Shown: positions 1-46,999 of the stretch, one piece after another | How positions within the stretch are numbered: position 1 is the stretch's first letter | Layout: each line of letters opens with the position of its first letter | IMG/VR virus record: IMGVR_UViG_3300028895_000256 | Coordinates: 1 to 46,999 of that record | Reading direction: 5' to 3' (one strand) | Source of the DNA: a virus | Length of the DNA: 46,999 nt | The notes under the pieces: model-generated | Seen by the model: the letters and a program-made list of their open reading frames with translations, nothing else | The model's database searches: none | What the model was told of the DNA's origin: nothing | Program-made: the position numbers and the translations under genes

Positions 1-305
1 GCGGTAAAAGCGGTGGTGGCCCCGAGGGACCGGGCCCGGTCCTCGAGCGCAGCGTACTGTGACTCGGTGGCGCTCGTGACCGATGCCACGTTCGCCATCC
101 CCTGCTCGAAGCTGGCGCCGATCCCGATCGAGGCGGCCGAGGCGGCCGAGACCATGATGCCGGCGGCCAGGGCGGCCCGCTTGAAGTGCTTGATGGCGTT
201 GTTCGTGAAACGACCAACGCGGGCCCCTGCTGCCTGGAGGCCCGCCTTGGTCTTGTCGTAAGCCCGCAGGTAAATTGCGACTTCCTGCTTAGCTCCCCTC
301 CCCAT
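1..305 (-). CDS. Tail tape-measure protein, N-terminal part (runs off left edge)
   Basis: First 101 codons of the tape-measure protein, which sets tail length and is drawn into the tail tube during assembly. The ATG (303-305) lies 9 bases after GGAGG. The peptide has a basic start, an alanine-rich hydrophobic helix (about residues 44-63), then a SFEQGMANVASVT motif and LGATTAFTA, the order seen at the start of TP901-type tape-measure proteins. The reading frame is open to base 1. The right edge of the window (46999 downwards) continues with a peptide that would follow in this family after roughly 15 more residues, so both edges belong to one gene. It overlaps the end of the chaperone extension ORF by 17 bases. 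Confidence 0.85.
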   Translation of the reverse strand, partial: MGRGAKQEVAIYLRAYDKTKAGLQAAGARVGRFTNNAIKHFKRAALAAGIMVSAASAASIGIGASFEQGMANVASVTSATESQYAALEDRARSLGATTAFT

Positions 306-612
306 CCTGCTGGGCCTCCCATCGTTCACGGCCGCGGCCGATCGCCTCGAGGATGACCATCAGGTCTTCCTCCTGATCGAGCATCCCGCCTGCCTCTGGC
401 AGCGTCCCTGGGAACATGCGCAGGCGGTTGAAGAGCTCGATGTAGAACTGCAGCCGGGGGTCGATTCTCGGCTGCTCGCCCAGCGTGACCGGGCAGTCCT
501 GGCAGCTTTCCTCCGGGCGGTCGCAAGTCCTGCAGTCATAGAACTTTCGGCCCTTGCTATCGCCTTCACTGACCTCGAGCAGGAGCGCGACCGCCTTCGT
601 TATTCCTCCGGA
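289..612 (-). CDS. Tail assembly chaperone extension, read in the -1 frame (frameshift or non-AUG start)
   Basis: A 107-codon open frame bounded by a TGA (613-615) and a TAA (289-291). It is in the -1 frame relative to the chaperone gene ending at 600 and overlaps the tape-measure start. It has no ATG, GTG or TTG until late in the frame, yet its peptide is protein-like: TKAVALLLEVSEGDSKGRKF near the start, a four-cysteine cluster (CRTC and CQDC), then an acidic helical end. The position between tail-tube chaperone and tape measure, plus the -1 relation, matches the lambda G/GT arrangement in which the second ORF is made only as a frameshift fusion. I see no standard slippery heptamer. The only overlap of the two open frames is about 12 bases (601-612, around GGAGGAATAA). 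Confidence 0.7.
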   Translation of the reverse strand, partial: SGGITKAVALLLEVSEGDSKGRKFYDCRTCDRPEESCQDCPVTLGEQPRIDPRLQFYIELFNRLRMFPGTLPEAGGMLDQEEDLMVILEAIGRGRERWEAQQDGEGS

Positions 613-1121
613 TCAGCGGCCAAGTCGACCTCCTCCTCGAGATCCCGGTCCTCATCGGGGCCCAGGTTGTTGTGCTTGTTGATCTCGATCACCAGGAAGT
701 CGATCAGGTCTTCCTCGAGGTAGTCTTCGTAGACCGCCTTGGTGACCTTGTTGATCGCCGTCCCGTCATCCTTTTCGATCCCCTCGAGCCAGACCACGCC
801 ACGGCAAACCTTTTCCCGCAGCACCGTCCCGGTCCGATGGTGGGTCGTCCCGCGCTTGTCGCTCTTGTGCTGCAGATCGTTCATGTAGCGGTTGTCGCGG
901 CCGCGGAACTTGCCGATCCAGCACTTGATCGACGGCGCCTCGATCTCCCTAGGCGGGACGGCTCCGCCGGCTTCGAGACCCTTGTCATAGTCCGGATTGT
1001 CGATCATCGGCGGGCTGCCGTCGTCCTCCGGATCTATGTGCTCCCGGGTCTCGGGGTCGTAGTAGTAGTGGACGAGCTTGGCGGTCTCCTTTTCGTCTCT
1101 CTTGCGCACCACGTATGTCAT
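600..1121 (-). CDS. Tail assembly chaperone (lambda gpG-like position)
   Basis: A 173-residue acidic protein in the usual chaperone slot between tail-tube and tape-measure genes. The start is the ATG at 1119-1121, 6-7 bases after AGGAGA; a longer frame to 1178 exists but lacks a site and reads into the upstream regulatory cassette. The middle segment (about residues 110-155, with LREKVCRGVVWLEGI and YLEEDLIDFLVIEI) resembles phage tail assembly chaperones that bind the tape measure before tube polymerisation. The C-terminus is strongly acidic (about residues 150-173) and ends at TAA 600-602, just before the -1 frame ORF opens into its long run. Assignment rests mainly on gene order and this weak similarity. 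Confidence 0.65.
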   Translation of the reverse strand: MTYVVRKRDEKETAKLVHYYYDPETREHIDPEDDGSPPMIDNPDYDKGLEAGGAVPPREIEAPSIKCWIGKFRGRDNRYMNDLQHKSDKRGTTHHRTGTVLREKVCRGVVWLEGIEKDDGTAINKVTKAVYEDYLEEDLIDFLVIEINKHNNLGPDEDRDLEEEVDLAADPEE

Positions 1122-1139
1122 GCGGCTCTCCTGTCGCTG

Positions 1140-1182
1140 TGGGCCTACCGGTGGCCCAGGTGGTGGGTCCGCAGACAAAATG
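1140..1182 (-). promoter_or_regulatory. Conserved intergenic cassette, copy 1
   Basis: Core GGTCCGCAGACAAAATG at 1166-1182 (plus-strand text), which differs from the consensus only in its first base. Downstream in the minus direction lies an inverted repeat TGGGCC-N7-GGCCCA (1140-1158), then the AGGAGA site and start of the tail chaperone gene at 1121. It sits 18 bases after the stop of the tail-tube gene, so it separates the connector/tail-tube block from the chaperone/tape-measure block. Confidence 0.7.
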
Positions 1183-1200
1183 CCCGCGGCGCCCGGTTGC

Positions 1201-2181
1201 CTACGGGTAGATGCCGGTCACACCGTCGATGACGGTGATCGTCGTCAGGTACGTGCTGTCGAGGTATGCCTCGGCCCGCAGCTTGCCCATGATCGTGTCT
1301 TCGCCGATTCCCACGGGGTCGGCGTTGGGCCCGGTGATCTGCGCGTCGTCGATCTCCATCTCGAACTCGTAGGTCCCGACCACGAACTTGAAGGAGATCC
1401 CGACCGTCCACTGGCTTTTCCAGGCGTTGTACTCGGACCTGGCCGCGCTGCCCTTGAACACGCGGGAGACCTCGAAGTCGAGGGTCCGCGGGCCCTGCAC
1501 GATGCTGTCGGAGATGTCGTCGGCCAGCGTGGTCTCCTCCGGCTTCATGGTCCGGTTGTACATGACCTTCAGCCCCACGATGCTCGTGTCGAGGGACTGC
1601 GCCCCGCCGTTGTAGCCGATCGTGAACTGGCCGGCCCGCAGGGTGTTCCAGCTGAGGGCCCGGTTGTTGGCCCCGGTCGGATGGCTGGCGGTCAGCGATG
1701 CCGCGGGCGTGCCGAGGTTGCAGCCGATGCCGTTGACGTTCATGCTGCAGAACTGCTTGGCGTTGACCTCCATCTCGATCGACGTGATCCGGCCGCCCAG
1801 CAGGACCTCGACCGTCTCGCCGGTCCCCGCGCTGCTGATGTCTTCCTTGTAGTCCTTGTAGACGTTGACGTACTGCGCGTCGGCCGCGGGGGTAATCGTG
1901 TGCGTGGTGCTCGCGCCGCTACACCCACCCAGCGCCAGGTACCAGAGGTAACCGGCTGCGTAGGCGTGGGGCTCGAGCCCGCTGATCGAGAAGTTGTAGT
2001 TGAAGCCCACGGGCAGCACGCCGGTGCGGTCGGGGCTGATCCCACTCTTCTCGCTGATCGTCTGACCGTCGCCTTCGATCTGGATGTCGTCGGCCTTCAG
2101 GTACAGCTGAGGGGTCGCGACCTGTTCGGTCGCGCTGTCGGCTTGCGTGATCGCGCCGACTCCGTCCTGCTTACTTGCCAT
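1201..2181 (-). CDS. Major tail tube protein
   Basis: 326 residues with strong AGGAGG six bases before the ATG. It is rich in beta-strand-like alternating segments, Thr, Gly and Ser, and has the phage tail-tube pattern: NYNFSISGLEPHAY near residue 60, a central QFTIGYNGGAQ segment, and a C-terminal stretch with AWKSQWTVGISFKFV and EFEMEIDDAQI, as expected of a protein forming stacked hexameric rings. The position after the connector genes and directly before chaperone and tape measure supports the call. It overlaps the preceding small gene by 11 bases, so the two are translationally coupled. It is large for a single-domain tube protein, and an extra surface domain is possible but cannot be delimited by eye. 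Confidence 0.75.
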   Translation of the reverse strand: MASKQDGVGAITQADSATEQVATPQLYLKADDIQIEGDGQTISEKSGISPDRTGVLPVGFNYNFSISGLEPHAYAAGYLWYLALGGCSGASTTHTITPAADAQYVNVYKDYKEDISSAGTGETVEVLLGGRITSIEMEVNAKQFCSMNVNGIGCNLGTPAASLTASHPTGANNRALSWNTLRAGQFTIGYNGGAQSLDTSIVGLKVMYNRTMKPEETTLADDISDSIVQGPRTLDFEVSRVFKGSAARSEYNAWKSQWTVGISFKFVVGTYEFEMEIDDAQITGPNADPVGIGEDTIMGKLRAEAYLDSTYLTTITVIDGVTGIYP

Positions 2182-2377
2182 CGCGGTCCTCCTCGTTGGC
2201 GTCGGTGGCGACCGGGGTCTTCGAGAAGAAGCCGGTCCTCAGCAGCGCCGCGGCCTGGGCCGCGGGGAGCTCGGTCTTGTCGCCCGGCTTGAAGACGCCG
2301 AAGCCCGTGAAGGACCGCGGTTCGGTGCCGGTGTAGTAGATGGTCTGGGGCGCATCGCCCTTCGCCTGCTTACTCAT
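2171..2377 (-). CDS. Small head-tail region protein, unknown
   Basis: 68 residues starting MSKQAKGD and ending in an acidic tail, with a central motif SFTGFGVFKPGDKTELPAAQ followed by an amphipathic helix with paired alanines and leucines. It overlaps the stop of the upstream tail-terminator-like gene by 8 bases and the start of the tail-tube gene by 11, so it is surely part of this operon. Small proteins of this style (a short beta region plus LLRTGFF-type helix) are common beside connector genes in Mu-like phages. I do not recognise a specific family. Confidence 0.6.
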   Translation of the reverse strand: MSKQAKGDAPQTIYYTGTEPRSFTGFGVFKPGDKTELPAAQAAALLRTGFFSKTPVATDANEEDRDGK

Positions 2378-2810
2378 AGGTCCGGACCTCCATTCGCCGG
2401 GTCAGGGTCTGCAGGAGATCCTTGCTGTTCTCCTGCGTATCGATCCCCGTGGTCCAGCCTCGGAGATCCGTGTCCTCGACATCGTCGTCCAGCCCCCATC
2501 GGGGGTTCGCCTTGATCAGGTCGCGCAGCTGCTTGTCGATCGCCAGCAGCGTCAGGTATTGGTTGTTCGTTCCGTCTGGCACGACCGGGATCTCGACCGT
2601 CCAGTAGACGGTCTGGCGCTCGAGATCCTGGGCCAAGTCGTTGACCCCATCGTCGCCCTCGATCGCCATCACAGCGATGACCGGCCAGGCAGCCTGCGGC
2701 GTGAGCGGGCCGGCCATGATCTTTACGGGCGCCGTCCCCGCCTGCCAGTCGTTCTTGGCCTCGAGGATCGCAATCTGCGCCGTGAGCACGTCAGCGATGT
2801 CGATGCCCAT
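2370..2810 (-). CDS. Tail terminator/completion-like protein
   Basis: 146 residues. It starts with an amphipathic helix (MGIDIADVLTAQIAILEA), followed by beta strands with WPVIAVMAIEGDD and VYWTVEIPVVPDG, a long helix (LTLLAIDKQLRDLIKA) and a final strand (RRMEVRTYE). This alpha-beta order and the position between Phage_tail_S-type and tail-tube genes fit the lambda gpU / tail-terminator fold that caps the tube and joins it to the head. The start shares the TGATG of the upstream stop. The fold call is by pattern and gene order only. Confidence 0.5.
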   Translation of the reverse strand: MGIDIADVLTAQIAILEAKNDWQAGTAPVKIMAGPLTPQAAWPVIAVMAIEGDDGVNDLAQDLERQTVYWTVEIPVVPDGTNNQYLTLLAIDKQLRDLIKANPRWGLDDDVEDTDLRGWTTGIDTQENSKDLLQTLTRRMEVRTYE

Positions 2811-3292
2811 CAGAGCCCCCTTGCGATTGCGTCAAGCACCAGCTGGACCATCGCCCTCTTGTCGGCCGTCTGCCAGACCATGTAGGGCCTGGCCGGGATC
2901 TTGGGGATCATCCCTGCGGGTGACCCGAATTGGTGCACCGCCGCAATTGGTGACCGGGTGTAGACCTTGAAGTTGCTAGTCCCGAAGACCTTAAACCCGA
3001 TCGTGTCGCGCAGATGCTGCCCTGTATCCAGCAGAGGTTTTGTGCTGAGTGCCGCCCCGCTCGTCTTTTTGCCGGCGCTGGCAGCACGCCTCTGCTTTGC
3101 CTTGCGTCGCTTGTCGATCGTCACCTGCTTGAGCGGCTTCCACGGCTTCGGCCGGCCGGACGCTTGGAAGTTCCGCAGCACCGACCGGTAGGCGATCACG
3201 GCCATGCGCCGGACCGGCAGCTGACGATGGACCCTGGCCAGGTAGTCGATGGCCTTCCGAAACTCCTTATCGTCGAACGTCGCCGTAATCAT
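2810..3292 (-). CDS. Virion morphogenesis protein, Phage_tail_S (Mu gpG) type
   Basis: 160 residues, basic in the middle (KRRKAKQRR). Features of the Mu gpG / Phage_tail_S family are visible: a helix with RKAIDYLARV, a FQASGRPKPWKPLK segment (family pattern F..  G..W.pL), PLLDTGQHLRDTI (pattern LL.TG.L..si), then AAVHQFGSPAG (pattern a..HQfG) and an IPARPYM segment. Family members are needed for head completion or head-tail joining in Mu-like phages. The ATG overlaps the stop of the gp36-like connector gene (ATGA) and the ribosome site is weak, so translation is probably coupled. Confidence 0.8.
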   Translation of the reverse strand: MITATFDDKEFRKAIDYLARVHRQLPVRRMAVIAYRSVLRNFQASGRPKPWKPLKQVTIDKRRKAKQRRAASAGKKTSGAALSTKPLLDTGQHLRDTIGFKVFGTSNFKVYTRSPIAAVHQFGSPAGMIPKIPARPYMVWQTADKRAMVQLVLDAIARGL

Positions 3293-3723
3293 TTCCAGTC
3301 ACGGGGGTCGCTGCCGGCGAAGCGGTTGGCGTCGGCCGCGCCATCACTCAGCAGGACCGCGTTGGCGTCCATCTGATCCTCCAGGTCATCCGGCTCGAGG
3401 GGGTCGACCCCCTCGAGCTTGTATGGGTTGGCCACGATGTCGGCCAGCCTCTCGAGCGCCTGCTCCATGAGCCTGACCGCGAGCTCGTGGAGCTCGGTGG
3501 TGGCCTGGGCATACCGCGTGCTGATGAACTCCGAGGCCACGATCTTCGCTGTGATCGTTTGGATGATCGCGTGCGGCGGATCCTCGAACAGCGATGTGTT
3601 GAAGGTCGACGCGAGCTCGCCGTTGACCAGGGCCGTCGCGGCGGTGATGAGCTCGGTGAACTCCTCATCGCTGTCGGCCTGGACGGCGTACTCACGGACC
3701 TGGTCAGCGGTGCAGTATGGCAC
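3289..3723 (-). CDS. Head-tail connector, gp36-like (DUF1320)
   Basis: 144 residues, GTG start after GGAGAGTCCA. The opening MPYCTADQVREYA, a long helical region with FTELITAATALVNGELASTF and IVASEFISTRYAQATTELHE, and an acidic end follow the Mu gp36-like DUF1320 pattern (start MpY.t..dl, helix pairs, dispersed tyrosines). Such proteins sit at the portal-tail interface. The gene lies between the capsid-side gene at 3733 and the Phage_tail_S gene, its usual place. Confidence 0.75.
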   Translation of the reverse strand: MPYCTADQVREYAVQADSDEEFTELITAATALVNGELASTFNTSLFEDPPHAIIQTITAKIVASEFISTRYAQATTELHELAVRLMEQALERLADIVANPYKLEGVDPLEPDDLEDQMDANAVLLSDGAADANRFAGSDPRDWK

Positions 3724-3732
3724 TGGACTCTC

Positions 3733-4230
3733 CTACTCGTCGTCTCGCGGAGCCTTCGCGTGGCCCTTGGTGTAGACCACCTTGACCGGGCCCGAGAGGA
3801 ACCGCTCCTCCGGCGGGATGCGACCGCGTTCGCTCTCGATGAGCTCCGCGATCTTCTCGTCGGGCATCACCACCAGGCCGGTGTCCTTGTCCCAGAGCTT
3901 GTAACCGGCGCGGTCGCCGATCTCGGGAACCTCGATCAGGTCGCAGCCGGGCGGGATCTCGATGACGATCGGGTCGACGATCGGGGGCGCAGGCTCCGCG
4001 TCCTCCCGGGCGCCGCCGCCGTTGAGCGTCATCTTCAGCGGGACGTGGATCCCGGCCTTGGCTTCCTTGGGCGGATCACACTTCTCGACCAGCCGCTGCT
4101 CGATCAGCTTCTTGGCGATGCCGACCGGAATCAGGGCTGGGACTCCGGTACGCAGCACCATGGTTTCGTACGTGGGCTGCTTGACGCCGGGAAGTGTTCG
4201 GACCCACATGGTGTTTGGCTTTTCTGCCAT
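3733..4230 (-). CDS. Unknown structural-operon protein downstream of the major capsid gene
   Basis: 165 residues. I chose the ATG at 4228-4230 (MAEKPNTMW) because it follows AAAGGAGAGCC and lies beyond the regulatory cassette; the frame is open further upstream. The N-terminal half has a VRTLPGVKQPTYETMVLRTG segment, then a Gly-rich acidic linker with repeated proline and isoleucine (PIVIEIPPG), and ends in a charged helix. I do not recognise a family. Being first gene after the cassette and before the gp36-like connector suggests a head-completion or decoration role, which is inference. Confidence 0.6.
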   Translation of the reverse strand: MAEKPNTMWVRTLPGVKQPTYETMVLRTGVPALIPVGIAKKLIEQRLVEKCDPPKEAKAGIHVPLKMTLNGGGAREDAEPAPPIVDPIVIEIPPGCDLIEVPEIGDRAGYKLWDKDTGLVVMPDEKIAELIESERGRIPPEERFLSGPVKVVYTKGHAKAPRDDE

Positions 4231-4255
4231 GATGGCTCTCCTTTGTTTCATCCCC

Positions 4256-4287
4256 CCCCACCAGGTGGGGTGTCTGCAGAAAATATG
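4256..4287 (-). promoter_or_regulatory. Conserved intergenic cassette, copy 2
   Basis: A diverged core, TGTCTGCAGAAAATATG (4271-4287), directly followed in the minus direction by the near-palindrome CCCCACC-T-GGTGGGG (4256-4270), then the AAAGGAG site of the gene starting at 4230. It is the most divergent copy (C to T inside the core and a two-base rearrangement), but the architecture is intact. Confidence 0.6.
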
Positions 4288-4293
4288 TCGGCC

Positions 4294-4313
4294 GCGGGGG
4301 CCGAAGCCCCCGC
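4294..4313 (-). terminator. UUCG-loop hairpin after the major capsid gene
   Basis: On the minus strand GCGGGGGC-TTCG-GCCCCCGC forms a perfect 8-bp stem with the very stable UUCG tetraloop, 18 bases after the capsid stop. A short T-run (ATATTTTC) follows only about 10 bases later, inside cassette copy 2, so termination may be partial. It may also serve as a 3' stabiliser of the capsid message. Confidence 0.5.
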
Positions 4314-4331
4314 AGCTGACTGCTGGGCCGT

Positions 4332-5312
4332 CTAGGTCCACAGGGTGGCCGCGACGACCTTGCCGGGTTCGGTCAGACCTGGCGACGCGGTCTGGCACAT
4401 CAGCGCCGTGCGCCCCGGGGGGTCTTCCCGGACGTAGGTCTTGGCGAACTTCCCGATCAGCCGATCGGGGGCCTTCGAGTCGATCGCCTTCCCCTGCACG
4501 AACTGCCCCACGGGGCCGGCGGCCTTGATGATCGCCATGTTGCCGAGGGTCGGGGCGCCGCTCGTGCTGAGGTAGTAGTTGAAGGTGCCGGCGTTGTCCC
4601 ATCCGTCGTCCACGAGAATGACGTTGAGATCGGCGATCTTCCCGATCTTCCCGGTCTCGAAGTACGTCTTCTTCGTGTCGTCGGAGAACAGCGCCTTGGC
4701 CTCGCTCGTGGCCATCAGCAGGCGCAGTCCGGGGCTCGTGATCAGCAGCTCGGCGGCCTTATAGCCGCTGGTCTGCTCGATCAGCACCTTCCACGCGTTG
4801 ATGTTGGCGATGGGCGTGGCGGTGGCCGGGAGATCCCACTCGACGCCGGCGCTGACCGTGTTGGTCAGACCGAAGTCGTAGGTCAAGGACTCCTCGCCCA
4901 GGGCACTGTAGCCGCCGGTGGTCAGGATCTGCCAGCGGGCCCACTCCCAGGTCCGCTCGAAGATATCATCCAGCTGCCGGAGTTCCCGGGTCAGCGCCTG
5001 CTCGGCGAGCTCGGGATGGTCCTTGCCGGGGGCTTCGCACCACCGGATGGTGGTCTCCTCCAGCTGAACCTTTTCGCGCAGACACGCCAGCTGCACGCGC
5101 TTCTTGACGCGTGCGGTGCGGGCCTTCACGCCGGCGACGGAGTCCGGGTTGCGGAAGTCCGTCTTGCCCCGGTTGCTCTGCAGGATGTGGAATTCGAATT
5201 CCTTTTCATCCGTCTTGCCACCGGTGAAGTAGCGAGCGGCCGGGGTCGCGACTCCGGGCTTGAAAGCCTGGACGACGCCGGTCAGCTTCGCGTTACTCGG
5301 AAATGCGGGCAT
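4332..5312 (-). CDS. Major capsid protein (lambda gpE-like, Phage_cap_E)
   Basis: 326 residues with a strong AGGAGG site. The pattern fits the lambda gpE capsid family: an N-terminal region with YFTGGKTDEKEFEFHI, a helix-rich middle (QLACLREKVQLEET, the backbone-helix region, then a long stretch of charged helices with DDIFERTWEWARWQIL), the strand VEWDLPATATPIANI before a helical segment, and a C-terminal region where RTALMCQTASPGL matches the family's closing R..L.vp.... pattern. It follows a D-type decoration gene and a protease/scaffold gene, as in lambda (C-Nu3-D-E). It is followed by a UUCG hairpin. Confidence 0.85.
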   Translation of the reverse strand: MPAFPSNAKLTGVVQAFKPGVATPAARYFTGGKTDEKEFEFHILQSNRGKTDFRNPDSVAGVKARTARVKKRVQLACLREKVQLEETTIRWCEAPGKDHPELAEQALTRELRQLDDIFERTWEWARWQILTTGGYSALGEESLTYDFGLTNTVSAGVEWDLPATATPIANINAWKVLIEQTSGYKAAELLITSPGLRLLMATSEAKALFSDDTKKTYFETGKIGKIADLNVILVDDGWDNAGTFNYYLSTSGAPTLGNMAIIKAAGPVGQFVQGKAIDSKAPDRLIGKFAKTYVREDPPGRTALMCQTASPGLTEPGKVVAATLWT

Positions 5313-5356
5313 GTGTCGTCACCTCCTGCTGGGGGCATGGTCTCGTCGACCAGCGC

Positions 5357-5746
5357 CTAGCTCGTGTAGATCTTGCCGGCCAGGTCGACCGCGGCGGCGG
5401 CATCCCAACCGATGAGCTCGCTCGCGTCGACGTGCCCCTCGACCAGCAGGTCGCCCCAGTGATCGGTGGCATCGTCTTCGGGCTTGCCGTCCTTCAGGTC
5501 GACCTCGTGCATGAGGATGCCGACCGCGGTCTCGGTGCCATCGCTGGCGGTGTCGTCGTACTGCGCCAGCATGCTGCTGGCGGTGATCTCGCCCATCGTC
5601 AGGCCGGAGCGCAGGACGTGGGTATAGCCGGTGTGACCGGCATCGACGGCGGCGCCGGAGATCTTCTTCGGCAGACTCAGAAGACGTTCACGCAGCCATC
5701 CCTTGGGAGTGTCGCTGTACGTCTTCACGCCGGTGCGGTTCGCCAT
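5357..5746 (-). CDS. Head decoration protein (lambda gpD-like)
   Basis: 129 residues between scaffold and capsid genes. The features LTMGEITASSMLAQYDD, ETAVGILMHEVDL and VEGHVDASELIGWD reproduce the gpD family's sequence of a strand (l..G.vl...g..ky), an AVGILl.dvd segment and a final v.G.v..s.l.wd segment. gpD-type trimers bind the expanded capsid shell at the threefold sites and stabilise it against packaged DNA. The start is the ATG after AGGTGAGAGAAC. Confidence 0.8.
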   Translation of the reverse strand: MANRTGVKTYSDTPKGWLRERLLSLPKKISGAAVDAGHTGYTHVLRSGLTMGEITASSMLAQYDDTASDGTETAVGILMHEVDLKDGKPEDDATDHWGDLLVEGHVDASELIGWDAAAAVDLAGKIYTS

Positions 5747-5808
5747 GTTCTCTCACCTCACTCGTGTGTGCCGGCGTTGCCGGCGGTTCGTGGTGATGGC
5801 CGGGCGGC

Positions 5809-6273
5809 CTACTTGTCGTCGCCGTCGCCCTCGACGCGCTTGACGATCTCGGCGCCCTCGGCCATCTCCTTGCTGAAGTTGGAGCGTTCGTCGTCGTCGG
5901 CATCGCCTCCGGCGTCGGGATCGTCCGCATCCGACTTCTCGGTGAACTCGACCATGCTGCCCTTGCTCAGCAGGTCCGTGAAGCCCTGCCAGGGGCTGTT
6001 GTCGCCGGAGCAGTGATCCGCGTTCTCGCGGAGGGCCGCGCCGACCGCCTTGGCCGCGCCCTCGAGCGCCGGCGTGATGTGACCGCCCTCGAGCGCCTTG
6101 GCGACGACGTCATCGACGATCGTCTCGTTCTCCTGGCGGGCGTGCTCGGCCTGCTGCTTCTGGAGCGCATCGCGCTCTTCGGCCAGGACCTTGTTCTCGG
6201 CCTGGAGCTTCGCGTTCTCGGTTGCCAGGGCATCGCCCTTCTCGCCGCTCCCGCTGGGACCTCCGTTATTCAT
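5809..6273 (-). CDS. Nested capsid scaffold from internal start
   Basis: In frame with the protease gene, an ATG at 6271-6273 (MNNGGPSGSGEKGD) is preceded by GGGAGGA with a 7-base spacer, as good as any ribosome site in this genome. The 154-residue product would be only the coiled-coil and acidic part. This is the arrangement of lambda Nu3 within C and Mu Z within I, where the scaffold is made in excess from an internal start and fills the prohead. The C-terminus (RVEGDGDDK) is highly acidic. Confidence 0.7.
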   Translation of the reverse strand: MNNGGPSGSGEKGDALATENAKLQAENKVLAEERDALQKQQAEHARQENETIVDDVVAKALEGGHITPALEGAAKAVGAALRENADHCSGDNSPWQGFTDLLSKGSMVEFTEKSDADDPDAGGDADDDERSNFSKEMAEGAEIVKRVEGDGDDK

Positions 6274-7134
6274 CTCGTGATCCTCCCTGTAGAGTGTGTA
6301 GCAAGCGACCCCCTCGGGGATCTCGCCGGGCCCGTCCAACTTGCTGAAGTACTGCTCCAGGTCGGGCAGGCCCTCGACCGCCGGGAGCTCGGCTCCAAGG
6401 ATGGAGACGTGGTCGAGGGCTCGGCTGAAGACCTTTCCCCCGATTTTCTGGTTGAAGCTGAAGCCCGCGCTCAGCTGATCGTACAGGTGCTTGCGGATCG
6501 CCTTCCCGACGACCGCCGGCACATCGGTGAACTTCGCCTCGAGCCACTCGCCGACCCTCCGCAGCGCCGGGACCTTCCCGACCTTGGGCTTCAGGCCACT
6601 GTGGTCTCCGAGACGTAGGCGCGGCAGCGTGTCCCCCTGCTCGATGCGGGCTGCGTGGGCGCTGACGATCGTGTCGAGGTGTTCGTCGGTCCAGTCGCGG
6701 GTGATCCCGCGGTTGCAGGTCACGCGGCCGGTCTTGAAGATCTTCACCCAGCCCCGCGACTCCTCGGTCTGCGCGTGGTCGGCGGTCTCCCCCTTGGGCG
6801 CCGTGAAGCTGACCCCGCTGAGGGCGATGATCACGTCGGCCATGACCGCGACCGCCCCGTCGCCGACGCGCATCGCCTGCAGGCGAATCCGGCGGAGGGC
6901 CTCGAGGCTGACGCGCAGCTTGCCTTCATCCCCGACCATCGCCATGAACCCGTATCCGTACCGCGGGTCCTGGCCCTCGCCGGCGTCCCCCAGAAACATC
7001 TTGGATGCGTCGGTGGTGACGGTCGACATATCCTCGAGGCTGATCGTCGAGCCCTGCTCGTGCCACTCGACGTAGGCCCCGGCCAGGACCATGTTCTGCG
7101 CGTACTGTGCGGCGATTTCGTTCAGGCTGAACAT
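5809..7134 (-). CDS. Prohead protease with C-terminal scaffold (Mu gpI-like)
   Basis: 441 residues. The N-terminal two thirds contains GWVKIFKTGRVTC, the segment GDTLPRLRLGDHSG with a histidine in a GDH motif, and KIGGKVFSRALDHVSILGAELPAV, the pattern of Mu I-type capsid maturation proteases (catalytic Ser/His expected near H178 and S245-type positions). From about residue 288 the protein changes to a charged coiled coil (TENAKLQAENKVLAEERDAL) and an acidic tail typical of scaffolds. An in-frame internal start with its own ribosome site marks a separate scaffold product. The gene lies between portal-MuF and decoration genes, as expected. Confidence 0.8.
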   Translation of the reverse strand: MFSLNEIAAQYAQNMVLAGAYVEWHEQGSTISLEDMSTVTTDASKMFLGDAGEGQDPRYGYGFMAMVGDEGKLRVSLEALRRIRLQAMRVGDGAVAVMADVIIALSGVSFTAPKGETADHAQTEESRGWVKIFKTGRVTCNRGITRDWTDEHLDTIVSAHAARIEQGDTLPRLRLGDHSGLKPKVGKVPALRRVGEWLEAKFTDVPAVVGKAIRKHLYDQLSAGFSFNQKIGGKVFSRALDHVSILGAELPAVEGLPDLEQYFSKLDGPGEIPEGVACYTLYREDHEMNNGGPSGSGEKGDALATENAKLQAENKVLAEERDALQKQQAEHARQENETIVDDVVAKALEGGHITPALEGAAKAVGAALRENADHCSGDNSPWQGFTDLLSKGSMVEFTEKSDADDPDAGGDADDDERSNFSKEMAEGAEIVKRVEGDGDDK

Positions 7135-7144
7135 GGGGTCCTCC

Positions 7145-9664
7145 TCAGATCTTGAATCCGGTCATGGGCTCGGTCGCAGGGATGGCGGTCAGCAGGTACT
7201 GCTCGCCCCTGACAATCGGGATCCAGATCGATCGGCACTGGTAGTGGTTCGGGGGGTTGTTGGCCATGACTCGCGGGTCGTCGGCCCGCATGACCGTCCC
7301 GTTCCAGTCACGGCAGAACTCGGTGGTCCGGTCGTCCATGATCGACGAGTACTCGTAGGCCACGATGAAGGTCCCCACTTCGGGGTGCTGCATCATGTTC
7401 ATGCGGCCGGTCGAGTAGGCTTCGGCGAGGTTCGTGCGGACGATGTTCTCGACGCGCCACGGGTTGGCCAGGGCCGGGTCCAGCGCTCCTGGGTCAGCCA
7501 GGTATGGCATGAAGATGTCGTTGACCGCCAGCTGCATCTGGGCCAGCGTGGCGCCCCTGATCATTCCCTTGCCCAGCGTCACCTGGACCCGGCCGAGAAG
7601 CTCATCGCTGAACGCGCCGGTGATGGTGAAGGACTGCCGGCTGTACTGCGCGAGCAGCTGGCGCTGGATCGGGACCTTGCCCTTCCAGTAGTCGATGATG
7701 TCGCGGCGGGTGGACGTGTAGGCGTGGTTCGCGCCGGCCGCCTCGATGACTCCGTGGTCGAAGAGCGCTCGACTGATCGGGACTGCGTAGGGATGGTCAG
7801 GCGAGGGCGGGGCGACCGTGTAGTTGGTGTTCATCGTGTCACCGAGGTTCTCGATCTCGGGCACCGGCGTCCCGACAGCCTTGATCCCACGCCGGACCTC
7901 GGAGAAGGCGTCGGCGGCCCCCCGGTGGAGGGCATGCCCTGTGAGCCGCTCCAGAGCAGCCCGGAGCTCGCCGACGCCAACCATCCGAAGTTTTCCAATC
8001 TCCGACTGGTCCCTCGTCTCTGCGAGCTTCCGCTTGCGGATCGTCTCGTTAAGCCCGCGCCGCATGCCGTCGATGATCTCGGTGATCTCCGCGATCGACT
8101 CGGCTTCCTCGCGATCGTGGGCAGCCGCGATCTCGACGTGCTTATGCTTGGCGGCGTGTTTCAGCTGCCGGGCCCCGTCCGCCCCTGCTGCATGGTCAGC
8201 CTGACGATGGTGCGTGGCGGCGACGGGATCGCCTTGCTTCCCATCTGCAGGAGGGGCTGGCGGATCCGAGTTGGGGTCCGGATCCGCGACGGGCGGGGGC
8301 GGGGCCGGCAGTCTAGTGGGCTTAGGGGGCGGCGGGAGTTGGCGCTCAGGCAGGTCGAGCCTCTGGCGGGCCACGTCGAAGTCAGACTGGTCATCCGGGT
8401 CGAGAACCCTGCAATCGACCATCTTCGCGACGGCGTCGACGCGCTCCTGCATCGTCTCTTCGGCGTACTCTCGCCACCTGAATTCAGGGTAGCGATCGGT
8501 GCGGAAGTTCAGGTCGATCAGCGGCCGGATGACCTGATCACCCATCACGTCTTCGGCCAGGCGCTCGCCGAGCGCGTCGAGGACCCATGTGAAGTTGTCG
8601 GCGTGGCGCTGGCCGAGGCTGTAGGCGCCGCGCTCGCCTTCGCTGCTGATCAGGCTGGGCAGCAGGACCGCCTTGCGGATCTGGGCGTCGCAGTACTTCA
8701 GCCCGTCCTGGTAGTCCACTCCGCGGCGGGCGCTCTCGATCAGCTCGAGCTCCCAATCCTTCGGCACGATCGCGGCGCCCTTGCCCTTGAGCCCCTCGAG
8801 GAAGCCGAGGACCTCGGCCTTGTCCGATGGATCGGTGTTCGGCTCGAACTTGCCGACCGCGCTCGGCGCGGCGTACCGCTCGAGGAACAGGAACCACAGC
8901 TGCGGCAGGATCTGCTTCGCCTTGAACCACCGGTACGCTGCGCGGAGCTCGCTGCGGCCGACGTAGCTGCCCTTCCCCCGCCAGACCCAGATCACGAAGT
9001 AGTTGTGGTCGAGGGTGGTGAAGGTATTGGTGATGCCCTGGCGCTGCTCGAGGCGCTCGAGGTTGCCGTGCTTGTCGGTGATGAATCGGAAGGTCTTAAT
9101 CGGGCGGGGCTTGATTGCTTGGAGTCCGACCTTCCCGCGCCACTCGCCCTCGGTGATCGGCCGGTAGATCCGCTCGTTCACGCTGGCCCCGAAGCTGAGG
9201 GCGTCCATCGCGTTCTCGAGGAACTCGGAGACCGTCCCGCGCATCTGCTGCAGCTGGGCCCGGATGAACTCGGCGTGCTGTTGATGCTCACGCTCATCGC
9301 TGGCCGGCTCAATCTCCCAGCCTGAACTCAGGCGGGCCAGGATCTTGTACTGCATGGCGCTGAAGACTTCGGCGTCTTCATCCAGCATCTCCTGGTAGTC
9401 CTCGATCTCGAGCTCGCCTTCGGGCTTGTATTCGATCCCGTACTCGCCCATCAGGTACTCGAGCAGCCCGTGCTCCCGGACCTCGGCTTTCTCGCCCCAC
9501 TTGGTCCCGCTGATCATCCCGTCTTCCGTGTCGCTGCGGCGGGCATGCTGGGCCTGCGGGCCCTCGGGTCCACGGTCGATCACGCGCAGGTCATCCGGCG
9601 CTTGGCGGCTGCCGAAGCTGACCTTGAACTGCTTGTTTGAGAAGGGGAGACTGATAATCGCCAC
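7145..9664 (-). CDS. Portal (DUF935, Mu gp29-like) fused to MuF head morphogenesis domain
   Basis: 839 residues, GTG start (9662-9664) ten bases after GGGAGG; the frame upstream runs into the promoter region and is not used. Residues about 60-430 form the portal: EDAEVFSAMQYKILARLSSG, a KPRPIKTFRFITDKHGNLER segment and LLPSLISSEGERGAYSLG are typical of DUF935 portals. A proline-rich linker follows at about 440-470, then a basic/histidine-rich helix region. The C-terminal part (about 580-839) is MuF: NIVRTNLAEAYSTGR, ILD-type catalytic-like DDRTTEFCRDWNG and PPNHYQCRSIWIPI match Phage_Mu_F. The portal and MuF are usually separate adjacent genes; here they are one polypeptide without an internal stop. 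Confidence 0.85.
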   Translation of the reverse strand: MAIISLPFSNKQFKVSFGSRQAPDDLRVIDRGPEGPQAQHARRSDTEDGMISGTKWGEKAEVREHGLLEYLMGEYGIEYKPEGELEIEDYQEMLDEDAEVFSAMQYKILARLSSGWEIEPASDEREHQQHAEFIRAQLQQMRGTVSEFLENAMDALSFGASVNERIYRPITEGEWRGKVGLQAIKPRPIKTFRFITDKHGNLERLEQRQGITNTFTTLDHNYFVIWVWRGKGSYVGRSELRAAYRWFKAKQILPQLWFLFLERYAAPSAVGKFEPNTDPSDKAEVLGFLEGLKGKGAAIVPKDWELELIESARRGVDYQDGLKYCDAQIRKAVLLPSLISSEGERGAYSLGQRHADNFTWVLDALGERLAEDVMGDQVIRPLIDLNFRTDRYPEFRWREYAEETMQERVDAVAKMVDCRVLDPDDQSDFDVARQRLDLPERQLPPPPKPTRLPAPPPPVADPDPNSDPPAPPADGKQGDPVAATHHRQADHAAGADGARQLKHAAKHKHVEIAAAHDREEAESIAEITEIIDGMRRGLNETIRKRKLAETRDQSEIGKLRMVGVGELRAALERLTGHALHRGAADAFSEVRRGIKAVGTPVPEIENLGDTMNTNYTVAPPSPDHPYAVPISRALFDHGVIEAAGANHAYTSTRRDIIDYWKGKVPIQRQLLAQYSRQSFTITGAFSDELLGRVQVTLGKGMIRGATLAQMQLAVNDIFMPYLADPGALDPALANPWRVENIVRTNLAEAYSTGRMNMMQHPEVGTFIVAYEYSSIMDDRTTEFCRDWNGTVMRADDPRVMANNPPNHYQCRSIWIPIVRGEQYLLTAIPATEPMTGFKI

Positions 9665-9716
9665 GGCACCTCCCTGTCGCCGCGGCGAAAATAGCCCGCC
9701 GCACACACTTCCTGTC

Positions 9717-9749
9717 AAGTGTCCACTTTTGGGGTGTCCGCACAAAATA
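9717..9749 (-). promoter_or_regulatory. Conserved intergenic cassette, copy 3
   Basis: Core TGTCCGCACAAAATA (9735-9749), a two-base-deleted variant of the consensus. In the minus direction it is followed by AAGTG-GA-CACTT (9717-9728). A TTGACA hexamer (plus-strand tgtcaa at 9713-9718) overlaps the dyad, with TATTTT 19 bases further, a weak sigma70 match. The 172-base gap between terminase and portal genes holds this cassette and no gene. Confidence 0.6.
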
Positions 9750-9836
9750 CCTCGGAGGTCAGGCGGGGCAACGGGTTGCGGCGTTCGGGCTGGCGGGCGA
9801 CTTCCTGGAGGTGGGAACCCTGCGGGAAGGTTCCAA

Positions 9837-11462
9837 TCAGGCGGGGCGAGCGAAGTTCAGATCGTCGCTGGCCATCCCCATCTCGGTGCCGCGGCTGTAG
9901 TCGCCGTACATCGCCAGATCGAGGGCGCCGACCAGGGCGTCGACCGTGTCGCAGTACTCGCCGCGGCCCTCGGTGTTCTCGGGGAAGCGGATCATCTCGT
10001 GGAGCAGGGGCTTGGTCACTTCGCCGAGTGGGGTCTCTGGGAGCGGCATCACCAGCCCGTGGTTGGAGATAATCGGCTGGACCTTCGTGGCCCGCAGGAT
10101 CTTGTCACCCTCAACCTTGATCGGCACCACCGGGAGAATCGTGCGCTCGGCGATCTCCTCTGCAAACCCCCCCTGCATCTGGACGGCCTCGACGCCGGCG
10201 ACGATCGGCTTCCACTTCTTCACCTGCTGGTAGATGAGCTCGCGCTGGCGTGCCATGCCGGCCCGCTCCCGGACCAGGTCGAGGACCCACGCGAGGCGTT
10301 GGTGGCCGTGGTCGCCGACGCCGATGGTGACGCCGGCGAAGTAGGCCCCCTTGTCCGTCTTCTTCGCCGCCAGGTCGAAGAACTGATAGATCTCGAGGTT
10401 GCCTGGCGGCATGAGTTCGCCGACGCGCTGATCGGGGCGCACGCCGTACCACAGCAGGTCGGCGTAGGAGAAGAAGATGCCCGTCCCGCTGGCGGTGTCC
10501 ATCTGGAACTGCGCATTGAAGTGGTAGGGCCCAGCCTTTTTCCGTATGCGCTTGCAGACGCGGAGCGGGAATCGTTCGGGGTGCGTCGGAGTCCACTCGC
10601 CATCGGCGTCGATCGTGACGAGGGGGATCGTCAGGCACCTGCCGTCGAGAGCCCCGGTCTCTTCATCCTCGCGGCCGTCGATCAGGATCTCGTACTGGTC
10701 CCCAGGGTAGTAGCGCGTCCCGAGGTAGTGATTCTTCGTGTGGGGCATCGTGGCGCCGACCGCCGTGCTCCCATGGAAGTCATCGATGTTCTGGCGCTGC
10801 GTGGCGGTCCGGCTCTCGCGGAGCGTCACCAGGTCGTCGTAGATGATGACGTCGAAGTGCCGGGACGCGATCTGACTGCCGACGCCGAGTGCCATGGCGG
10901 TGGGCTCCCGCAGCGCCCGGCGCTTCCGCTGCAGAACCGTGAACTGCTGCTCATTGTAGCGGCCGCTCTTGGTCGGCGCGTTCTCGACGAGGAACTTCCC
11001 GAAGAGGCGATGGAGCATCTTGTTGTCGAGGAGGTGCGACTCGATCTCATCGATGAACTGCTTGGCGCCGTCCTTCGTGGCGCTGATGATGGCGATCCGG
11101 ACGTCCGGGTTCTCGAGGATGTACTTGATCGCACGCACCACGGTGCCGACCGTCGACTTGCCCAGCCCACGGAAGGCCAGGACGATGTCGCTGTCATCTT
11201 CGGGATCATCGCTGCAGGCGGTCCGGCTCTGATGCCGGATGATCTCCTTGTGCGGCTCGTACAGCTGGTAGCCGAGGATCCTGGCCAGGGCCATCGTCGC
11301 CCTGGCGTGGCGCTCGTGGTCCGGGCCCGCGTACTGGAGCTCCTTGCGGATCGAGATCAGAGCGTGTCGGCGGGTGAGTTTCTTGCGGGTCTTGTCGGCG
11401 AGGCGCTTCCGGCGCCGGCGGGCGGGGCGCGGGACGTCGGCTGTGGCCGGCGCGGTGCTCAC
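9837..11462 (-). CDS. terL: Terminase large subunit
   Basis: 541 residues. The ATPase domain has Walker A AFRGLGKST (residues 96-104) and Walker B VIIYDD (205-210). The nuclease domain begins with FFDLAAKKTDKG (361 onward), where D363 is the expected first metal-binding acidic residue, and EYCDTVDALVGALDL near the end supplies the last one. A basic N-terminus (RPARRRRKRLADKTRKK) precedes the motor. The enzyme pumps DNA into the prohead and cuts it. The GTG start overlaps the small-subunit stop (GTGA) with no good ribosome site, implying coupling. It lies upstream of portal as in most tailed phages. Confidence 0.9.
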   Translation of the reverse strand: MSTAPATADVPRPARRRRKRLADKTRKKLTRRHALISIRKELQYAGPDHERHARATMALARILGYQLYEPHKEIIRHQSRTACSDDPEDDSDIVLAFRGLGKSTVGTVVRAIKYILENPDVRIAIISATKDGAKQFIDEIESHLLDNKMLHRLFGKFLVENAPTKSGRYNEQQFTVLQRKRRALREPTAMALGVGSQIASRHFDVIIYDDLVTLRESRTATQRQNIDDFHGSTAVGATMPHTKNHYLGTRYYPGDQYEILIDGREDEETGALDGRCLTIPLVTIDADGEWTPTHPERFPLRVCKRIRKKAGPYHFNAQFQMDTASGTGIFFSYADLLWYGVRPDQRVGELMPPGNLEIYQFFDLAAKKTDKGAYFAGVTIGVGDHGHQRLAWVLDLVRERAGMARQRELIYQQVKKWKPIVAGVEAVQMQGGFAEEIAERTILPVVPIKVEGDKILRATKVQPIISNHGLVMPLPETPLGEVTKPLLHEMIRFPENTEGRGEYCDTVDALVGALDLAMYGDYSRGTEMGMASDDLNFARPA

Positions 11463-12049
11463 TCGGCGCCGGCGGCCGCGGCGTCCGGCTTATCCTCGGC
11501 GGAGTCCTCGCCAGCGACCATCGTCTCGACGGGGAACTGCAGGATCTCCGCGAGCTCCTTGATCTCGGCGTCGACCTCGTGGTTCTCGAGCTCGTTGACG
11601 TCCTTGGTCGCGACCTCGAACTTGCGGGCCTGGAGGGTGAAGTAGCCGATGTCCTTCAAGAAGTCCAGCTTGTCCTTGAGCAGCCCGCGGGCCTGCGCGA
11701 TCAGCTGCACGCGAACCGTCCGGAATGACTCGGCGCCGCGGCGGTTCTCGGCGGTGAAGGTGTTCAGGGCCTCCTCAGCGAACCTGAGCTCCTCGTAGAT
11801 CTCCCGCCGGAGCTCCTCGAACTCCGCGAGGGCCCGGTCGATCTCCTTCGCCTCATCCCAGCTGCCGGACGTACCGGAGCGCCTGCCGCGGACCGGCGCA
11901 TGCTTCGCGATCGCTTGGCGGTCTGTCCAGATGGTGGTGCGGGAGACGTGGAATCGGTCGGCGAGCTTCTGGCCGCTGATCCGGCCGCGGGTCCGGATGA
12001 TCTCCTTCCGGACTTCCTGCTGGCGGTAGTTGAGGTCCTTGATCGCCAT
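11459..12049 (-). CDS. terS: Terminase small subunit, HTH type
   Basis: 196 residues from the ATG at 12047-12049 (MAIKDLNYRQQ), preceded by GAGGCAGAGCC. Residues about 10-50 form an N-terminal helix-turn-helix (ISGQKLADRFHVSRTTIWTDR), expected to recognise the packaging site. A long central helical region (about 65-160) would form the oligomer ring, and the C-terminus is acidic with an alanine-rich end, often the part that contacts the large subunit. It immediately precedes and overlaps terL. Confidence 0.7.
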   Translation of the reverse strand: MAIKDLNYRQQEVRKEIIRTRGRISGQKLADRFHVSRTTIWTDRQAIAKHAPVRGRRSGTSGSWDEAKEIDRALAEFEELRREIYEELRFAEEALNTFTAENRRGAESFRTVRVQLIAQARGLLKDKLDFLKDIGYFTLQARKFEVATKDVNELENHEVDAEIKELAEILQFPVETMVAGEDSAEDKPDAAAAGAE

Positions 12050-12193
12050 GGCTCTGCCTCGTGGTCGCACCGGGAGCGGGGTCGCGACGGAGTTTACTCC
12101 TCCCGCCCCCGGCGGTTGTCGCCAACCGGCCCGCTGAAGTCCTGCCCGTTGGTGGCCTTATTGCCGCAAGGACAACGGCGCCGGTCGGCGATC
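12050..12193. other. Gene-free spacer between tRNAs and terminase
   Basis: No credible ORF on either strand. It holds a short palindrome GGAGTTTACTCC around 12089-12100 and GC-rich text. Being just upstream of the small terminase gene it is a reasonable place for a packaging (cos or pac) signal, but nothing in the sequence proves that. Confidence 0.4.
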
Positions 12194-12278
12194 TGGAGGA
12201 GGGTAGAGGAATCGAACCCCAGCGTGTGACCGCTCCCCGGGGTTCGGGCCCGGTTTGCTCCCATGAGCGGTACCCTCC
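12194..12278 (-). tRNA. Class II tRNA, probable tRNA-Ser (anticodon CGA), with encoded CCA
   Basis: Acceptor GGAGGGT/ACCCTCC pairs over 7 bp (12272-12278 with 12198-12204), followed by a T discriminator and encoded CCA (12194-12196). The anticodon stem CCGGG/CCCGG encloses CCCGAAC, giving anticodon CGA with C at position 33. A long variable arm AGCG-GTCACA-CGCT marks a class II tRNA, consistent with serine. The T arm is GGGG-TTCGATT-CCTC (one G-U pair). The D arm is compact (GCTC-ATGG-GAGC or a 2-bp stem with a GG-containing loop), the weakest part. High use of UCG would be expected in this GC-rich genome. Confidence 0.7.
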
Positions 12279-12289
12279 GTGTTGTTCAG

Positions 12290-12345
12290 CCCAGCCGGCC
12301 CCGGCAGCCTGTGTCTATCACTCAGCGTACCGGCTGCCGGCTGGG
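12290..12345 (-). repeat. Strong hairpin between the two tRNAs
   Basis: CCCAGCCGG (12290-12298) pairs with CCGGCTGGG (12337-12345), and alternatively CCGGCAGCC (12301-12309) pairs with GGCTGCCGG (12332-12340). The two pairings share part of the 3' arm and could be exclusive. It may guide tRNA processing. No coding potential is seen here. Confidence 0.45.
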
Positions 12346-12375
12346 ACCTGCTCGAGTTGGCCGGCTCGAGCATCT

Positions 12376-12450
12376 TGGTTGAGGGGTCCGGAATCGAACC
12401 GGAGTAGGCCGGGTTATGGGCCCGGCTGGGCAGCCAGCAGCCTCCCCTCA
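12376..12450 (-). tRNA. tRNA-Met (CAT), initiator-like anticodon stem, encoded CCA
   Basis: A complete cloverleaf: acceptor TGAGGGG/CCCCTCA, D stem GCTG/CAGC with a GG-containing loop, anticodon stem CCGGG/CCCGG around CCCATAA (anticodon CAT), T stem TCCGG/CCGGA around TTCGATT, discriminator A, encoded CCA (12376-12378). The anticodon stem has three consecutive G:C pairs next to the loop, a feature of initiator tRNAs, but the 1:72 position is a T-A pair rather than the bacterial initiator mismatch. Position 33 is C where bacterial tRNAs have U. Its first three bases are the TGA stop of the gene at 12448-12651. Confidence 0.85.
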
Positions 12451-12651
12451 TCGGTTGTCGAGTATCCTCCCCATGCGCCTGGTCTGCAGTGGTGTCATCG
12501 TGCTCGAGCGCAGCAATGGCCGGAAGCCCTCGAGCATGCTGGCGGCGTGGCGCTGCATACTGGCGGCCTCGGTTCCCTCCCCCATGTCCTCATCGATCTC
12601 GTCCGCTTCCTTGCGGAGCCAAGCGATCACTTCGTCGATGGTCGGATCCAC
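12448..12651 (-). CDS. Small helical protein of the local repeat family
   Basis: 67 residues from a GTG (12649-12651) seven bases after GGAGGCG; the longer frame to 12762 reads through a GC-rich inverted repeat and looks non-coding. The sequence TIDEVIAWLRKEADEIDEDM followed by a second helix with HAASMLEGFRPLL is a two-helix module resembling those repeated in the genes at 13251 and 12787. Its stop codon forms the first bases of the tRNA-Met gene, so transcript processing would separate them. Function unknown. Confidence 0.65.
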   Translation of the reverse strand: MDPTIDEVIAWLRKEADEIDEDMGEGTEAASMQRHAASMLEGFRPLLRSSTMTPLQTRRMGRILDNR

Positions 12652-12676
12652 GTTGCGCCTCCGTGCTGTGCCCCGC

Positions 12677-12722
12677 GGCCCCCGGGGATCGGAGGGATAT
12701 CCAGGGGGTCTCCCCGGGGGCC
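12677..12722. repeat. Perfect 12-bp inverted repeat, GC only
   Basis: GGCCCCCGGGGA (12677-12688) and TCCCCGGGGGCC (12711-12722) are exact reverse complements separated by 22 bases, in the 135-base gap between genes. No T-run follows on the minus strand, so it is not an intrinsic terminator by the usual criterion. It could be an RNA processing or protein-binding structure. Confidence 0.6.
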
Positions 12723-12786
12723 TGGTCGCCGGCTCTCTCCTGACCGGCGTTGCGGGGGCCAATCTCGCACAGGTGCACAGCGCCTG

Positions 12787-13254
12787 TCAAGAGGCGGGCG
12801 TGTCTGGCCGGCGATCAGGCTCCCAGAAGATCATGGCCGGTCCCTCGCCGGCCAGCTGGAGCACGGCATCGGTGAGCGCAGTGATCATGCTGTTCATGTT
12901 GGTTCTGGCTATCCCTGTATCGACCGTCTCCCACTCGCAGTTGTCCCGCAGGACCGTAGAGACTGCATCCTTGAGGTGGGAGATCGTCGACGGGCTGACC
13001 GGCGCCTTGGCGGCGTCCTTGGCCGTGGTGAAGCCGAAGACGACGACGTCCTCCATCTGCATGAAGTCGGTCACGAAGGTGATGCGCCCGTGAATCTCCC
13101 GGCCGGTCAGCCCGCCTGGCTCCATCCACTCCTGCAAGACGATGTTGTCCCCGGCCTGGAAGATCCGGTCATCGACCTTGCGGATCTCGAACCTCTTGGA
13201 TCCGTCGTGGATCCTGGCGAAGTACTCGGGCCACGTCTTGAGGTAGTGCTTCAT
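12787..13254 (-). CDS. DUF3850 (ASCH/PUA-like) protein with C-terminal helical repeat
   Basis: 155 residues starting MKHYLKTWPEYFARIHDGSK. The first 80 residues match the DUF3850 pattern: LKTWPEYF, KRFEIRK, FQAGDNIVLQEW, GREIHGRITFVTDF. This is an ASCH/PUA-like beta-barrel thought to bind RNA or nucleotides; phage copies have no proven role. The C-terminal 70 residues (from APVSPSTISHLKDAV) are a copy of the helical repeat found four times in the upstream gene, including the DNCE motif. Its ATG overlaps the upstream stop (ATGA), with GGGAGG seven to eight bases before. It is a two-domain fusion. Confidence 0.7.
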   Translation of the reverse strand: MKHYLKTWPEYFARIHDGSKRFEIRKVDDRIFQAGDNIVLQEWMEPGGLTGREIHGRITFVTDFMQMEDVVVFGFTTAKDAAKAPVSPSTISHLKDAVSTVLRDNCEWETVDTGIARTNMNSMITALTDAVLQLAGEGPAMIFWEPDRRPDTPAS

Positions 13255-14594
13255 GTCGTGGCCTCCCTGTCGTCCGGGCTGGCCGGCAGGTGAGTGCTGG
13301 ATTGCTTGTCGACTGCTTGGTTGAATGTCTCCCTTGTGAGCGGCGGACCCTCCGGCCCCCGGGGCTGAAGCTGCACTTCGAAGTGGTAGCCGGCGCCGGC
13401 GAGCTCCTCGATCGCCCGGACGATCGCGCTGATCAGGGCGTTCATGTTGTAGACTCGCCCGCCAGTGATGCCTGGCTGCAGATCCTCGCAGTTGTCTCCG
13501 ATCACCACGCCGGCCGCGTCCCGGAGCTCCTCGAGGGCCTCCGGGCTGAGGGCTGGCCGAGACTCCCGCGTAGCGATGGAGGGATCGCACTCCGGCTCAG
13601 GCTCCTCGTAGTGGGGGATCTCGAACCTGTCTTCACTGAAGTCTTTCCCTGCCAGCTTCCAGATCGCGTCCCGAACGAGGACCGCGAATACCTTTAGGGG
13701 CGGGTGCTCATCCTCTGCGGTCGGCGCTTCGAAGACGTGCCGGACCACCAGCTGCAGCTCCATGAGGGTGTCGTGGTCGAGGGCCGGGCGCTCCTCGAGC
13801 TCAGACACCACCGGCGAGGGCTGACGCTCAGACAGTTGCTTGATGGCGTCGAGGGTGCGGGCAGCGAAGGCCGCCTCCGGCTCGCCTTTGTTCCTCTCGA
13901 GGACGAGCCGGGTCGCCGCCTCGCCGAGCTCTTTCATCAACTCCGGGTCGACGCTGGGCTTGACCTCGCGATCGGTCCCGACCGGCACGGCCGGCATCTC
14001 TATCAGCTGCTCGAGCGCCTTGATCGTGGCCCGGGCGAAACTGACCGGCGGCGCGGTCTTCGTGGTGGACCGCGCCATGTGGTCCATGGCGTCTCGCATC
14101 GACTGCAGCAGGCCCTCCGGTATCGCCCGGCGCTGGTAGGCGGGCTGCATCTGGGGTGCGTCCGGCATCTGCTTGGCCCGCCGGTCGACCTCATCGTTCC
14201 GGATCATGTGGGCGACCAGCTGCTCGGCGACCGACTCCGGCAGGTAGAGCCGGGCCGGGCCGTCCGGGTCGGTCTCGATGCCGTGCGCCTCGCCGATGCA
14301 GAGGCCCTCCGGTGACTCCGCGATCTCCTGGAGGCGCTCGAGCATCATCATCGTCGCATTGATCGTGGCGCCCGTTATCTCGCGGGTCCAGCGGATGTGC
14401 TCCTCAAAGGCCGGCCCCATCCGGGAGCCCTCTGGATCCATGATCTTCAGCATGTCGGCTTGGTGGACGAGCTCCCGGTAGTGGCGCATGGCAACTTCGA
14501 GGGGGTCTGGTCCTTCGGCTGCAGCGTCGGCGGCGGGCGGTTCGTCGCTGGGCATGGTGATGCGCGGGTGTCCTGGCTTCGGTTTCTGATCCAT
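13251..14594 (-). CDS. Multi-repeat helical protein, unknown function
   Basis: 447 residues without a recognisable enzyme motif. Four copies of a 43-55 residue two-helix unit can be aligned by eye: about 158-200, 215-256, 271-317 and 348-402. Each has the form (I/L)..e.L.elr.a...v...(N/D)...  followed by ...a..vr.ai..Lag. The region 33-90 may be a degenerate fifth copy. The C-terminus (405-447) is proline-rich and polar. The same unit appears in the next gene and probably in the 67-residue gene after it, so the family has spread by duplication within this locus. No membrane segments. It probably acts as a cytoplasmic scaffold or binding protein, but that is a guess. Confidence 0.65.
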   Translation of the reverse strand: MDQKPKPGHPRITMPSDEPPAADAAAEGPDPLEVAMRHYRELVHQADMLKIMDPEGSRMGPAFEEHIRWTREITGATINATMMMLERLQEIAESPEGLCIGEAHGIETDPDGPARLYLPESVAEQLVAHMIRNDEVDRRAKQMPDAPQMQPAYQRRAIPEGLLQSMRDAMDHMARSTTKTAPPVSFARATIKALEQLIEMPAVPVGTDREVKPSVDPELMKELGEAATRLVLERNKGEPEAAFAARTLDAIKQLSERQPSPVVSELEERPALDHDTLMELQLVVRHVFEAPTAEDEHPPLKVFAVLVRDAIWKLAGKDFSEDRFEIPHYEEPEPECDPSIATRESRPALSPEALEELRDAAGVVIGDNCEDLQPGITGGRVYNMNALISAIVRAIEELAGAGYHFEVQLQPRGPEGPPLTRETFNQAVDKQSSTHLPASPDDREATT

Positions 14595-14648
14595 ATCGTG
14601 CCTCCGTGTTGGGGTGGTCTCCTACCTTGGCCGCGGTCGGGCGGCCTG

Positions 14649-15104
14649 TCAAGCGTACTCGTTGAGGATCTCCTGCCGGTCGGCCGCGTGGCGCTCCTGC
14701 AGGATCCGGTCGGCCTCGATCAGGGCTGCGCTGGCCTCGAGGCGGCTGTTGAAGCCCCGGAAGTGGGCCTCGAAGATCGGCGCGGTGCGCACGGGGTTGA
14801 GGCCGGCGACGGCGCCCCACCGGCTGACCCACGCACCTGCCGGAACTTGGCTTCGATCGTTGTAGATCTCGTGGACCGTCGACCACTTCCCGCTGGCGAT
14901 GCTGCTCTGCTCAATGCGGAAGGTGCCGTCCTTGTCCTGCCGGATCCGGACGATCGGCCGGCGGAGGCTGTGGGTGGCCAGGGCCCAGGCTAGTGCGCAA
15001 TCCTGCATAGTGCCCTGGACGGCTCTGCCGATCGTGCGTCCTGCCTTGGCGATCCTGGCGTTTAGCATGATCGTCGCTTCGATCAGTCGATCCGAGGTTC
15101 TCAT
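14649..15104 (-). CDS. Unknown basic helical protein behind cassette copy 4
   Basis: 151 residues from the second in-frame ATG (15102-15104, MRTSDRLIEA); the first ATG at 15110 abuts the AAAAGGAG site too closely. The N-terminal region is a basic amphipathic helix (IMLNARIAKAGRTIGRAV); the middle contains LRRPIVRIRQDKDG and GTFRIEQSS strands; the C-terminus is a helix with ASAALIEADRILQERHAADR. It overlaps the end of the upstream gene. Position as first gene of the block leading to the terminase. No family recognised. Confidence 0.6.
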   Translation of the reverse strand: MRTSDRLIEATIMLNARIAKAGRTIGRAVQGTMQDCALAWALATHSLRRPIVRIRQDKDGTFRIEQSSIASGKWSTVHEIYNDRSQVPAGAWVSRWGAVAGLNPVRTAPIFEAHFRGFNSRLEASAALIEADRILQERHAADRQEILNEYA

Positions 15105-15106
15105 CG

Positions 15107-15607
15107 TCATCTCCTTTTCGGTTTGTCCACTATAGTGGCCATGTCCGCAGACAAAATGCTGGGCCGCCGCCGGCGGGCCCTGGGTTGGGGGCGGGTGCCG
15201 CGGCGGGGGCCTCGGCGCCGGCGCTGCAGCTGCAGTTGGGGGGGCGCCCTCATCTTGAGCAGGAAGTCATCCAGGTCTTCGTTGGCCTCGGCCATGGGGC
15301 CAGGGGGCATGTGCGGGAGCCCCCTCTTTCCGAGGTGCCGGGGCTTCGGGACCGTCGTGAAGTGGTGGGCGCCGCGGAGGATGTGGTCCGGCGGCGGCTC
15401 GGTCGCCGGATCGACCTCGATCGGGATCATCATGCACGGCATGTTCGGCAGCGGGTCTATCGGATAGTGCCGAGGGGCAGGCGGTGTCCGGTACCAGTCG
15501 AGCGGCAGCCCGCCCCAGAGCCCCGGCATGCGGGCTACGTGGCTGGATCGCTGCAGCCGGGCCCCCGGTGCCCAGATGCCGCTGTGCTTGACTCGTGATC
15601 GTTTCAT
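15107..15607 (-). CDS. Proline/arginine-rich unknown protein; 3' end overlaps cassette copy 4
   Basis: 166 residues, ATG after AGGAGGGACC. Composition is odd: many prolines and histidines in the middle (PPDHILRGAHHFTTVPKPRH) and an arginine-rich low-complexity stretch (RRRRGPRRGTRPQPRARRRR) near the C-terminus. The last 18 residues are read through the conserved intergenic cassette, so either the end of this protein is shaped by a DNA element or the natural coding part ends earlier in relatives. The arginine-rich region suggests nucleic-acid contact. No known family. Confidence 0.5.
   Translation of the reverse strand: MKRSRVKHSGIWAPGARLQRSSHVARMPGLWGGLPLDWYRTPPAPRHYPIDPLPNMPCMMIPIEVDPATEPPPDHILRGAHHFTTVPKPRHLGKRGLPHMPPGPMAEANEDLDDFLLKMRAPPQLQLQRRRRGPRRGTRPQPRARRRRPSILSADMATIVDKPKRR
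15127..15158 (-). promoter_or_regulatory. Conserved intergenic cassette, copy 4
   Basis: Core ATGTCCGCAGACAAAATG at 15141-15158, identical to the consensus. In the minus direction it is followed 3 bases later by the perfect palindrome CCACTATAGTGG (15127-15138), then AAAAGGAG and the start at 15104. On the upstream side the minus strand has an imperfect GC hairpin (GGGCC...GGCCC, about 15163-15182) directly before ATTTTG, terminator-like. Confidence 0.75.
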
Positions 15608-15646
15608 GGTCCCTCCTGTGTGGTTTCTGGCCCGATGTTCAGTCTG

Positions 15647-16078
15647 TCAGTGGTTCTTCATGCCCTCCAGCAGCTTGGTCGTCTCTGCGGTGATCCACGC
15701 GTCTGCGTAGCGGTTCAGGGTCCCGTCTGGCAGGACGAGCCCCAGCCGGATCGCCCGCTTCGCCGTCCCCGCCACGTCGATCGCGGCGCCGAGCAGCTGG
15801 CGCATGACGGTGGCGTCGGGCGCCAGCCCCTCCCAGGCGACGGCCGTCTGCTCGGCCGCCGGCAGGTCTGCCAAGTCCTCGACCTGCGCGGGCGGCTCCC
15901 CCGTGGCCTGGTAGTCGTCTGGGGCCGTCCCGATCGGCACCAGGTGCCAGATGGCGACTAGGCGCTGCAGGTAGTTGTCCCGCGCCATAATCTGGACCGA
16001 GCGCATCGCGTTTTCATCGGCCCTCAGAAGTTCAACGGCTTCAGTCTGTTGCTCCGTCAGAGGCTTCCTGTGAGCCAT
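15647..16078 (-). CDS. Unknown alpha-helical protein
   Basis: 143 residues from the second ATG (16076-16078, MAHRKPLTEQQTEAV), because the first one (16084) abuts GGAGG. Almost entirely helical by pattern: a charged N-terminal helix, ARDNYLQRLVAIWHLVPIG, a polar acidic linker (about 60-75), then ATVMRQLLGAAIDVAGTAKR and YADAWITAETTKLLEGM. It overlaps the 3' end of the methyltransferase gene by 38 bases in another frame. No family recognised. Confidence 0.6.
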   Translation of the reverse strand: MAHRKPLTEQQTEAVELLRADENAMRSVQIMARDNYLQRLVAIWHLVPIGTAPDDYQATGEPPAQVEDLADLPAAEQTAVAWEGLAPDATVMRQLLGAAIDVAGTAKRAIRLGLVLPDGTLNRYADAWITAETTKLLEGMKNH

Positions 16079-17759
16079 CGGCATCCTCCTCTCGGTGGAC
16101 GAGCTCGGCGTGGCCCCCCGTGAAATCCTCCCAGCGCCGGACCGCGATGTCGATGAAGGCGGGGTTCCGCTCGACCGCGTAGCACCGGCGCCCCGTGAGC
16201 TCTGCGGCGATCAGGCTGGTCCCGCTCCCGCAGAAGGCGTCGAGGATGATGTGCCCTGGGCGCGTGTGCTTCATCAGGGGGAGCTCGAAGACCCGGACCG
16301 GCTTCTGGGTAGGGTGCAGCCCGGCGCTGCGGGATCGCCCTTCCCAGCCCGCCTCCCAGACGTTGGAGTACTCGCCGGCGACCGGGTTGAGCATCGGCTT
16401 GTGGCCCTTCACCCAGCCCATGGCCAGGTGCTTGGCTCGCCGCTCCCACTCGACCAGGTCATCTGGGCCTTCGATGGCCAGCAGCCCCTCGATCAGGCGC
16501 CCGATCTTCGCCTGGGTCTCGCTCCAGGGCTTACGCTCCCCGTTCTCGTTCCGACCAAGGTAGCAGGGCTCGCATCTCCAATTCCAGACGCTGAAGCCCA
16601 TCACGTGGGTCGGCTTGACCCAGGTGATCGCTTGGTGGACGCGGATCCCGGCCGCCGCGAGGGCCTCGCGGAAGACGTGGGCGGTGCTGCTGGCGTGCCA
16701 GACGTACCAGGCGGCGTTCTCGCGGGTGACGCCGGCGATGGCGTTGAAGGCGCGGACCAGGAAGTCCTTGAAGTGAGCCTGGCTCGGAAAATGATCCCAG
16801 GTTTCAGAATCCCACTCCGGCGCTGGCGGCTCGCCGGTGACTTCTGGGGTCTCGCCGCGCTCCCGGGCCTCCGCGGCGGCCTTGCGGGCGCCGGCGGCCG
16901 ACCGGGCCCAGCGCCCGAGCGCCAGGTCGGCCTGCGCATGGCAGTGCTTGCAGAGGATCTGGATGTTGCTGGGATCGTTGTTGTAGGTGTCCCCGTCGAC
17001 GTGGTGGCGGGTGAGGGTTACGCCGGGATCGGCGTTAGTGCGGTTGCACCGCTTCCCGTCGCGTATCCCCTCGCAGCTGCTGTCTGAGGTGATCGGGACG
17101 AGGCGCTGGGCCCGCTTACGGGCGCTGACCCGGCTGCAGTCGTATCCCACGCCGTAAGGGGGGTCGGTGATCACGATGTGGGCCTTCCGGCCGTCCATCA
17201 GCGCCGCGTAGGTCTCCGGGCGCAGGCTGTCCGCACAAATGAGCCGGTGGCGGCCGAGTTCCCAGATGTCCCCCAGCTTGGCTGTGGGGTCCTCGGGTGG
17301 TTCCGGCACGTCATCCTGCCCGGGCTTGGTCTTCACTGGGACCTGGCGCAGCAGCCTGCGGTTCTGAGCCTCGAGCTCCTCGAGGCGCAGGGCCTCGAAG
17401 GCTTCGGGGAGCGCCTGCTCGATCTCCGCGATCAGGTCGTGGACGTCGACGGTGAAGTGTCCGGCGAGGGCTGGGCTGTTGAGTGCGAGGTTCAGCGCCT
17501 TTTCCTCTTCGATCTCCAGGTCAACCACGACCACCGGGCTCTCGGTCTCGCCGGCCTCGATCAGGATCTCCCTCCGTTGATGGCCCCCGACGAGGTTTCC
17601 GGTGCGACGGTTCCAGACCGGGAGGTCGACCAGCCCGAAGCGCTCGAGGGAATTCTGCAGGCCGGCCCGCTCCTGATCGGTGATCCCCCTCGGATTGTAG
17701 TCGGCCGGGGTGAGGTCCTGGAGCTTCAGGATCTCGATGGTCGGCTTCTGGATTGGCAT
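16041..17759 (-). CDS. ParB-like domain fused to DNA methyltransferase with inserted HNH domain
   Basis: 572 residues. Residues about 8-135 are a ParB/Srx-like domain: NPRGITDQERAGLQNSLERF, then VGGHQRREIL (57-66). Residues about 160-550 are an amino-methyltransferase of the beta class (motif IV before motif I): GRHRLICADSL, TDPPYGVGYD (198-207), and FCGSGTSLIAAEL (509-521). Between motif IV and the next fold element lies an insertion with C229, C238, HH at 252-253, NN at 260-261 and CKHCH (270-274), the pattern of an HNH nuclease zinc fold. Expected activity is N4-cytosine or N6-adenine methylation, which could protect phage DNA from host restriction. The start follows a run of GGAGG repeats. 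Confidence 0.85.
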   Translation of the reverse strand: MPIQKPTIEILKLQDLTPADYNPRGITDQERAGLQNSLERFGLVDLPVWNRRTGNLVGGHQRREILIEAGETESPVVVVDLEIEEEKALNLALNSPALAGHFTVDVHDLIAEIEQALPEAFEALRLEELEAQNRRLLRQVPVKTKPGQDDVPEPPEDPTAKLGDIWELGRHRLICADSLRPETYAALMDGRKAHIVITDPPYGVGYDCSRVSARKRAQRLVPITSDSSCEGIRDGKRCNRTNADPGVTLTRHHVDGDTYNNDPSNIQILCKHCHAQADLALGRWARSAAGARKAAAEARERGETPEVTGEPPAPEWDSETWDHFPSQAHFKDFLVRAFNAIAGVTRENAAWYVWHASSTAHVFREALAAAGIRVHQAITWVKPTHVMGFSVWNWRCEPCYLGRNENGERKPWSETQAKIGRLIEGLLAIEGPDDLVEWERRAKHLAMGWVKGHKPMLNPVAGEYSNVWEAGWEGRSRSAGLHPTQKPVRVFELPLMKHTRPGHIILDAFCGSGTSLIAAELTGRRCYAVERNPAFIDIAVRRWEDFTGGHAELVHREEDADGSQEASDGATD

Positions 17760-17810
17760 CTCCTCCTCCTGTCAGGTGTCAGTGTCAGTTGTTGCCGTTT
17801 GGTGCTCCTC

Positions 17811-18023
17811 TTACAACCTATCTGATCTATCTAACCTATCTATGCCATAAATATGTGGGATATATCCGGGATATTTGTTCAAAGTCCGACCGTGTGTCAA
17901 TTCTTTGAGGACATCAGGAAAATCCATTAGCGCATTGTGCTTTTTCTTGCCCAGGCCGCTGATCGGGTTATCCACATACCCACCGACTGCCAGTCTGTCA
18001 GGTTTTGATCTCTGGCGCTTCAC
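17811..18023 (-). CDS. Small AT-rich gene with C-terminal DR repeats, unknown
   Basis: 70 residues, GTG start two bases after the preceding stop. Base composition is clearly lower in GC than the neighbours. The peptide is basic at the start (MKRQRSKPDRLAVGGYVDN), has a KKKHNALMDFPDVLKEL helix, and ends in the repeat DRLDRSDRL, encoded by tandem GATAG(G/A)TT(A/G)-like units. It may be a recent acquisition, or the low-GC repeat may be a DNA feature read as protein. No family recognised. Confidence 0.45.
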   Translation of the reverse strand: MKRQRSKPDRLAVGGYVDNPISGLGKKKHNALMDFPDVLKELTHGRTLNKYPGYIPHIYGIDRLDRSDRL

Positions 18024-18025
18024 GT

Positions 18026-18433
18026 CTAGTTCTTTTCCTTGCGCTCAGGGTCTTCGACCCCCATGTCGTCGAGAAGCGCCTCGAGGCGCTCGAGCTCGGC
18101 GAGGATCTGCTCCGGGGTCGGGTCGCTCGCCACCAACCGCGGGGCCTCCCCCTGCAGTTGCGCGTGCCCGTCCTTCATGTGCTGCAGCGCCTGGACGGGG
18201 ATCGCGATGTGCGTCAGATCCATGGTCTGCGCCCCGTCTTTGCTCAGGATCTTCCTGGTCTTGCTGGGCTGGAAGATCGCCAGGGGGTGGGGGGATCTTG
18301 TTTTCTTCAGGTGGTCGACCACCTGATCAGCGATCTCGACCGCCTGCTCGACCCCCGCCATGATCATCTGGCTGGCTGTGGCCTGGGGGCTCTGCTCGAG
18401 GGCTGTGTCGGTGCGGGTCGTGTCTTCGGACAT
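18026..18433 (-). CDS. Unknown acidic helical protein
   Basis: 135 residues, ATG after AAAGGAGTCACG. It starts polar and Thr-rich, then has ASQMIMAGVEQAVEIADQVV and a C-terminal leucine-rich helix (PEQILAELERLEALLDDMG) ending KEKN. It starts inside the 3' end of the upstream gene (70-base overlap). Probably cytoplasmic; no family recognised. Confidence 0.6.
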   Translation of the reverse strand: MSEDTTRTDTALEQSPQATASQMIMAGVEQAVEIADQVVDHLKKTRSPHPLAIFQPSKTRKILSKDGAQTMDLTHIAIPVQALQHMKDGHAQLQGEAPRLVASDPTPEQILAELERLEALLDDMGVEDPERKEKN

Positions 18434-19011
18434 CGTGACTCCTTTGGGGCGTTGGGGTTGTCGTGAATCGGGCAGCCGGTAGCCACCAGGAAGAGGACCA
18501 TCCCATCCCGGTCCGGGGGGCAGCCCAGCCAGCCTCCCCCGAGGTGGTTATCCCACCTGGGGCACTTGCAGCCGATTGCCTGCGCACCGGGGCTGCCGGG
18601 CCGGGGATCTGCGGCGGCCATGTGGAGGTACCCAGGCCGCGTTGGGGGTCTACAGGCGTCGGTCTTCGCCCGGCCGTTGAGGCTGGATGCGATTGTCTTC
18701 GCCGATCGCTCGTAGCGGTGCCTGATCTTCAAGATTTCGGCTGCCTGTATGCCAGTTAGACCGCGTCTGCGAAGTTCCGAATATTCATCGATCAGCCATC
18801 CGGGGTATTTGCAGTTGTTCTTGCGGATGGTGGTCCGCGGATCAGCGTCCATGGCGCTCACGAGGCTCCTGGCGTCCCGATCTAGGCGTTCGGCCATGCC
18901 TGGCTCGGCCAGGACCTCCTCGGCCGCCTCGAGGCGCGTGAGGCCCGCCAGGCGCAGCGCCCGGAAGTGGAGCGGGACCCGGTTGGGGATGGGGGGCTTC
19001 GCCGGGGGCAT
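18364..19011 (-). CDS. Zinc-binding phage protein with HTH-like N-terminal part
   Basis: 215 residues from the ATG sharing TGATG with the upstream stop. The N-terminal part has HFRALRLAGLTRLEAAEEVL and LRRRGLTGIQAAEILKIRH, both with the spacing of helix-turn-helix recognition regions (TGIQAAEILKI). The C-terminal part carries GSPGAQAIGCKCPRWDNH and VATGCPIHD, a Cys-Cys...Cys-His cluster (about C148, C150, C180, H183) of a type common in short phage proteins. DNA binding with a structural zinc is likely. The last 23 residues overlap the next gene. Confidence 0.6.
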   Translation of the reverse strand: MPPAKPPIPNRVPLHFRALRLAGLTRLEAAEEVLAEPGMAERLDRDARSLVSAMDADPRTTIRKNNCKYPGWLIDEYSELRRRGLTGIQAAEILKIRHRYERSAKTIASSLNGRAKTDACRPPTRPGYLHMAAADPRPGSPGAQAIGCKCPRWDNHLGGGWLGCPPDRDGMVLFLVATGCPIHDNPNAPKESRCPKTRPAPTQPSSRAPRPQPAR

Positions 19012-19397
19012 CAGTCCACCATCCTCTTGGCTCGGATGATCCACCGAGCAGGGATCCGGCCAGCGTAGACCCACCAGTCGTCCGGGTTGCCCTCTGAGTT
19101 GAGGATCTGGACCATCGGCTCATCGGGGTCGGCGATCTCGAGCCACCTGTGAAGGTGCCGCTCCATGCACGTCGGGATCTCGACGGTCATCCGGATCGCG
19201 GTCCGGCTGTAGGGCAGACGCCTGAACTCCGAATTGTCCCACTCCTGCTGCTTGGGGTCCGGGTCGCAGGTCAGCCACTGGTATGGCCGGTCGAACTTGG
19301 GCTTGTCGAGATCTCCGCGGGGGATGCAGCCCATGGTTATCCCCCTGCGGAGTATCGACTTGACGAGGTGGGCGGCGGTGAAGTGGTACAGGGTCAT
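19011..19397 (-). CDS. ADP-ribosyltransferase-like protein (low-confidence fold call)
   Basis: 128 residues, ATG after GGGGAGGAAACC. The opening MTLYHFTAAHLVKSILRRGI (YHFT at 4-7), followed by PYQWLTCDPDP (WLT at 41-43) and SRTAIRMTVEIP, then a closing WWVYAGRIPARWI, follows the layout of the ART superfamily that includes KptA/TRPT1 and DarT-like enzymes: H in the first strand, a short helix with an IL..G turn, then an aromatic strand. No clear catalytic glutamate can be assigned. If active it could modify host RNA, DNA or protein. It overlaps both neighbours. Confidence 0.45.
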   Translation of the reverse strand: MTLYHFTAAHLVKSILRRGITMGCIPRGDLDKPKFDRPYQWLTCDPDPKQQEWDNSEFRRLPYSRTAIRMTVEIPTCMERHLHRWLEIADPDEPMVQILNSEGNPDDWWVYAGRIPARWIIRAKRMVD

Positions 19398-19615
19398 GGT
19401 TTCCTCCCCATCCTCAACAAGGAAGCGGCGATAAGCGATCTACTGATCTTGTTATGGACGATCTCCTCGATGTCATTCCGGCGCTCGACGTTGTTGCCCC
19501 AGATCATCAAGAAGACGCCGATCGCCGCCATCCATCCTGCGGCGAGCCAGACGAGCGTGATGCCCACCAGGCCGATTGCGCATCCGGTGATGCACCTGAT
19601 TAATTTGGACTTCAT
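19394..19615 (-). CDS. Small inner-membrane protein, one or two TM segments
   Basis: 73 residues. A hydrophobic region at about 11-42 (ITGCAIGLVGITLVWLAAGW then MAAIGVFLMIWG) is long enough for two closely spaced membrane helices, followed by a charged C-terminal helix with ERRNDIEEIVHNKISRS. Good ribosome site; ATGA overlaps on both sides. Candidate for superinfection exclusion or membrane modification, but nothing specific supports that. Confidence 0.65.
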   Translation of the reverse strand: MKSKLIRCITGCAIGLVGITLVWLAAGWMAAIGVFLMIWGNNVERRNDIEEIVHNKISRSLIAASLLRMGRKP

Positions 19616-20538
19616 TCTCCTGCCTCCGTGTTGGGGTATTCGTCGTGGATCTTGCCGTCGAGGGTGCGGCCGGAGTGCTTCTTTCCGACGAGGTGCATCG
19701 AGACCTGGTTTCGGCCCATCGCGACTGGGCCGTCCATGTAAACCTCCGATGCCATACTAATCTGTCTCTTTCTGTAGCACGCAGCGCGCAGGTCCCTGTC
19801 GTAGCACGCTTCGCTGTATGGGACCCAGCTGCCCCACTGCTTGAAGACGAAAGGGACGCCAGCTTCGGCGCATTGGTCGCGCAGGGAACGGGGCCAGTCG
19901 GGGTGCATGGGCCGAGCGCCGGGGCCGGACTCCCCGCCGCAGATGACCCAATCGAGCCCAATGAGCGTGGTTCCCTTCATGCTCTCCGGGCCATCTATGT
20001 AGACGCCGGTTTGCAGGTCGACCGGCCCCAACATCGGCTCGACGCTCACGAACCGGACCGCCGCCGGCGTCCGCAGGAGCCATGGGATCCGGACGTCGGC
20101 CCACTTTTGGTTCTCGACGCTCGTGCCGCACCAGATGTTGGCCGGCGGCGGCGCCCCGTCGAGGGTGCAGGTGATCCAAAATTGCATGACCTGTGGTCGT
20201 TTGGTGAGCAGCAGGTAGGTGTTCCAGGGGGTCTCGACCATCGTGTCCCAGACCGCCTTGACCCAGGCGGTGTCCATGTCCTCATGGAACAGGTCGCCCA
20301 TGCTGTCGACGAAGACGAGCCGGCGCTCGCCGGGCTTGGGCTTCGGCCACCTGCGCGGCTGATCGATTCGGTCGGGATGGAAGGTCGGCCGGAAGGGGTT
20401 GTCGGCCGGGTACCCGAACCGGCCGCGCATGCGGGTGGCCATGCGCTCGGCGTAGCAGTTGGCGCAGCCTGCGCTGACCTTCGTGCAGCCGGTGATGGGG
20501 TTCCAGGTCTCGTGGCACCACTCGATCTTGGTCGGCAT
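19612..20538 (-). CDS. Gp37/Gp68-type (DUF5131) three-cysteine phage protein
   Basis: 308 residues. I prefer the ATG at 20536-20538 (MPTKIEWCHETWNPITGC) since the GTG two codons earlier is too close to AAAGGA. Family features: IEWCHETWNPITGC, C18-x6-C25-x2-C28 (the three-Cys motif), LVFVDSMGDLFHEDM, LLLTKRP, IWCGTSVENQ, VSVEPMLGPVDL, WVICGGESGPGARP and FKQWGSW. This is the widespread Gp37/Gp68 family, suspected of radical-SAM-like chemistry because of the cysteine cluster; its substrate is not established. Full-length, with all hallmark segments present. Confidence 0.8.
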   Translation of the reverse strand: MPTKIEWCHETWNPITGCTKVSAGCANCYAERMATRMRGRFGYPADNPFRPTFHPDRIDQPRRWPKPKPGERRLVFVDSMGDLFHEDMDTAWVKAVWDTMVETPWNTYLLLTKRPQVMQFWITCTLDGAPPPANIWCGTSVENQKWADVRIPWLLRTPAAVRFVSVEPMLGPVDLQTGVYIDGPESMKGTTLIGLDWVICGGESGPGARPMHPDWPRSLRDQCAEAGVPFVFKQWGSWVPYSEACYDRDLRAACYRKRQISMASEVYMDGPVAMGRNQVSMHLVGKKHSGRTLDGKIHDEYPNTEAGE

Positions 20539-20540
20539 GA

Positions 20541-21341
20541 TCACGTTCCTTTCTCTGCCATCTTGGAGTAGAGCTTCCTGAACACTTGGAGCTTGGCGAT
20601 CGTCTCGTCGAGGGTTCGCCCGACTCCCGGCGGGACGCCTGCCATAAGTTCACTCATCCTATTACGGAATTCCCACGACGTTGCATCAGGGTCGAGACCA
20701 TGGGACTTGAGCACCTTCTTGAAGCCCTCATACCTCTCAACCTCCCGCTTCGCCTGGTCGCGTTGTTGGCGGAGCTCGAGCCAGCCCTTTCGGATCTCTT
20801 CATGGATGTGCGCAGCTAGTAGCCGCCGGTCGGCCATGTCACTTTTCAGCCGCTCCATGCGCTCTGCACGGTCGAGATCCGGATCGCCCCCTCGGGACTC
20901 GCGCATGACTGCCCGATTGATCAGCAGGCTCTTGAGCACATCGAACAGCGCATCCTTGTCCGGCGCTCGGGCAGGCGCGTGCTTCTTGGTGAAGAGGCGT
21001 GTCCCGGTTTTTGCGGCGACCAGGAGTCCGGCCTCTGGCGGGATCTCGGTGGGGTCGCAGATCCCTGGGGCGGTGACGAAGAAGAACTCGGTGCAGTAGT
21101 CGAGGTACTTCCTCCACTTGGCGTCGCGGATGAAGTCTGAGCGCGTGACCTTGATCTCGTATCCCCACACGCGGGGGTCGGTCCAGCTGCGCTTCATCGC
21201 CCAGGCGTCCAGCTGCCCGTAGCCATGCGCGTAGGCGGTGCCGGTCGGGCACTCGCCGACCAGCAGGTCCCGTGTGTGCCGTGTCTGTAGGAGCCCGTAG
21301 AGCAGGCTCGCCGTGAACTTGACCGGTTCGGCTTTACCCAT
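20541..21341 (-). CDS. MmcB-like PD-(D/E)XK nuclease family protein
   Basis: 266 residues. Residues 40-110 contain GYGQLDAWAMKRSW (D45), GYEIKVTRSDFIRDAKWRKY (E62-x-K64) and FFFVTAPGICDPTEIPPEAG, the D...ExK core and following strand of the MmcB/DUF-type restriction-like fold. The C-terminal half (about 140-266) is charged and coiled-coil-like. Related bacterial proteins are tied to DNA repair and mutagenesis; phage copies may process phage or host DNA. It follows a small SH3-like gene and overlaps it by 8 bases. Confidence 0.7.
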   Translation of the reverse strand: MGKAEPVKFTASLLYGLLQTRHTRDLLVGECPTGTAYAHGYGQLDAWAMKRSWTDPRVWGYEIKVTRSDFIRDAKWRKYLDYCTEFFFVTAPGICDPTEIPPEAGLLVAAKTGTRLFTKKHAPARAPDKDALFDVLKSLLINRAVMRESRGGDPDLDRAERMERLKSDMADRRLLAAHIHEEIRKGWLELRQQRDQAKREVERYEGFKKVLKSHGLDPDATSWEFRNRMSELMAGVPPGVGRTLDETIAKLQVFRKLYSKMAEKGT

Positions 21342-21615
21342 CGCTGTCCCCTGGGAGCTCTGTGATGGTTCCTAGCAGTGTGTCGTGCGTCGATATCCAA
21401 TAACGCTTGCCGGAGATCTCGCTGCGGATTTTCATTCGACCGCCCCAGCTATGGCTCAGTATCACAGCCCAGGCCGGATTCGTCATGGTGCCCCGTTTAA
21501 ATTGGACTCGCCATCCGACCGGGAAGGCCCTTGCTTGCTCCTGCTCGAGATCTTTTCGCAATCGGTCAAGTCGTTTGTCTAGCATGAAGTATCTGGTTTC
21601 TCTCATTTGCCTCAT
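21334..21615 (-). CDS. Small protein, SH3-like barrel pattern, unknown
   Basis: 93 residues. A basic N-terminal helix (MLDKRLDRLRKDLEQEQ) precedes several short strands: GWRVQFKRG, WAVILSHSWGGRMKIRS, RYWISTHDTLLGTI. The strand pattern suggests a small beta barrel. Start ATG after GGAGGCAGGAT; ATGA overlap with the upstream stop. No family recognised. Confidence 0.6.
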   Translation of the reverse strand: MRQMRETRYFMLDKRLDRLRKDLEQEQARAFPVGWRVQFKRGTMTNPAWAVILSHSWGGRMKIRSEISGKRYWISTHDTLLGTITELPGDSDG

Positions 21616-21944
21616 ATCCTGCCTCCGCTGTCCCCGCCGACATGGTCAATGAATCCCTTGTGTCGCTCGGGCCAGTTGGTCGGCGTCTCAACCGTGTCGC
21701 CGTCGTCGCCCGTGGGGGCGGGGCACAGATCCACGTATGCCTTGCGGTGCAGGTATCCGGTCATAGCGGCATCAACTAAATTAGAATCACTCTCCGTCGT
21801 GCCTGGGGTATTCACATAAACCCACAACAAGGCGTCCATGCACTTCTGCGGATCGCCTGCCCAAAACGACCGTCGGCCCATTAACTCGTGAAACTCTACA
21901 AGCTGCTCTCGTAGATATTCGCGGGAGTACGTGTATTCGCTCAA
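21612..21944 (-). CDS. Unknown small protein (TTG start)
   Basis: 110 residues from TTG (21942-21944) overlapping the preceding stop. GGGAGG lies seven bases upstream in a purine-rich run. Opening MSEYTYSREYLREQLVEFHE is helical; the middle has CMDALLWVYVNTPGTTESD; the C-terminus is Gly/Asp-rich. Codon use is somewhat less GC-biased in the middle. No family recognised. Confidence 0.5.
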   Translation of the reverse strand: MSEYTYSREYLREQLVEFHELMGRRSFWAGDPQKCMDALLWVYVNTPGTTESDSNLVDAAMTGYLHRKAYVDLCPAPTGDDGDTVETPTNWPERHKGFIDHVGGDSGGRI

Positions 21945-22570
21945 TCCTCCCCCTCCCCGCTGCCGCTCTCGCGGGAGACGATGATCCGGGTCACGGGCAC
22001 ATCCTCGCCTAGCCAGCCGTCGCCACGCTCCATTGGATCTTTGGTGAACGTGTCGCCCTGCTCGTCGCCCCGCTCGATGTACCCCTCCACCACCGCCACC
22101 ACCGGGCGCGGGGAGAGCGCGGCGTTGATACGCACAACAACCGACTCCATGTCAAAACGCGTGTCCTCATTCTTTTCGCGGGCAACCCGCTGGATGCCGT
22201 CGCGGATCTCCTTCAACGCCTCCCCCATGGCGGCCACCTGGGCGCGGGCTTCGTCGCGCTCGTTCTCGGCACAGGCCGCCCGTTCGCCCAACTCCCGATA
22301 TCCGTCAAGGTTTTTGTCCGCAGCCTTCGCCACCATCGCCGCGATGTCTGACCGGGCCTCGTCCCTCTCGGCGCGGAGGCGGGTGAACTCCGCGTCTGCG
22401 AAATCGTTGTCTTTCCGGTTGTCGCTTTTGAGCCTCAACACTTCTCTGCGGAGTTTGGCGTTGCTCGTATTAAGAGCGCACACCTTCGCGCTCAGCGCGT
22501 CGTTCTCCCGGCGCAGGGCGGCGATTGTATCCTCTGCCTTGCATAGTTGATCGTGCAGCGGTTTACCCAC
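21941..22570 (-). CDS. Coiled-coil protein, unknown
   Basis: 209 residues from the second GTG (22568-22570), eight bases after GGAGG. The first 130 residues are a continuous coiled coil (AEDTIAALRRENDAL, NAKLRREVLRLKSDN, FTRLRAERDEARSDIAAMV, ENERDEARAQVAAMGEALK). The C-terminal part has beta-like RPVVAVVEGYIERGDE and an acidic, Gly-rich end. Such coiled-coil proteins are common accessory genes in phages. Overlaps both neighbours by a few bases. Confidence 0.6.
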   Translation of the reverse strand: MGKPLHDQLCKAEDTIAALRRENDALSAKVCALNTSNAKLRREVLRLKSDNRKDNDFADAEFTRLRAERDEARSDIAAMVAKAADKNLDGYRELGERAACAENERDEARAQVAAMGEALKEIRDGIQRVAREKNEDTRFDMESVVVRINAALSPRPVVAVVEGYIERGDEQGDTFTKDPMERGDGWLGEDVPVTRIIVSRESGSGEGED

Positions 22571-22928
22571 GCTCCCCACCTCCGGTTGCGGGCCTGTCGA
22601 TCAGGTCTTCTTGCGCCAGCAAAACGCGGGTCAGCGAAAAGATTGGGGTGTCGCAGTCCCCGCATCGCCTGAAGTTGCACGAGTCGACCGTGAATGTTTC
22701 CGGTGTGCTCTTGCAGTCCGGGCACCACAGCACGCGGTCGACCGCCACCACTGTGCTCGGCTTTTCGACAGCGTGGAGCTCTGCAATCATGTCCGGCGTG
22801 AGTATGTCGGAATGCGTAGCCAGGAAGCTGTGGACCGCTTCATATATCCTCACGGCCTGCGCTTGGTAGATCGCGTCCCGGATCTGTTGCATCGGGACCT
22901 TCATGCCTGGCACCAATTCATCGCCCAT
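22563..22928 (-). CDS. Zinc-ribbon-type small protein, unknown
   Basis: 121 residues from ATG (22926-22928) with AGGAGGCAGAAC. An N-terminal helical part (MQQIRDAIYQAQAVRIYEAV) is followed by WCPDCKSTPETF and FRRCGDCDTPIF, two CxxC knuckles spaced by about 17 residues, which would bind one zinc. Phage proteins of this layout often bind nucleic acid or act as adaptors. It overlaps the upstream gene by 11 bases. Confidence 0.6.
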   Translation of the reverse strand: MGDELVPGMKVPMQQIRDAIYQAQAVRIYEAVHSFLATHSDILTPDMIAELHAVEKPSTVVAVDRVLWCPDCKSTPETFTVDSCNFRRCGDCDTPIFSLTRVLLAQEDLIDRPATGGGERG

Positions 22929-23163
22929 GTTCTGCCTCCTGTCGGTAAATGTGCACCAAGTGCCCATCGATGTAGTCGCATTCGTCACTTCTGCGATACG
23001 TGACCTTGAGCATCTGTGCTGGGATCATGGCTCCCGGTGGCGATACGAAGAGGTACCTGCTCATCATCGTAAACCCCGGTAGGTAGATCACCCTGTGAAG
23101 GTCGGCCAGCAGGCCGTGCCTGCGCACGCCTTCGCGATCTTCGAACACGACCCGATATCTCAT
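22918..23163 (-). CDS. Unknown small protein at the edge of the pentamer array
   Basis: 81 residues starting MRYRVVFEDREG at the ATG 23161-23163. The ribosome site is poor: AAAGG is 13 bases away and the sequence before it belongs to the repeat array, so expression may depend on an RNA structure or on read-through. The peptide is strand-rich (RYRVVFEDREG, HRVIYLPG, SRYLFVSPPG, MLKVTYRRSD). No family recognised. Confidence 0.5.
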   Translation of the reverse strand: MRYRVVFEDREGVRRHGLLADLHRVIYLPGFTMMSRYLFVSPPGAMIPAQMLKVTYRRSDECDYIDGHLVHIYRQEAEHGR

Positions 23164-23749
23164 GTTGGTGGTGTACCTTTCCGCTCCTGTCACATCGTCT
23201 CCCAGCCCAGCCTCTACGGCCCGTCCCTTCCGATCTCGTCCTCGTCTCGGCCTTGCTGACCAATCCCCTGCGGCCATGCCGCTCCCATGCAGCCCTAGCC
23301 CCTGCTCACCTTTCCGGTACGGCCTGTCGACTCCAGTGCTAGCCTCTGCAATGCTCTACAGTCATGTGCGGCCCTTTCACTCCTTGACTTTGCTCTGCAC
23401 TCCACTACCTGCTGTTCCAGTACAATCGGCTGCGGCTGTTCCTCTCCCGTACACTGTGCGCCACGACTTTCCTTCCCAATCGTAACCATCCCGCTACTGC
23501 CATTCAGGTATCGTCCAGTGTCCTCCGTTCCAATGCTTGCCTCAGCAGTGGATTCCATTCCAGTACAGCCCTTCCATTTCAGGCCATGCTATAGCTATCC
23601 CATCCACTCCACTTCCATACAGCCGCTCGCTTACATGCCGGACCTGTGCAAGCCTATGCTATCCTATCTCGTCCTTTACGGCCGTCCCACTCCATTGCAC
23701 GCTCAGCCATTGCCCTACAGTCCTGTCCACTCCAGTAACCGATTGACTG
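23164..23749. repeat. Degenerate pentanucleotide array, no gene
   Basis: 586 bases without a credible gene. The minus strand can be cut into consecutive 5-mers that favour the form NNTGG (equivalently GRATG): near 23725 it reads ACTGG AGTGG ACAGG ACTGT, near 23680 AATGG AGTGG GACGG, near 23600 GGAGT GGATG GGATA, near 23560 TACTG GAATG GAATC. The phase drifts in places by one or two bases, and units are far from identical. The plus strand is correspondingly pyrimidine-rich (TCCAN). The tract separates two closely packed gene groups and has a base composition unlike either. Confidence 0.75.
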
Positions 23750-24223
23750 CTACAAGGCTGCCAAGAACTGCTCGACCGTGTCACAGGCGTCGTCGACCAT
23801 GGCTGTGTCCATCTTCAGGACCTTGCCGATCGACACTGCCCGCTGCAGACATCCGATCGCTCGCGTGAGCTCGTTGGTCATCACTTCGACCTTGAGCGCT
23901 TTGTGGCTGGCGACAACCGGCAGGTGGATGTAGCCCTCCTCATCGGATGCCCGCTCCGGGTCACGCACGTAGGCCGGTGCGATCACAGCAGCGCCCCCTC
24001 GCTGCACCTTGATCCGGACGCTACGGATCAGCTGGCGGGCCACCTGCAGGCGAGCCTTGTAGGCGGCGGCCTGATCGTCCCACTCGAAGTACCCATGGAG
24101 GGGGCTGGTCGGATCCTGAGCGTCATCGACCACGGCCGCCGGGGTCGGCCGCTGGTTCATGCGCTCGGCGATCTCGTTCAGTCGCTGCTCGACTGCTTCG
24201 CGCTGATCATCGCTGACTCTCAT
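23750..24223 (-). CDS. Conserved-looking phage protein, unknown
   Basis: 157 residues. It starts with a helical segment (DQREAVEQRLNEIAERMNQ), followed by DPTSPLHGYFEWDDQAAAYK and ARLQVARQLIRSVRIKV, a combination I associate with a family of uncharacterised phage proteins. The C-terminal half has ALKVEVMTNELTRAIGCLQR and an acidic last helix. It is translationally coupled (ATGA) to the upstream gene and has AAGGAGG. The gene ends where the pentamer array begins. Confidence 0.6.
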   Translation of the reverse strand: MRVSDDQREAVEQRLNEIAERMNQRPTPAAVVDDAQDPTSPLHGYFEWDDQAAAYKARLQVARQLIRSVRIKVQRGGAAVIAPAYVRDPERASDEEGYIHLPVVASHKALKVEVMTNELTRAIGCLQRAVSIGKVLKMDTAMVDDACDTVEQFLAAL

Positions 24224-25032
24224 GCGGCCTCCTTGTCGCCGGCCTTCGCCACAAGCCCGTCGCTGCTGTCGCCCCTGCCTCGGACCTCCCGCTCATCCTC
24301 GAACCAGCGATAGAGTTCCTCGGTCTCCGCGTCGAAAAACCGGAGATTCTCCATCTTGATCGCGTCGTCCTGGGCCTCCCGGCCGCCGGCCTTCACGATC
24401 TCCAGGTACTCCTTGTCGTCCGGCGGGACGATCTTGAACATGCCGAAGTTGCCGCCCTTCTGCCGGCGCCAGTCCCCGATCCCGTTGGTCACGCCGGCGG
24501 CCGCGACGAGGTTCACCATGCTCGCCTGGTTGAGGTTGGGCGTGAGGTAGGAGACCTTGAACTTGGTGGCCCAGCGCCGGAGCACCATGCGCGTCCGAAC
24601 GTCCGGGGTCTTCGCGATCCCGGCCTGCCGGACGATCGTCATCATCATCTCGGGGATCCCCCAGACCGGCATGAGCGTTCCCTCGACCCAGCTGAGCCGG
24701 CCGATCTCCGTCTTGGCGACGGTCGGGATATCGAGGGCCGCGCACTGGATCGCTTTGCCCATCGACTCGCACTTGAAGCCGAAGCGGGTGGGCGGGTTGT
24801 TGTCGTCGGTGAACCGGTACGGGCACTCGAGGAACTCGAGGTAGGGGTTATGCTTCATGGTCAGCTTCTTCTCGCTCCTCGACTTCGGACCGCTCGGGTA
24901 GAGCAGCTCCTGCTTGGCCTTCGAGGGCATGGCGTGGAGAATCAACTCGGAGATCCCGACGATCGCGAGCTCGATGGATTCCCACTTCATCTGATCGACC
25001 TTGACTTCCTGCGTCTTCTTCTTGCCTGGCAT
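24220..25032 (-). CDS. Unknown protein with conserved glycine-rich motif
   Basis: 270 residues, ATG after AAGGAGGCAGACC. The N-terminal region is basic, then SIELAIVGISELILHAMPSK, and FKCESMGKAIQCAALDIPT, a basic region with RTRMVLRRWATKFKVSYLT, and AGVTNGIGDWRRQKGGNFG near residue 195. The G.GDWR..K.G.FG motif recurs in a group of phage proteins of unknown role. I considered nucleic-acid-binding (RAMP/Cas7-like) folds because of the glycine-rich loop and basic surface, but cannot establish this from sequence. Confidence 0.55.
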   Translation of the reverse strand: MPGKKKTQEVKVDQMKWESIELAIVGISELILHAMPSKAKQELLYPSGPKSRSEKKLTMKHNPYLEFLECPYRFTDDNNPPTRFGFKCESMGKAIQCAALDIPTVAKTEIGRLSWVEGTLMPVWGIPEMMMTIVRQAGIAKTPDVRTRMVLRRWATKFKVSYLTPNLNQASMVNLVAAAGVTNGIGDWRRQKGGNFGMFKIVPPDDKEYLEIVKAGGREAQDDAIKMENLRFFDAETEELYRWFEDEREVRGRGDSSDGLVAKAGDKEAA

Positions 25033-25085
25033 GGTCTGCCTCCTTTGGATTGTTCTCGTTTCACATTTCTCGATCCCATTGCAGG

Positions 25086-26612
25086 TCAGCCTGCAGCGTC
25101 CTCCTCTCCTGCTGCAGGCGGGGGTGGGGTGGGCGGGGGCTCGACGGGCTGCTCGTCAGGCTCGCCGAATACTTCCCGCATGAAGATCTCCTCCTCGATG
25201 TTCCTGATCGTCGGCCGCGGCGGCGATCCGTATTCTGCTCCGATCCACCGGCGGTTGTATCGGCTGAGGCCCTCAGCCATCCCCGGAGCGAACCATGAGC
25301 CGGCCGACGCGAGCTCCGTACCGCCGCGGGCGCCGGACCAGGTCGGGCTCTCCATCGTCCCGTTAGGGTGCTCGATCTTGTAGGCGTACCAGCCCCGCTG
25401 CCGGTCAGTGACCTTGAGCCAGACTTGCCCGCGGAAGAACCGGCGATGCCAGGTGATGGTGCGGTTGCCGTCGTCATCCGTCTCGATCTCGTAGGTCGGG
25501 TCCTTGATGGGGCGGCCCAGGTTCTTCAGGTCGACTGCGGGCGTGACGAGCTCCCGTCCGTTGGGCGATCGGTAGACGCAGATCGCTCGATCGTGGAGCA
25601 GGCAGGCGGCCGCGACTGCGTACCGTTGCGTCTCGGATTCCGCGTCGTTCTCGACGAAGATGTAGGGCCCCCCTCGGTCCGTTCTGTAGGGCTTGTCTGC
25701 GATCCGGCCGAGGCTGTCTTCGTGGTCCGGATCGTTGGCGCCCAGCCAGTCGGTGGCGTTGCCAGCGCCCCAATACCAATGGGGGAAGTTCTCGATCATG
25801 ACCCCGTCCAGCTGCTTTACGAAGGGCAAGCTCTCCTTGACCGCGTCCGGCCCGTTGGCGATGACCGGCACGTCCTCGAGGGCGCGGCGCAACCTGGCGA
25901 TCAGGGTCTCCTGTCCCTGGATCCACGCGTCCCGCTCTGAGGTGTCGGGGTCGCCGTAGAAGGCACGATCATCTGCGAACGCGACCCCATCCTGATCGAT
26001 GTCCGGCAGCCCGATCTGGTTCGCGGCGTAGGCAGGGTCCTGCCAGACCTTGAAGTCCGGGATGTTGCGGGTCACGAAGTCCATCATGAAGATGGCGCCC
26101 TTGCGCTCCTGGTAGTAGGTGCCCCTGAAGGCATCCACGGCGTGCTTGATGATCGCCTGCCGGGCATCGGCCTGCGTGATGTCGACGACCGGGTCGCGCT
26201 TCCAGATGCTGACGGTGTCTGGCTGTCCGGTGGCCGGGTCGATGCCGTTGGTCCGCATCAGGAAATCCCCGTTGACCGCGACCGCCTCCCAGGACCTGGC
26301 CCGCCAGGATCTGGCGCCGGCATCGTAGCTCCGCTTCAGGTAGAGCGGGACGGCCCAGAAGTGGTGGTGGAAGACCAGGCGGTGCTCCGGGTTCCGGTCG
26401 TGGATCTCCGGCAGCATGCTGCTGGCTTCGTCGTCCATGGCGTAGTTGGCCTGGACGAAGGTGTAATCGTGCTGGGCCCAGCCAGCCGGGTTGTCTTCGA
26501 TGGTCGACCCGATGGCCATGCCGCTGGTCTGGAAGGTCGGCGGGAGGCTGGTAATCCAGAAGGCGGCGGCGATGGCGGCGACGACGGTCAGGATCTTCAG
26601 CGCGAGCTTCAT
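25086..26612 (-). CDS. Secreted glycoside-hydrolase-like protein (GHL15-type TIM barrel)
   Basis: 508 residues. Residues 1-22 form a signal peptide or membrane anchor (basic MKLALK, then a hydrophobic helix). The body resembles the uncharacterised GHL15 glycosidase-like family: LVFHHHFWAVPLYLK (80-94), AIFMMDFVTRNIPDF (173-187), an ENG-type loop with PVIANGPDAV (249-258) and LDGVMIENFPHWYWG (268-282), where D269 and E274 are candidate catalytic acids at strand ends. The last 60 residues are proline-rich and acidic (EPPPTPPPPAAG). It would act outside the cytoplasm on host glycans. It sits among early/accessory genes, not beside the tail genes, so it is not an obvious depolymerase. The start shares TGATG with the upstream stop. 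Confidence 0.55.
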   Translation of the reverse strand: MKLALKILTVVAAIAAAFWITSLPPTFQTSGMAIGSTIEDNPAGWAQHDYTFVQANYAMDDEASSMLPEIHDRNPEHRLVFHHHFWAVPLYLKRSYDAGARSWRARSWEAVAVNGDFLMRTNGIDPATGQPDTVSIWKRDPVVDITQADARQAIIKHAVDAFRGTYYQERKGAIFMMDFVTRNIPDFKVWQDPAYAANQIGLPDIDQDGVAFADDRAFYGDPDTSERDAWIQGQETLIARLRRALEDVPVIANGPDAVKESLPFVKQLDGVMIENFPHWYWGAGNATDWLGANDPDHEDSLGRIADKPYRTDRGGPYIFVENDAESETQRYAVAAACLLHDRAICVYRSPNGRELVTPAVDLKNLGRPIKDPTYEIETDDDGNRTITWHRRFFRGQVWLKVTDRQRGWYAYKIEHPNGTMESPTWSGARGGTELASAGSWFAPGMAEGLSRYNRRWIGAEYGSPPRPTIRNIEEEIFMREVFGEPDEQPVEPPPTPPPPAAGEEDAAG

Positions 26613-26911
26613 CAGATGACCTCAATTCCGACCGGCTGACATGGTCCCGTGTACGGGCGGCCGGCCAAGCGCTCGTACTTTGTTTTCTCCTGTTCGTGCA
26701 TGCGGCGCAGGTCAGCATGGGTCATGACGCCAGTGCAGTCCTCTCCGAGCTCCTTGAGTTCTTCCTCGGCTGCACTGGCCTCCTCAGCCCATCGGTTGTA
26801 ACTGTCCTGAAGGTCGGAGATCTCGTCATCGATCTCATCCATGCGCCGGTAGGCGGCTGCGATCGTCTCTCGGAGATCTCGCTGACGTTTGGCTTTCTCC
26901 ATGTCCTCCAT
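26612..26911 (-). CDS. Small coiled-coil protein, unknown
   Basis: 99 residues from the ATG at 26909-26911 (MEDMEKAKRQRDLRE); it begins one base before the upstream stop ends and has only a weak GGGGG site, so coupling is likely. The first 70 residues form a charged coiled coil (AAYRRMDEIDDEISDLQDSY, ASAAEEELKELGED). The C-terminus is Pro/Gly-rich. Function unknown. Confidence 0.55.
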   Translation of the reverse strand: MEDMEKAKRQRDLRETIAAAYRRMDEIDDEISDLQDSYNRWAEEASAAEEELKELGEDCTGVMTHADLRRMHEQEKTKYERLAGRPYTGPCQPVGIEVI

Positions 26912-26912
26912 C

Positions 26913-27116
26913 TCAGTCCCCCAGCCCGATGGCCTTGCTGATCTCCGGCGTGAATCCACCGAACTCGCGGAAGCGCTCGAGAATCCGGTCGGTGACCAGC
27001 CTCTGCTCATCGGTCAGTGCGCTCGGCAGGAATCGGTACCAGCCGCAGATGTCCATCCGATTGGCCTCGTTGACCTGATCGAGCGTCGGGTATGTGCAGT
27101 ACTTCATCATGCTCAT
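26913..27116 (-). CDS. Small unknown protein
   Basis: 67 residues, ATG at 27114-27116 overlapping the upstream stop, AAGGAG eight bases before. Starts MSMMKYCTYPTLDQVNEANR and carries a helix DEQRLVTDRILERFREFGG. Two internal ATGs follow the first and could be alternative starts. No family recognised. Confidence 0.5.
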   Translation of the reverse strand: MSMMKYCTYPTLDQVNEANRMDICGWYRFLPSALTDEQRLVTDRILERFREFGGFTPEISKAIGLGD

Positions 27117-27319
27117 CGCCTCATCTCCTTGAGTTGCCTCAGCTGCTCGATCGCTCGGTCCATCGTCTGCAGCGCCTTGTAGGCTGCGGCGACCGGGGTG
27201 GTCGGAGTCCGCTCCTGCTGGCATATGTCGCAGACGAGGCCGGGCATGTATCCGGGGCGCTGCTCGAGGCGTAGCGGCTGGTCCCGGTGGATCTGGCATT
27301 TGATCGAGCTCCAGGGCAT
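27113..27319 (-). CDS. Small protein with C-x-H / C-x2-C zinc motif
   Basis: 68 residues from ATG 27317-27319 sharing TGATG with the upstream stop. KCQIHRD and LVCDICQQE contain Cys and His spaced like a small zinc finger, followed by a basic C-terminal helix (MDRAIEQLRQLKEMRR). Possibly nucleic-acid binding. No family recognised. Confidence 0.55.
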   Translation of the reverse strand: MPWSSIKCQIHRDQPLRLEQRPGYMPGLVCDICQQERTPTTPVAAAYKALQTMDRAIEQLRQLKEMRR

Positions 27320-27525
27320 CAGATCAGCCCCTTCTTCTGGGCCAGCCACCTGGGGATCCTGCAGGTGATCTGCGGCCCCTCACTGGTGCTGGTGAATTGC
27401 TCGCCGGTGATCTGGGATTTCGGGATCCACGCGTCCACGTCTCCCCCGGGTCCGGTCGTGGCGATCAGCAGTGCCTTCACACGCGAGTGCTTCAGGGTCC
27501 CGCTAATCTTGACTGTCTCCGCCAT
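27319..27525 (-). CDS. Small beta-rich protein, unknown
   Basis: 68 residues with a clear GGAGGCGAC site. Pattern MAETVKISGTLKHSRVKALLI, then WIPKSQITGEQFTSTSEG and a basic end (RIPRWLAQKKG). Alternating residues suggest a beta barrel, a form common among small phage proteins. No family recognised. Confidence 0.5.
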   Translation of the reverse strand: MAETVKISGTLKHSRVKALLIATTGPGGDVDAWIPKSQITGEQFTSTSEGPQITCRIPRWLAQKKGLI

Positions 27526-27536
27526 GTCGCCTCCAT

Positions 27537-28061
27537 TCAGATCCGGCCGTGCTTCTGCTCACGGACAAGGTAGCTATCGATCGCCGTGTTGATGATGCCC
27601 CAACAGAGCGCCGGGGTGGGGGCTCGCCCTTCGAGCTCGCCGCGATCCCGGAACTCGCGATCGGTGTCGCTGCAGCTGTTGTCGTTCGGGGCGATGGCCA
27701 GCGACCATCGGTTCCCGCCGGCCAGGAGTTCGAACCGCCAATGATGGGCGCTGACCGCCCGCAGCTTGCCGGCGCCCGTGTCGAGCCGGAAGGTCCCGGT
27801 CATGCTCGCAGGCCCCCCGGCGACGTATGAAGTCTCGACGTCGACAGGGAGCCCGCCGGCAGTGGTCTGGCGGTTTTTTATCTGCACGGCGGCCTTGGCC
27901 TTGGCCAGCGTGACCCGGAGCTCGACGTCCAGCTGGGGCCCGAGGATCGCCTGGGCCGCGACCGCGATCTCGTGGCGGGCCCGCTGAGTGACGCTGCTGA
28001 ACCTGGCCGCGGTCGGCGGCTCGAGGCCGTGGCTGCTGTAGCGGATGTCGATGTGCTTCAT
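27537..28061 (-). CDS. Unknown protein, first gene after cassette copy 5
   Basis: 174 residues from ATG 28059-28061 (MKHIDIRYSSHG), AGGAGG six bases before. Begins with an arginine/histidine-containing segment (ARFSSVTQRARHEIAVAAQA), then DVELRVTLAKAKAAVQIKNR, then polar beta-like text with WRFELLAGGNRWSLAI. The longer frame upstream passes through the cassette and is not used. No family recognised. Confidence 0.55.
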   Translation of the reverse strand: MKHIDIRYSSHGLEPPTAARFSSVTQRARHEIAVAAQAILGPQLDVELRVTLAKAKAAVQIKNRQTTAGGLPVDVETSYVAGGPASMTGTFRLDTGAGKLRAVSAHHWRFELLAGGNRWSLAIAPNDNSCSDTDREFRDRGELEGRAPTPALCWGIINTAIDSYLVREQKHGRI

Positions 28062-28073
28062 TCTCGTCCTCCT

Positions 28074-28128
28074 GTTCCACGTGGAACCGTGGTGTCTCAA
28101 AAAGTGGCCATGTCCGCAGACAAAATGG
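28074..28128 (-). promoter_or_regulatory. Conserved intergenic cassette, copy 5
   Basis: Core ATGTCCGCAGACAAAATGG (28110-28128). In the minus direction 23 bases separate it from the perfect 14-bp palindrome GTTCCACGTGGAAC (28074-28087), which abuts the AGGAGG of the gene at 28061. The intervening text includes a TTTTT run. It lies 7 bases after the stop of the gene ending at 28136. Confidence 0.75.
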
Positions 28129-28135
28129 TCGGCCG

Positions 28136-28516
28136 TCAGCGGAGCTTGCTGCCGGTCTTGCTGGCCGGCGACCACTCCCCGCTCCGGGTCTCCCCGGTCT
28201 CCGGGTCGGTGTTCAGCCCCATCGCCCGGACGCGCTCGCCCCCTGGGGGGCGGGCCAGGATCGCGGCGATCGTGTCCTGTGTGACCGCCGTCATCGTCCA
28301 TGGGCCGTAGGTGCCAGTGCTGTCTGGCCGCTGGACCTCGACGATGTAGGCTTCGGCTCTGTCGGCTGGGGCCCAATGGTACAGGTAGCTCATGGGCTCC
28401 GGCAGGGGTTCGTGATTCACGAAGAGCCCCAGCTGACCGGCCAGCATCGTGAGGATCACGACCTGGTCAATGCTCGGCAGGGCCTGAATCGAATCAACCA
28501 GCGCTGCTGCTTCCAT
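28136..28516 (-). CDS. Unknown protein
   Basis: 126 residues from ATG 28514-28516 (MEAAALVDSIQALPS), eight bases after GGAAGG; a GTG three codons earlier is too close. A leucine-rich helical start (IDQVVILTMLAGQLGLFV) precedes YLYHWAPADRAEAYIVEVQR and a polar basic end. It overlaps the replication-initiator-like gene by 23 bases. No family recognised. Confidence 0.55.
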   Translation of the reverse strand: MEAAALVDSIQALPSIDQVVILTMLAGQLGLFVNHEPLPEPMSYLYHWAPADRAEAYIVEVQRPDSTGTYGPWTMTAVTQDTIAAILARPPGGERVRAMGLNTDPETGETRSGEWSPASKTGSKLR

Positions 28517-29348
28517 CTCGTTCACCTTCCGGTTGGTGGTCTCTGATCATGACCTTGAGTTGTTCCAGGTCTGGGATTTCCAGCTGGTCCTCCCCGGTGA
28601 TCCGCTTGGCGACAGTGTAGTAGAGTCCGTTGGTCTCCGTGCCGGCCGCCGGGTATCGATCGATTATGGTGTCGGCCAGGTCGTGGTCGCGATGGCGCCA
28701 TGCGCGGATGACCTCCGCGGCATCCCTCTGCCACTCCTCTGTGACGCGGTCGGCCAGGTCGATGTCCGAGAGCTTCCGGATCAGGAGGCTGGCGTCTCGC
28801 GAGAGCAGCCCCTTCATCCGGTAGCCCTGGGCTTCGACGAACTCGACATCGACCAACCCCCGCTCCCGGCACATCTTGTCGATCGTCTCGAGTTGGCTCT
28901 CGGTCGCCATGTTGGGCCGGCGGCCGGGACCTTCGTCTTGGGCTCGAGCATGCTTGAAGCCGGGCGGCGGAGGGTAGTTGCTTGGCTGTGGGAATGGGAC
29001 GTTCTGATAGCGAGCCCACTTCGTGATCTGGTAGAGGCGCTCCCCCTCGGGCCCGTCGTACTCGATGACCATGGACTTCTTCTTCCCGCGGGTCGCCGTC
29101 AGCATCTCGCGCAGGCGGTTGATCTCGACATCGTTGATCGCCCTGATCTCGCCGTCCCCCAGATCGAAGTGTTGCGTGTCGTAGGGGAATGCCCGCAGTT
29201 TCCAGACGCGATTGTCGCTTTCCTCTCGCCCCTCATCGTCGGCCATCATGATCATGGCGTTGAAGAGGAGTCGAGCAGCCATCGGCAGCGACTGGTAGTC
29301 CGGATCTTCGAGGATCCGAACCCAGAACATCCGCTTCCGTTCGGCCAT
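28494..29348 (-). CDS. Replication initiation / replisome-organiser-like protein
   Basis: 284 residues. The N-terminal 130 residues have the layout of phage replisome organisers: RMFWVRILEDPDYQSLPMAA, RLLFNAMIMMADDEGR, KLRAFPYDT, INRLREMLTATRG and YQITKWARYQNV, that is, a winged-helix domain beginning with a short 'd..y..Ls..arll...lil.aDdeGr' segment. A linker rich in proline (PSNYPPPPG) follows. The C-terminal part (about 145-260) is helical (MATESQLETIDKMC, ASLLIRKLSDIDLAD). Such proteins bind the phage origin and load host helicase. With no polymerase or helicase in the window, the phage would depend on the host replisome. Confidence 0.6.
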   Translation of the reverse strand: MAERKRMFWVRILEDPDYQSLPMAARLLFNAMIMMADDEGREESDNRVWKLRAFPYDTQHFDLGDGEIRAINDVEINRLREMLTATRGKKKSMVIEYDGPEGERLYQITKWARYQNVPFPQPSNYPPPPGFKHARAQDEGPGRRPNMATESQLETIDKMCRERGLVDVEFVEAQGYRMKGLLSRDASLLIRKLSDIDLADRVTEEWQRDAAEVIRAWRHRDHDLADTIIDRYPAAGTETNGLYYTVAKRITGEDQLEIPDLEQLKVMIRDHQPEGERDGSSSAG

Positions 29349-29554
29349 CAGTCGCCCCTCGCCCGCATCGCCTTGGTGGTGACCGGGGTGCGCTCGGCGT
29401 ATCTGGCCAGTGCCTCCTTTTCATCGTTCAAGTTCCCGCATTCTGGACAGATCAGCCAGTCGCGGCTGCGCCCGACCGACTCGCGCTCGACCTTGTCGGG
29501 CGGGAAAATCACGCCGCATCGCCAGCATGTGCAGAGGTTATTCTTCGGCTTCAT
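29348..29554 (-). CDS. Zinc-ribbon protein, unknown
   Basis: 68 residues starting MKPKNNLCTCWRCGVIFPPD, with a second knuckle LICPECGNLNDE about 25 residues later: a CxxC...CxxC zinc ribbon. A charged helix completes it. GGAGAGAC precedes the ATG. It may bind nucleic acid beside the initiator. The 93 bases upstream (29555-29647) hold only GC palindromes (CCCCGGGG twice). Confidence 0.65.
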   Translation of the reverse strand: MKPKNNLCTCWRCGVIFPPDKVERESVGRSRDWLICPECGNLNDEKEALARYAERTPVTTKAMRARGD

Positions 29555-29647
29555 GTCTCTCCGTTCGTGTTGGGAGCGGGTCCCCGGGGTGCCTTGGCTC
29601 CCGCCGAATCGCGGGCCCCGGGGCGTGGTTCCCGCCCCCGTCCCGCG

Positions 29648-32600
29648 CTACCGGGTCTGTGCGATCTTGCTGTCGACTCCCTCGGCCTCGACCTCGAGGA
29701 GGCTGCCGGCGCAATCCGGCATCCCCTGGACGTGGCTGACGAACATGAAGAGCCCGCGGTTTTTCGCGATGTCCTGGATCGTCGCCTTCGCGGCGTCCAG
29801 GTGCTCCGGCTTCATCGTCCCGAAGCCCTCATCCTGCAGGCTCATCCAGATCTTCGTGCCGGTCGCCGACGCATGCAGGTCGGCGAGACCATTCTTCTTC
29901 GACATGCCCAGGGCCGTCGCCTGCTGCCCGCTGGCCATGCTGACCGGGTGTCGGCCGCGGTGGTCCCTGAACTCCATGTTCACGATGTTCCGAACCTCGC
30001 CGGTGGTGGTCTCTCGCTCGCTCGAGATCTCGACGCGCATGTTGGTCCCACTGAGGTAGCGGTTCATGTGCTGCTGCAGCGTGGGGATGGCGTACTGCTC
30101 GAGCAGGAGGAAGGGGATTCCATCGCGGTGCATCGCCTCGATGTAGGTGTCCATGGCTGCCATGGTGGCCTGCTGCTCATCGAGCTTGGCCTTGGCCATG
30201 TCCGCTTTCATCCGGTCGGCCTTCGACGATCGGACCGTATCCTCGAGGCTCTTGACCTGCGCTTCGGCTGCGGCGAGCTCCTGGGTCCAGGTCTGGCGGT
30301 CCTGGCGGTTGGTCGCCGCGCAGCCCCGGGCCCGCTCGAGCGCCGCCTCGGCCTCAGCCAGGGCGTGCTCGGCTGCAGCGAGATCGGCGGGGGGCATGGC
30401 CTTGAGGGTAGCCTGGGCCCGGCCGAGGCGCTCGGCGGCCGCGGCCTGATCCCCGGCGGCCCGCCGGATCTCCTGGATCTGCTCGCTGATCCTGGCGTTG
30501 GCCTCCCGGATCTGACTCGCATTGCGGATGGTGCTGTTAGCGGTGCTCTGGCGCTGGCGGGCGGCGGCGAGCTTGGTTTCGATCGCCTCCGCTTCGCCCT
30601 TGAGCCGCTCTTGCTCCCGCTCGAGGGCTTTCTCGCCGTCGCGCACCACCTGCTCGGCGGCGGCCTTCGTAGCGGCCTGTGCCTCGGTGATCGCTGCGAT
30701 CCGGTCGACCGTCTTCTGGCGTTCAATCGTCGTGTAGTCGCGGGCGGCCTCGGCGCCCGCCAGGTTCTGCTGGAGCGCCGGGATCCGGTCGCGGGCGGCC
30801 TTGGCGTCGGCCAGGAGCTTGCATTCGCCCATATCGACTATCCCCACTGCATCTTCCCATCCTTTCCCTTCGCACGGCACTTCGTCGATCAGCGCTGCCT
30901 GGCGCTCTGCGGTGGCCAGTAGGTCGCCCAGGCGCCTGACCTCCGACTTCTGATGCCCCAGGTCCTGGGCCTGCCGCTCTGTGGTCGCCACGAGCTCCTT
31001 GAGTTCCGGATCGGTCTCGCAGTCCCGCCTGCAGGTGCTCAGGGCCTTCGCAGCGGCCGCCAGGTCTTCCTTCAGGCGCCCCTCCTGTGAGCTCTGGACC
31101 AGGTCCTTCCTGGCCCCCTCAAGCTCGGAGATCTCCGCTGTGGCGGCGTCCAGGGCCTCCTGGGCTTCGGTGGTGTACGGCACGTCTTTGCGCTGGGCCT
31201 CGAGCTCAGTGATGCGCTGAGCCTCCCGGCCGGCGTCTACGGTGGCCTGCTCGAGCTCCTTGACCCTGGCGGCCGCCGTGGTCCGGGCGCTGGCCTTCGC
31301 CCGCTCCCCATCGAGGCTGACCTTCGCATCCGAAACAGCCCCAAGGGCGGTCTCGATGGTCTCCTGGTCTTTCTCCGGATCCGGGGCGTTGGCGAGGATC
31401 TCCCGGGCCAGCTGCAGGGCTCGCTGGGCCTGCGGGATCTTCGCTTCGGCTGCGCTCGCACGCTCGAGGACCCCATGAAGGGATGCGAGCTCGGTGCGGG
31501 CGGTGTTCGCCTTGTCGGATGCCTCCCGGCGCATGTCCTTCGCCCGTTTCTGCCGCTGCTCGAAGTTGCGCTGGAGCACGCTGACCAGCAGGTCCTTGTC
31601 TTCTGCGGGGGTGAGCTTCAGCAGTCCGTCGATGTCGTTCTGGCCCGCGTAGCTGATTGCCATGAAGATCTCGAAGGTCCCGACCAGGGCGTCGATCTGC
31701 CTCTGGACCTCGGGCGCCGTTCCTTTCTGGATCGGCACCCAGGATTCGTCTTCGATCACTCCGCTGGTCTTGTCGAGGCGCCAGAGGTAGGTCTTGCAGC
31801 CGGTGCGGCTGGCCAGCTTGATCTCCCGCCGGACGCGGTAGGTGTTGGGGCCGCTGCGGAAGGTCATCTGCACCCATGCGCGGTCAGTCCTCTTGCGGAC
31901 GAGGTTCTCCATCTTCTCGCCAGCCAGCTGCCGGCGGTAGAGGGCGAAGACAATAGCCCGGACGAAGTTGCTTTTCCCGCCGTAGTTGGGGCCGTCGATC
32001 GCCGTGACCGGCTCGAGCTTGGTGAAGTCCACGTCGATCTCCGGGTACTGGCACCAGTTGCTGGCCTGCAGCCGGAGCGGCTGCATCTCGTACCGTGCGT
32101 CGAGGTGCTCATCCTCCACCATCCCCTCGATCTGCTTGGTGAGTTCGAGGATCTGATCGGCGTCGTCTCCGGTGATCTCCTTGATCTCGAGGTACCGTTC
32201 CATCGCGGCGACCAGGGTCAGGTCGGTGTCGATCTCGAACTTCGCGGCCGCTGCGTCGGTCCGCTCCTCGATCACGCTCAGGGCCTCGAGCTTGTGCTCG
32301 GCACGTAGCTTCTCCTGGGCTGCAGGCGTCAGCCGGTCGAGCACGGCGCCGAGTGCCCGGGCCCGGATCCGCACGCGGGCGTGGGCGGGGATCGTCGCGA
32401 GCTCCGTACCGATCGCCTCCTCGATGTCGGCGTCGACCCCGTCCGCTCTGACCGTCCGCTCGACCAGCTGGCTGGCGACGATCAGCTTGTGGACCTGGAC
32501 CTTGTGCTCGCCGGTCTCGGTGTCGATCGTGTGGAGCAGCGCCGCGGGCTCGAGGAGCTCCTCGTTCCAGGTCAGTGGCGCGATCGCCCCCGCGTAGCAG

Positions 32601-33316
32601 AACTTGGGCAACCCCTCCTCGAACTCGATGGTCTGCCGGCGGTGGATGTGTCCGAGCAGGACGGCCGCGGCGCCGCGGAAGGCGGTCCGAGGGACGATCA
32701 CGTCCATCCCCCTGGTCATCATCTGCTCATTCCCAAGCTTGGCGCCGCCGACCGTGCCGTGGTAGAGCACGACCGGGACTGCGCCCTTGCTGCGGGCATC
32801 GACGATCGCTGCCTGGATGACCTGGCCCACCAGGGCGCCGGGATCTCCGATCTCCTCATCGGAATTCTGCTCGAGCGTCCTGATCGTCACCTTGTTTGGG
32901 CAGGGAATCATGATAATCGCGATGGCCGTGTCGTCGTCGAGCACGTAGTTGGTGACCATCGGCATGTTGGCAATCTGGATCTTGTCGGTGTAGGCGAGCT
33001 CCGGGCTCCCGGCGCCCGCCAGGATCCCGGTCAGGGTTCCGTGCATGCCCGCCGAGTATTCGTCGTCGTGGTTGCCCTTGAGCACCACCAGCCCGCGTCC
33101 GGACGCTTCGGCCAGGTGCGTGCAGTCTCGCCGGATGCGCCACGCGATGTCGTCGGACGTCGACCCTCGGTGCGTGGTTAGGTCGCCAGTATGGCCCACC
33201 AGATCCGGCTTGATCTCGCGGGCCTTTTCGATCAGGTCCTGGATCGGTGGCTCGACGTAGGCGCGGTTCTTCGGATCCAGGTGCCAGTCGCATGTGTGTA
33301 GGATCGTGAATTCCAC
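29648..33316 (-). CDS. SbcD (Mre11)-SbcC (Rad50) single-chain fusion
   Basis: 1222 residues, GTG start after GGAGG. Residues 1-330 are the Mre11/SbcD phosphoesterase: DWH (10-12), GD (44-45), GNHD (81-84), H186 and GHIH (222-225) supply the two-metal site. After a linker the Rad50/SbcC ATPase begins with Walker A GPNYGGKSN (442-450; Y replaces the usual G), then a QNDIDGLLKL Q-loop region (about 559-568). A coiled coil runs about 580-1040 with paired cysteines at C762/C766 and C815/C832, one of which probably forms the hook. The C-terminal lobe has signature SMASGQQ (about 1126-1132), Walker B WMSLQDE (to 1163) and an H-loop FVSH (about 1192-1195). The complex normally trims DNA ends and opens hairpins as two separate genes; here both halves are one protein. 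Confidence 0.9.
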   Translation of the reverse strand: MEFTILHTCDWHLDPKNRAYVEPPIQDLIEKAREIKPDLVGHTGDLTTHRGSTSDDIAWRIRRDCTHLAEASGRGLVVLKGNHDDEYSAGMHGTLTGILAGAGSPELAYTDKIQIANMPMVTNYVLDDDTAIAIIMIPCPNKVTIRTLEQNSDEEIGDPGALVGQVIQAAIVDARSKGAVPVVLYHGTVGGAKLGNEQMMTRGMDVIVPRTAFRGAAAVLLGHIHRRQTIEFEEGLPKFCYAGAIAPLTWNEELLEPAALLHTIDTETGEHKVQVHKLIVASQLVERTVRADGVDADIEEAIGTELATIPAHARVRIRARALGAVLDRLTPAAQEKLRAEHKLEALSVIEERTDAAAAKFEIDTDLTLVAAMERYLEIKEITGDDADQILELTKQIEGMVEDEHLDARYEMQPLRLQASNWCQYPEIDVDFTKLEPVTAIDGPNYGGKSNFVRAIVFALYRRQLAGEKMENLVRKRTDRAWVQMTFRSGPNTYRVRREIKLASRTGCKTYLWRLDKTSGVIEDESWVPIQKGTAPEVQRQIDALVGTFEIFMAISYAGQNDIDGLLKLTPAEDKDLLVSVLQRNFEQRQKRAKDMRREASDKANTARTELASLHGVLERASAAEAKIPQAQRALQLAREILANAPDPEKDQETIETALGAVSDAKVSLDGERAKASARTTAAARVKELEQATVDAGREAQRITELEAQRKDVPYTTEAQEALDAATAEISELEGARKDLVQSSQEGRLKEDLAAAAKALSTCRRDCETDPELKELVATTERQAQDLGHQKSEVRRLGDLLATAERQAALIDEVPCEGKGWEDAVGIVDMGECKLLADAKAARDRIPALQQNLAGAEAARDYTTIERQKTVDRIAAITEAQAATKAAAEQVVRDGEKALEREQERLKGEAEAIETKLAAARQRQSTANSTIRNASQIREANARISEQIQEIRRAAGDQAAAAERLGRAQATLKAMPPADLAAAEHALAEAEAALERARGCAATNRQDRQTWTQELAAAEAQVKSLEDTVRSSKADRMKADMAKAKLDEQQATMAAMDTYIEAMHRDGIPFLLLEQYAIPTLQQHMNRYLSGTNMRVEISSERETTTGEVRNIVNMEFRDHRGRHPVSMASGQQATALGMSKKNGLADLHASATGTKIWMSLQDEGFGTMKPEHLDAAKATIQDIAKNRGLFMFVSHVQGMPDCAGSLLEVEAEGVDSKIAQTR

Positions 33317-33332
33317 TCGTTTGCCTCCGTGG

Positions 33333-33443
33333 TTAGCTGAACAAATAAATTGGCACCAGCCAGATCAGGTTCACGAGAGAGGCGCCGGTTGCGACCCCGA
33401 TCCAGTATTCCTTCGTCCTGTAGGCCGGCACTCCGCTGCTCAT
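33333..33443 (-). CDS. 36-residue single-pass membrane protein
   Basis: A small gene fitted between the possible annealing protein and the SbcDC fusion. ATG (33441-33443) overlaps the upstream stop as ATGA, GGAGGGGAA is just before it, TAA at 33333-33335. Peptide: polar start MSSGVPAYRTKEYWIG, then a membrane helix (about 14-34) rich in V, L, I and W. Coding is supported by the exact fit in the gap and by the site. Role unknown. Confidence 0.6.
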   Translation of the reverse strand: MSSGVPAYRTKEYWIGVATGASLVNLIWLVPIYLFS

Positions 33444-34789
33444 TTCCCCTCCCGCATGACGTTCACGCGCTCGAGCGCCTCATCGCAGTTGATGTCCCGC
33501 GCCAGCTTGTGGAGCTTCGCCGGGTCCAGGGGATCGCAGATCGTCTGCAGGTACGTGCGCACCTTGTCCCCGTTTTCCTCGTCGGTCATCCGGGCTGCGT
33601 GCATCGAGAGGATCGGCAGCGCCGCCGTCGCCTCCTCGGTCGACCAGGGCCCGGACTGGAGCGTCGGGTCCGGCATGGCCTCCCCCTCGGCGGGGTGCGG
33701 CCCTTCGCGGCGGGCCGCGAATTCGGCCCGGAGGGTCTGCTTGCGATCCTCGGCCGCCGCGATGAACCAGTCCCCGGCTTCGGGGGCGAGTCTGTACTTG
33801 CCCACGATGTTGTCGACGTGATCCGGGACCGTCGCGGCCTCGAGCTTCTGCATGAGCTCGACCTTCGAGATCCCGGCGACCTCGGGGTCGATCTCGCCGG
33901 TGGCCTCGTTGACGGAGGCAGGTGCGGCGTCAGTGACAGTCGCCTCCGCTGCCTGCGGCCCGCTCTCGCCCGCCGCGAGTGCGCCGGCGGTCGGCTGTGG
34001 GGCATCGAGGAGCAGAGCAGCGAGCCCATCGATCGCCGCAGGGCCAAACACTTGGCGCTGCGCCTGCAGGCCAGCCATGACAACCATCCTCTTGATGTCC
34101 GGATCGCTCGTGTCGGGTGTGAAGCTGAATTTGATGATCGCGAATTGCTTTTTCCGGAGTTCCTCTGGCTTGAAGTTCGACTGCAATCCCACAAGTGCTC
34201 GGACTGCTCGAGCGATGGCTTTGCTCTCGGTCTTCGCTTCGGCGTCTCGTTGCTCCTTGATCCAGCGCTTCCGGAACTCGGCATCGATCTTTTCGTCTCT
34301 GTTCGCAGCGGTGCAGCCCTTCCATTTCTTTTTGATGTAGAAGTCGATCGTACTGATTGCCTGGTCCATGCAGTCCTGCCGCTCCACCGACGCCTTCCAG
34401 ATCCGTGTTCGGACCGCCGGGCGCAGGCCCCCACTCGGGTTGTTCATGGCAGCCACCGCCTTGTAGACGATTCTCGCGTCCGTGTTCTCCTTGGCCGGCT
34501 CAGCCATCGTGGCGATGTCGCCTGCGGCGCAGAGCAGGTCGAGGGCGGGCTTCTGCAGGGCGACGCTTTCGGGGTGATCGTACCACTCCCCGCTTTTGTC
34601 CTGCTTGCGCTTGGTTTTGACGGGATAGACCATATTGTCGTTGTCGGGGTCGATATTGACGACCGCGACATCCAGGCTCCACATCGGGAAATCCTGATCG
34701 ATGGTCCGCGTTACTTGGGGCATGAGGAGGATGTAGTCTTCTGGCTTGTACCGGTCGGCGACCGCACTGAAATCTAGTATCTGTGGCAT
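33440..34789 (-). CDS. Possible single-strand annealing / recombination protein
   Basis: 449 residues. The part from about 135 to 235 has a helical segment with AEAKTESKAIARAVRALVG followed by FKPEELRKKQFAIIKFSF, resembling the 'A.TkA..RA.R.l.g....y..eEl.kpfav' block near the end of the DNA-binding core of Rad52/Erf/RecT-type annealing proteins. The N-terminal part has DYILLMPQVTRTI and MWSLDVAVVNIDPDND. The C-terminal 180 residues are acidic and helical (SKVELMQKLEAAT, TEEATAALPIL). The neighbour SbcDC fusion supports a recombination role. The start lies behind a G(AG)6 repeat that forms its ribosome site. Confidence 0.45.
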   Translation of the reverse strand: MPQILDFSAVADRYKPEDYILLMPQVTRTIDQDFPMWSLDVAVVNIDPDNDNMVYPVKTKRKQDKSGEWYDHPESVALQKPALDLLCAAGDIATMAEPAKENTDARIVYKAVAAMNNPSGGLRPAVRTRIWKASVERQDCMDQAISTIDFYIKKKWKGCTAANRDEKIDAEFRKRWIKEQRDAEAKTESKAIARAVRALVGLQSNFKPEELRKKQFAIIKFSFTPDTSDPDIKRMVVMAGLQAQRQVFGPAAIDGLAALLLDAPQPTAGALAAGESGPQAAEATVTDAAPASVNEATGEIDPEVAGISKVELMQKLEAATVPDHVDNIVGKYRLAPEAGDWFIAAAEDRKQTLRAEFAARREGPHPAEGEAMPDPTLQSGPWSTEEATAALPILSMHAARMTDEENGDKVRTYLQTICDPLDPAKLHKLARDINCDEALERVNVMREGK

Positions 34790-34794
34790 GTCGG

Positions 34795-34806
34795 CTCTCT
34801 CTCTCT
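34795..34806 (-). repeat. (CT)6 simple repeat forming the ribosome site of the 33440-34789 gene
   Basis: Minus strand reads GG(AG)6CCGAC-ATG. The dinucleotide run is the Shine-Dalgarno region itself. Adjacent bases 34807-34824 hold CCGGGCCCGGGCCCGGGG, a repeated GC palindrome. Slippage in the AG run would change the site-to-start spacing. Confidence 0.7.
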
Positions 34807-34825
34807 CCGGGCCCGGGCCCGGGGT

Positions 34826-35380
34826 TCAGTGGTCCCCCACCAGAGGGTCCAGTCTCCACTCCGCGCCGCCCGCAGTCTCGAGGTGCTCGCGGTCGTGGTA
34901 GTAGATGGTGTAGCGCGTCCCCGTCTTCTCCGGCGGCGCGTGCGTGTAGAAGATCAGGGCATCGCCGTTGACGATCATCCCCCAGCCCAAGTGGGCCTTT
35001 GTGATCTCGGCGGCCAGCCCGAAGACATCCTGCTTCTGATGCCGCGTACCATTGCGCGTGAGGAGCTTCGCGGCGCCCCCGCCGGGCCCCTCGCGGGTCT
35101 CGGTGATCAGGGTGAAGATGCGCAGGCGATCGTGGCCCGTCACTTGCGATTTCAGCCACTGGCCGAGGAACTTGGTCCGCTCCTCGTAGTCGGTGATGAC
35201 GCGCATTGCAGCCTTGTAGGTGCTTAACCCCATCCCGCTTCGCTCGCCGAGGTACTCCGTCAGCGTCCCCTGGCTGATGCCGATCAGGTCGGCCGCGGCG
35301 ACCTGGCCATCGGCCAGCTGCAGCAGCGCCCTGGCAATCTCGGCGGCCCGCTTCGGGGGGATCGTGTTCTTCGTCGCCAT
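34826..35380 (-). CDS. HTH DNA-binding protein, candidate phage regulator
   Basis: 184 residues from ATG 35378-35380 (MATKNTIPPKRAAEI), seven bases after GGAGG; the ATG two codons earlier is too close. Residues about 18-47 read LQLADGQVAAADLIGISQGT, with GISQGTLTEYLGE as recognition helix, a clear helix-turn-helix. The remainder is mixed alpha-beta, with LRIFTLITETREGPGG, GMIVNGDALIFYTHA and TRYTIYYHDREHLE. It is the most obvious transcription-factor candidate in the window, transcribed early, and therefore a candidate binder of the conserved cassette. No known family assigned. Confidence 0.55.
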   Translation of the reverse strand: MATKNTIPPKRAAEIARALLQLADGQVAAADLIGISQGTLTEYLGERSGMGLSTYKAAMRVITDYEERTKFLGQWLKSQVTGHDRLRIFTLITETREGPGGGAAKLLTRNGTRHQKQDVFGLAAEITKAHLGWGMIVNGDALIFYTHAPPEKTGTRYTIYYHDREHLETAGGAEWRLDPLVGDH

Positions 35381-35393
35381 GGGCATCCCTCCG

Positions 35394-35645
35394 TCAGATG
35401 GTGATGGCCCCGGTGAGGAGCCCGAGAAGCAGCCCGACCACCAGGCCGGCCACGAAGCCGGCCCAGGTCGCCTTGGTGCTGTAGTGGTGGACGAAATGGA
35501 CGCGCCGGGCGGCCATGGGGCCGTTGTCGTAGCGAGCGCCCCCTGCTGGCCCCCAGGATAACGGTGCAAAAGATCCGACATATTGAACATTCGGATCGGC
35601 GGCTTGTCGCCCATCGAAGCTCCCACGCAGGGCATCGTCGCTCAT
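35394..35645 (-). CDS. Small single-pass membrane protein
   Basis: 83 residues, ATG overlapping the preceding stop (ATGA), with AGGAGG before it. Polar N-terminal 55 residues, then a C-terminal membrane helix (about 61-82: WAGFVAGLVVGLLLGLLTGA). Type consistent with an inner-membrane tail-anchored protein. It is the first gene after cassette copy 6. Function unknown. Confidence 0.65.
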   Translation of the reverse strand: MSDDALRGSFDGRQAADPNVQYVGSFAPLSWGPAGGARYDNGPMAARRVHFVHHYSTKATWAGFVAGLVVGLLLGLLTGAITI

Positions 35646-36037
35646 GCCATACCTCCTGTGGGCTCAAAAATTGTGATATGGGGTGTCCGCAGACAAACCG
35701 GCGGCCGCCGGTCCGGCGAGGCGGTCAGACGCAGGATCTGCTCCCGGGCCGCGGCCATCGCCCTCGAGGCGGCGTGCTTCTTGGCGTCGGCTGTGTCCCG
35801 GCAGGCGATCAGGGCCTCGCCGGCGGTCTTCGTGGTGATCGCCCAGATCCCGGCGCCCGGCTCGCCGGCGCGGTCCGGGTAGCGGAGCGTGGCCGTGGCC
35901 TTGCCCACAGCCCTCAGAACCGGCATGTGCGTTCGCTGGATCGCCCGGGCCAGGATGGTCCCGGGGTTGATGCAGGAGGTTCGAATAACCTCTGGCGTGA
36001 TCTCTCGGTCCGTGATAAGGTGCCGTCTGTCCATCAT
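35642..36037 (-). CDS. Unknown early protein; 3' end runs through cassette copy 6
   Basis: 131 residues from ATG 36035-36037 (MMDRRHLITDREITPEV), seven bases after GGAGG. The frame is open upstream to an alternative ATG at 36236-36238 with its own GGAGG, but that extension spans the AT-rich promoter at 36119-36147, so I prefer the short form. The middle (ATATLRYPDRAGEPGAGIW and IACRDTADAKKHAASR) is unremarkable; the last 15-20 residues are encoded by the conserved cassette. No family recognised. Confidence 0.55.
   Translation of the reverse strand: MMDRRHLITDREITPEVIRTSCINPGTILARAIQRTHMPVLRAVGKATATLRYPDRAGEPGAGIWAITTKTAGEALIACRDTADAKKHAASRAMAAAREQILRLTASPDRRPPVCLRTPHITIFEPTGGMA
35683..35697 (-). 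promoter_or_regulatory. Conserved intergenic cassette, copy 6
   Basis: GTGTCCGCAGACAAA; the usual ATG that follows is replaced by CCG. On the upstream side the minus strand has the perfect palindrome CCGGCGGCCGCCGG directly before TTTG, terminator-like. The downstream dyad seen in the other copies is not evident. It lies wholly inside the 3' end of the upstream coding frame, 38 bases before the start at 35645. Confidence 0.6.
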
Positions 36038-36118
36038 CGGTCTGCCTCCGTGGTGGATGGCCGTCCTGGGGCTCCAGTTCCCGGGGCGGCCGTTGTCGTC
36101 TGGCCCCTGTCGATCGTC

Positions 36119-36147
36119 ACCATGCCGATTGCCGGTAACGGTGTCAA
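36119..36147 (-). promoter_or_regulatory. Sigma70-like promoter P1 with CCGTTACCG spacer motif
   Basis: Minus strand TTGACA (plus tgtcaa, 36142-36147), a 17-base spacer, then CATGGT (36119-36124). It is preceded by an AT-rich stretch (TTGTAAATTTTCTC) and carries CCGTTACCG directly after the -35 hexamer, as in the promoter at 36603. It would drive the gene starting at 36037. Confidence 0.55.
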
Positions 36148-36289
36148 GAGAAAATTTACAATTTATTTTGAGCCTCGGATGCGCGGTCGCCGGAAGCGGC
36201 CGCCTGGCCTGGGCTGAGACGCGAGTCGGGCTGCTCATCGCTTGCCTCCGCTTGGGGTTGCAGGGGCCTGGAGCCCCCCTGTTGTGCCC

Positions 36290-36556
36290 TCAGCTGCAGA
36301 CGCTGCAGGAGGTGGCCCGGATCTCGCGGCCGTGCTTGATGGCCGCCCTCTTGGCTTCGGTGTAGGTGAGGCCCGCCGGCGCGAACCAGGGGGCGCTCTG
36401 GCCGTTCCACCGAATAAAGGTGAAGGCCCAGCTTCCCCGGCCGCTGGGGCGCCGGCCGTGCACCCACTCGTAGTGGTCGGCGCTTTCTGGGTTAAAGCGG
36501 CAGGGCAGGGTCCGGGTCGCGGGGCGGCTGGTCTCGGTCTGCTTCTGGTTCGTCAT
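36290..36556 (-). CDS. First early gene, unknown
   Basis: 88 residues, ATG after AGGAGGCAGACAG. Basic and Thr/Ser-rich at the start (MTNQKQTETSRPATRT), then WVHGRRPSGRGSWAFTFIRW and APAGLTYTEAKRAAIKHGRE, ending with two cysteines (SCSVCS). It lies alone between two promoter-like sequences just after the terminator, the usual place for an immediate-early host-takeover gene. No family recognised. Confidence 0.6.
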   Translation of the reverse strand: MTNQKQTETSRPATRTLPCRFNPESADHYEWVHGRRPSGRGSWAFTFIRWNGQSAPWFAPAGLTYTEAKRAAIKHGREIRATSCSVCS

Positions 36557-36602
36557 CCTGTCTGCCTCCTGTTCGGTTTCGTTGCCCTGTCTCTATGCTT
36601 AC

Positions 36603-36631
36603 ACTATGACGGACATCGGTAACGGACGCAA
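36603..36631 (-). promoter_or_regulatory. Sigma70-like promoter P2 with CCGTTACCG spacer motif
   Basis: Minus strand TTGCGT (36626-36631), 17-base spacer, CATAGT (36603-36608), preceded by AT-rich text (GCTAAATTAC). The same CCGTTACCG follows the -35 hexamer as in P1. It lies 47 bases before the first early gene (36556) and after the late terminator, so it is the best candidate for the first promoter used on infection. Confidence 0.6.
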
Positions 36632-36724
36632 GTAATTTAGCGTTTATTCCCATGTATTTTCTGTCTCATATTCGGGCAACACGGGCCGAAACGGGGCGAT
36701 CTGGCGGCAACGGCCGCGGGATGT

Positions 36725-36742
36725 GGTCGACCACGGTCGACC
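36725..36742. promoter_or_regulatory. Two GGTCGACC palindromes one helical turn apart
   Basis: GGTCGACC at 36725-36732 and again at 36735-36742, a 10-base register, in the 130-base non-coding gap between early promoter P2 and the terminator. Geometry is that of a tandem operator. The rest of 36632-36763 holds nothing I recognise. Confidence 0.45.
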
Positions 36743-36763
36743 AGGGCCCTCCCGGCGGGCACG

Positions 36764-36794
36764 AAAAAGCCCCCGGGGGCGGCTCCCCGGGGGC
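36764..36794 (-). terminator. Strong intrinsic terminator closing the lysis/secreted-protein block
   Basis: Minus strand GCCCCCGGGG-AGCCGC-CCCCGGGGGC (36794 to 36769) forms a perfect 10-bp stem with a 6-base loop, followed at once by TTTTT (36764-36768). It lies 29 bases after the stop of the gene at 36824. It is the only textbook rho-independent terminator I see in the window. Confidence 0.9.
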
Positions 36795-36823
36795 CCGTCT
36801 CACTTCACTTCGCCCGGCAGCCG

Positions 36824-37312
36824 CTAGGGGCCCTCGGGCACCACGTAGAACGGCGTGAGCTCGACCTTGTTGCCGTGCCCCGCGGTGTCGCCAGCCGCGA
36901 AGTAAAACTGCGCGATGTTCGGCGAGCCCAGGTAGGTGAGTTTGCAGGGCCATGCCGGGCCGGTAAGCGTGTACGGATCCGCCGGCAGGTGCGTGAAAAC
37001 TCCGGCCGAATCAGCGCTCGTGGTGTCCGGGGTGGCCGAGGTGACGTAGTCGTCGTAAACCTTCACTCCGAAGGGCGCCTCGCTCTGCGCGAAGAAGCCC
37101 GCGGGAACCAGGCCCGACGCCGGCGCTCCGTAGCCAACATAGCCGGCCAGGTCCGGGATCGTGACCGTGTCGGTCAGCGTGTCGCGCTCGGTGCTGATGG
37201 TTGCCCCCATCAGGATCCTGCCTGCGTCCGAGACGCTTGGCTGCCCGAAGGCTGCGGCGGCCAGGGCAAGCAAGAGTGCCCCGATCAGGGCGACGGTGGT
37301 CTTCCGGTTCAT
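36824..37312 (-). CDS. Secreted protein, unknown
   Basis: 162 residues. Residues 1-23 are a signal peptide (MNRK, hydrophobic ALIGALLLALAAAAFG, cleavage likely after the AFG/Q region). The mature part is strand- and Thr-rich (TISTERDTLTDTVTIPDLAG, GVKVYDDYVTSATPD, QFYFAAGDTAGH) with only one cysteine. AAGGA precedes the ATG. Last gene before the terminator; a periplasmic or surface role at lysis is possible but unproven. Confidence 0.65.
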   Translation of the reverse strand: MNRKTTVALIGALLLALAAAAFGQPSVSDAGRILMGATISTERDTLTDTVTIPDLAGYVGYGAPASGLVPAGFFAQSEAPFGVKVYDDYVTSATPDTTSADSAGVFTHLPADPYTLTGPAWPCKLTYLGSPNIAQFYFAAGDTAGHGNKVELTPFYVVPEGP

Positions 37313-37349
37313 GATCTCGATTCCTTCCGTTCGGGCCAGTGTGTACCGA

Positions 37350-37367
37350 CGCCGGCCGAAGCCGGCG
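37350..37367 (-). other. UUCG-loop hairpin between two small late genes
   Basis: Minus strand CGCCGGC-TTCG-GCCGGCG, perfect 7-bp stem, in the 84-base gap between the genes at 37397 and 37312. Probably a message stabiliser; no T-run follows. Confidence 0.5.
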
Positions 37368-37379
37368 CCGGACTGATTT

Positions 37380-37396
37380 GCCGGCCGATGGCCGGC
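37380..37396 (-). other. Second GC hairpin directly after the 37397 stop codon
   Basis: GCCGGCC-ATC-GGCCGGC, 7-bp stem with 3-base loop followed by AAATC. Together with the UUCG hairpin 13 bases further it forms a double stem-loop. Confidence 0.5.
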
Positions 37397-37645
37397 TTAC
37401 GCGTTGCCGACGAGCTCCTCTTCCTCCATCTCGGCCACCCTGGCCAGAAGCCCCTCCCCGATCCGGAGCAGGCACGCCTTCTTGCTGAGCCTGAACTCGT
37501 TCTCGGCGCTCTTGAGGGCGCCGACCAGAGCGATGAGCTCATCGGAGTCGTCCAGGCCGACGCCGTCCGAGGCGGCGTCGATCAGCTCCACGACCTTGTC
37601 GCCGACTTCCTTCGGGTGCTGGGGGTTGTACTGCTGTTCGTCCAC
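37397..37645 (-). CDS. Small acidic protein, unknown
   Basis: 82 residues, GTG start with AAGGAGAGAGCC. Acidic, helical: KEVGDKVVELIDAASDGVGL, DDSDELIALVGALKSAENEF, RIGEGLLARVAEMEEEEL. Lies between the holin candidate and the secreted protein. No family recognised. Confidence 0.6.
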   Translation of the reverse strand: MDEQQYNPQHPKEVGDKVVELIDAASDGVGLDDSDELIALVGALKSAENEFRLSKKACLLRIGEGLLARVAEMEEEELVGNA

Positions 37646-37748
37646 GGCTCTCTCCTTCGGTCAAGTGGTGGTATCGTGGTCTGCCTCTCCGCGGTCCGGA
37701 TTGAGCTCAGGCGGCGCACCGTGCGCCACCCAAGACGTCAAGAATTCG

Positions 37749-38036
37749 TCACTTTATGATCCCCAGCAGCTGCAGGAGGTTCTTCCCGGTACTGTGGATC
37801 GTGGTCGCGGCGGTGTACATGGTCCCGGCGTCGACCAGGATCTGCTGCGTGGTGGCCGCGGCGTCGGCTCCCAGCATCGCTGCGGCCGCTGAGACGGCCG
37901 CTACGGCCGCAGGGACCGTCCCTCGCTGCAGCCCCCGATCGTCGCCTGACGGCGCCGTGATGCGCTTCGTGCCGGATTTCACGGCCTTGCCGGCGCCCAG
38001 GGCCACGACTGTGCCTAGAATGGTGGTCAGATCCAT
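37749..38036 (-). CDS. Holin candidate (small hydrophobic protein)
   Basis: 95 residues from ATG 38034-38036 (MDLTTILGTVVALGAGKAV), AGGAG before it; the longer frame enters cassette copy 7. Two hydrophobic segments (about 4-20 and 44-65, the second alanine-rich: VPAAVAAVSAAAAMLGADAA) with a basic stretch between, and a C-terminal helix. Size, membrane segments and position after the endolysin candidate suggest a holin, but the hydrophobicity is modest. Confidence 0.4.
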   Translation of the reverse strand: MDLTTILGTVVALGAGKAVKSGTKRITAPSGDDRGLQRGTVPAAVAAVSAAAAMLGADAAATTQQILVDAGTMYTAATTIHSTGKNLLQLLGIIK

Positions 38037-38054
38037 ATCGGCTCCTCTCATTAT

Positions 38055-38087
38055 GTACCTACAGGTACGGTGTCCGCAGACAAAATG
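38055..38087 (-). promoter_or_regulatory. Conserved intergenic cassette, copy 7
   Basis: Core GTGTCCGCAGACAAAATG (38070-38087). Two bases later in the minus direction comes the palindrome GTACCT-GT-AGGTAC (38055-38068), then ATAATG, GAGAGGAG and the start at 38036. On the upstream side the palindrome GCCGCGGC precedes ATTTTG. It lies directly after the stop of the endolysin candidate. Confidence 0.75.
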
Positions 38088-38095
38088 CCGCGGCC

Positions 38096-38527
38096 CTATT
38101 CTCGCGCCGGCCACCGCGGGTACTTCGCCCAAGCGTCCCCAGCTGGCACCTGCAGGTGCATGTGCAGGGCGGTCCCTCCGTGCACCAGGCAGGCTTTCAG
38201 GATCCGGCCGCTCCCGCTCTCGTATCTGAATGCCTCGTTCAGCCGGCGAGCGATCTCATCGGTCTCCGCGGCACTGTAGTAGTGGACCTGGGCGTCGGCG
38301 GCTCGCCAGTAGGTGTGCGGCGTGGGGTAGTACTTCCGGCCCAGCCGCTTGAGCAGCTCCCGGTGCTCTCGGTCGCTCCTGAAGATGCAGGTCAGTAGGA
38401 GCGGCCGGTCGGCGATCTCCTGGCTGAGCGCGTCGGCTGTGGCTAGGATCGGAAGCAGCATCGCCCCATGGTGCCCATCGAGGATCCGCTGGTACTCATT
38501 CTCGATCCGGGCCGTCTTGGTCTCCAT
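38096..38527 (-). CDS. Endolysin candidate, M15-type zinc peptidase
   Basis: 143 residues from ATG 38525-38527 (METKTARIENEYQ), AGGAG before it; the upstream extension of the frame is a shadow of the next gene. The zinc-site pattern of M15 peptidases is visible: HTYWRAAD (H71 to D78, family pattern HxxGxAxD with W for G), then EIARRLNEAFRYE and HGGTALHMHLQVP with H122 and H124. Such enzymes cut D-Ala or L-Ala-D-Glu bonds in peptidoglycan. No signal peptide, so release would need a holin. Located directly before the holin candidate. Confidence 0.65.
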   Translation of the reverse strand: METKTARIENEYQRILDGHHGAMLLPILATADALSQEIADRPLLLTCIFRSDREHRELLKRLGRKYYPTPHTYWRAADAQVHYYSAAETDEIARRLNEAFRYESGSGRILKACLVHGGTALHMHLQVPAGDAWAKYPRWPARE

Positions 38528-38535
38528 CTGCGCTC

Positions 38536-38979
38536 CTATCCTCGAGGCGGTGATCGGCGGTCGAGCTCTTGGACAATCTGGCTGGCACACCGAGGCTGGC
38601 TGTTGAACTGCTTCAGCGTGGTCGAGATCTCGTGGCAGGTCGAGGCCACGTTCTGCATCGTGTCGGCCATCGCTTTCTTGTGCTCCCGCTCCTCCCGCCG
38701 GTAGGCGGTGCTCAGTTTCCAGTCGGCGCTGCCGTCGTCGCAGGTGGTCCCATGGCTCTCGACCAGATCTTCCACGTTCCGGCCCATGTCGTACAGCGCT
38801 TTTTTCTGGTTCTCGGTCAGACCGGCCGCGGTGGGGCGCGGCCATCTGCGGAGGGCGACCTCCCGGAGCGCGAGCACGGCGATCGCCGCGATCGACCCCA
38901 TCCCGATCTGTCCGGCGGCCCCACCAAGGTCTTTCGTAGCCTCGGTGGCGACGGCGGCAGCTGCTATAAACTCCTGCAT
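38536..38979 (-). CDS. Membrane protein with coiled C-terminus (lysis-associated?)
   Basis: 147 residues with GGAGGAG site. An N-terminal alanine/glycine-rich hydrophobic segment (about 20-41: GAAGQIGMGSIAAIAVLALR) is followed by a basic stop (RRWPRP) and a long charged helical region (EREHKKAMADTMQNVAST, CHEISTTLKQF). Position directly before the endolysin suggests a holin or spanin-like role. No lipobox seen. An alternative is a minor virion membrane-contact protein. Confidence 0.5.
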   Translation of the reverse strand: MQEFIAAAAVATEATKDLGGAAGQIGMGSIAAIAVLALREVALRRWPRPTAAGLTENQKKALYDMGRNVEDLVESHGTTCDDGSADWKLSTAYRREEREHKKAMADTMQNVASTCHEISTTLKQFNSQPRCASQIVQELDRRSPPRG

Positions 38980-38990
38980 CCGTGCTCCTC

Positions 38991-39410
38991 CTACGGTCCT
39001 GAGTATGGTCCGGCCGGCCAGGTGGGGATCTGGATCGTCGTGCCGACGAGATCAGTCCAGTCCGGCCACACTCCATCGACCCCGATCTTGTACTTGACCG
39101 TGTAGGTCAGGCCCTGATAGCTGCCGTCCAGGCTCGTGTCCTCGAGGTAGTGGTTTGAGTGGACGGCCGGGTTGCTGGGCCCCAGCGTGATCGTCTTCGC
39201 TGGCGCCGCGCATGTGAAGCGCCAGACGATCGCACCGTAGCCGGCCGCCGGGTACTGCGGCCCGGTGAGCACGGCCGTCGTGTTGATGTGCGTGACTGAC
39301 CCACTCCACGCGGTCGCCTGCCACGTCCAGCTGCTGAGCACGACCCCCATGTCGGCCGCCTGACTTTGGTCGGCCACGAAGACCGGGCTGTATCCCTGGC
39401 CGAATCTCAT
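38991..39410 (-). CDS. Tail-associated protein with MRFGxGYSPV start
   Basis: 139 residues. The first 13 (MRFGQGYSPVFVA) match the start of the next upstream gene (MRYGFSYTPVSVA), pointing to a shared virion-attachment peptide. The rest is beta-rich (WTWQATAWSGSVTHINT, IVWRFTCAAPAKTITLG, YTVKYKIGVDG), Ig- or fibronectin-like by pattern, probably an accessory tail surface protein. Confidence 0.55.
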   Translation of the reverse strand: MRFGQGYSPVFVADQSQAADMGVVLSSWTWQATAWSGSVTHINTTAVLTGPQYPAAGYGAIVWRFTCAAPAKTITLGPSNPAVHSNHYLEDTSLDGSYQGLTYTVKYKIGVDGVWPDWTDLVGTTIQIPTWPAGPYSGP

Positions 39411-39419
39411 ACTCTCGCC

Positions 39420-40079
39420 TCACGGGCTGTAGGTCGTTTTGTTGTAGGTGGACGGCGTTGTGCGGACGCCATCTGATTCCTCAAGCATGCATCCCCACAC
39501 CCGGATCGGCTCTTGGTTGCCGCTCGCTGCTCGCTGAACGTTGATCCTGAACTTCATGTCGTTCCCAAGGTAGGCGTTCCAGTCCGAGGACACTATCCAC
39601 ACACGAGCCCATCCGTTGCCGAAATTGGAATGCCCGACCGTAGGAACCGGGAGTGTTGTCGCCGTGCCAGCACTATAAATGCATCCGGTTTCGTCCATCC
39701 TGAAGGAGACCTGCTGGAAGCCGCCGATAAAGCCGGGATGAAATCGCATCGCACACTCGGCGTAGCTGGCTCCACCGAGGACTTCCTCGCAGAAGAAGTG
39801 GCAGCTTATGATGGAATACCGGACGGACGCTACATCGAATGTGCCGGGAGCCATTTCCCGGAGGTAGCAGTCTGTGTCCGCGTCCGGCGTCCACTCCTCG
39901 GCAGTGAGGTTCCCGTAGGGATCGGCGAGGCCCGTGTCGGTGCGGGTCACATCGCCGCCGCCGTCGTTCCGCCACCACGCGGTGAAGTCCTCGGACGACG
40001 GGATCAGGTTTTCGACCGCCTCCCCTGGCGCCGAAAGTGCAGCCACGCTGACAGGGGTGTAGCTAAATCCGTACCGCAT
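39420..40079 (-). CDS. Tail protein with phage carbohydrate-binding-like beta module
   Basis: 219 residues, ATG after GGGAGGCGCC. After the shared start peptide, residues 22-205 match a beta-sandwich module frequent in phage tail proteins: NLIPSSEDFTAWWRNDGGGD, AEEWTPDAD, CHFFCEEV, QVSFRMDE, then GWARVWIVSS, LGNDMKFRIN and VWGCMLEESDG. The same module appears within the large hub-like protein (about residues 34-197). Likely role is host-glycan binding or tail-tip decoration. Confidence 0.65.
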   Translation of the reverse strand: MRYGFSYTPVSVAALSAPGEAVENLIPSSEDFTAWWRNDGGGDVTRTDTGLADPYGNLTAEEWTPDADTDCYLREMAPGTFDVASVRYSIISCHFFCEEVLGGASYAECAMRFHPGFIGGFQQVSFRMDETGCIYSAGTATTLPVPTVGHSNFGNGWARVWIVSSDWNAYLGNDMKFRINVQRAASGNQEPIRVWGCMLEESDGVRTTPSTYNKTTYSP

Positions 40080-40092
40080 GGCGCCTCCCGCT

Positions 40093-40344
40093 CTACGGGC
40101 TCTCCTCGTAGCAGTAGACCTTCGTGAAGTCGGCGTGATCGGTGCCGGCGACAGCCTCGTCGGTCATGACCGGCAGCCAATAGCCGGGGATGATGAAGAC
40201 CACGTCTTCATCGTTCTTTTCGCTGTGGAGCGTGATCGACTTGCCGGCGCTGGTCTCGCCGACGTAGACCGCGATCGCGTTGCGGTCCGGTTTCTTGGTG
40301 TTGGTGAAGTCCCGCGTGGGCGCCATCCGAGCATCGAGGTTCAT
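40093..40344 (-). CDS. Small tail-region protein, unknown
   Basis: 83 residues from ATG 40342-40344 (MNLDARMAPTRDFTNT), AAGGAGAGAGCC before it. Beta-rich, with AIAVYVGETSAGKSITLHSE and VVFIIPGYWLPVMTDEA. The GETSAGKS stretch resembles but is not a P-loop. Between two tail-surface genes; probably a small virion protein. Confidence 0.55.
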   Translation of the reverse strand: MNLDARMAPTRDFTNTKKPDRNAIAVYVGETSAGKSITLHSEKNDEDVVFIIPGYWLPVMTDEAVAGTDHADFTKVYCYEESP

Positions 40345-40358
40345 GGCTCTCTCCTTTT

Positions 40359-40844
40359 CTACCAAGTCGCTTCGTTGAGGCGATGGGTGATCGCGGTGAC
40401 CTGCAAGAGTGAAGCATAGGCCGGGGTCCCGGCTGTGAGCTTAATATAGGCCCAGGCGCTTATGTAGGCGGCGTCGAGACCGCGGTAAAACTGGCATGTG
40501 GCGGCCGCCTTTGCCGAGCTGCTGTCTGCTGCGACAACCGACAGCTGGTTCAGCCCTTCGCTCTCGCTGCTGATGTCCACGTTCGTGACCGTGCGCCAGA
40601 CGTAGCTTGTGCTCGACGTGTAGCTACCGCTATTGCCGAGACTGACGCCGTTGATTTCGATTTCGAGCCGGATGTTCCCTGCCGCAGAGCTTCCCACGCG
40701 CTCGTCCGGGTACGTGAGAACCGTGTTGAAAGCGGCCTCGTACCGGACGTAGTCATTGTTCTCCTGCATCTGATCGAGCTTGGCTTCAGTCAGGTAATCG
40801 CCGTTGCTCCACTCGACGTCAAGGTATACATGCGGGTTTGGCAT
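40359..40844 (-). CDS. Virion beta-sandwich-like protein, unknown
   Basis: 161 residues starting 3 bases after the hub gene stop; the ribosome site is weak so coupling is likely. MPNPHVYLDVEWSNGDYLTE and ALDQM-type helix are followed by Ser/Thr-rich strands (NIRLEIEINGVSLGNSGSYT, VWRTVTNVDISSES, AYISAWAYIKLTAG). Typical of tail fibre or tip accessory proteins. No family recognised. Confidence 0.55.
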   Translation of the reverse strand: MPNPHVYLDVEWSNGDYLTEAKLDQMQENNDYVRYEAAFNTVLTYPDERVGSSAAGNIRLEIEINGVSLGNSGSYTSSTSYVWRTVTNVDISSESEGLNQLSVVAADSSSAKAAATCQFYRGLDAAYISAWAYIKLTAGTPAYASLLQVTAITHRLNEATW

Positions 40845-40847
40845 CGT

Positions 40848-43031
40848 TCACCAGACTTTCTTGGTGCCGCCGACCTGGCTGTGCTGGTACCAGGGGCTAG
40901 TCGGGTCCAGGCTGCTGACTCGGGCATAGTCCTCGAGCACGACTGGGTCTCGGTGGGCCGTGACCTCAGCCTCCTGCTCGAGCGGATCCAGGGTGACCAC
41001 CGTCACGTCGGCCATCTCATTGCTGACCCCCAGGTTCGGCTCCGTGATGTTCACGCCGTCGCCTTGGAAGAGCGTACCGATGTCCAGATTTCCTCGCATG
41101 CGCCATCCAAGTCGCGCATCGCCGAAGCGGTTAAGATACTTACTGGCGCTTGCGTCGATAACTGCGGGAGCCACGCGCCATCCGATCGTGATCGTCTTCG
41201 AGGCCGTGTAGGGGATCGGGCTGCTGCTGGCGACGCGAGTGTAATAGGCATCGGCACCATCGTACAGCGCCTTGTAGTGATACTCGACCTGGTTTGCCTG
41301 ATCTTCAAGGTCATCGACCTCTTCGCCGCTCAGGACGTTGCAGTCGGCTCTGCTTGCGTCTCCGATGAGATTGAGCTCGACAGATTCACTCGGCTGCAGG
41401 AGCCATACCCCGATCTGCCCGGTGTGCGTCTGAAAGATCGAACCATGGCAGACCTTCAGGGCGTCCTGGATCATCTTCCGCAGCTCGGAGTCCTTGTCCC
41501 AGACACCGGTGATCAGGTCACTGGCGGTGGCTGCGCCGGCCGTTGTCCATGCCCCGGCCTTGTCGTAGAGCGGGCTGTCGTAGAAGTTGCCCTCGACCAC
41601 ATCCATGACCTGAATCGCCGCCACATCTTCGATCAGGTGGGCGATCATGTTGATAGGACTCAGCTGCGCCGAGGTGCGGGGGGCGCTGCTGTAGCAGACA
41701 AACCGATCGCCGGTGGCGTATGCATTGGATGTCACGGTGTCCCAGCCGGCTGTCGGGATGATGCCGGCTAGGCCCGACCCATAGATCCCATAAAAGGTGC
41801 AGTTGGCCGTGATCGTACCGGTCTGGGTTTCGTCGCCATCTTCGAGAATGATCTTAAATGCAGTGGCGCTCGTGAACTCGACGATGATCGTTTCGTCGCT
41901 CATGTTGCCAGCGACACCAAGTGGCAGCGGGGCGTTCTCGTTCACGGCGTTAGGATCGTACTGATATCCTCGACTGTTGGCGCTGCGCTCGAGACTGTAG
42001 AGTGGGCTGTTGTATCCGGTGGTGAAAAACCCCATTTCCCTTGTCAGCTTGTACTCCATGGCGACGCCGGTGGCGCTCTTGCCCTCGATCGCGACTTCAA
42101 GGTCGGTCGACGCAGCCGCGTGGTCAATCAGCCCCTGGGCGACTGGCTCCCAGACGTCAAGATTCGGGAATCCGGCCTCGACGCAGAAGTTGCATCCCGC
42201 CAGGCGCTTGCGAATCATTGCCAGCTGTTCGTTGGTGACCGCCAGCATGGTGCTCTGGCTGCTGACCACGCCGAACTTTTTTTCCCTGGCCATCGTGATC
42301 GGGTTAAGACTGATGATCTTTTCGTCCCCTGAGATCGGCGAAGCAACAGACACCAAGCGCCCGACCTGCCCTGATACTGCCTCATCGTCCGTCTCGATGA
42401 ATCGGCCTGGCTCATCGACAGTCGGGTCGTCATGAAACTCAGCCGAGGGCTCGGTCAGCCAGCAGCCTGCGCCGAGCGTGCTGCTCTGCTCTGCGGGGTA
42501 GAACCGGCACCGGATCGTGTTTCCGATCAGGTCCTCTGCGGCTGCGTCGATCACGATCCACAGCTTCCACCAGTTGCTGCCCATGTTCGTCTCGCCCTTG
42601 GCGATGATGTTCAGGTCCTGAGCATCCATCGCCCCCGGCGTGTAGCTGACCCACTGCCAGACGGCCCGGTATTCTTTGCTATCACTGGCTCGGATGCCGC
42701 GGATAGCGATGAAGGACGTGTTTCCTTGCTGGGCCACCGTACTGACGATCAGGATCCGGCCGCCACATGCCACGTCCTGGCCGATGTACTCATTGGTCCC
42801 AGCCCCGGTGTCGTTCTCCCAGGTGTATGCCTTCCCGCCCCCTGGGGCGATCAGGTAGCTGCCGGTGTCCTTGATGATGTTGCTGGAGTTGCTCCATGGG
42901 CTGACATCGCCGGGCGCATCCGTCTCGAGCAGGTGGTTTTGTCCGTCGTTCAGCCGCACATGGACGCGGGCGTTCAGGAGTTCCCCGAGGGGATCTCGCA
43001 TCTCATCGATGAATGCCTGCGCGAATGCCAC
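40848..43031 (-). CDS. Tail tip / hub-like protein with inserted carbohydrate-binding module
   Basis: 727 residues from GTG 43029-43031 (AFAQAFIDEMRDPLG), five bases after GGAG; the upstream part of the open frame is a shadow of the next gene. The N-terminal 30 residues and the segment from about 205 (SGQVGRLVSVASPISGDEK) to the end form one protein into which a beta-sandwich (about 34-197, ending NWWKLWIVID and GAGCWLTEPS) is inserted. The central part has helices (NEQLAMIRKRLAGCNF); the C-terminal region (IQDALKVCHGSIFQTHTGQI, LSGEEVDDLEDQANQVEYHY) recalls baseplate-hub proteins that cap the tail tube. The last 60 residues include EVTAHRDPVVLEDYAR. Hub identity is by size, position and general pattern. 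Confidence 0.55.
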   Translation of the reverse strand: MAFAQAFIDEMRDPLGELLNARVHVRLNDGQNHLLETDAPGDVSPWSNSSNIIKDTGSYLIAPGGGKAYTWENDTGAGTNEYIGQDVACGGRILIVSTVAQQGNTSFIAIRGIRASDSKEYRAVWQWVSYTPGAMDAQDLNIIAKGETNMGSNWWKLWIVIDAAAEDLIGNTIRCRFYPAEQSSTLGAGCWLTEPSAEFHDDPTVDEPGRFIETDDEAVSGQVGRLVSVASPISGDEKIISLNPITMAREKKFGVVSSQSTMLAVTNEQLAMIRKRLAGCNFCVEAGFPNLDVWEPVAQGLIDHAAASTDLEVAIEGKSATGVAMEYKLTREMGFFTTGYNSPLYSLERSANSRGYQYDPNAVNENAPLPLGVAGNMSDETIIVEFTSATAFKIILEDGDETQTGTITANCTFYGIYGSGLAGIIPTAGWDTVTSNAYATGDRFVCYSSAPRTSAQLSPINMIAHLIEDVAAIQVMDVVEGNFYDSPLYDKAGAWTTAGAATASDLITGVWDKDSELRKMIQDALKVCHGSIFQTHTGQIGVWLLQPSESVELNLIGDASRADCNVLSGEEVDDLEDQANQVEYHYKALYDGADAYYTRVASSSPIPYTASKTITIGWRVAPAVIDASASKYLNRFGDARLGWRMRGNLDIGTLFQGDGVNITEPNLGVSNEMADVTVVTLDPLEQEAEVTAHRDPVVLEDYARVSSLDPTSPWYQHSQVGGTKKVW

Positions 43032-43042
43032 GACGTCTCCTG

Positions 43043-43336
43043 CTACGTCAGAGTCTTGCTTGCCCGCCACGACTCCTGCGTTGCGCTGAGCTCGGCGCCA
43101 GTTGTCGGGGCGCTGAACTCGGCGTCGATCGCCGTGTCGAGGATTGTGGTGGCCACACCAGCCTCGTACTCCGCGATCAGACCGGTGTAGTCGTCTTCGT
43201 GGAGCTCGACGGTGGTGCTGTTCCCGGTATCGGTGTCGAAGACCGTCACGATCAGGAAGTTGGCGTTGGCCAGTGTCGTCACTTCGCTGCCGCTCGGGAG
43301 CTTCCCTCGCCGCACGTTTTTGACCTTGTATGCCAT
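43043..43336 (-). CDS. Small tail protein, unknown
   Basis: 97 residues from ATG 43334-43336 (MAYKVKNVRRGKLPSG), AGGAGA before it. Beta-rich: SEVTTLANANFLIVTVFDTD and TTVELHEDDYTGLIAEYEAG. It sits between hub-like and beta-helix genes. The frame to 43795 is a shadow of the beta-helix gene. Confidence 0.6.
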   Translation of the reverse strand: MAYKVKNVRRGKLPSGSEVTTLANANFLIVTVFDTDTGNSTTVELHEDDYTGLIAEYEAGVATTILDTAIDAEFSAPTTGAELSATQESWRASKTLT

Positions 43337-43347
43337 CTCGATCTCCT

Positions 43348-44331
43348 TTACTCGCCGACCACGGCAGCACTGAAGGAGTTCTGGTAATCCTCCGCCGCAC
43401 CGTCGCTGTCGATGCCGGTGATGGTGGCGCCAGAGGCTTCCTGCGAGTCGATCCTGGTCATCGACGATGCGCACGCGTACCAGTAGCCATCGAACCCTCC
43501 GCCGAAGCCCGTTCCGTAGTTCACGATGCACGCGGATGAAATGTAGGAGGTGCTGTTGTGGAAACAGGAGCGCTGAAATTCGAGCTCCGCAGTCGCGCTG
43601 GTCGCTGCGTGACCGAAGACACCGAACAGGCACCTGATGTACCCATCGCTGTGCCCGCCACCGTAGTTGTAGCCACCGGCCCGAGTGTCGTAAAGCCGGA
43701 GCTTGTACTGGCCTTCGAGCCGGACGCCGTAGGTCCACTTGTTGTGGGGGCCCCAGGTCTGCATGCGGAGGCTGCAGGCATGGAAGTCGATGCATGTGGG
43801 ATTGGCCGGCGCCGCCACCTGGGGGTCCGCTTGGAGCAGGTAGACGTCTTGCACCGATGCGTTGTCAGTGTCGTAGGAGTTGTCGAAAGCGATGTTGCTG
43901 AACCGGACGTAGATCGTCGAGCCGCTTGCCGGCGTGACGCCGACCGTGGGCGCCGCAGATCCGTCGCCGCGGATCCTGACACGGCCCGGCTGGTAGTGGT
44001 ACTGCGAAGTCCCGACCCCGCAGATCTCCACATTATTCTGGATGTCCAGGGTCTCTTCGTAGTCGCCGGGGCCGACGATGATCTTGCTGTGCCAGCTGTT
44101 GCCAGCGGCATTGATCTTGTCGAGGGCAGCCTGGATCGTGTCGAAGTGTCGCCGGTCTGTCGCGCTTCCGTTGCCCAGGTTAGCCGCGCTGAACTGCGGG
44201 GAGACCAAGTAGACATTCTCCATCGCCGCCAGGTGGTCGAGCGTGACCAGGGCCCCGTTGATCTCGTTGGTCCAGTTGGTGTCGCCGGCCGCCGGCATCG
44301 ACATGGCCAGTCGGTTGGTCAGGGTGCTCAT
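43348..44331 (-). CDS. Right-handed beta-helix (pectate-lyase-like) tail protein
   Basis: 327 residues. Starts with MSTLTNRLAMSMPAAGDTNW and a FDTIQAALDKINAAGNSWHS segment, the phage tail-spike start that precedes a beta helix (F.TIq.Ai). The rest is a series of short strands ending in N, D, G and S turns (KIIVGPGDYEETLDIQNNVE, ICGVGTSQYHYQPGRVRIRG, IYVRFSNIAFDNSYDT, YGVRLEGQYKLRLYD). This is the best candidate for the receptor-binding or glycan-degrading tail protein; no catalytic triad can be named. It overlaps the gene before it by ATGA. Confidence 0.7.
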   Translation of the reverse strand: MSTLTNRLAMSMPAAGDTNWTNEINGALVTLDHLAAMENVYLVSPQFSAANLGNGSATDRRHFDTIQAALDKINAAGNSWHSKIIVGPGDYEETLDIQNNVEICGVGTSQYHYQPGRVRIRGDGSAAPTVGVTPASGSTIYVRFSNIAFDNSYDTDNASVQDVYLLQADPQVAAPANPTCIDFHACSLRMQTWGPHNKWTYGVRLEGQYKLRLYDTRAGGYNYGGGHSDGYIRCLFGVFGHAATSATAELEFQRSCFHNSTSYISSACIVNYGTGFGGGFDGYWYACASSMTRIDSQEASGATITGIDSDGAAEDYQNSFSAAVVGE

Positions 44332-44780
44332 GACGGCATCTCCTCGATGTCGAATTCCAGATTAAAGCGAGTCGCCTCGCCTGGGATCGGCTCTGGGTGG
44401 AATTCTGGGTCCGTCCAGAACACGGTGTAGCTGGTCCCACCATCCTCGCCGGCCGGCAGCAGCTTGAACCGGCGGGCCTTGTGAAACACGCTGAGCTCGT
44501 TGACGTCGGCTTCCCACAGTGCGTGGAACCGGACGTGCCAGAGGCCCAGGACAACCTCTGTCCTGGCGGCGATCACCACGCCATTCCGGCGCTTCACCAC
44601 TTCGCGGACGACGTGGTGCCGCTTGACGCTCAGTCCATCGCTCGGGACGTGCGGGTGCGGCAGTACGTAGGGCGGATAGTCTGGGCCTCCGAAGGGTGCT
44701 AGCCCGAATTCGGTGATCCCGTACTCGCCGCCGGAGAAGCGATCTCCGATCAGCTGGAAGCAGGGGTCCGTGCTGCTCAT
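44328..44780 (-). CDS. Minor tail protein, unknown
   Basis: 150 residues overlapping the tape-measure stop (ATGA). Begins MSSTDPCFQLIGDRFSGGEY and has beta strands with VVIAARTEVVLGLWHVRFHA and RRFKLLPAGEDGGTSY. The position directly after the tape measure is where distal tail / tape-measure-binding proteins are encoded. No family recognised. Confidence 0.55.
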   Translation of the reverse strand: MSSTDPCFQLIGDRFSGGEYGITEFGLAPFGGPDYPPYVLPHPHVPSDGLSVKRHHVVREVVKRRNGVVIAARTEVVLGLWHVRFHALWEADVNELSVFHKARRFKLLPAGEDGGTSYTVFWTDPEFHPEPIPGEATRFNLEFDIEEMPS

Positions 44781-46999
44781 GCCGGTGCCACCTCGATTCC
44801 CTGTTGCTTGAGCACGCGGACCAGGTCGTCCGCGACGAGCTCAGTCAGGCGCCGGATCCCCAGCCGGTCGCTGGCGGTGATGACGGTGCCCGGCTTCGGC
44901 TCGAGGCTGACGTTCACCTGCGTCACCTTGGTGGGGCCGCCGGCGCTGGCGGAGGCCACCGGGACCGCGACTCGCCCGCGCTTGTACCGGCCCTCGCGCA
45001 TGGCCTCGAGCTCGCTGGCGTACTGTCGACTGCGGCTCGTGGGCATGATGAACTCGCCGTCATTCAGCCAGGCGGGCCCCACGCGGTCGCGACCCTTCGG
45101 GCCTGACACCCAGCCCCCGTCGTAGAATGCCATCTTCCCGATCTCGCTAATCGTCTTGACCATCAAGGCGATCGACGCCAGGGCCGCCGGGATCCCAAAG
45201 GGGCCGAGGGGGCTGAAGAACGAGAAGAAGCCGGCGACCGCGTTCTTGATCCTGCTGAGCGTCGATGCATTGTTGGCCGCGATTTCGACGTTCGCAGCGG
45301 CGGCGCGGGCGGCGGCCCCACCGACCGCAGCGCTTGTCTTGGTTGTCTCAGAGGTGACCGTCGATGCGGTGCTGGTTGCGTCGTTCTTCAATTGCTCGAC
45401 CAGAATGTCGCCTAGATACCTCCATGCCACGCGCTTCATGTTTCCCCAGATGTCGGCCCACTTCTCGGCGCCCGTCATGCTCGTGTCGATGATCGAGTCC
45501 CAGCCGCGGCGGACGGACATCCCGAGTCCAGCCATGGCTTTGTCGGCTGCCGTCCGCGCCTTGTCGCCCTGCTTTTCGACGGCCTCCGCCAGCGGGAACG
45601 CCTCTTCAAGCTGCGGGCCCTGGAACTCCGGCATATCGAACACGGGTGTGTTCTTCCACTCCATCGTGGCCGGGAAGGGTCCGACCTCCTCCCCCTCGTA
45701 GAACTTGGAGCCCACCGCCTCCTTGATCGCTCGGCTGAGCTCCCCCTTGCCCCAGAGGCGCCGGAACTCCGCGATCATCTTGTCCCGCTGATCGTAGACA
45801 CGGTCGACGTTCTCGATCAGGGCGTTCTCTTCGTCCGCCCACTCGAGCCTGCTGAGCAGCTGGTCCCACTCAGCCTTGATCTCCTTCGACCTGTCGATAA
45901 TCCTGTTCAGGTTCTCACGGGCCGTGGCCTCCCGCTTGGCGCTGTAGGCATCGCGCCCGCCGGAATCCTCGAGCTCCTTGATGAACTGGATCTCGGCCTG
46001 CAGCAGCGCATGCTCACGACGCAGCATCCCTGACTCCGCTTGGAGTGCTGACATCGCTGTCTTGATCTGTTCGAGCGTCATCTCTTCGCCGGCATCGAAG
46101 ATCCCCACCACCTTGCCAGTCAGCCAGCCGATCGCCTTGCCCACCAGCGTGGTCTCGTTCTCGATCGAATGAACGAACTTGAGCCACGCCAGCTTGGCAT
46201 GCTCGAAGCCCGCCCGGAGCTCCGCACCGGCGTAGATCCCGACCTCGATCACGCGCTGCAGCACCGGGATCAGGCGCTCCCGGTTTTCGTTCACGAATTG
46301 AATGGCCCAATCGAGGACGGCCCGGAGCGCTGGTCTCATCTGATCGAAGACCACCAGGGCGGTCTCTTCGAGCGCCGAGCGGAAGATGCGCCACTGGCTC
46401 TGGACCGTGTCCATCTGCGTCTCGTACATCGAGTAAGCGGCGGTGGTCCCGGTGACCGCGTCGGTCATCTGATCGAAGCCCTCTTTCCCCGCAACGAGGA
46501 AGGCCCGCATCGCACCGTAGGCTCGGGGCCCGAACATCTCGACCATCTGCTCCGGCGTCAGCCGGGCCTTGCTGATCTTGTCGAGGGTCGCGGCGAACCC
46601 GTCGCCGGTGATGCTGACCCCGCCGAGCACCTTTTTCAGATCCTCGGTCGGCTTCAGCAGCCGGACCATCGCCATGCGCAGGCCGGTACCGGCGAGGCTC
46701 CCGCGCAGCCCGGCGTTGTGGAGCAGCCCCAGGGCGGCCACGGTTTCCTCGATGCTCATGCCGACCGAGGCGGCCGCCGGCCCCGCGAACTGCATGGAGT
46801 AGGTCAGACGCTCCATCGTCAGCATGCTGTTCTGGATGCCGGCGGCCATCGCGTTCACCACGCGGTCGGTGTCGTGAGCCTCGAGGCCGAACTGCTTCAG
46901 GGCGGCCACGTTGAGCTCTGCAGCCGAGCTCATGTCGCTGAGCGTGGCGCCGGCGAGCTTCAGGACCCCCTCGGTCGACGCGATGATCTGCTCGGTCTT
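44777..46999 (-). CDS. Tail tape-measure protein, main part (runs off right edge)
   Basis: 740 residues of TP901-type tape measure, open to the right edge and continuing the fragment at 1-305. It begins KTEQIIASTEGVLKLAGATL and has GLEAHDTDRVVNAMAAGIQN, the family's coupled-helix motif; SMSIEETVAALGLL and LKPTEDLKKVLGG also fit. A long helical/coiled-coil region (about 300-420) precedes hydrophobic segments near residue 595 (VAGFFSFFSPLGPFGIPAAL), typical for membrane-interacting ends. The C-terminus is GGWVSGPKGRDRVGPAWLND then a short basic end. Together with the N-terminal 101 residues the protein is about 840 residues plus the missing link, implying a tail of roughly 125 nm if the usual 0.15 nm per residue holds. 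Confidence 0.9.
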   Translation of the reverse strand, partial: KTEQIIASTEGVLKLAGATLSDMSSAAELNVAALKQFGLEAHDTDRVVNAMAAGIQNSMLTMERLTYSMQFAGPAAASVGMSIEETVAALGLLHNAGLRGSLAGTGLRMAMVRLLKPTEDLKKVLGGVSITGDGFAATLDKISKARLTPEQMVEMFGPRAYGAMRAFLVAGKEGFDQMTDAVTGTTAAYSMYETQMDTVQSQWRIFRSALEETALVVFDQMRPALRAVLDWAIQFVNENRERLIPVLQRVIEVGIYAGAELRAGFEHAKLAWLKFVHSIENETTLVGKAIGWLTGKVVGIFDAGEEMTLEQIKTAMSALQAESGMLRREHALLQAEIQFIKELEDSGGRDAYSAKREATARENLNRIIDRSKEIKAEWDQLLSRLEWADEENALIENVDRVYDQRDKMIAEFRRLWGKGELSRAIKEAVGSKFYEGEEVGPFPATMEWKNTPVFDMPEFQGPQLEEAFPLAEAVEKQGDKARTAADKAMAGLGMSVRRGWDSIIDTSMTGAEKWADIWGNMKRVAWRYLGDILVEQLKNDATSTASTVTSETTKTSAAVGGAAARAAAANVEIAANNASTLSRIKNAVAGFFSFFSPLGPFGIPAALASIALMVKTISEIGKMAFYDGGWVSGPKGRDRVGPAWLNDGEFIMPTSRSRQYASELEAMREGRYKRGRVAVPVASASAGGPTKVTQVNVSLEPKPGTVITASDRLGIRRLTELVADDLVRVLKQQGIEVAPA

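Follow-up and report, generated by a model that had tools for sequence, protein, structure and literature searches.

The window analysed here, a stretch of 46,999 nucleotides of DNA from an uncultured phage, carries portal, capsid, connector, tail and terminase genes that were recognised by family matches, and a short element recurs in it as seven discrete copies that probably mark where one separately controlled gene block ends and the next begins. The matches confirm the corresponding block labels of a preliminary description; its lysis label is not supported, the genes beside the copy at 38071 being without a family match. Because the flanking genes on both sides lie on the minus strand, the element reads CATTTTGTCTGCGGACA along transcription, that is, on the coding (minus) strand. 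The copies are as follows:

1166..1182, minus strand: core copy with 1 change (last base), directly after the tail-protein gene 1201-2181, 44 nt upstream of gene 600-1121
4271..4287, minus strand: core copy with 3 changes, 40 nt to the start codon of gene 3733-4230 and preceded along transcription by the major head protein gene 4332-5312
9735..9751, minus strand: core copy with 5 mismatches ungapped or a 2-nt deletion, 70 nt to the GTG of the portal gene at 9664, with the terminase gene 9837-11462 on its other side
15142..15158, minus strand: exact core copy, 37 nt to the start codon at 15104
28111..28127, minus strand: exact core copy, 49 nt upstream of gene 27537-28061
35684..35700, minus strand: core copy with 2 changes, 38 nt upstream of gene 35394-35645
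38071..38087, minus strand: exact core copy, 34 nt upstream of gene 37749-38036

A search of the whole window with the 17-mer, allowing up to 3 mismatches, returned six matches (1166, 4271, 15142, 28111, 35684 and 38071), every one of them on the plus strand, while the mean in 100 shuffles was 0.06 and none of the 100 reached six. The earlier count of seven sites, exact or with 1-3 changes, is hence right for six; the copy at 9735 differs by 5 mismatches from the ungapped 17-mer and by 4 from the 16-mer, or else by a 2-nt deletion. In a weight matrix built from the other six copies it nevertheless scores 15.8, compared with 10.3 for the best non-copy place on either strand and a maximum of 14.4 over 30 Markov shuffles, and since its score exceeds those of other places and of shuffles, the set comprises seven copies with 9735 the weakest. 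Comparable matches inside genes had not been expected, and neither the 17-mer search nor the weight matrix found any further close copy in the window on either strand. All seven copies are oriented along transcription and, as had been proposed, lie shortly upstream of the next gene, the distance from core end to start codon being 34-70 nt in all seven and 34-49 nt in six. Two copies lie within the 3' ends of predicted open reading frames and in different codon phases, as described before (35684 in 35642-36238 and 15142 in 15107-15607); neither frame has a family match, and the genes 27537-28061 and 37749-38036, scanned in frame, gave none above the cut-off. Between the copies at 15142 and 28111 the similarity extends further, over 40 nt at 88% identity (repeat family D18), and the purine-rich stretch 23278-23749 holds no tandem repeat. 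Such shared homology at module joints would suit relics of recombination, in which the repeats served gene-block swaps and play no role in expression, but uniform orientation, a steady distance to the start codon and invariant core positions would then be unnecessary, and we consider this origin extremely improbable.

The part that is invariant across copies is the directional string TTnTnTGCnGAC, and the core holds about 34 bits of information over 22 positions, uncorrected. The preliminary description had seen in the transcribed dyad a UGUC-UGCG-GACA hairpin with a UNCG loop. In the predicted stem 24 of 28 cells are paired; the four departures, found in the copies at 1166, 4271 and 9735, each disrupt a pair without a compensating change, so the argument from an RNA hairpin fails, with the stem broken in three of the seven copies. 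The core is conserved as a sequence and not as a stem, and a UNCG hairpin was rejected for lack of any compensating change. The same comparison bears on an antitermination element of the nut or put kind, modifying polymerase as it passes each block start. Repetition at block starts and orientation along transcription would agree with it, yet such elements act as RNA, and the stem that compensating changes should preserve has none of them and is broken in 4 of 28 cells; in addition, no Rfam family matched in the window at gathering score and family scans of the proteins found no N-like protein, which makes this explanation very improbable.

Flanking structures absent from the preliminary description were also observed, namely a terminator-like hairpin upstream of the core and an inverted repeat downstream of it in the leader, so that the core is placed between the two. 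The upstream hairpins are:

1183..1207, minus strand: hairpin before a T-run, moderate, -11.8 kcal/mol
4287..4320, minus strand: hairpin after the capsid gene, followed by ATATTTTC, strong, -29.7 kcal/mol, equalled by a fraction of about 0.001 of 1500 random places and also flagged by a generic terminator scan
9749..9764, minus strand: hairpin before a T-run, weak, -3.4 kcal/mol, not above background
15161..15180, minus strand: hairpin before a T-run, moderate, -13.2 kcal/mol
28130..28167, minus strand: hairpin before a T-run, moderate, -11.9 kcal/mol
35698..35735, minus strand: hairpin before a T-run (three T only), moderate, -13.3 kcal/mol
38087..38117, minus strand: hairpin before a T-run, moderate, -14.3 kcal/mol

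The GC-rich hairpin with T-run of an intrinsic terminator is therefore seen at 4271, in moderate form at five copies and not at 9735. With limits chosen, as in the leader-repeat and start-distance tests, after inspecting the copies, the hairpins before the T-run gave a combined p of 0.0016 against 1500 random places and of 0.005 against 77 other TTT sites, a signal largely due to 4271, without which p is about 0.065. When another anchor was used, the fraction was 0.97 at 9735 and 0-0.21 at the remaining six copies. The generic terminator scan returned 8 and 11 sites versus 9.7 and 11.4 in shuffles, which is no excess, and flagged one copy of the seven, 4271. On the other side of the core, the inverted repeats with arms of at least 6 are:

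1140..1158, minus strand: leader inverted repeat TGGGCCACCGGTAGGCCCA, arms 6
4256..4270, minus strand: leader inverted repeat CCCCACCTGGTGGGG, arms 7
9705..9722, minus strand: leader inverted repeat ACACTTGACAGGAAGTGT, arms 6
15127..15138, minus strand: leader inverted repeat CCACTATAGTGG, arms 6
28074..28087, minus strand: leader inverted repeat GTTCCACGTGGAAC, arms 7
38055..38068, minus strand: leader inverted repeat GTACCTGTAGGTAC, arms 6

Inverted repeats are enriched on both sides of the core; in the leader those with arms of at least 6 occur in six of the seven copies, 35684 having none, versus 3 of 16 control leaders picked by hand (p 0.005, Fisher test), and they vary in sequence between copies while their symmetry is kept. 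Variable sequence with constant symmetry is expected if structure matters, and a U-rich core cut between two hairpins of a long transcript, so that the upstream message keeps one at its 3' end and the downstream message the other at its 5' end, would account for the layout of hairpin, core and inverted repeat, complete in six of seven copies by the tally made for a processing site. However, 9735 is without an upstream hairpin and 35684 without a leader repeat, and the core is conserved far beyond the need of a U-rich cleavage site, its roughly 34 bits resembling those of a promoter or a protein-bound site more closely than those of a nuclease site of the generic sort. We regard RNA processing as unlikely.

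Our preferred reading, put forward tentatively, is that of a transcription-unit boundary at which leaky termination would give way to initiation at a phage-specific promoter, this second step being the conditional part. The phage genes run one way, and each copy would be the start of a transcription unit. The hairpin of the upstream gene, with the T-run at the left end of the core, would end or thin incoming transcription, with a clear case only behind the capsid gene. The directional core of 17-22 bp would then act as a phage-specific promoter and restart transcription, probably near its GGACA end, and the new leader of about 35-55 nt in six copies would carry the variable inverted repeat, which could protect the 5' end, followed by a Shine-Dalgarno site. 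We infer the transcription start at the core, its position, the role of the leader repeat and the reading of the core by a phage or host factor. These data agree with the earlier proposal that a control signal specific to the phage sits at block boundaries; a promoter is the form that we favour, and what is lost from the proposal is the RNA hairpin argument. As in phage-specific promoters, a directional block is repeated at leader distance before genes; the encoded sigma factor or RNA polymerase that may go with them was not detected in Pfam and PHROGs scans of most predicted proteins, and could belong to an undescribed family. The intergenic repeats of Microbacterium phage clusters EC and EI accompany a phage sigma factor gene in the passages of PMC7302621 that describe them, which we counted in favour of a promoter. 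The core was also considered as the -35 or -10 block of a host sigma-70 promoter and rejected, there being no partner block at constant distance; a strict scan for -35/-10 hexamers 16-18 nt apart found no site in 1-39400. The HTH-like protein encoded at 34826-35380, an earlier candidate for reading the element, has no PHROGs match and no Pfam match above the cut-off, and its single-sequence structure model (pLDDT 38.9) is too poor to use. It seems quite unlikely, although conceivable, that terminator hairpin, directional core and leader hairpin form a three-part insulator, a common switch at the seven block boundaries whose reader, a transcription factor or a partner of the polymerase, would be encoded by one of the phage's unassigned genes and represent an undescribed family.

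A phage protein bound to the directional intergenic core might instead stop or slow elongating polymerase and so silence or separate gene blocks, as a stoperator does, and the hairpin just upstream of the core could aid termination at such a roadblock. The core is presumably unlike the cluster A stoperator sequence, which we count against this alternative. Asymmetric, intergenic and repeated sites oriented along transcription, as the core is, are described for cluster A phages such as L5 and TipsytheTRex in the relevant part of PMC9283540; in contrast, those sites are 13-mers bound by a repressor and number more than 20, while this phage has only 7 and family scans of its proteins found neither repressor nor integrase. 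We hold a stoperator-like role to be rather unlikely, but worth weighing.

The core sequence is new, but several actinobacteriophage clusters have published repeat families of a comparable kind. Cluster M mycobacteriophages, in the portion of PMC7953290 concerned with them, have conserved repeats between genes and stem-loops upstream of CR3 and CR4. Most of the 12 gaps longer than 40 nt in phage Rey contain a strong hairpin; by eye, at least 8 have a small dyad behind it, and CACGGAGAAGGGA or a variant follows ahead of the start codon, putatively CR3/CR4. A stem-loop upstream of an intergenic repeat is common to both phages, whereas the sequences differ, the Rey hairpins are much stronger, and the small Rey dyad folds into a hairpin of its own at minimum energy in some gaps only. 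The EC repeat (18 bp, 12 copies) is likewise asymmetric and lies 22-30 bp ahead of start codons in short gaps between genes, and EI has a 30-bp repeat in 5 copies (PMC7302621); both differ in sequence from ours and come with the sigma factor gene that was not detected in this phage. Cluster O (Corndog) shares a 17-bp repeat with dyad symmetry and many intergenic copies, but its 34 sites are near-invariant perfect dyads of meaningless orientation, about one third inside genes (PMC4351075), as opposed to 7 directional copies with an imperfect dyad here, and the perfect 7-bp inverted repeats TGTTCGG/CCGAACA are not found in the core copies. The cluster K SAS, to which ESAS adds inverted repeats, is also directional and tied to gene starts; it occupies the ribosome site, 3-7 bp from the start codon (PMC3203893), unlike this core at 34-70 nt. 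For several of these actinobacteriophage families the function is called unknown in the portions of the literature drawn on here, and a closed seven-copy family at expression-block boundaries, with one member beside a strong post-capsid hairpin, offers a simple case in which to ask if such repeats act as promoters, as roadblocks or as sites of processing.

The repeat family is common only to near-identical contigs, and terminase, capsid and portal queries returned near-identical contigs only; the capsid alignment added 49 further viral loci at up to 32% identity except for one short piece at 37%. No relatives between near-identity and about 32% capsid identity were found in the terminase, capsid and portal searches, and the pattern set of the capsid search gave no locus in genome contigs. 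An exact 15-mer occurs in 49 viral stretches, one of which (L035) is this phage; a single homologous site, differently flanked, accounts for at least 13 of the others, so the 49 are not all independent. In unrelated stretches, with longer contigs covered partly, any second copy had at least 3 mismatches to the 16-mer. A 16-letter variant was found in 4 viral stretches and a 20-letter pattern in 9 genome stretches of about 7 contexts (L116 and L117 being alike, as are L118 and L121), where about 7-8 were estimated by chance, with best second copies at 4 mismatches. Two surveys of the distant relatives left out short or near-duplicate loci, one taking 30 of the 49 capsid loci plus L058 and the other, on capsid hairpins, 25 of the 49 plus L058. 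A strong hairpin 3' of the capsid gene was present in 20 of 25 (p up to 0.05), in 3 of the 20 apparently inside the next gene, which we counted in favour of the preferred boundary reading. Three distant capsid relatives (L066, L074 and L105) resemble this phage in having a phage-specific repeat of their own, CGATAGTAG, for which we know of no published family. It differs in sequence from our core, with several copies 15-30 nt before an ATG and the remaining ones elsewhere, one of them within apparent coding sequence.

The core of 17 nt, which reads CATTTTGTCTGCGGACA in the direction of transcription, forms a repeat family of seven copies, with that at 9735 the least certain. Allowing up to three mismatches, the 17-mer yielded six copies in the window versus 0.06 expected, and its backwards control none. 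The seventh copy, 9735, scored 15.8 against a weight matrix built from the other six; with the same matrix the next-best place in the window reached 10.3 and the highest of 30 Markov shuffles 14.4. The copies, by start coordinate, are:

1166, minus strand, followed 3' by a C-rich string of its own
4271, minus strand, after the major head protein gene, followed by CCCCA
9735, minus strand, between the terminase and portal genes, followed by CCCCA
15142, minus strand, followed by TGGCCACT
28111, minus strand, followed by TGGCCACT
35684, minus strand, followed by CCCCA
38071, minus strand, followed by another C-rich string

The positions invariant across copies are TTnTnTGCnGAC, and the information content is approximately 34 bits across 22 positions, uncorrected for the seven sequences. 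The core ends 34-49 nt ahead of the start codon in six copies and 70 nt ahead of the portal start codon in the other (9735). The preliminary description had folded the core into a UNCG-loop hairpin; its 4-bp stem is paired in 24 of 28 cells, and because the four failures (1166, 4271, 9735) are all uncompensated and no alternative pair type occurs, the core is conserved as sequence and not as a stem. An RNA-processing site is a possible reading. As the string is directional, information-rich, limited to seven gene heads and separated from start codons by about the length of a leader, we favour a block boundary at which the core would be a phage-specific promoter, with transcription starting there, beside a leaky terminator. 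Some reader would recognize the core; neither a sigma factor nor a polymerase turned up among the proteins scanned.

The terminator part of this favoured reading was examined through the best hairpin ending 0-4 nt ahead of the T-run. Its energy was -29.7 kcal/mol at 4271, -11.8 to -14.3 kcal/mol at five other copies and -3.4 kcal/mol at 9735 (combined p = 0.0016 versus 1500 random places and 0.005 versus 77 other TTT sites; approximately 0.065 without 4271, by arithmetic from the same test). Termination at copies other than 4271 is weakly supported, since a generic terminator scan of 1-39400 showed no excess and flagged, of the seven copies, 4271 only. By eye, 36560-36840 (minus strand) holds a GC-rich hairpin with TTTTT, unflagged in the scan, and then an AT-rich stretch ahead of the gene at 36290-36556, a layout that may close one unit and supply an early promoter.

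Downstream of the core, inverted repeats whose arms are 6 or longer, unrelated in sequence between copies, occur in the leaders of six of the seven copies. Of 16 control leaders picked by hand, 3 have one (Fisher p = 0.005), as do 11.5% of random windows; core leaders measure 34-70 nt and controls 44 nt, and the limits were set after inspecting the copies, therefore the p values are optimistic.

Repeat families of this kind are known already; the systems compared were cluster O (PMC4351075), cluster M (PMC7953290), Microbacterium EC, EG and EI (PMC7302621), phage 7-11 promoters (PMC4331800), SAS/ESAS (PMC3203893, PMC12699233) and stoperators (PMC9283540), and a stoperator-like site is likewise a possible reading here. 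In Rey (cluster M), most of 12 gaps longer than 40 nt hold a strong hairpin, beyond which a small dyad is seen by eye in at least 8, and exact CACGGAGAAGGGA stands ahead of the start codon in 7; the small dyad is often absorbed into a larger stem in minimum-energy folds, which weakens the parallel. T4-type 'mobile regulatory cassettes' may be another parallel.

The present family was seen solely in near-identical contigs, whose copies match those of the window wherever covered; it was not found outside them in the sequence searches made, partial contigs included, and single-protein searches likewise returned near-identical contigs only. One of these, L057, ends at or inside two copies (window 4277 and 15137), possibly an assembly broken by the repeat. 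A capsid alignment search gave 49 further viral loci, all distant, and no match in bacterial genome contigs. Of the 25 of these loci that were examined, 20 have a strong hairpin (p up to 0.05 versus 60 windows of the same locus) no more than 110 nt past the capsid gene; some loci are mutually related, and in three (L068, L070, L090) the hairpin is apparently inside the next gene. The distant relatives L066, L074 and L105 have their own repeat, CGATAGTAG, with several copies 15-30 nt ahead of ATG and others elsewhere. Across the wider group, then, the capsid gene is commonly followed by a hairpin, and the repeats differ between members.

The viral record (46,999 bases) probably represents a nearly complete genome in circularly permuted form, because the near-identical contig L058 spans both its ends with 46 extra bases. 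Mechanically chosen ORFs lie almost all on the minus strand, except a few small ones. PHROGs named terminase, portal with minor head domain, protease, head decoration, major head protein, connectors, tail and tape measure, and also a replication initiator, SbcC/SbcD-like and methyltransferase/ParB-like proteins. The minor head (morphogenesis) domain is fused to the portal protein (7145-9664, minus strand). SbcD-like and SbcC-like family matches fall in a single protein of 1222 aa (29648-33316, minus strand), a predicted fused SbcDC in a phage, and one of 572 aa (16041-17759, minus strand) matches lengthwise ParB-like, HNH endonuclease and DNA methyltransferase families. Approximately 470 bases at 23278-23749 contain no clear gene and no detected tandem repeat; their coding strand is strongly purine-rich, and GC skew is -0.24 across 23001-24000. 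Furthermore, a block of 91 bases (34039-34129) occurs inverted within the tape-measure region (9288-9378) of L058 and L059, also near-identical, as either an assembly chimera or a real insertion.

Follow-up and report, generated by a model that had tools for sequence, protein, structure and literature searches.

How a DNA-modifying enzyme comes to carry a nuclease fold within its catalytic domain, and what that fold does there, is the question raised by a gene of 572 codons in an IMG/VR virus record of 46,999 bases, the whole of which is referred to here as the window. We regard the record as a phage genome because it holds genes for a Mu-type portal, a Mu-F protein, a terminase and a major capsid protein E; the phage that carries the gene is known from metagenome sequence only. 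The open reading frame runs uninterrupted on the minus strand from position 17759 to 16041, and its product (P0001) consists of a ParB domain fused to a β-class DNA methyltransferase (phrog_498 DNA methyltransferase, 2.4e-103; PADLOC MTase_II, 1.9e-74) with an HNH insert. A sequence-only reading had already placed an HNH in the methyltransferase after motif IV, and all the positions it gave (DPPYG, C229, C238, HH252-253, NN260-261 and CKHCH270-274) were exact when compared with the translation. The window also encodes a DUF3850/ASCH domain protein (12787-13590, minus strand, 3.1e-18), a domain to which phage ParB proteins are frequently fused according to excerpts of a ParB survey (PMC12704722), and a DUF5131 protein (19612-20544, minus strand, 1.3e-91). 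Mycobacterium phage Jung has a protein whose start (IEWTDATWNPVTGC) resembles this DUF5131 protein, encoded just downstream of an HNH-methyltransferase gene pair.

We examined the parts of the protein outside the insert by profile, alignment and structure prediction. At the N-terminus, the ParB/CTPase-type domain (residues 1-110; 17430..17759, minus strand) matches phrog_620 ParB-like proteins (9.9e-23), its family profile aligns to Spo0J/ParB structures (6sdk, 1.6e-11), Foldseek returns the same structure (1.6e-5), and the G-x-H/R-R box of the fold is present as GGHQR at residues 58-62. The methyltransferase begins with residues 163-207 (17139..17273, minus strand), which extend through motif IV, DPPYG (residues 199-203; 17151..17165, minus strand); the DPPY is invariant in the alignment of relatives, from which this segment was delimited, and its pLDDT is ~97. 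After the insert it continues through residues 314-548 (16116..16820, minus strand), containing W-V-K at 380-382, HPTQKP at 482-487 and motif I, FCGSG, at 509-513. The order of motifs, with DPPYG at 199 ahead of FCGSG at 509, is that of the β class, and PF01555 is matched at 5.9e-20. Between W-V-K and HPTQKP lies a variable region (residues 388-478; 16326..16598, minus strand) that in the alignment is longer than its counterpart in most relatives, has a pLDDT of 42-67 in part and is probably the target recognition region. Taken as a whole, the predicted methyltransferase structure overlays M.BceJIV and CcrM with a VIA-align Z of ~22 and an rmsd of 3.0-3.3 over 216-222 residues, and in the AlphaFold model the pLDDT is ~95 on each side of the insert. 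With its motifs conserved and its predicted fold in place, the host methyltransferase core is otherwise normal.

To define the insert we used 80 IMG/VR loci found with the family profile, measuring the distance from DPPY to W-x-K wherever the methyltransferase reading frame allowed it; the final alignment was picked by a scored search. This distance is 65-123 residues in the measured relatives, mostly 69-84, compared with ~176 in P0001, and no HNH was present in the measured insert-free methyltransferases of the 80-locus set. The homology to other HNH proteins begins at residue ~204-209, and methyltransferase sequence returns at ~314-329, close to the residue ~318 proposed earlier. The closest insert-free relatives (L017, L019, L030 and L062) read DPPYxVxYTG...GKDWS...F at the insertion site, and on the basis of their sequence there we set the restart at ~E314-W315. 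Given these two limits, the insert takes the place of the variable loop that joins motif IV to the next helix. It comprises residues 208-313 (16821..17138, minus strand), ~106 residues where about 110 had been estimated, is in frame and absent from the aligned relatives, and consists of the HNH module, with which homologues align from ~209, followed by a helical, low-confidence tail.

The HNH core spans residues 229-277 (16929..17075, minus strand) and includes C229, C238, H252, H253, N260, N261, N265, C270, C273 and H274. Its match to PF01844 (residues 237-276; 16932-17051) scores 16.7 bits in the whole protein and 18.2 bits for the insert alone, both below the gathering score of 21.4, while PHROG HNH families match the insert at up to 4.8e-7. 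A hidden Markov model (HMM) built from 19 other phage HNH modules, with P0001 left out, scored 59.8 bits against the protein (E 1.6e-17), compared with 7.8 bits for the best of 2000 proteins in which the insert had been shuffled. When all 20 modules are aligned, C229, C238, H252, H253, D255, N260, N261, N265, C270 and H274 are invariant and C273 is nearly so, and P0001 retains every one of these columns, including the metal- and catalytic-type residues and the C4 zinc site. A departure from the family is seen at the first zinc knuckle, which is C-x8-C here and C-x2-C in the relatives; the six extra residues could weaken zinc binding.

The AlphaFold model of the HNH, which was computed together with its relatives, places a helix, the zinc knuckle, strands 249-253 and 266-270 and a helix starting at 271 within residues ~210-280 at a pLDDT of 93-97, and this region is thus predicted to be a ββα metal fold. 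Its neighbours among solved structures are mostly HNH, ββα-Me or HNH-like proteins, the top one being the Gme HNH nicking endonuclease with a Z of 4.3, a value that is low in absolute terms and not decisive, as are the Foldseek E-values, which exceed 1. Folds this small are expected to give low Z scores and high Foldseek E-values. Long loops are found at the same place in some other β-class methyltransferases (L016, L035, L040, L042 and others), and one might accordingly take the cysteines and histidines for an ordinary, zinc-binding target domain of the methyltransferase, with no insertion at all. Those long loops, however, lack the HNH motif, the Cys/His cluster is missing from the insert-free relatives with which P0001 was aligned, and the module shares homology with HNHs encoded as genes of their own (at the E-value given above) and is predicted to fold separately, as a ββα unit; we consider the ordinary-domain explanation almost certainly wrong. 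The HMM, the alignment and the structure prediction all bear out the earlier proposal of an inserted HNH and, judged from sequence and model, the insert is a complete-looking HNH domain of the type found in selfish homing genes.

Could the insert be removed before the mature protein is formed, or not exist in the phage at all? It begins with C208, as inteins can, and it is carried by one metagenomic assembly only, both of which would be compatible with an unrecognised intein, an intron or an assembly artefact. Against this, P0001 has no Pfam match to Intein_splicing, a domain that was found in L115, and the insert does not end in HN-C/S/T; no Rfam group I or group II intron family matched the window between 15500 and 18500 at E <= 1; and both ends of the insert are in frame. 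Its GC3 of 0.90 is also native-like, the rest of the gene having 0.87-0.88. An explanation by splicing or artefact is therefore very improbable and, in view of the absence of an intein, of a recognisable intron and of a frame break, the gene would appear to produce a single, unspliced protein of 572 residues.

The nearest relatives of the HNH are stand-alone phage genes, among them gp55 of Mycobacterium phage Jung and L105, L107 and L108. The same HNH type, and not LAGLIDADG, also forms the endonuclease part of three ThyX inteins (L115:3220-4986, L124:2143-3786 and L157:1948-3693) and one DnaE intein (L136:877-5544), the intein assignment resting on a Pfam match for L115 and on reading of the sequence for L124, L157 and L136. 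Because this HNH type occurs both in stand-alone phage genes and in intein endonucleases, the insert appears to be a homing-type HNH, and the homing-endonuclease origin that the sequence-only reading had listed as one option is well supported by these comparisons. Many of the stand-alone relatives possess an N-terminal region, often of 85-115 residues, that is missing from the insert. By eye this region seemed to contain a NUMOD3-like motif, for which Pfam gave no support.

A β-class methyltransferase gene lies within 2.6 kb of 6 of the 12 HNHs that score best with the HMM and of 5 of the 68 others (Fisher p ~0.001), figures that serve as a lead and not as a test because the loci were retrieved with the 572-residue protein and the cut was chosen after looking. 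They nevertheless suggest that a pairing of methyltransferase genes with HNHs of this subfamily is recurrent. A stand-alone HNH is located just upstream of a β-class methyltransferase gene in L102, L108, L116 and L095 and ~1 kb away in L123, and several of the reading frames overlap.

A homing origin raises the prospect that the gene is still an active selfish element, the protein cutting insert-free alleles of the same loop in co-infecting phages and being copied into them by repair, which would make it the in-frame equivalent of the ShiLan element described below. Several observations are in line with this. The catalytic-type residues are all intact, HNHs of the same type often adjoin methyltransferase genes, HNH-in-methylase elements with a disjunct distribution have been described, and the methylase family of that study also includes a lone LAGLIDADG endonuclease for which neither splicing domain nor intron was found (PMC11855218). 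Moreover, the only near-identical contig, L001:1-688 (IMGVR_UViG_3300018065_000844), which comes from another metagenome, begins inside the gene at residue 344, 31 residues past the insert, possibly because assembly broke at a presence/absence polymorphism; a contig end can, however, have many causes, and no insert-free allele is known for the phage that carries P0001. The insert also lacks a stop codon of its own, and the N-terminal region of many stand-alone relatives has been lost from it. Homing specificity usually lies in that region of stand-alone HNHs. Since this region is gone and a single occurrence was found, a fully equipped homing gene is disfavoured, and we judge continued selfish activity to be rather unlikely.

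The position of the insert provides a different perspective. From a profile alignment to the CcrM structure 6pbd, the insertion site would fall in the loop that begins with DPPY and be the equivalent of the DNA-contacting loop-2B, which in CcrM enters the DNA (PMC13092597), and for this reason an effect of the insert on DNA recognition is plausible. A substitute for target recognition and a nicking activity were the other roles that the sequence-only reading had suggested as possible. Together with the intact catalytic residues and the proximity of 6 of the 12 closest HNHs, compared with 5 of 68, to a β-class methyltransferase gene (p ~0.001, with the bias from retrieval and the choice of cut noted above), this location is what one might expect of a bifunctional modification-nicking enzyme in which the methyltransferase and ParB parts pick the site at which the HNH would cut or nick DNA that is unmodified. 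The carrier phage would then have to protect its own sites, and no conserved family of such fusions was found in the collections searched; this explanation is in our view unlikely. The architecture is compatible with a putative single-chain restriction-modification enzyme, with nuclease and methyltransferase directed to one target. As a specific and clearly speculative version, which we think improbable, the ParB and methyltransferase parts would aim the loop-borne HNH and mark the phage's own DNA, and unmarked competitor DNA or insert-free alleles would be nicked or cut.

We searched for further cases in several ways. No second protein of this architecture came to light in the material searched, which comprised IMG/VR, GTDB genome contigs and two sets of records, 50,697 from phages and 72,556 from plasmids, in keeping with the earlier description of an HNH in this loop as unusual. 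Viral and genome contigs were scanned with DNA patterns for DPPY...HH...CxxCH, which are exact and limited in spacing, so that rare divergent members could escape them; the matches in viral contigs proved to be chance after translation in all three frames. An HNH-anchored scan, judged with the full protein, yielded 71 loci, none of them fused. Among the listed matches, which came from 528 records of phages and 71 of plasmids, query coverage was at most 85%, which speaks against a fused relative, as such a protein would rank first, and no record covered 80% of a query that spanned the insert and both flanks. Candidates that looked fused in tblastn (L102, L108, L115 and L123) turned out to be neighbouring genes or an intein, L098 has no fused reading frame, and the HNH in a methylase of Staphylococcus phage CUB-EPI_14 is out of frame.

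That P0001 is the sole case found fits a transient state, such as a tolerated relic in which the HNH is silent or irrelevant and persists since the loop tolerates insertions. The natural variability of the loop in relatives, where the DPPY to W-x-K distance differs almost twofold, and the expanded zinc knuckle point the same way. An old relic would not, however, be expected to retain all the residues that are invariant in the 20 HNH modules, and the intact HNH residues lead us to disfavour it; the base composition, like that of the rest of the gene, is a further point against a relic. A relic is nonetheless quite possible and, of the present roles weighed here, the likeliest, its chances falling somewhat short of even.

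The explanation that we prefer, with a probability of roughly 62%, is the in-frame capture of a homing-type phage HNH by a ParB-fused β-class (N6-adenine-type) methyltransferase, at the variable loop that follows motif IV and faces the DNA. In this capture a phage homing-type HNH module would have landed in frame in the loop directly after motif IV, and one chain of 572 residues would be made with no splicing. More tentatively, the methyltransferase may keep working, and the methyltransferase and ParB parts might hold the HNH on the DNA, as suggested by the loss of the N-terminal region of the stand-alone relatives; the HNH might then contribute DNA contacts or nicking near methyltransferase sites. 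That the HNH is at present an active nicking, cleaving or DNA-binding part of the enzyme is a tentative proposal, with the odds against it. An in-frame version makes it directly testable how a selfish insertion turns into a folded segment of an enzyme, and its placement at the loop with which CcrM enters DNA tests whether target recognition can accommodate, or even use, a foreign nuclease fold. If the HNH is active, the two activities would share a single active-site neighbourhood in a compact nuclease-methyltransferase.

The closest precedents are the HNH sequences that Arsenault et al. (2025) described as hidden out of frame in the phage methylases ShiLan gp65 and Pacc40 gp60, whose alleles have a disjunct distribution and whose translation was a puzzle in that description (PMC11855218). 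As in P0001, an HNH lies within a phage methylase gene, the methylase frame is open and there is neither an intein nor a recognisable intron (PMC11855218, PMC9957025), and stand-alone HNH genes adjoin related methylases; ShiLan gp65 is itself a DPPY methylase with an HNH gene, gp64, directly upstream. The ShiLan-type HNHs, however, are out of frame with a GTG start and stop of their own, whereas the HNH of P0001 is in the methyltransferase frame, with no stop before residue 572. In addition, ShiLan gp65 begins directly with the methyltransferase and has no ParB domain, and its HNH belongs to another, distantly related subfamily (E 1.7e-4 with our HMM). Staphylococcus phage CUB-EPI_14 contains what looks like another ShiLan-type hidden HNH, a 160-residue reading frame (L096:1309-1791; 51.8 bits, E 7.4e-16 with the HMM) that lies within the gene for gp45 (CDS 150-1955), a C5-cytosine methyltransferase, but out of frame with it; the IME-SA4 homologue of gp45, of 426 residues and 75% identity, is without most of the extra region. 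Taj_79 and other cluster F methylases likewise contain a homing-type endonuclease domain for which neither a splicing domain nor an intron was detected (PMC9957025, PMC11855218), but there it is a LAGLIDADG and not an HNH domain, it is vertically inherited in its clade, and no ParB domain is mentioned for that methylase family.

The separate parts of P0001 also have known counterparts. Phage ParB-methyltransferases of phrog_498 and PADLOC PDLC03229 share its ParB and β-class backbone, and the relatives examined are without the HNH insert. CcrM (6pbd) and M.BceJIV (9c3u) share the β-class N6-adenine methyltransferase fold with the Z given above, but have a short loop after motif IV (loop-2B in CcrM, with R44) and neither ParB nor HNH. 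The stand-alone HNHs of Jung (gp55), L105, L107 and L108 are 42-57% identical over the HNH core and have in common with it the R-x-RA helix, HHVDG, NN and C-x2-C-H, yet they are separate genes, many with the extra N-terminal region. Bacterial ParB-HNH fusions, as described in the survey excerpts, combine a ParB fold and an HNH in one protein; there HNH (in bacteria) and N6/N4-methyltransferase (in phages) appear as separate ParB partners, and those excerpts contain no ParB-methyltransferase-HNH architecture (PMC12704722). An HNH within a methylase is thus already known, and what is new in P0001 is that the HNH is in frame, that the methyltransferase is fused to ParB, and the subfamily to which the HNH belongs.

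What the first reader, a model, noticed from the sequence alone, without database searches (positions are those of the whole stretch)
23164..23749. 586-bp degenerate pentanucleotide array without genes
In a genome with almost no spacer, this tract is gene-free and shows a clear 5-base rhythm on the minus strand (ACTGG AGTGG ACAGG; AATGG AGTGG GACGG; TACTG GAATG GAATC), with drifting phase and no identical units. This is not a CRISPR, an iteron set or a coding repeat (5 is not a multiple of 3). It could be a binding platform for a protein that contacts every half helical turn, a replication or recombination region, or a structural G-rich RNA/DNA. It resembles GGAAT-type satellite DNA more than any phage element I know.
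Basis: seen in the sequence. Interest (0 to 1): 0.8.

Follow-up and report, generated by a model that had tools for sequence, protein, structure and literature searches.

The report
VIPR-type guide-RNA array in a phage
The odd 5-base repeat is a string of about ten short guide RNAs, encoded beside a CRISPR-like (Cas7-family) protein gene in a phage, of the recently described VIPR kind that phages use to silence rival phages; this copy has an unusual letter code and 4-base separators between guides.

Summary
The tract (array proper about 23,174-23,736, minus strand) has a coherent period of 4.92 nt, the strongest in the window, with a pentamer-model score of 152 bits against 14±5 for shuffles. 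It is not drifting noise: it parses into about ten blocks of 9-13 pentamers NN-GG-A, separated by 4-nt "commas" (GGC|YGYA), and 11x5+4=59/12=4.92. The same kind of array lies beside the same gene in 89 of 92 relatives from viral contigs and known phages and in 26 of 26 from bacterial genomes, always on that gene's strand. The gene (24,220-25,032) encodes a Cas7/Csm3-like RAMP protein in the same PHROG family as the experimentally studied Vipr of phage SUSP1. The tract is therefore best explained as a VIPR guide-RNA (vrRNA) array, a system described in a 2026 preprint. Decoding relatives' guides with the published one-base-skip rule found targets (vipr genes, a major capsid gene with 11/11 units, a probable tape-measure gene); skips of 0 or 2 did not. 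Differences from SUSP1: GGA scaffold, tail-less comma-separated guides, another accessory gene, and near-complete guide turnover between sister phages. No target was found for this phage's own guides.

The parts
24220..25032 (-). vipr gene: 270-aa RAMP (Cas7/Csm3-like) protein
   Evidence: phrog_4652, the PHROG that also holds SUSP1 Vipr (E 1.4e-96); profile match to SUSP1 Vipr 97.9%; AlphaFold model matches Csm3/Cas7 RAMPs in PDB, E 4e-4
23750..24223 (-). probable vap (accessory) gene, 157 aa, overlapping vipr by 4 nt; LHGYFEWDD motif
   Evidence: phrog_15946; homologue beside vipr in all relatives checked by tblastn; no PDB fold match
23174..23736 (-). guide-RNA (vrRNA) array: about 10 guides of NN-GG-A pentamers
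   Evidence: HMM segment, parse and shuffles
23681..23735 (-). guide 1, 11 units: CT GT CA CT GG AT TG GT AT GT AC
   Evidence: its 5' edge is uncertain
23677..23680 (-). comma CGTA
23622..23676 (-). guide 2, 11 units
23618..23621 (-). comma TGTA
23568..23617 (-). guide 3, 10 units
23564..23567 (-). comma TGTA
23499..23563 (-). guide 4, 13 units
23495..23498 (-). comma AGTA
23435..23494 (-). guide 5, 12 units
23431..23434 (-). comma CGCA
23371..23430 (-). guide 6, 12 units
23367..23370 (-). comma CGCA
23322..23366 (-). guide 7, 9 units
23318..23321 (-). comma CGTA
23273..23317 (-). guide 8, 9 units
23269..23272 (-). comma CGCA
23219..23268 (-). guide 9, 10 units
23215..23218 (-). comma CGTA
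23175..23214 (-). guide 10, 8 clear units, running into the start region of the next gene

Best explanation
The tract is the guide array of a phage VIPR system. It lies directly after the stop of the vap gene, in the orientation of vipr and vap, and is probably transcribed with them (inferred). The RNA carries about ten guides of 9-13 pentamers. The near-constant GGA of each pentamer would be held by one Vipr (RAMP) subunit and the variable NN would be shown to target DNA (published mechanism for SUSP1; inferred here). NN dinucleotides pair with DNA in the pattern NNxNNx, one target base being skipped each time. The Vipr-RNA filament then silences the bound gene of a competing phage or prophage. 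The 4-nt commas after GGC mark guide boundaries and may be processing or register signals (shown as a pattern; function inferred).
For: Pentamer array with 4-nt commas. The window Vipr and the experimentally tested SUSP1 Vipr fall in one PHROG and align by profile including the G-D-W-R...FG loop. Foldseek top hits are all CRISPR RAMPs. Arrays lie next to homologous vipr genes in 89 of 92 viral/phage relatives and 26 of 26 genome relatives, always on the vipr strand. The same HMM finds the published vrRNA tracts in SUSP1. In relatives the 1-nt skip code finds real targets: 11/11 units in a major capsid gene; 11 of 14, 9 of 10 and 8/8 units in vipr genes, two guides in one phage gene 126 bp apart, skip base mostly at the wobble position. 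Skips 0 and 2 never exceed 8 units, and unit-shuffled guides reached 9 units once in five rounds. Mechanism: PMC13142463.
Against: No target was found for any of the ten window guides, in IMG/VR (guides 4 and 5 only; the three guide-4 hits do not extend and look like chance) or in about 4.4 Mb (both strands) of local sequence. The scaffold is GGA (A in 67 of 96 non-comma units) rather than GGY, and GG itself is intact in only 59 of 108 units, so decay of this copy is possible. No transcription data. The vap differs from SUSP1 vap1.
Confidence: 0.93

Rival explanations
1. A decaying VIPR array: the ancestor was a working guide array but this copy is losing its scaffold and no longer makes guides.
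For: GG is intact in only 59 of 108 pentamers, against about 0.9 or more per G position in L003 and L004; no targets found.
Against: Phase and comma geometry are kept over about 560 nt; all nine pre-comma units end in C against 18 of 96 others; vipr and vap are intact open frames; L028 also has a GGA scaffold and L014-L016 a mixed one, so GGA looks like a lineage code rather than decay.
Confidence: 0.12
2. A DNA-level element (origin, partition or recombination platform) bound every five base pairs.
For: Intergenic and strongly periodic.
Against: The period is 4.92, fixed by 4-nt commas, not 5.25; arrays always have the polarity of vipr; NN is hypervariable yet decodes to gene targets in relatives; the neighbouring gene is an RNA-guide RAMP family.
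Confidence: 0.03
3. A structured non-coding RNA whose fold, not its sequence code, matters.
For: Purine-rich, transcribed-strand bias.
Against: Folding energy is no better than shuffles (z=-0.62); no Rfam match at E up to 1.
Confidence: 0.02

Closest known systems
VIPR of Escherichia phage SUSP1 (type II VIPR, PMC13142463)
   Same: Vipr of phrog_4652; tandem pentamers with conserved GG and hypervariable NN next to vipr and on its strand; 9-16 units per guide; two-gene locus.
   Different: SUSP1 has separate tracts of 11-15 GGT pentamers each followed by a tail. Here about ten guides run on without tails, separated by 4-nt commas; scaffold GGA; accessory gene of another family (phrog_15946 against phrog_5926).
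VIPR 'staggered arrays with overlapping vrRNAs' (PMC13142463, fig. S18, not readable here)
   Same: Possibly this very architecture: long continuous arrays.
   Different: Cannot be compared; the main text mentions no 4-nt punctuation and no guide turnover.
Arrays next to vipr in mycobacteriophage Saal and Gordonia phages UmaThurman and ODay
   Same: Same vipr-vap pair and comma-punctuated arrays.
   Different: GGC scaffold with AGGC commas; Vipr 26-28% identical to this one.
Type III CRISPR Csm3/Cas7
   Same: RAMP fold of the protein; an RNA carrying the guide.
   Different: No direct repeats with unique spacers, period 5 instead of 6, NN code with gaps.

Membership tests
VIPR | Vipr: single small RAMP protein of the Vipr lineage | tested here: met
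   Same PHROG as SUSP1 Vipr, hhalign 97.9%, RAMP fold
VIPR | Tandem pentamers, 9-16 per guide, with GGY/NN or a related consensus | tested here: met
   8 internal guides of 9-13 units; scaffold GG then A (62%) or C, i.e. a related consensus, not strict GGY
VIPR | vap accessory gene beside vipr | tested here: inconclusive
   Conserved adjacent gene, but not related to SUSP1 vap1 and no fold match; list of vap1-6 not readable
VIPR | Array RNA expressed and bound by Vipr | not testable with these tools
   Needs small-RNA sequencing and pull-down
VIPR | DNA targets matched by the 1-nt skip rule | tested here: inconclusive
   Met for relatives; no target found for the window's own guides
VIPR type II (SUSP1, P. 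fulva) | Each guide capped by an invariable 3' tail | tested here: not met
   Guides are separated by only 4 nt; so not type II
CRISPR array | Near-identical direct repeats separating unique spacers | tested here: not met
   Tandem Repeats Finder reports nothing in the tract; no cas family among neighbours scanned
Rfam RNA families, including hammerhead ribozymes of other VIPR arrays | Match to a covariance model | tested here: not met
   No match at gathering threshold or E up to 1

The most novel reading that the evidence does not exclude
These tail-less, comma-punctuated VIPR arrays are memory arrays with whole-guide turnover: sister phages that are 82-85% identical around the vipr genes share only one or two of 13-21 guides, so guides are gained and lost as units. 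Because a guide is its target with every third base dropped and GGN inserted, gaining one would need an unknown encoding process, or recombination from a pool of guides.
Probability: 0.3. Interest if true: 0.88.

Novelty: new variant of a known kind. Interest (0 to 1): 0.66.

Why it matters
It reaches the VIPR system independently from raw sequence, supports its decoding rule in a lineage far from the type phage, and exposes a punctuated array architecture with rapid guide turnover. That makes a question concrete: how does a phage write a new noncontiguous guide? It also shows that a gene of unknown function and its 'empty' flank in well-studied mycobacterio- and gordoniaphages are probably a programmable phage-against-phage system, testable in laboratory strains.

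Tried and rejected
(first target tests) had an offset error in the second base of each NN and are discarded; one search replaces them. IMG/VR scans for window guide 4 (3 nine-unit hits that do not extend, chance), window guide 5 (none) and a Saal guide (none). All window guides against complete records of many relatives: nothing above chance. The guide-4 run of 9 is circular, since those loci were fetched with that pattern. The L014 guide-1 near-match to vipr genes (16/18) is low-complexity, not wobble-aligned in the vipr frame, and not counted. Half-helical-turn DNA platform, coding repeat, Rfam RNA and structured RNA rejected. Host not identified: terminase and portal relatives are remote and scattered. 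The accessory protein matches only uncharacterised viral proteins.

Full report
Observation. The tract 23,164-23,749 has a strong five-base rhythm on the minus strand. Autocorrelation at lag 5 is 0.411 against 0.284 in dinucleotide-preserving shuffles, z=7.2. A Fourier scan gives one sharp peak at 4.92 nt, coherent over the whole tract and unmatched elsewhere in the window. A five-state circular HMM gains 152.5 bits over composition, against 13.9±5.0 (maximum 36.9) for 60 shuffles, and no frame is open through the tract on either strand. Rfam finds nothing, and RNA folding energy is at the level of shuffles.

Anatomy. An HMM with a pentamer loop and an optional 4-nt unit parses the minus strand into pentamers NN-GG-A, in blocks of 11, 11, 10, 13, 12, 12, 9, 9, 10 and about 8 units, separated by commas CGTA, TGTA, TGTA, AGTA, CGCA, CGCA, CGTA, CGCA, CGTA. 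All nine units before a comma end in C, against 18 of 96 other units. The 4-nt commas explain why the period is 4.92 and not 5 (for example 11x5+4=59 over 12 units). The comma emissions for the window were seeded with YGYA after inspection, so the exact placement of the 4-nt unit within GGC-YGYA is a choice; the one-base contraction is not.

Surroundings. The array starts directly after the stop of a 157-aa gene (23,750-24,223, phrog_15946), which overlaps by 4 nt a 270-aa gene (24,220-25,032, phrog_4652). All three have the same orientation. The next gene starts at 23,163, right at the array's end.

Conservation. tblastn-confirmed relatives of the 157-aa protein carry the same kind of array in six of seven loci, all with period 4.9-5.0. 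Relatives of the 270-aa protein were collected from viral contigs, phage records and bacterial genomes. Counting each contig once, a pentamer array lies next to the gene in 89 of 92 viral or phage loci: 88 at 30 bits or more, plus L021 at 27 bits with a clear 4.9 peak. Of the other three, L052 ends just after the gene, L080 shows only a weak 4.8 signal, and L002, the closest early relative, has a weak, degenerate array. All 26 genome loci have arrays. Polarity is always that of the gene. Guide lengths across loci peak at 9-11 units, commas are mostly AGGC, AGGT or AGTC, and the unit before a comma ends in C in 833 of 899 cases against 5018 of 8157 elsewhere.

Identity. A literature search brought up one paper, PMC13142463, a bioRxiv preprint of April/June 2026 on VIPR systems: a phage-encoded ancestral RAMP protein (Vipr), an accessory gene (vap) and guide RNAs of 9-16 YNNGG pentamers whose NN dinucleotides pair with DNA, skipping one target base each time. 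I tested membership directly. Fetching SUSP1, the experimental type phage, the same array model finds its vrRNA tracts. Its Vipr falls in phrog_4652 with E=1.4e-96, the PHROG of the window protein (E=9e-10), and the profile of window relatives aligns to it with 97.9% probability. An AlphaFold model of the window protein (mean pLDDT 75) gives only CRISPR RAMPs (Csm3, Cas7-11, type VII Cas7) as top PDB matches, best E=4e-4, TM-scores 0.3-0.5: a fold-level, not close, match.

Function by decoding. About 690 guides of the window and relatives were decoded and compared with 2.3 Mb (both strands) of held sequence, arrays masked. With one skipped base, 11 guides have exact runs of 8 or more units, up to 11; unit-order shuffles gave 1, 3, 0, 2 and 0 such guides; skips 0 and 2 never exceeded 8. 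One of the 11 is window guide 4 and is circular. One 12-unit match at skip 3 fits an unmasked copy of an array, since skip 3 restores the pentamer; I did not inspect it. In a second set of 2.1 Mb one guide of L091 matches 11 of 11 units, 22 of 22 bases, about 1e-4 expected over all guides, in what reads as the major capsid gene of another phage; the four other strong hits there are the same places fetched again. Four guides hit vipr genes at conserved motifs (EDMVRVGM; LSLLDAGGM; the REDMV region; the GDFGTYKIDP C-terminus), and two guides of one array hit the same gene of L058, which looks like a tape-measure gene, 126 bp apart. The skip base falls on the wobble position in these cases. This supports the published code in the wider clade; it does not by itself show that the window's copy works.

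Turnover. L014, L015 and L016, whose Vipr is about 46% identical to the window's, are 82-85% identical in DNA up to the array and 78-91% after it, yet share only one or two of 13-21 guides, at 82-96% identity and at shifted positions. Identical guides also recur among mycobacteriophages, with others replaced. So guides change as whole blocks.

What remains open. None of the ten window guides has a found target; only two were scanned through IMG/VR. The scaffold is looser than in most relatives (GG intact in 59 of 108 units). Transcription, processing at commas, and the role of the accessory protein are inferred. The accessory protein has no PDB fold match and is not SUSP1 vap1, so this is not type II; which published type it is cannot be told, because the preprint's supplement could not be read. 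The commas and tail-less guides may already be what its authors call staggered arrays.

Verdict. A VIPR guide-RNA array with a GGA scaffold and 4-nt punctuation, beside its vipr and probable vap genes: a variant of a newly described kind, not a new kind.

Noticed in passing
L011:3593-3916 (Gordonia phage UmaThurman): The deposited gene 40 (hypothetical protein, CDS 3608-3931) lies on the pentamer array and is very probably not a protein; likewise the annotated start of Saal gene 51 (L012:3162) lies inside the array.
   Followed up: partly
L081:3568-6114: A giant array of about 2.5 kb and some 40 guides in one viral contig, commas mostly CGTC/AGTC; L078 shares its first guides.
   Followed up: partly
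L058:5557 and 5683, guides L076.0.1 and L076.0.2: Two guides of one array match the same open frame (apparently tape measure) 126 bp apart with skip base at wobble positions.
   Followed up: partly
L051, L103, L044, L022 and L093 guides: Guides decode to the most conserved motifs of vipr genes themselves, so one guide could hit many rival VIPR systems; L022's guide also partly matches its own vipr.
   Followed up: partly
window 24220-24420; L002:5560-5791: The window's Vipr and L002's carry a C-terminal extension of about 65 aa absent from other Viprs; in L002 it ends in KKKRGRPRK, an AT-hook-like motif.
   Followed up: no
window 25086-26612: A 508-aa phage gene upstream of vipr with a weak match to hypothetical glycosyl hydrolase family 15 (PF14885).
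   Followed up: no
window 17600-18200: A low-GC patch (0.54-0.56 against about 0.65) with several short imperfect repeats downstream of a DNA methylase gene.
   Followed up: no

Follow-up and report, generated by a model that had tools for sequence, protein, structure and literature searches.

A single open reading frame encodes an SbcD-SbcC fusion protein

The window, i.e., the whole stretch of DNA analysed here (46,999 nucleotides of virus record IMGVR_UViG_3300028895_000256), contains at 29648..33316 a single uninterrupted open reading frame (ORF) of 1222 residues that starts with GTG and stops with TAG. The initial annotation gave no strand for this region, and the ORF lies on the minus strand. 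The single-chain SbcD-SbcC protein, nuclease first, that it had proposed is borne out by family matches and predicted folds for both halves within this one frame, and 29648..33316 encodes a real fusion of this kind. The gene, its parts and its neighbours are organized as follows:

29648..33316, minus strand: SbcD-SbcC (Mre11-Rad50) fusion gene, 1222 aa (ORF, Pfam/PHROGs matches, predicted structure)
33324..33328, minus strand: GGAGG ribosome-binding site directly 5' of the GTG start (sequence inspection)
32477..33316, minus strand: nuclease (calcineurin-like phosphoesterase) domain, residues 1-280 (Metallophos 4-226; SbcD structural match)
32276..32461, minus strand: capping domain, residues about 286-347 (model secondary structure; SbcD alignment range)
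32114..32215, minus strand: helix-loop-helix, residues 368-401, the putative SbcC-coil-binding part of SbcD (AlphaFold model)
32090..32113, minus strand: linker of 8 residues, 402-409 (model; SbcC residue 1 aligns with model residue 411)
31565..32089, minus strand: ATPase N-lobe, residues 410-584, with Walker A (442-449) and Q559 (motifs, model, SbcC match)
30881..31564, minus strand: coiled-coil arm 1, residues 585-812 (model)
30821..30880, minus strand: hook loop, residues 813-832, C815-x16-C832 (alignments and model)
30131..30820, minus strand: coiled-coil arm 2, residues 833-1062 (model)
29651..30130, minus strand: ATPase C-lobe, residues 1063-1222, with signature, Walker B and H-loop (motifs, model ending at 1200, SbcC match)
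33440..34789, minus strand: upstream partner, 449 aa, phrog_13782, conserved beside SbcD/SbcC (PHROGs match and locus scans)
28494..29348, minus strand: downstream replication initiation protein, 284 aa (phrog_1408, 1.6e-10; same position in relatives)

All five SbcD/Mre11 phosphoesterase motifs are present, i.e., D10-W-H12, G44-D45, G81-N-H-D84, H186 and G222-H-I-H225; H186 adds to the DWH, GD, GNHD and GHIH motifs already listed in the initial annotation. The Walker A (G442-PNYGGK-S449), signature (S1129-G1130) and Walker B (D1162-E1163) motifs that it named are likewise located and, together with the Q-loop (Q559) and H-loop (H1195), complete the SbcC/Rad50 ATPase set around a long coiled coil, with the signature reading SGQQ and a lysine at D-loop residue 1169. 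In an alignment of 41 fused proteins, the invariant positions are GD, GNHD, H186 and G222/I224/H225 in the nuclease, and N444, GKS 447-449, Q559, S1129-G1130, DE 1162-1163 and H1195 in the ATPase. The Walker A consensus is GxxxxGK[ST], which the tyrosine fits; this residue, earlier taken as a departure from the usual glycine, also occurs in the GKNYSGKS Walker A of eight other fused loci (L031, L032, L033, L040, L050, L052, L068 and L086, the first two of which carry an identical protein).

Among PHROGs families, SbcD (phrog_100) matches residues 4-395 (2.7e-12) and SbcC (phrog_77) residues 263-1211 (5.4e-46). Pfam places Metallophos on residues 4-226, above its cut-off, and AAA_23 and SMC_N also match, both below theirs. 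PADLOC reports LmuB (8.7e-14, residues 428-1030) and mad3 (9.6e-8), as might be expected if the protein were a phage weapon or defence protein, kin to Lamassu LmuB, that degrades host or rival DNA. We regard this as highly unlikely: the phage SbcC match is far stronger, the LmuB match covers the ATPase and coil that SMC-like proteins have in common, an SbcD nuclease makes up the N-terminal half, the gene sits in a replication cassette, and PADLOC has no Lamassu part, such as the LmuA/LmuC operon partners of LmuB, among the matches listed for five other window proteins.

The coding frame and the predicted interface continue across the junction

The initial annotation had feared an artefact at the junction, i.e., two genes merged by assembly error or frameshift through a lost stop or start. 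The window does come from a metagenome-derived virus record, and an exact 30-base junction search of viral_contigs returned 0 hits in a collection that may omit near copies of the window. However, third-codon-position G+C is 0.77-0.97 in 21 of 21 blocks of the frame and 0.88-0.90 at the junction, and because it stays high in all blocks the frame looks coding throughout. The phrog_77 match begins as early as residue 263, and inspection of the internal starts M399 and M410 found no ribosome site for a separate SbcC half. The fused relative L210 (IMGVR_UViG_3300028610_001072, 1173 aa) is collinear with the window protein over its full length (1251 columns, 25% identity, E=1e-68) and has the same junction. 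The search for other two-domain proteins, recommended at the outset, returned single-frame fusions at 79 of the best 80 related viral loci with fused-protein queries; such locus counts are not prevalences, because the queries were fused, only the best 80 loci were retained and the collections overlap. An artefact is thus barely credible. Here "fused" means a single open frame with both profile matches, and contig ends cut some frames.

The AlphaFold model of residues 1-1200 has a mean pLDDT of 74.7; its pTM of 0.45 makes the relative placement of domains unreliable. Structural comparison with the E. coli proteins gives Z 27.9 for SbcD over model residues 1-348 and Z 28.2 for SbcC over 411-1200, and the best Foldseek E-value of the fusion model is 1.2e-19. 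E. coli SbcCD and T. maritima Mre11-Rad50 have the same folds for both halves but consist of two separate chains. Between the halves, helices are predicted at 368-378 and 383-401 (pLDDT about 86-90), followed by the 8-residue linker. In known Mre11-Rad50 structures, as described in PMC3175470, Mre11/SbcD holds the base of the Rad50 coil with its helix-loop-helix. According to the model, the capping and helix-loop-helix region and a short linker are retained in the window fusion, so the usual interface, which the fusion had been thought to remove, is not lost in the predicted structure.

The window protein is a divergent member of a described fusion type

The architecture, first taken to be unusual, was published in 2011 and is frequent in phage contigs: Yoshida, Claverie and Ogata reported Mre11/Rad50 (SbcDC) fusion proteins in Mimivirus (R555), Clostridium kluyveri plasmids, Bacillus phage 0305phi8-36 and others (PMC3175470). 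As described there, and with the window protein set against them by description rather than letter by letter, these fusions of viruses and plasmids resemble it in having an N-terminal nuclease, a C-terminal ATPase with coil and a short linker, and most keep the capping and helix-loop-helix region seen in the window model; the text of the paper does not mention a zinc hook.

Fused SbcDC proteins also come from clostridial genomes, prophages and gut phages, L012, L083, L114 and L002 (MT837445.1) being examples. These proteins are about 20-23% identical to the window protein; in most of them the partner and replication genes adjoin, as in the window, and the hook is C-x7-C. Microcystis phage Mel-JY01 encodes a fused protein of 1066 aa (WWT39521.1) annotated only as an AAA domain protein; its hook is CxxC, unlike that of the window, and the phrog_13782 partner was not found within the fetched stretch. 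L210 keeps the three-gene order of the window, its fused gene lying between an upstream phrog_13782 partner and a downstream DnaD-like loader, and shares the signature glutamine, yet differs in its hook (C-x8-C versus C-x16-C) and its D-loop (D versus K). P0001 alone as the viral_contigs query found no relatives. Full-length identity between the window protein and every relative found is 25% or less, and it lies on a very long branch in quick trees of 71 and 103 rows. The window protein is therefore an unusually divergent member of an already described fusion type that is common in environmental phages.

In a tree of 40 rows (26 fused and 14 split, hand-picked from the 103), a single fused clade is rejected (p-AU 3.6e-5). 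Because this topology is rejected, the sequences loosely suggest that fusion arose more than once, in a tree where, as the program warns, long branches meet; all trees were built without a canonical cellular pair as reference clade. The fusion itself adds little beyond the frequency of the architecture in phages.

Hook spacing and ATPase residues deviate from other fused proteins

The cysteine pairs noted earlier in the coil fared differently. C815 and C832 sit at the coil tip, in the predicted loop between the arms, and are both invariant in a 10-row alignment (C832 also in 41 rows), whereas C762/C766 lie inside one arm. The window hook is C-x16-C and lacks the canonical CxxC spacing. Simple patterns applied to 207 fused frames gave x7 in 130, x2 in 41, x6 in 16 and x16 in the window alone; x14/x15 readings are CxxC hooks for which the pattern began at a preceding Cys, and x9 readings come from x7 hooks that have an additional Cys. 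Since hook spacing varies among fused frames, x16 leaves SbcC/Rad50 membership intact. The natural spacings (x2, x6, x7, x8 and x16) offer a test of zinc hook requirements.

Similar patterns show that the D-loop position, K1169 in the window protein, is D in 197 of the 207 full-length fused frames and K in the window alone, with 9 frames unreadable by the pattern. The signature glutamate position is Q1132, a substitution shared by 16 of 194 frames with a readable signature, the window included. The D-loop aspartate is important for hydrolysis in phage Rad50, and K1169 and Q1132 could slow ATP hydrolysis. Such changes would suit a mainly structural tether, whose slow or dead ATPase bridges DNA ends instead of cutting them. 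However, Walker A, the Walker B D/E, the H-loop and every nuclease residue are intact, and the signature Q is common to other relatives including L210, making a tether unlikely.

A conserved neighbourhood points to a recombination and replication cassette

A scan anchored on phrog_13782 covered 80 loci, and 78 of them carry SbcD/SbcC genes directly downstream of the partner, fused in 58, split in 16 and with one half in 4. A replication initiator or DnaD-like loader follows downstream in six of six relatives tested (L002, L210, L012, L083, L072 and L030), a count that leaves out L055, L101, L249, L091, L318 and L234, for which genes were only listed. We read phrog_13782, fused SbcDC and the replication initiator as a phage cassette for recombination and replication.

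The likely explanation of the locus is a single-chain SbcD-SbcC nuclease-ATPase of a tailed phage of roughly 47 kb, encoded within this cassette. Beyond the fused frame, motif set, predicted folds and conserved neighbourhood observed here, we infer the dimer form, enzymatic activity, partner use and replication role of the predicted fused enzyme as follows. Two copies would pair via their nuclease domains and via ATP between the ATPase heads. The helix-loop-helix of each copy would grip a coil root, thereby preserving the known 2:2 architecture and fixing the 1:1 dose. The coil, its tip closed by the cysteine hook, would tether DNA ends, ATP hydrolysis would open the head, and the nuclease would trim or nick both ends and hairpins. 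The single strands produced would feed recombination-dependent replication of the phage, probably via the phrog_13782 protein acting on them. A single chain with fixed 1:1 stoichiometry is convenient for structural and single-molecule Mre11-Rad50 work.

The phrog_13782 protein is a named candidate for the missing recombinase of SbcDC-bearing phages. More tentatively, and with doubt prevailing, it may be an unnamed recombinase or mediator obligately paired with SbcD/SbcC, in a two-part system comparable to Red/RecET with ATP-driven Mre11-Rad50 as the exonuclease; the window would then represent a divergent, independently fused branch with a widened, non-CxxC hook. Pfam gave no RecT, ERF or Rad52 family match for the window partner or eight relatives, and Foldseek found no match to its model at E<=0.001. 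In the fold search of the partner model, RAD52 ranks 27th, with Z 4.7 and an rmsd of 4.5 for 117 residues within model residues 36-214; unrelated rows outscore it, and its Z, being under 8, may be chance. A PDB sequence search gave zinc-finger matches alone, which we took as chance.

Recombinase matches in 20 partner-bearing phage records were RecT 0/20, ERF 0/20, RecA 0/20 and Rad52 1/20 (weak, G015); control phages with a fused protein and no partner, for which RecA and RecT were covered and ERF and Rad52 left out, gave RecA 4/21 and RecT 0/21. Because all four control RecA matches fall in large records (over 120 kb), this comparison is non-discriminating and was not used as evidence. With the partner alone as query, the sole match was a chimeric piece of the same phage in another sample.

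Reading frame, domains and fold of the fused protein

The frame at 29648-33316 (minus strand) is free of stop codons over 1222 residues, begins with GTG directly preceded by GGAGG on its 5' side, and keeps a high third-codon-position G+C throughout, including the stretch between the halves. PHROGs profiles match each half, SbcD-like at residues 4-395 and SbcC-like at residues 263-1211, and the predicted structure has the same order, bearing out the initial annotation, which had proposed one chain carrying both SbcD and SbcC with the nuclease ahead of the ATPase. In Pfam, Metallophos is over its cut-off and the ATPase match is under its own. A sequence search of solved structures returned T. 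maritima Rad50 together with bacterial and archaeal Mre11/SbcD and Rad50. Model residues 1-348 align with E. coli SbcD (Z 27.9), and residues 411-1200 with E. coli SbcC from SbcC residue 1 (Z 28.2).

Order of elements in the predicted structure
N-terminal part: nuclease, then capping domain
368-378 and 383-401: two helices
After helix 383-401: linker of 8 residues
From residue 410: ATPase N-lobe
After the N-lobe: long coiled-coil arm, then loop 813-832, then second arm
After the second arm: ATPase C-lobe

Since the 8-residue linker of the model roughly agrees with the expectation tied to the T. maritima complex, the SbcD-SbcC interface appears to be kept and tied by the fusion; the predicted structure thus argues against the earlier claim that fusion removes this interface.

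An alignment of 41 fused rows shows no or almost no variation at the nuclease, Walker, Q-loop, signature and H-loop residues. The D-loop aspartate is present in 197 of 207 fused frames, and the window protein carries K1169 there. Its identity to any relative found is at most 25% over its length, the best among the matches listed being L210 (IMGVR_UViG_3300028610_001072). The hook of the window protein, C815/C832, has a spacing of 16 residues; over the 207 fused frames the spacing is x7 in 130, x2 in 41 and x6 in 16. In L210, whose hook flanks align with those of the window protein, the spacing is C-x8-C, so the loop of the window protein contains 8 extra residues. Phage fusions fall into hook spacing classes x2, x6, x7, x8 and x16. 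The window protein is a real, intact-looking, divergent representative of an already described class, and is most likely an end-processing nuclease serving phage recombination.

Frequency and origin of the fusion

The available text of a 2011 paper (PMC3175470) describes thirteen Mre11/Rad50 fusions and argues for repeated fusion in viruses. Its examples include Mimivirus R555, a single Bacillus phage, and copies on clostridial plasmids and genomes. A search for other proteins with both domains, as the initial annotation had proposed, found them in named phages and as single-frame fusions in 79 of the best 80 IMG/VR loci retrieved with the fused query. Among the 78 loci listed from genome_contigs, 18 are fused, all labelled clostridial or other Bacillota, 55 are split and 5 have one half. 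The SbcD-SbcC fusion is therefore not unusual.

Arrangement in named phage records
Microcystis phage Mel-JY01: fused
MT837445: fused, start missing from the sequence
LR756501: fused
Listeria phage LMTA-57: fused, 1009 residues, annotated as a single recombination exonuclease
Bacillus phage 043JT007: two separate genes

The LMTA-57 protein has no nuclease profile match, its nuclease domain being evident from annotation and sequence. In the huge phage LR756508 (locus L004) another open frame interrupts between the two halves; this frame (L004:1976-2893) is cysteine-rich, has a nuclease-like look and is perhaps a mobile insertion.

In a tree of 40 rows, the main fused clade includes neither the window protein nor L210. 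One single clade of all fused proteins is rejected, a result to be taken with caution given the long branches. This rejection fits recurrent fusion as put forward in the available text of PMC3175470. The present analysis adds fusion counts, hook spacings and a tight link to phrog_13782.

A conserved partner gene and its neighborhood

The 449-residue gene upstream of the fusion (33440..34789, minus strand) belongs to phrog_13782 (PHROGs). Excluding the window, 27 fused loci reach 1230 residues or more, and in 25 of them a relative of this gene lies immediately upstream of SbcD/SbcC. Short fused proteins (about 1050 residues) mostly lack it: among the best 80 IMG/VR loci, 68 of the 79 fused ones have none in the fetched stretch. 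In a partner-anchored scan of 80 loci, SbcD/SbcC is fused in 58 and split in 16, and 4 loci have one half; the 2 loci that have neither lie on contigs that stop shortly past the partner. A further scan with a fused query, limited to its best 80 loci, added 73 new ones: the partner accompanies a fused gene in 62 and split genes in 8, and the other 3 have split genes and no partner.

The gene downstream of the fusion encodes a replication initiation or DnaD-like protein, both in the window and in each of the six relatives examined; in L210 a RuvC-like resolvase follows the DnaD-like gene. We read partner, SbcDC and replication gene as a recombination and replication cassette.

Position and company suggest that the partner is a candidate handler of single strands. 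In the AlphaFold model of the partner (mean pLDDT 68) the N-terminal part combines a sheet with a long helix; comparison with RAD52 gives Z 4.7 over 117 residues, with unrelated rows ranking above, and a Foldseek search with the model gave no significant match. According to the available text of PMC8093625, on annealing proteins in Firmicutes, several phages of streptococci carry sbcC together with sak4. Among the papers listed by literature searches on annealing proteins together with SbcC, none deals with phrog_13782.

The phage genome and its other genes

The 46,999 bases of the window make up an entire virus record, and its genes for major head, head protease, portal, terminase large subunit and tape measure identify a tailed phage. 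L090, a locus from a different sample, is 99.9% identical and links position 46999 to 1 via 46 additional bases, so the genome looks nearly complete, circular or permuted, and opened within the tape-measure gene. Within its own tape-measure gene, L090 carries an inverted 91-base piece of the phrog_13782 gene (L090:1720-1810; window 34039-34129) with 4-base overlaps, apparently a chimera that arose in amplification or assembly.

Other genes of the window
7148-9745: portal protein and MuF-like minor head domain in one ORF (phrog_113, phrog_220)
12376-12453: tRNA-Met gene
16044-17759: ParB-like part, HNH nuclease segment (about 208-290) and DNA methyltransferase within a single ORF
19615-20544: strong match to DUF5131 (1.3e-91); the protein is also closely similar to PDC-M41B and PDC-M30B, candidate defence proteins of PADLOC
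25086-26612: 508-residue ORF matching GHL15, a hypothetical glycosyl hydrolase family (3.1e-7)
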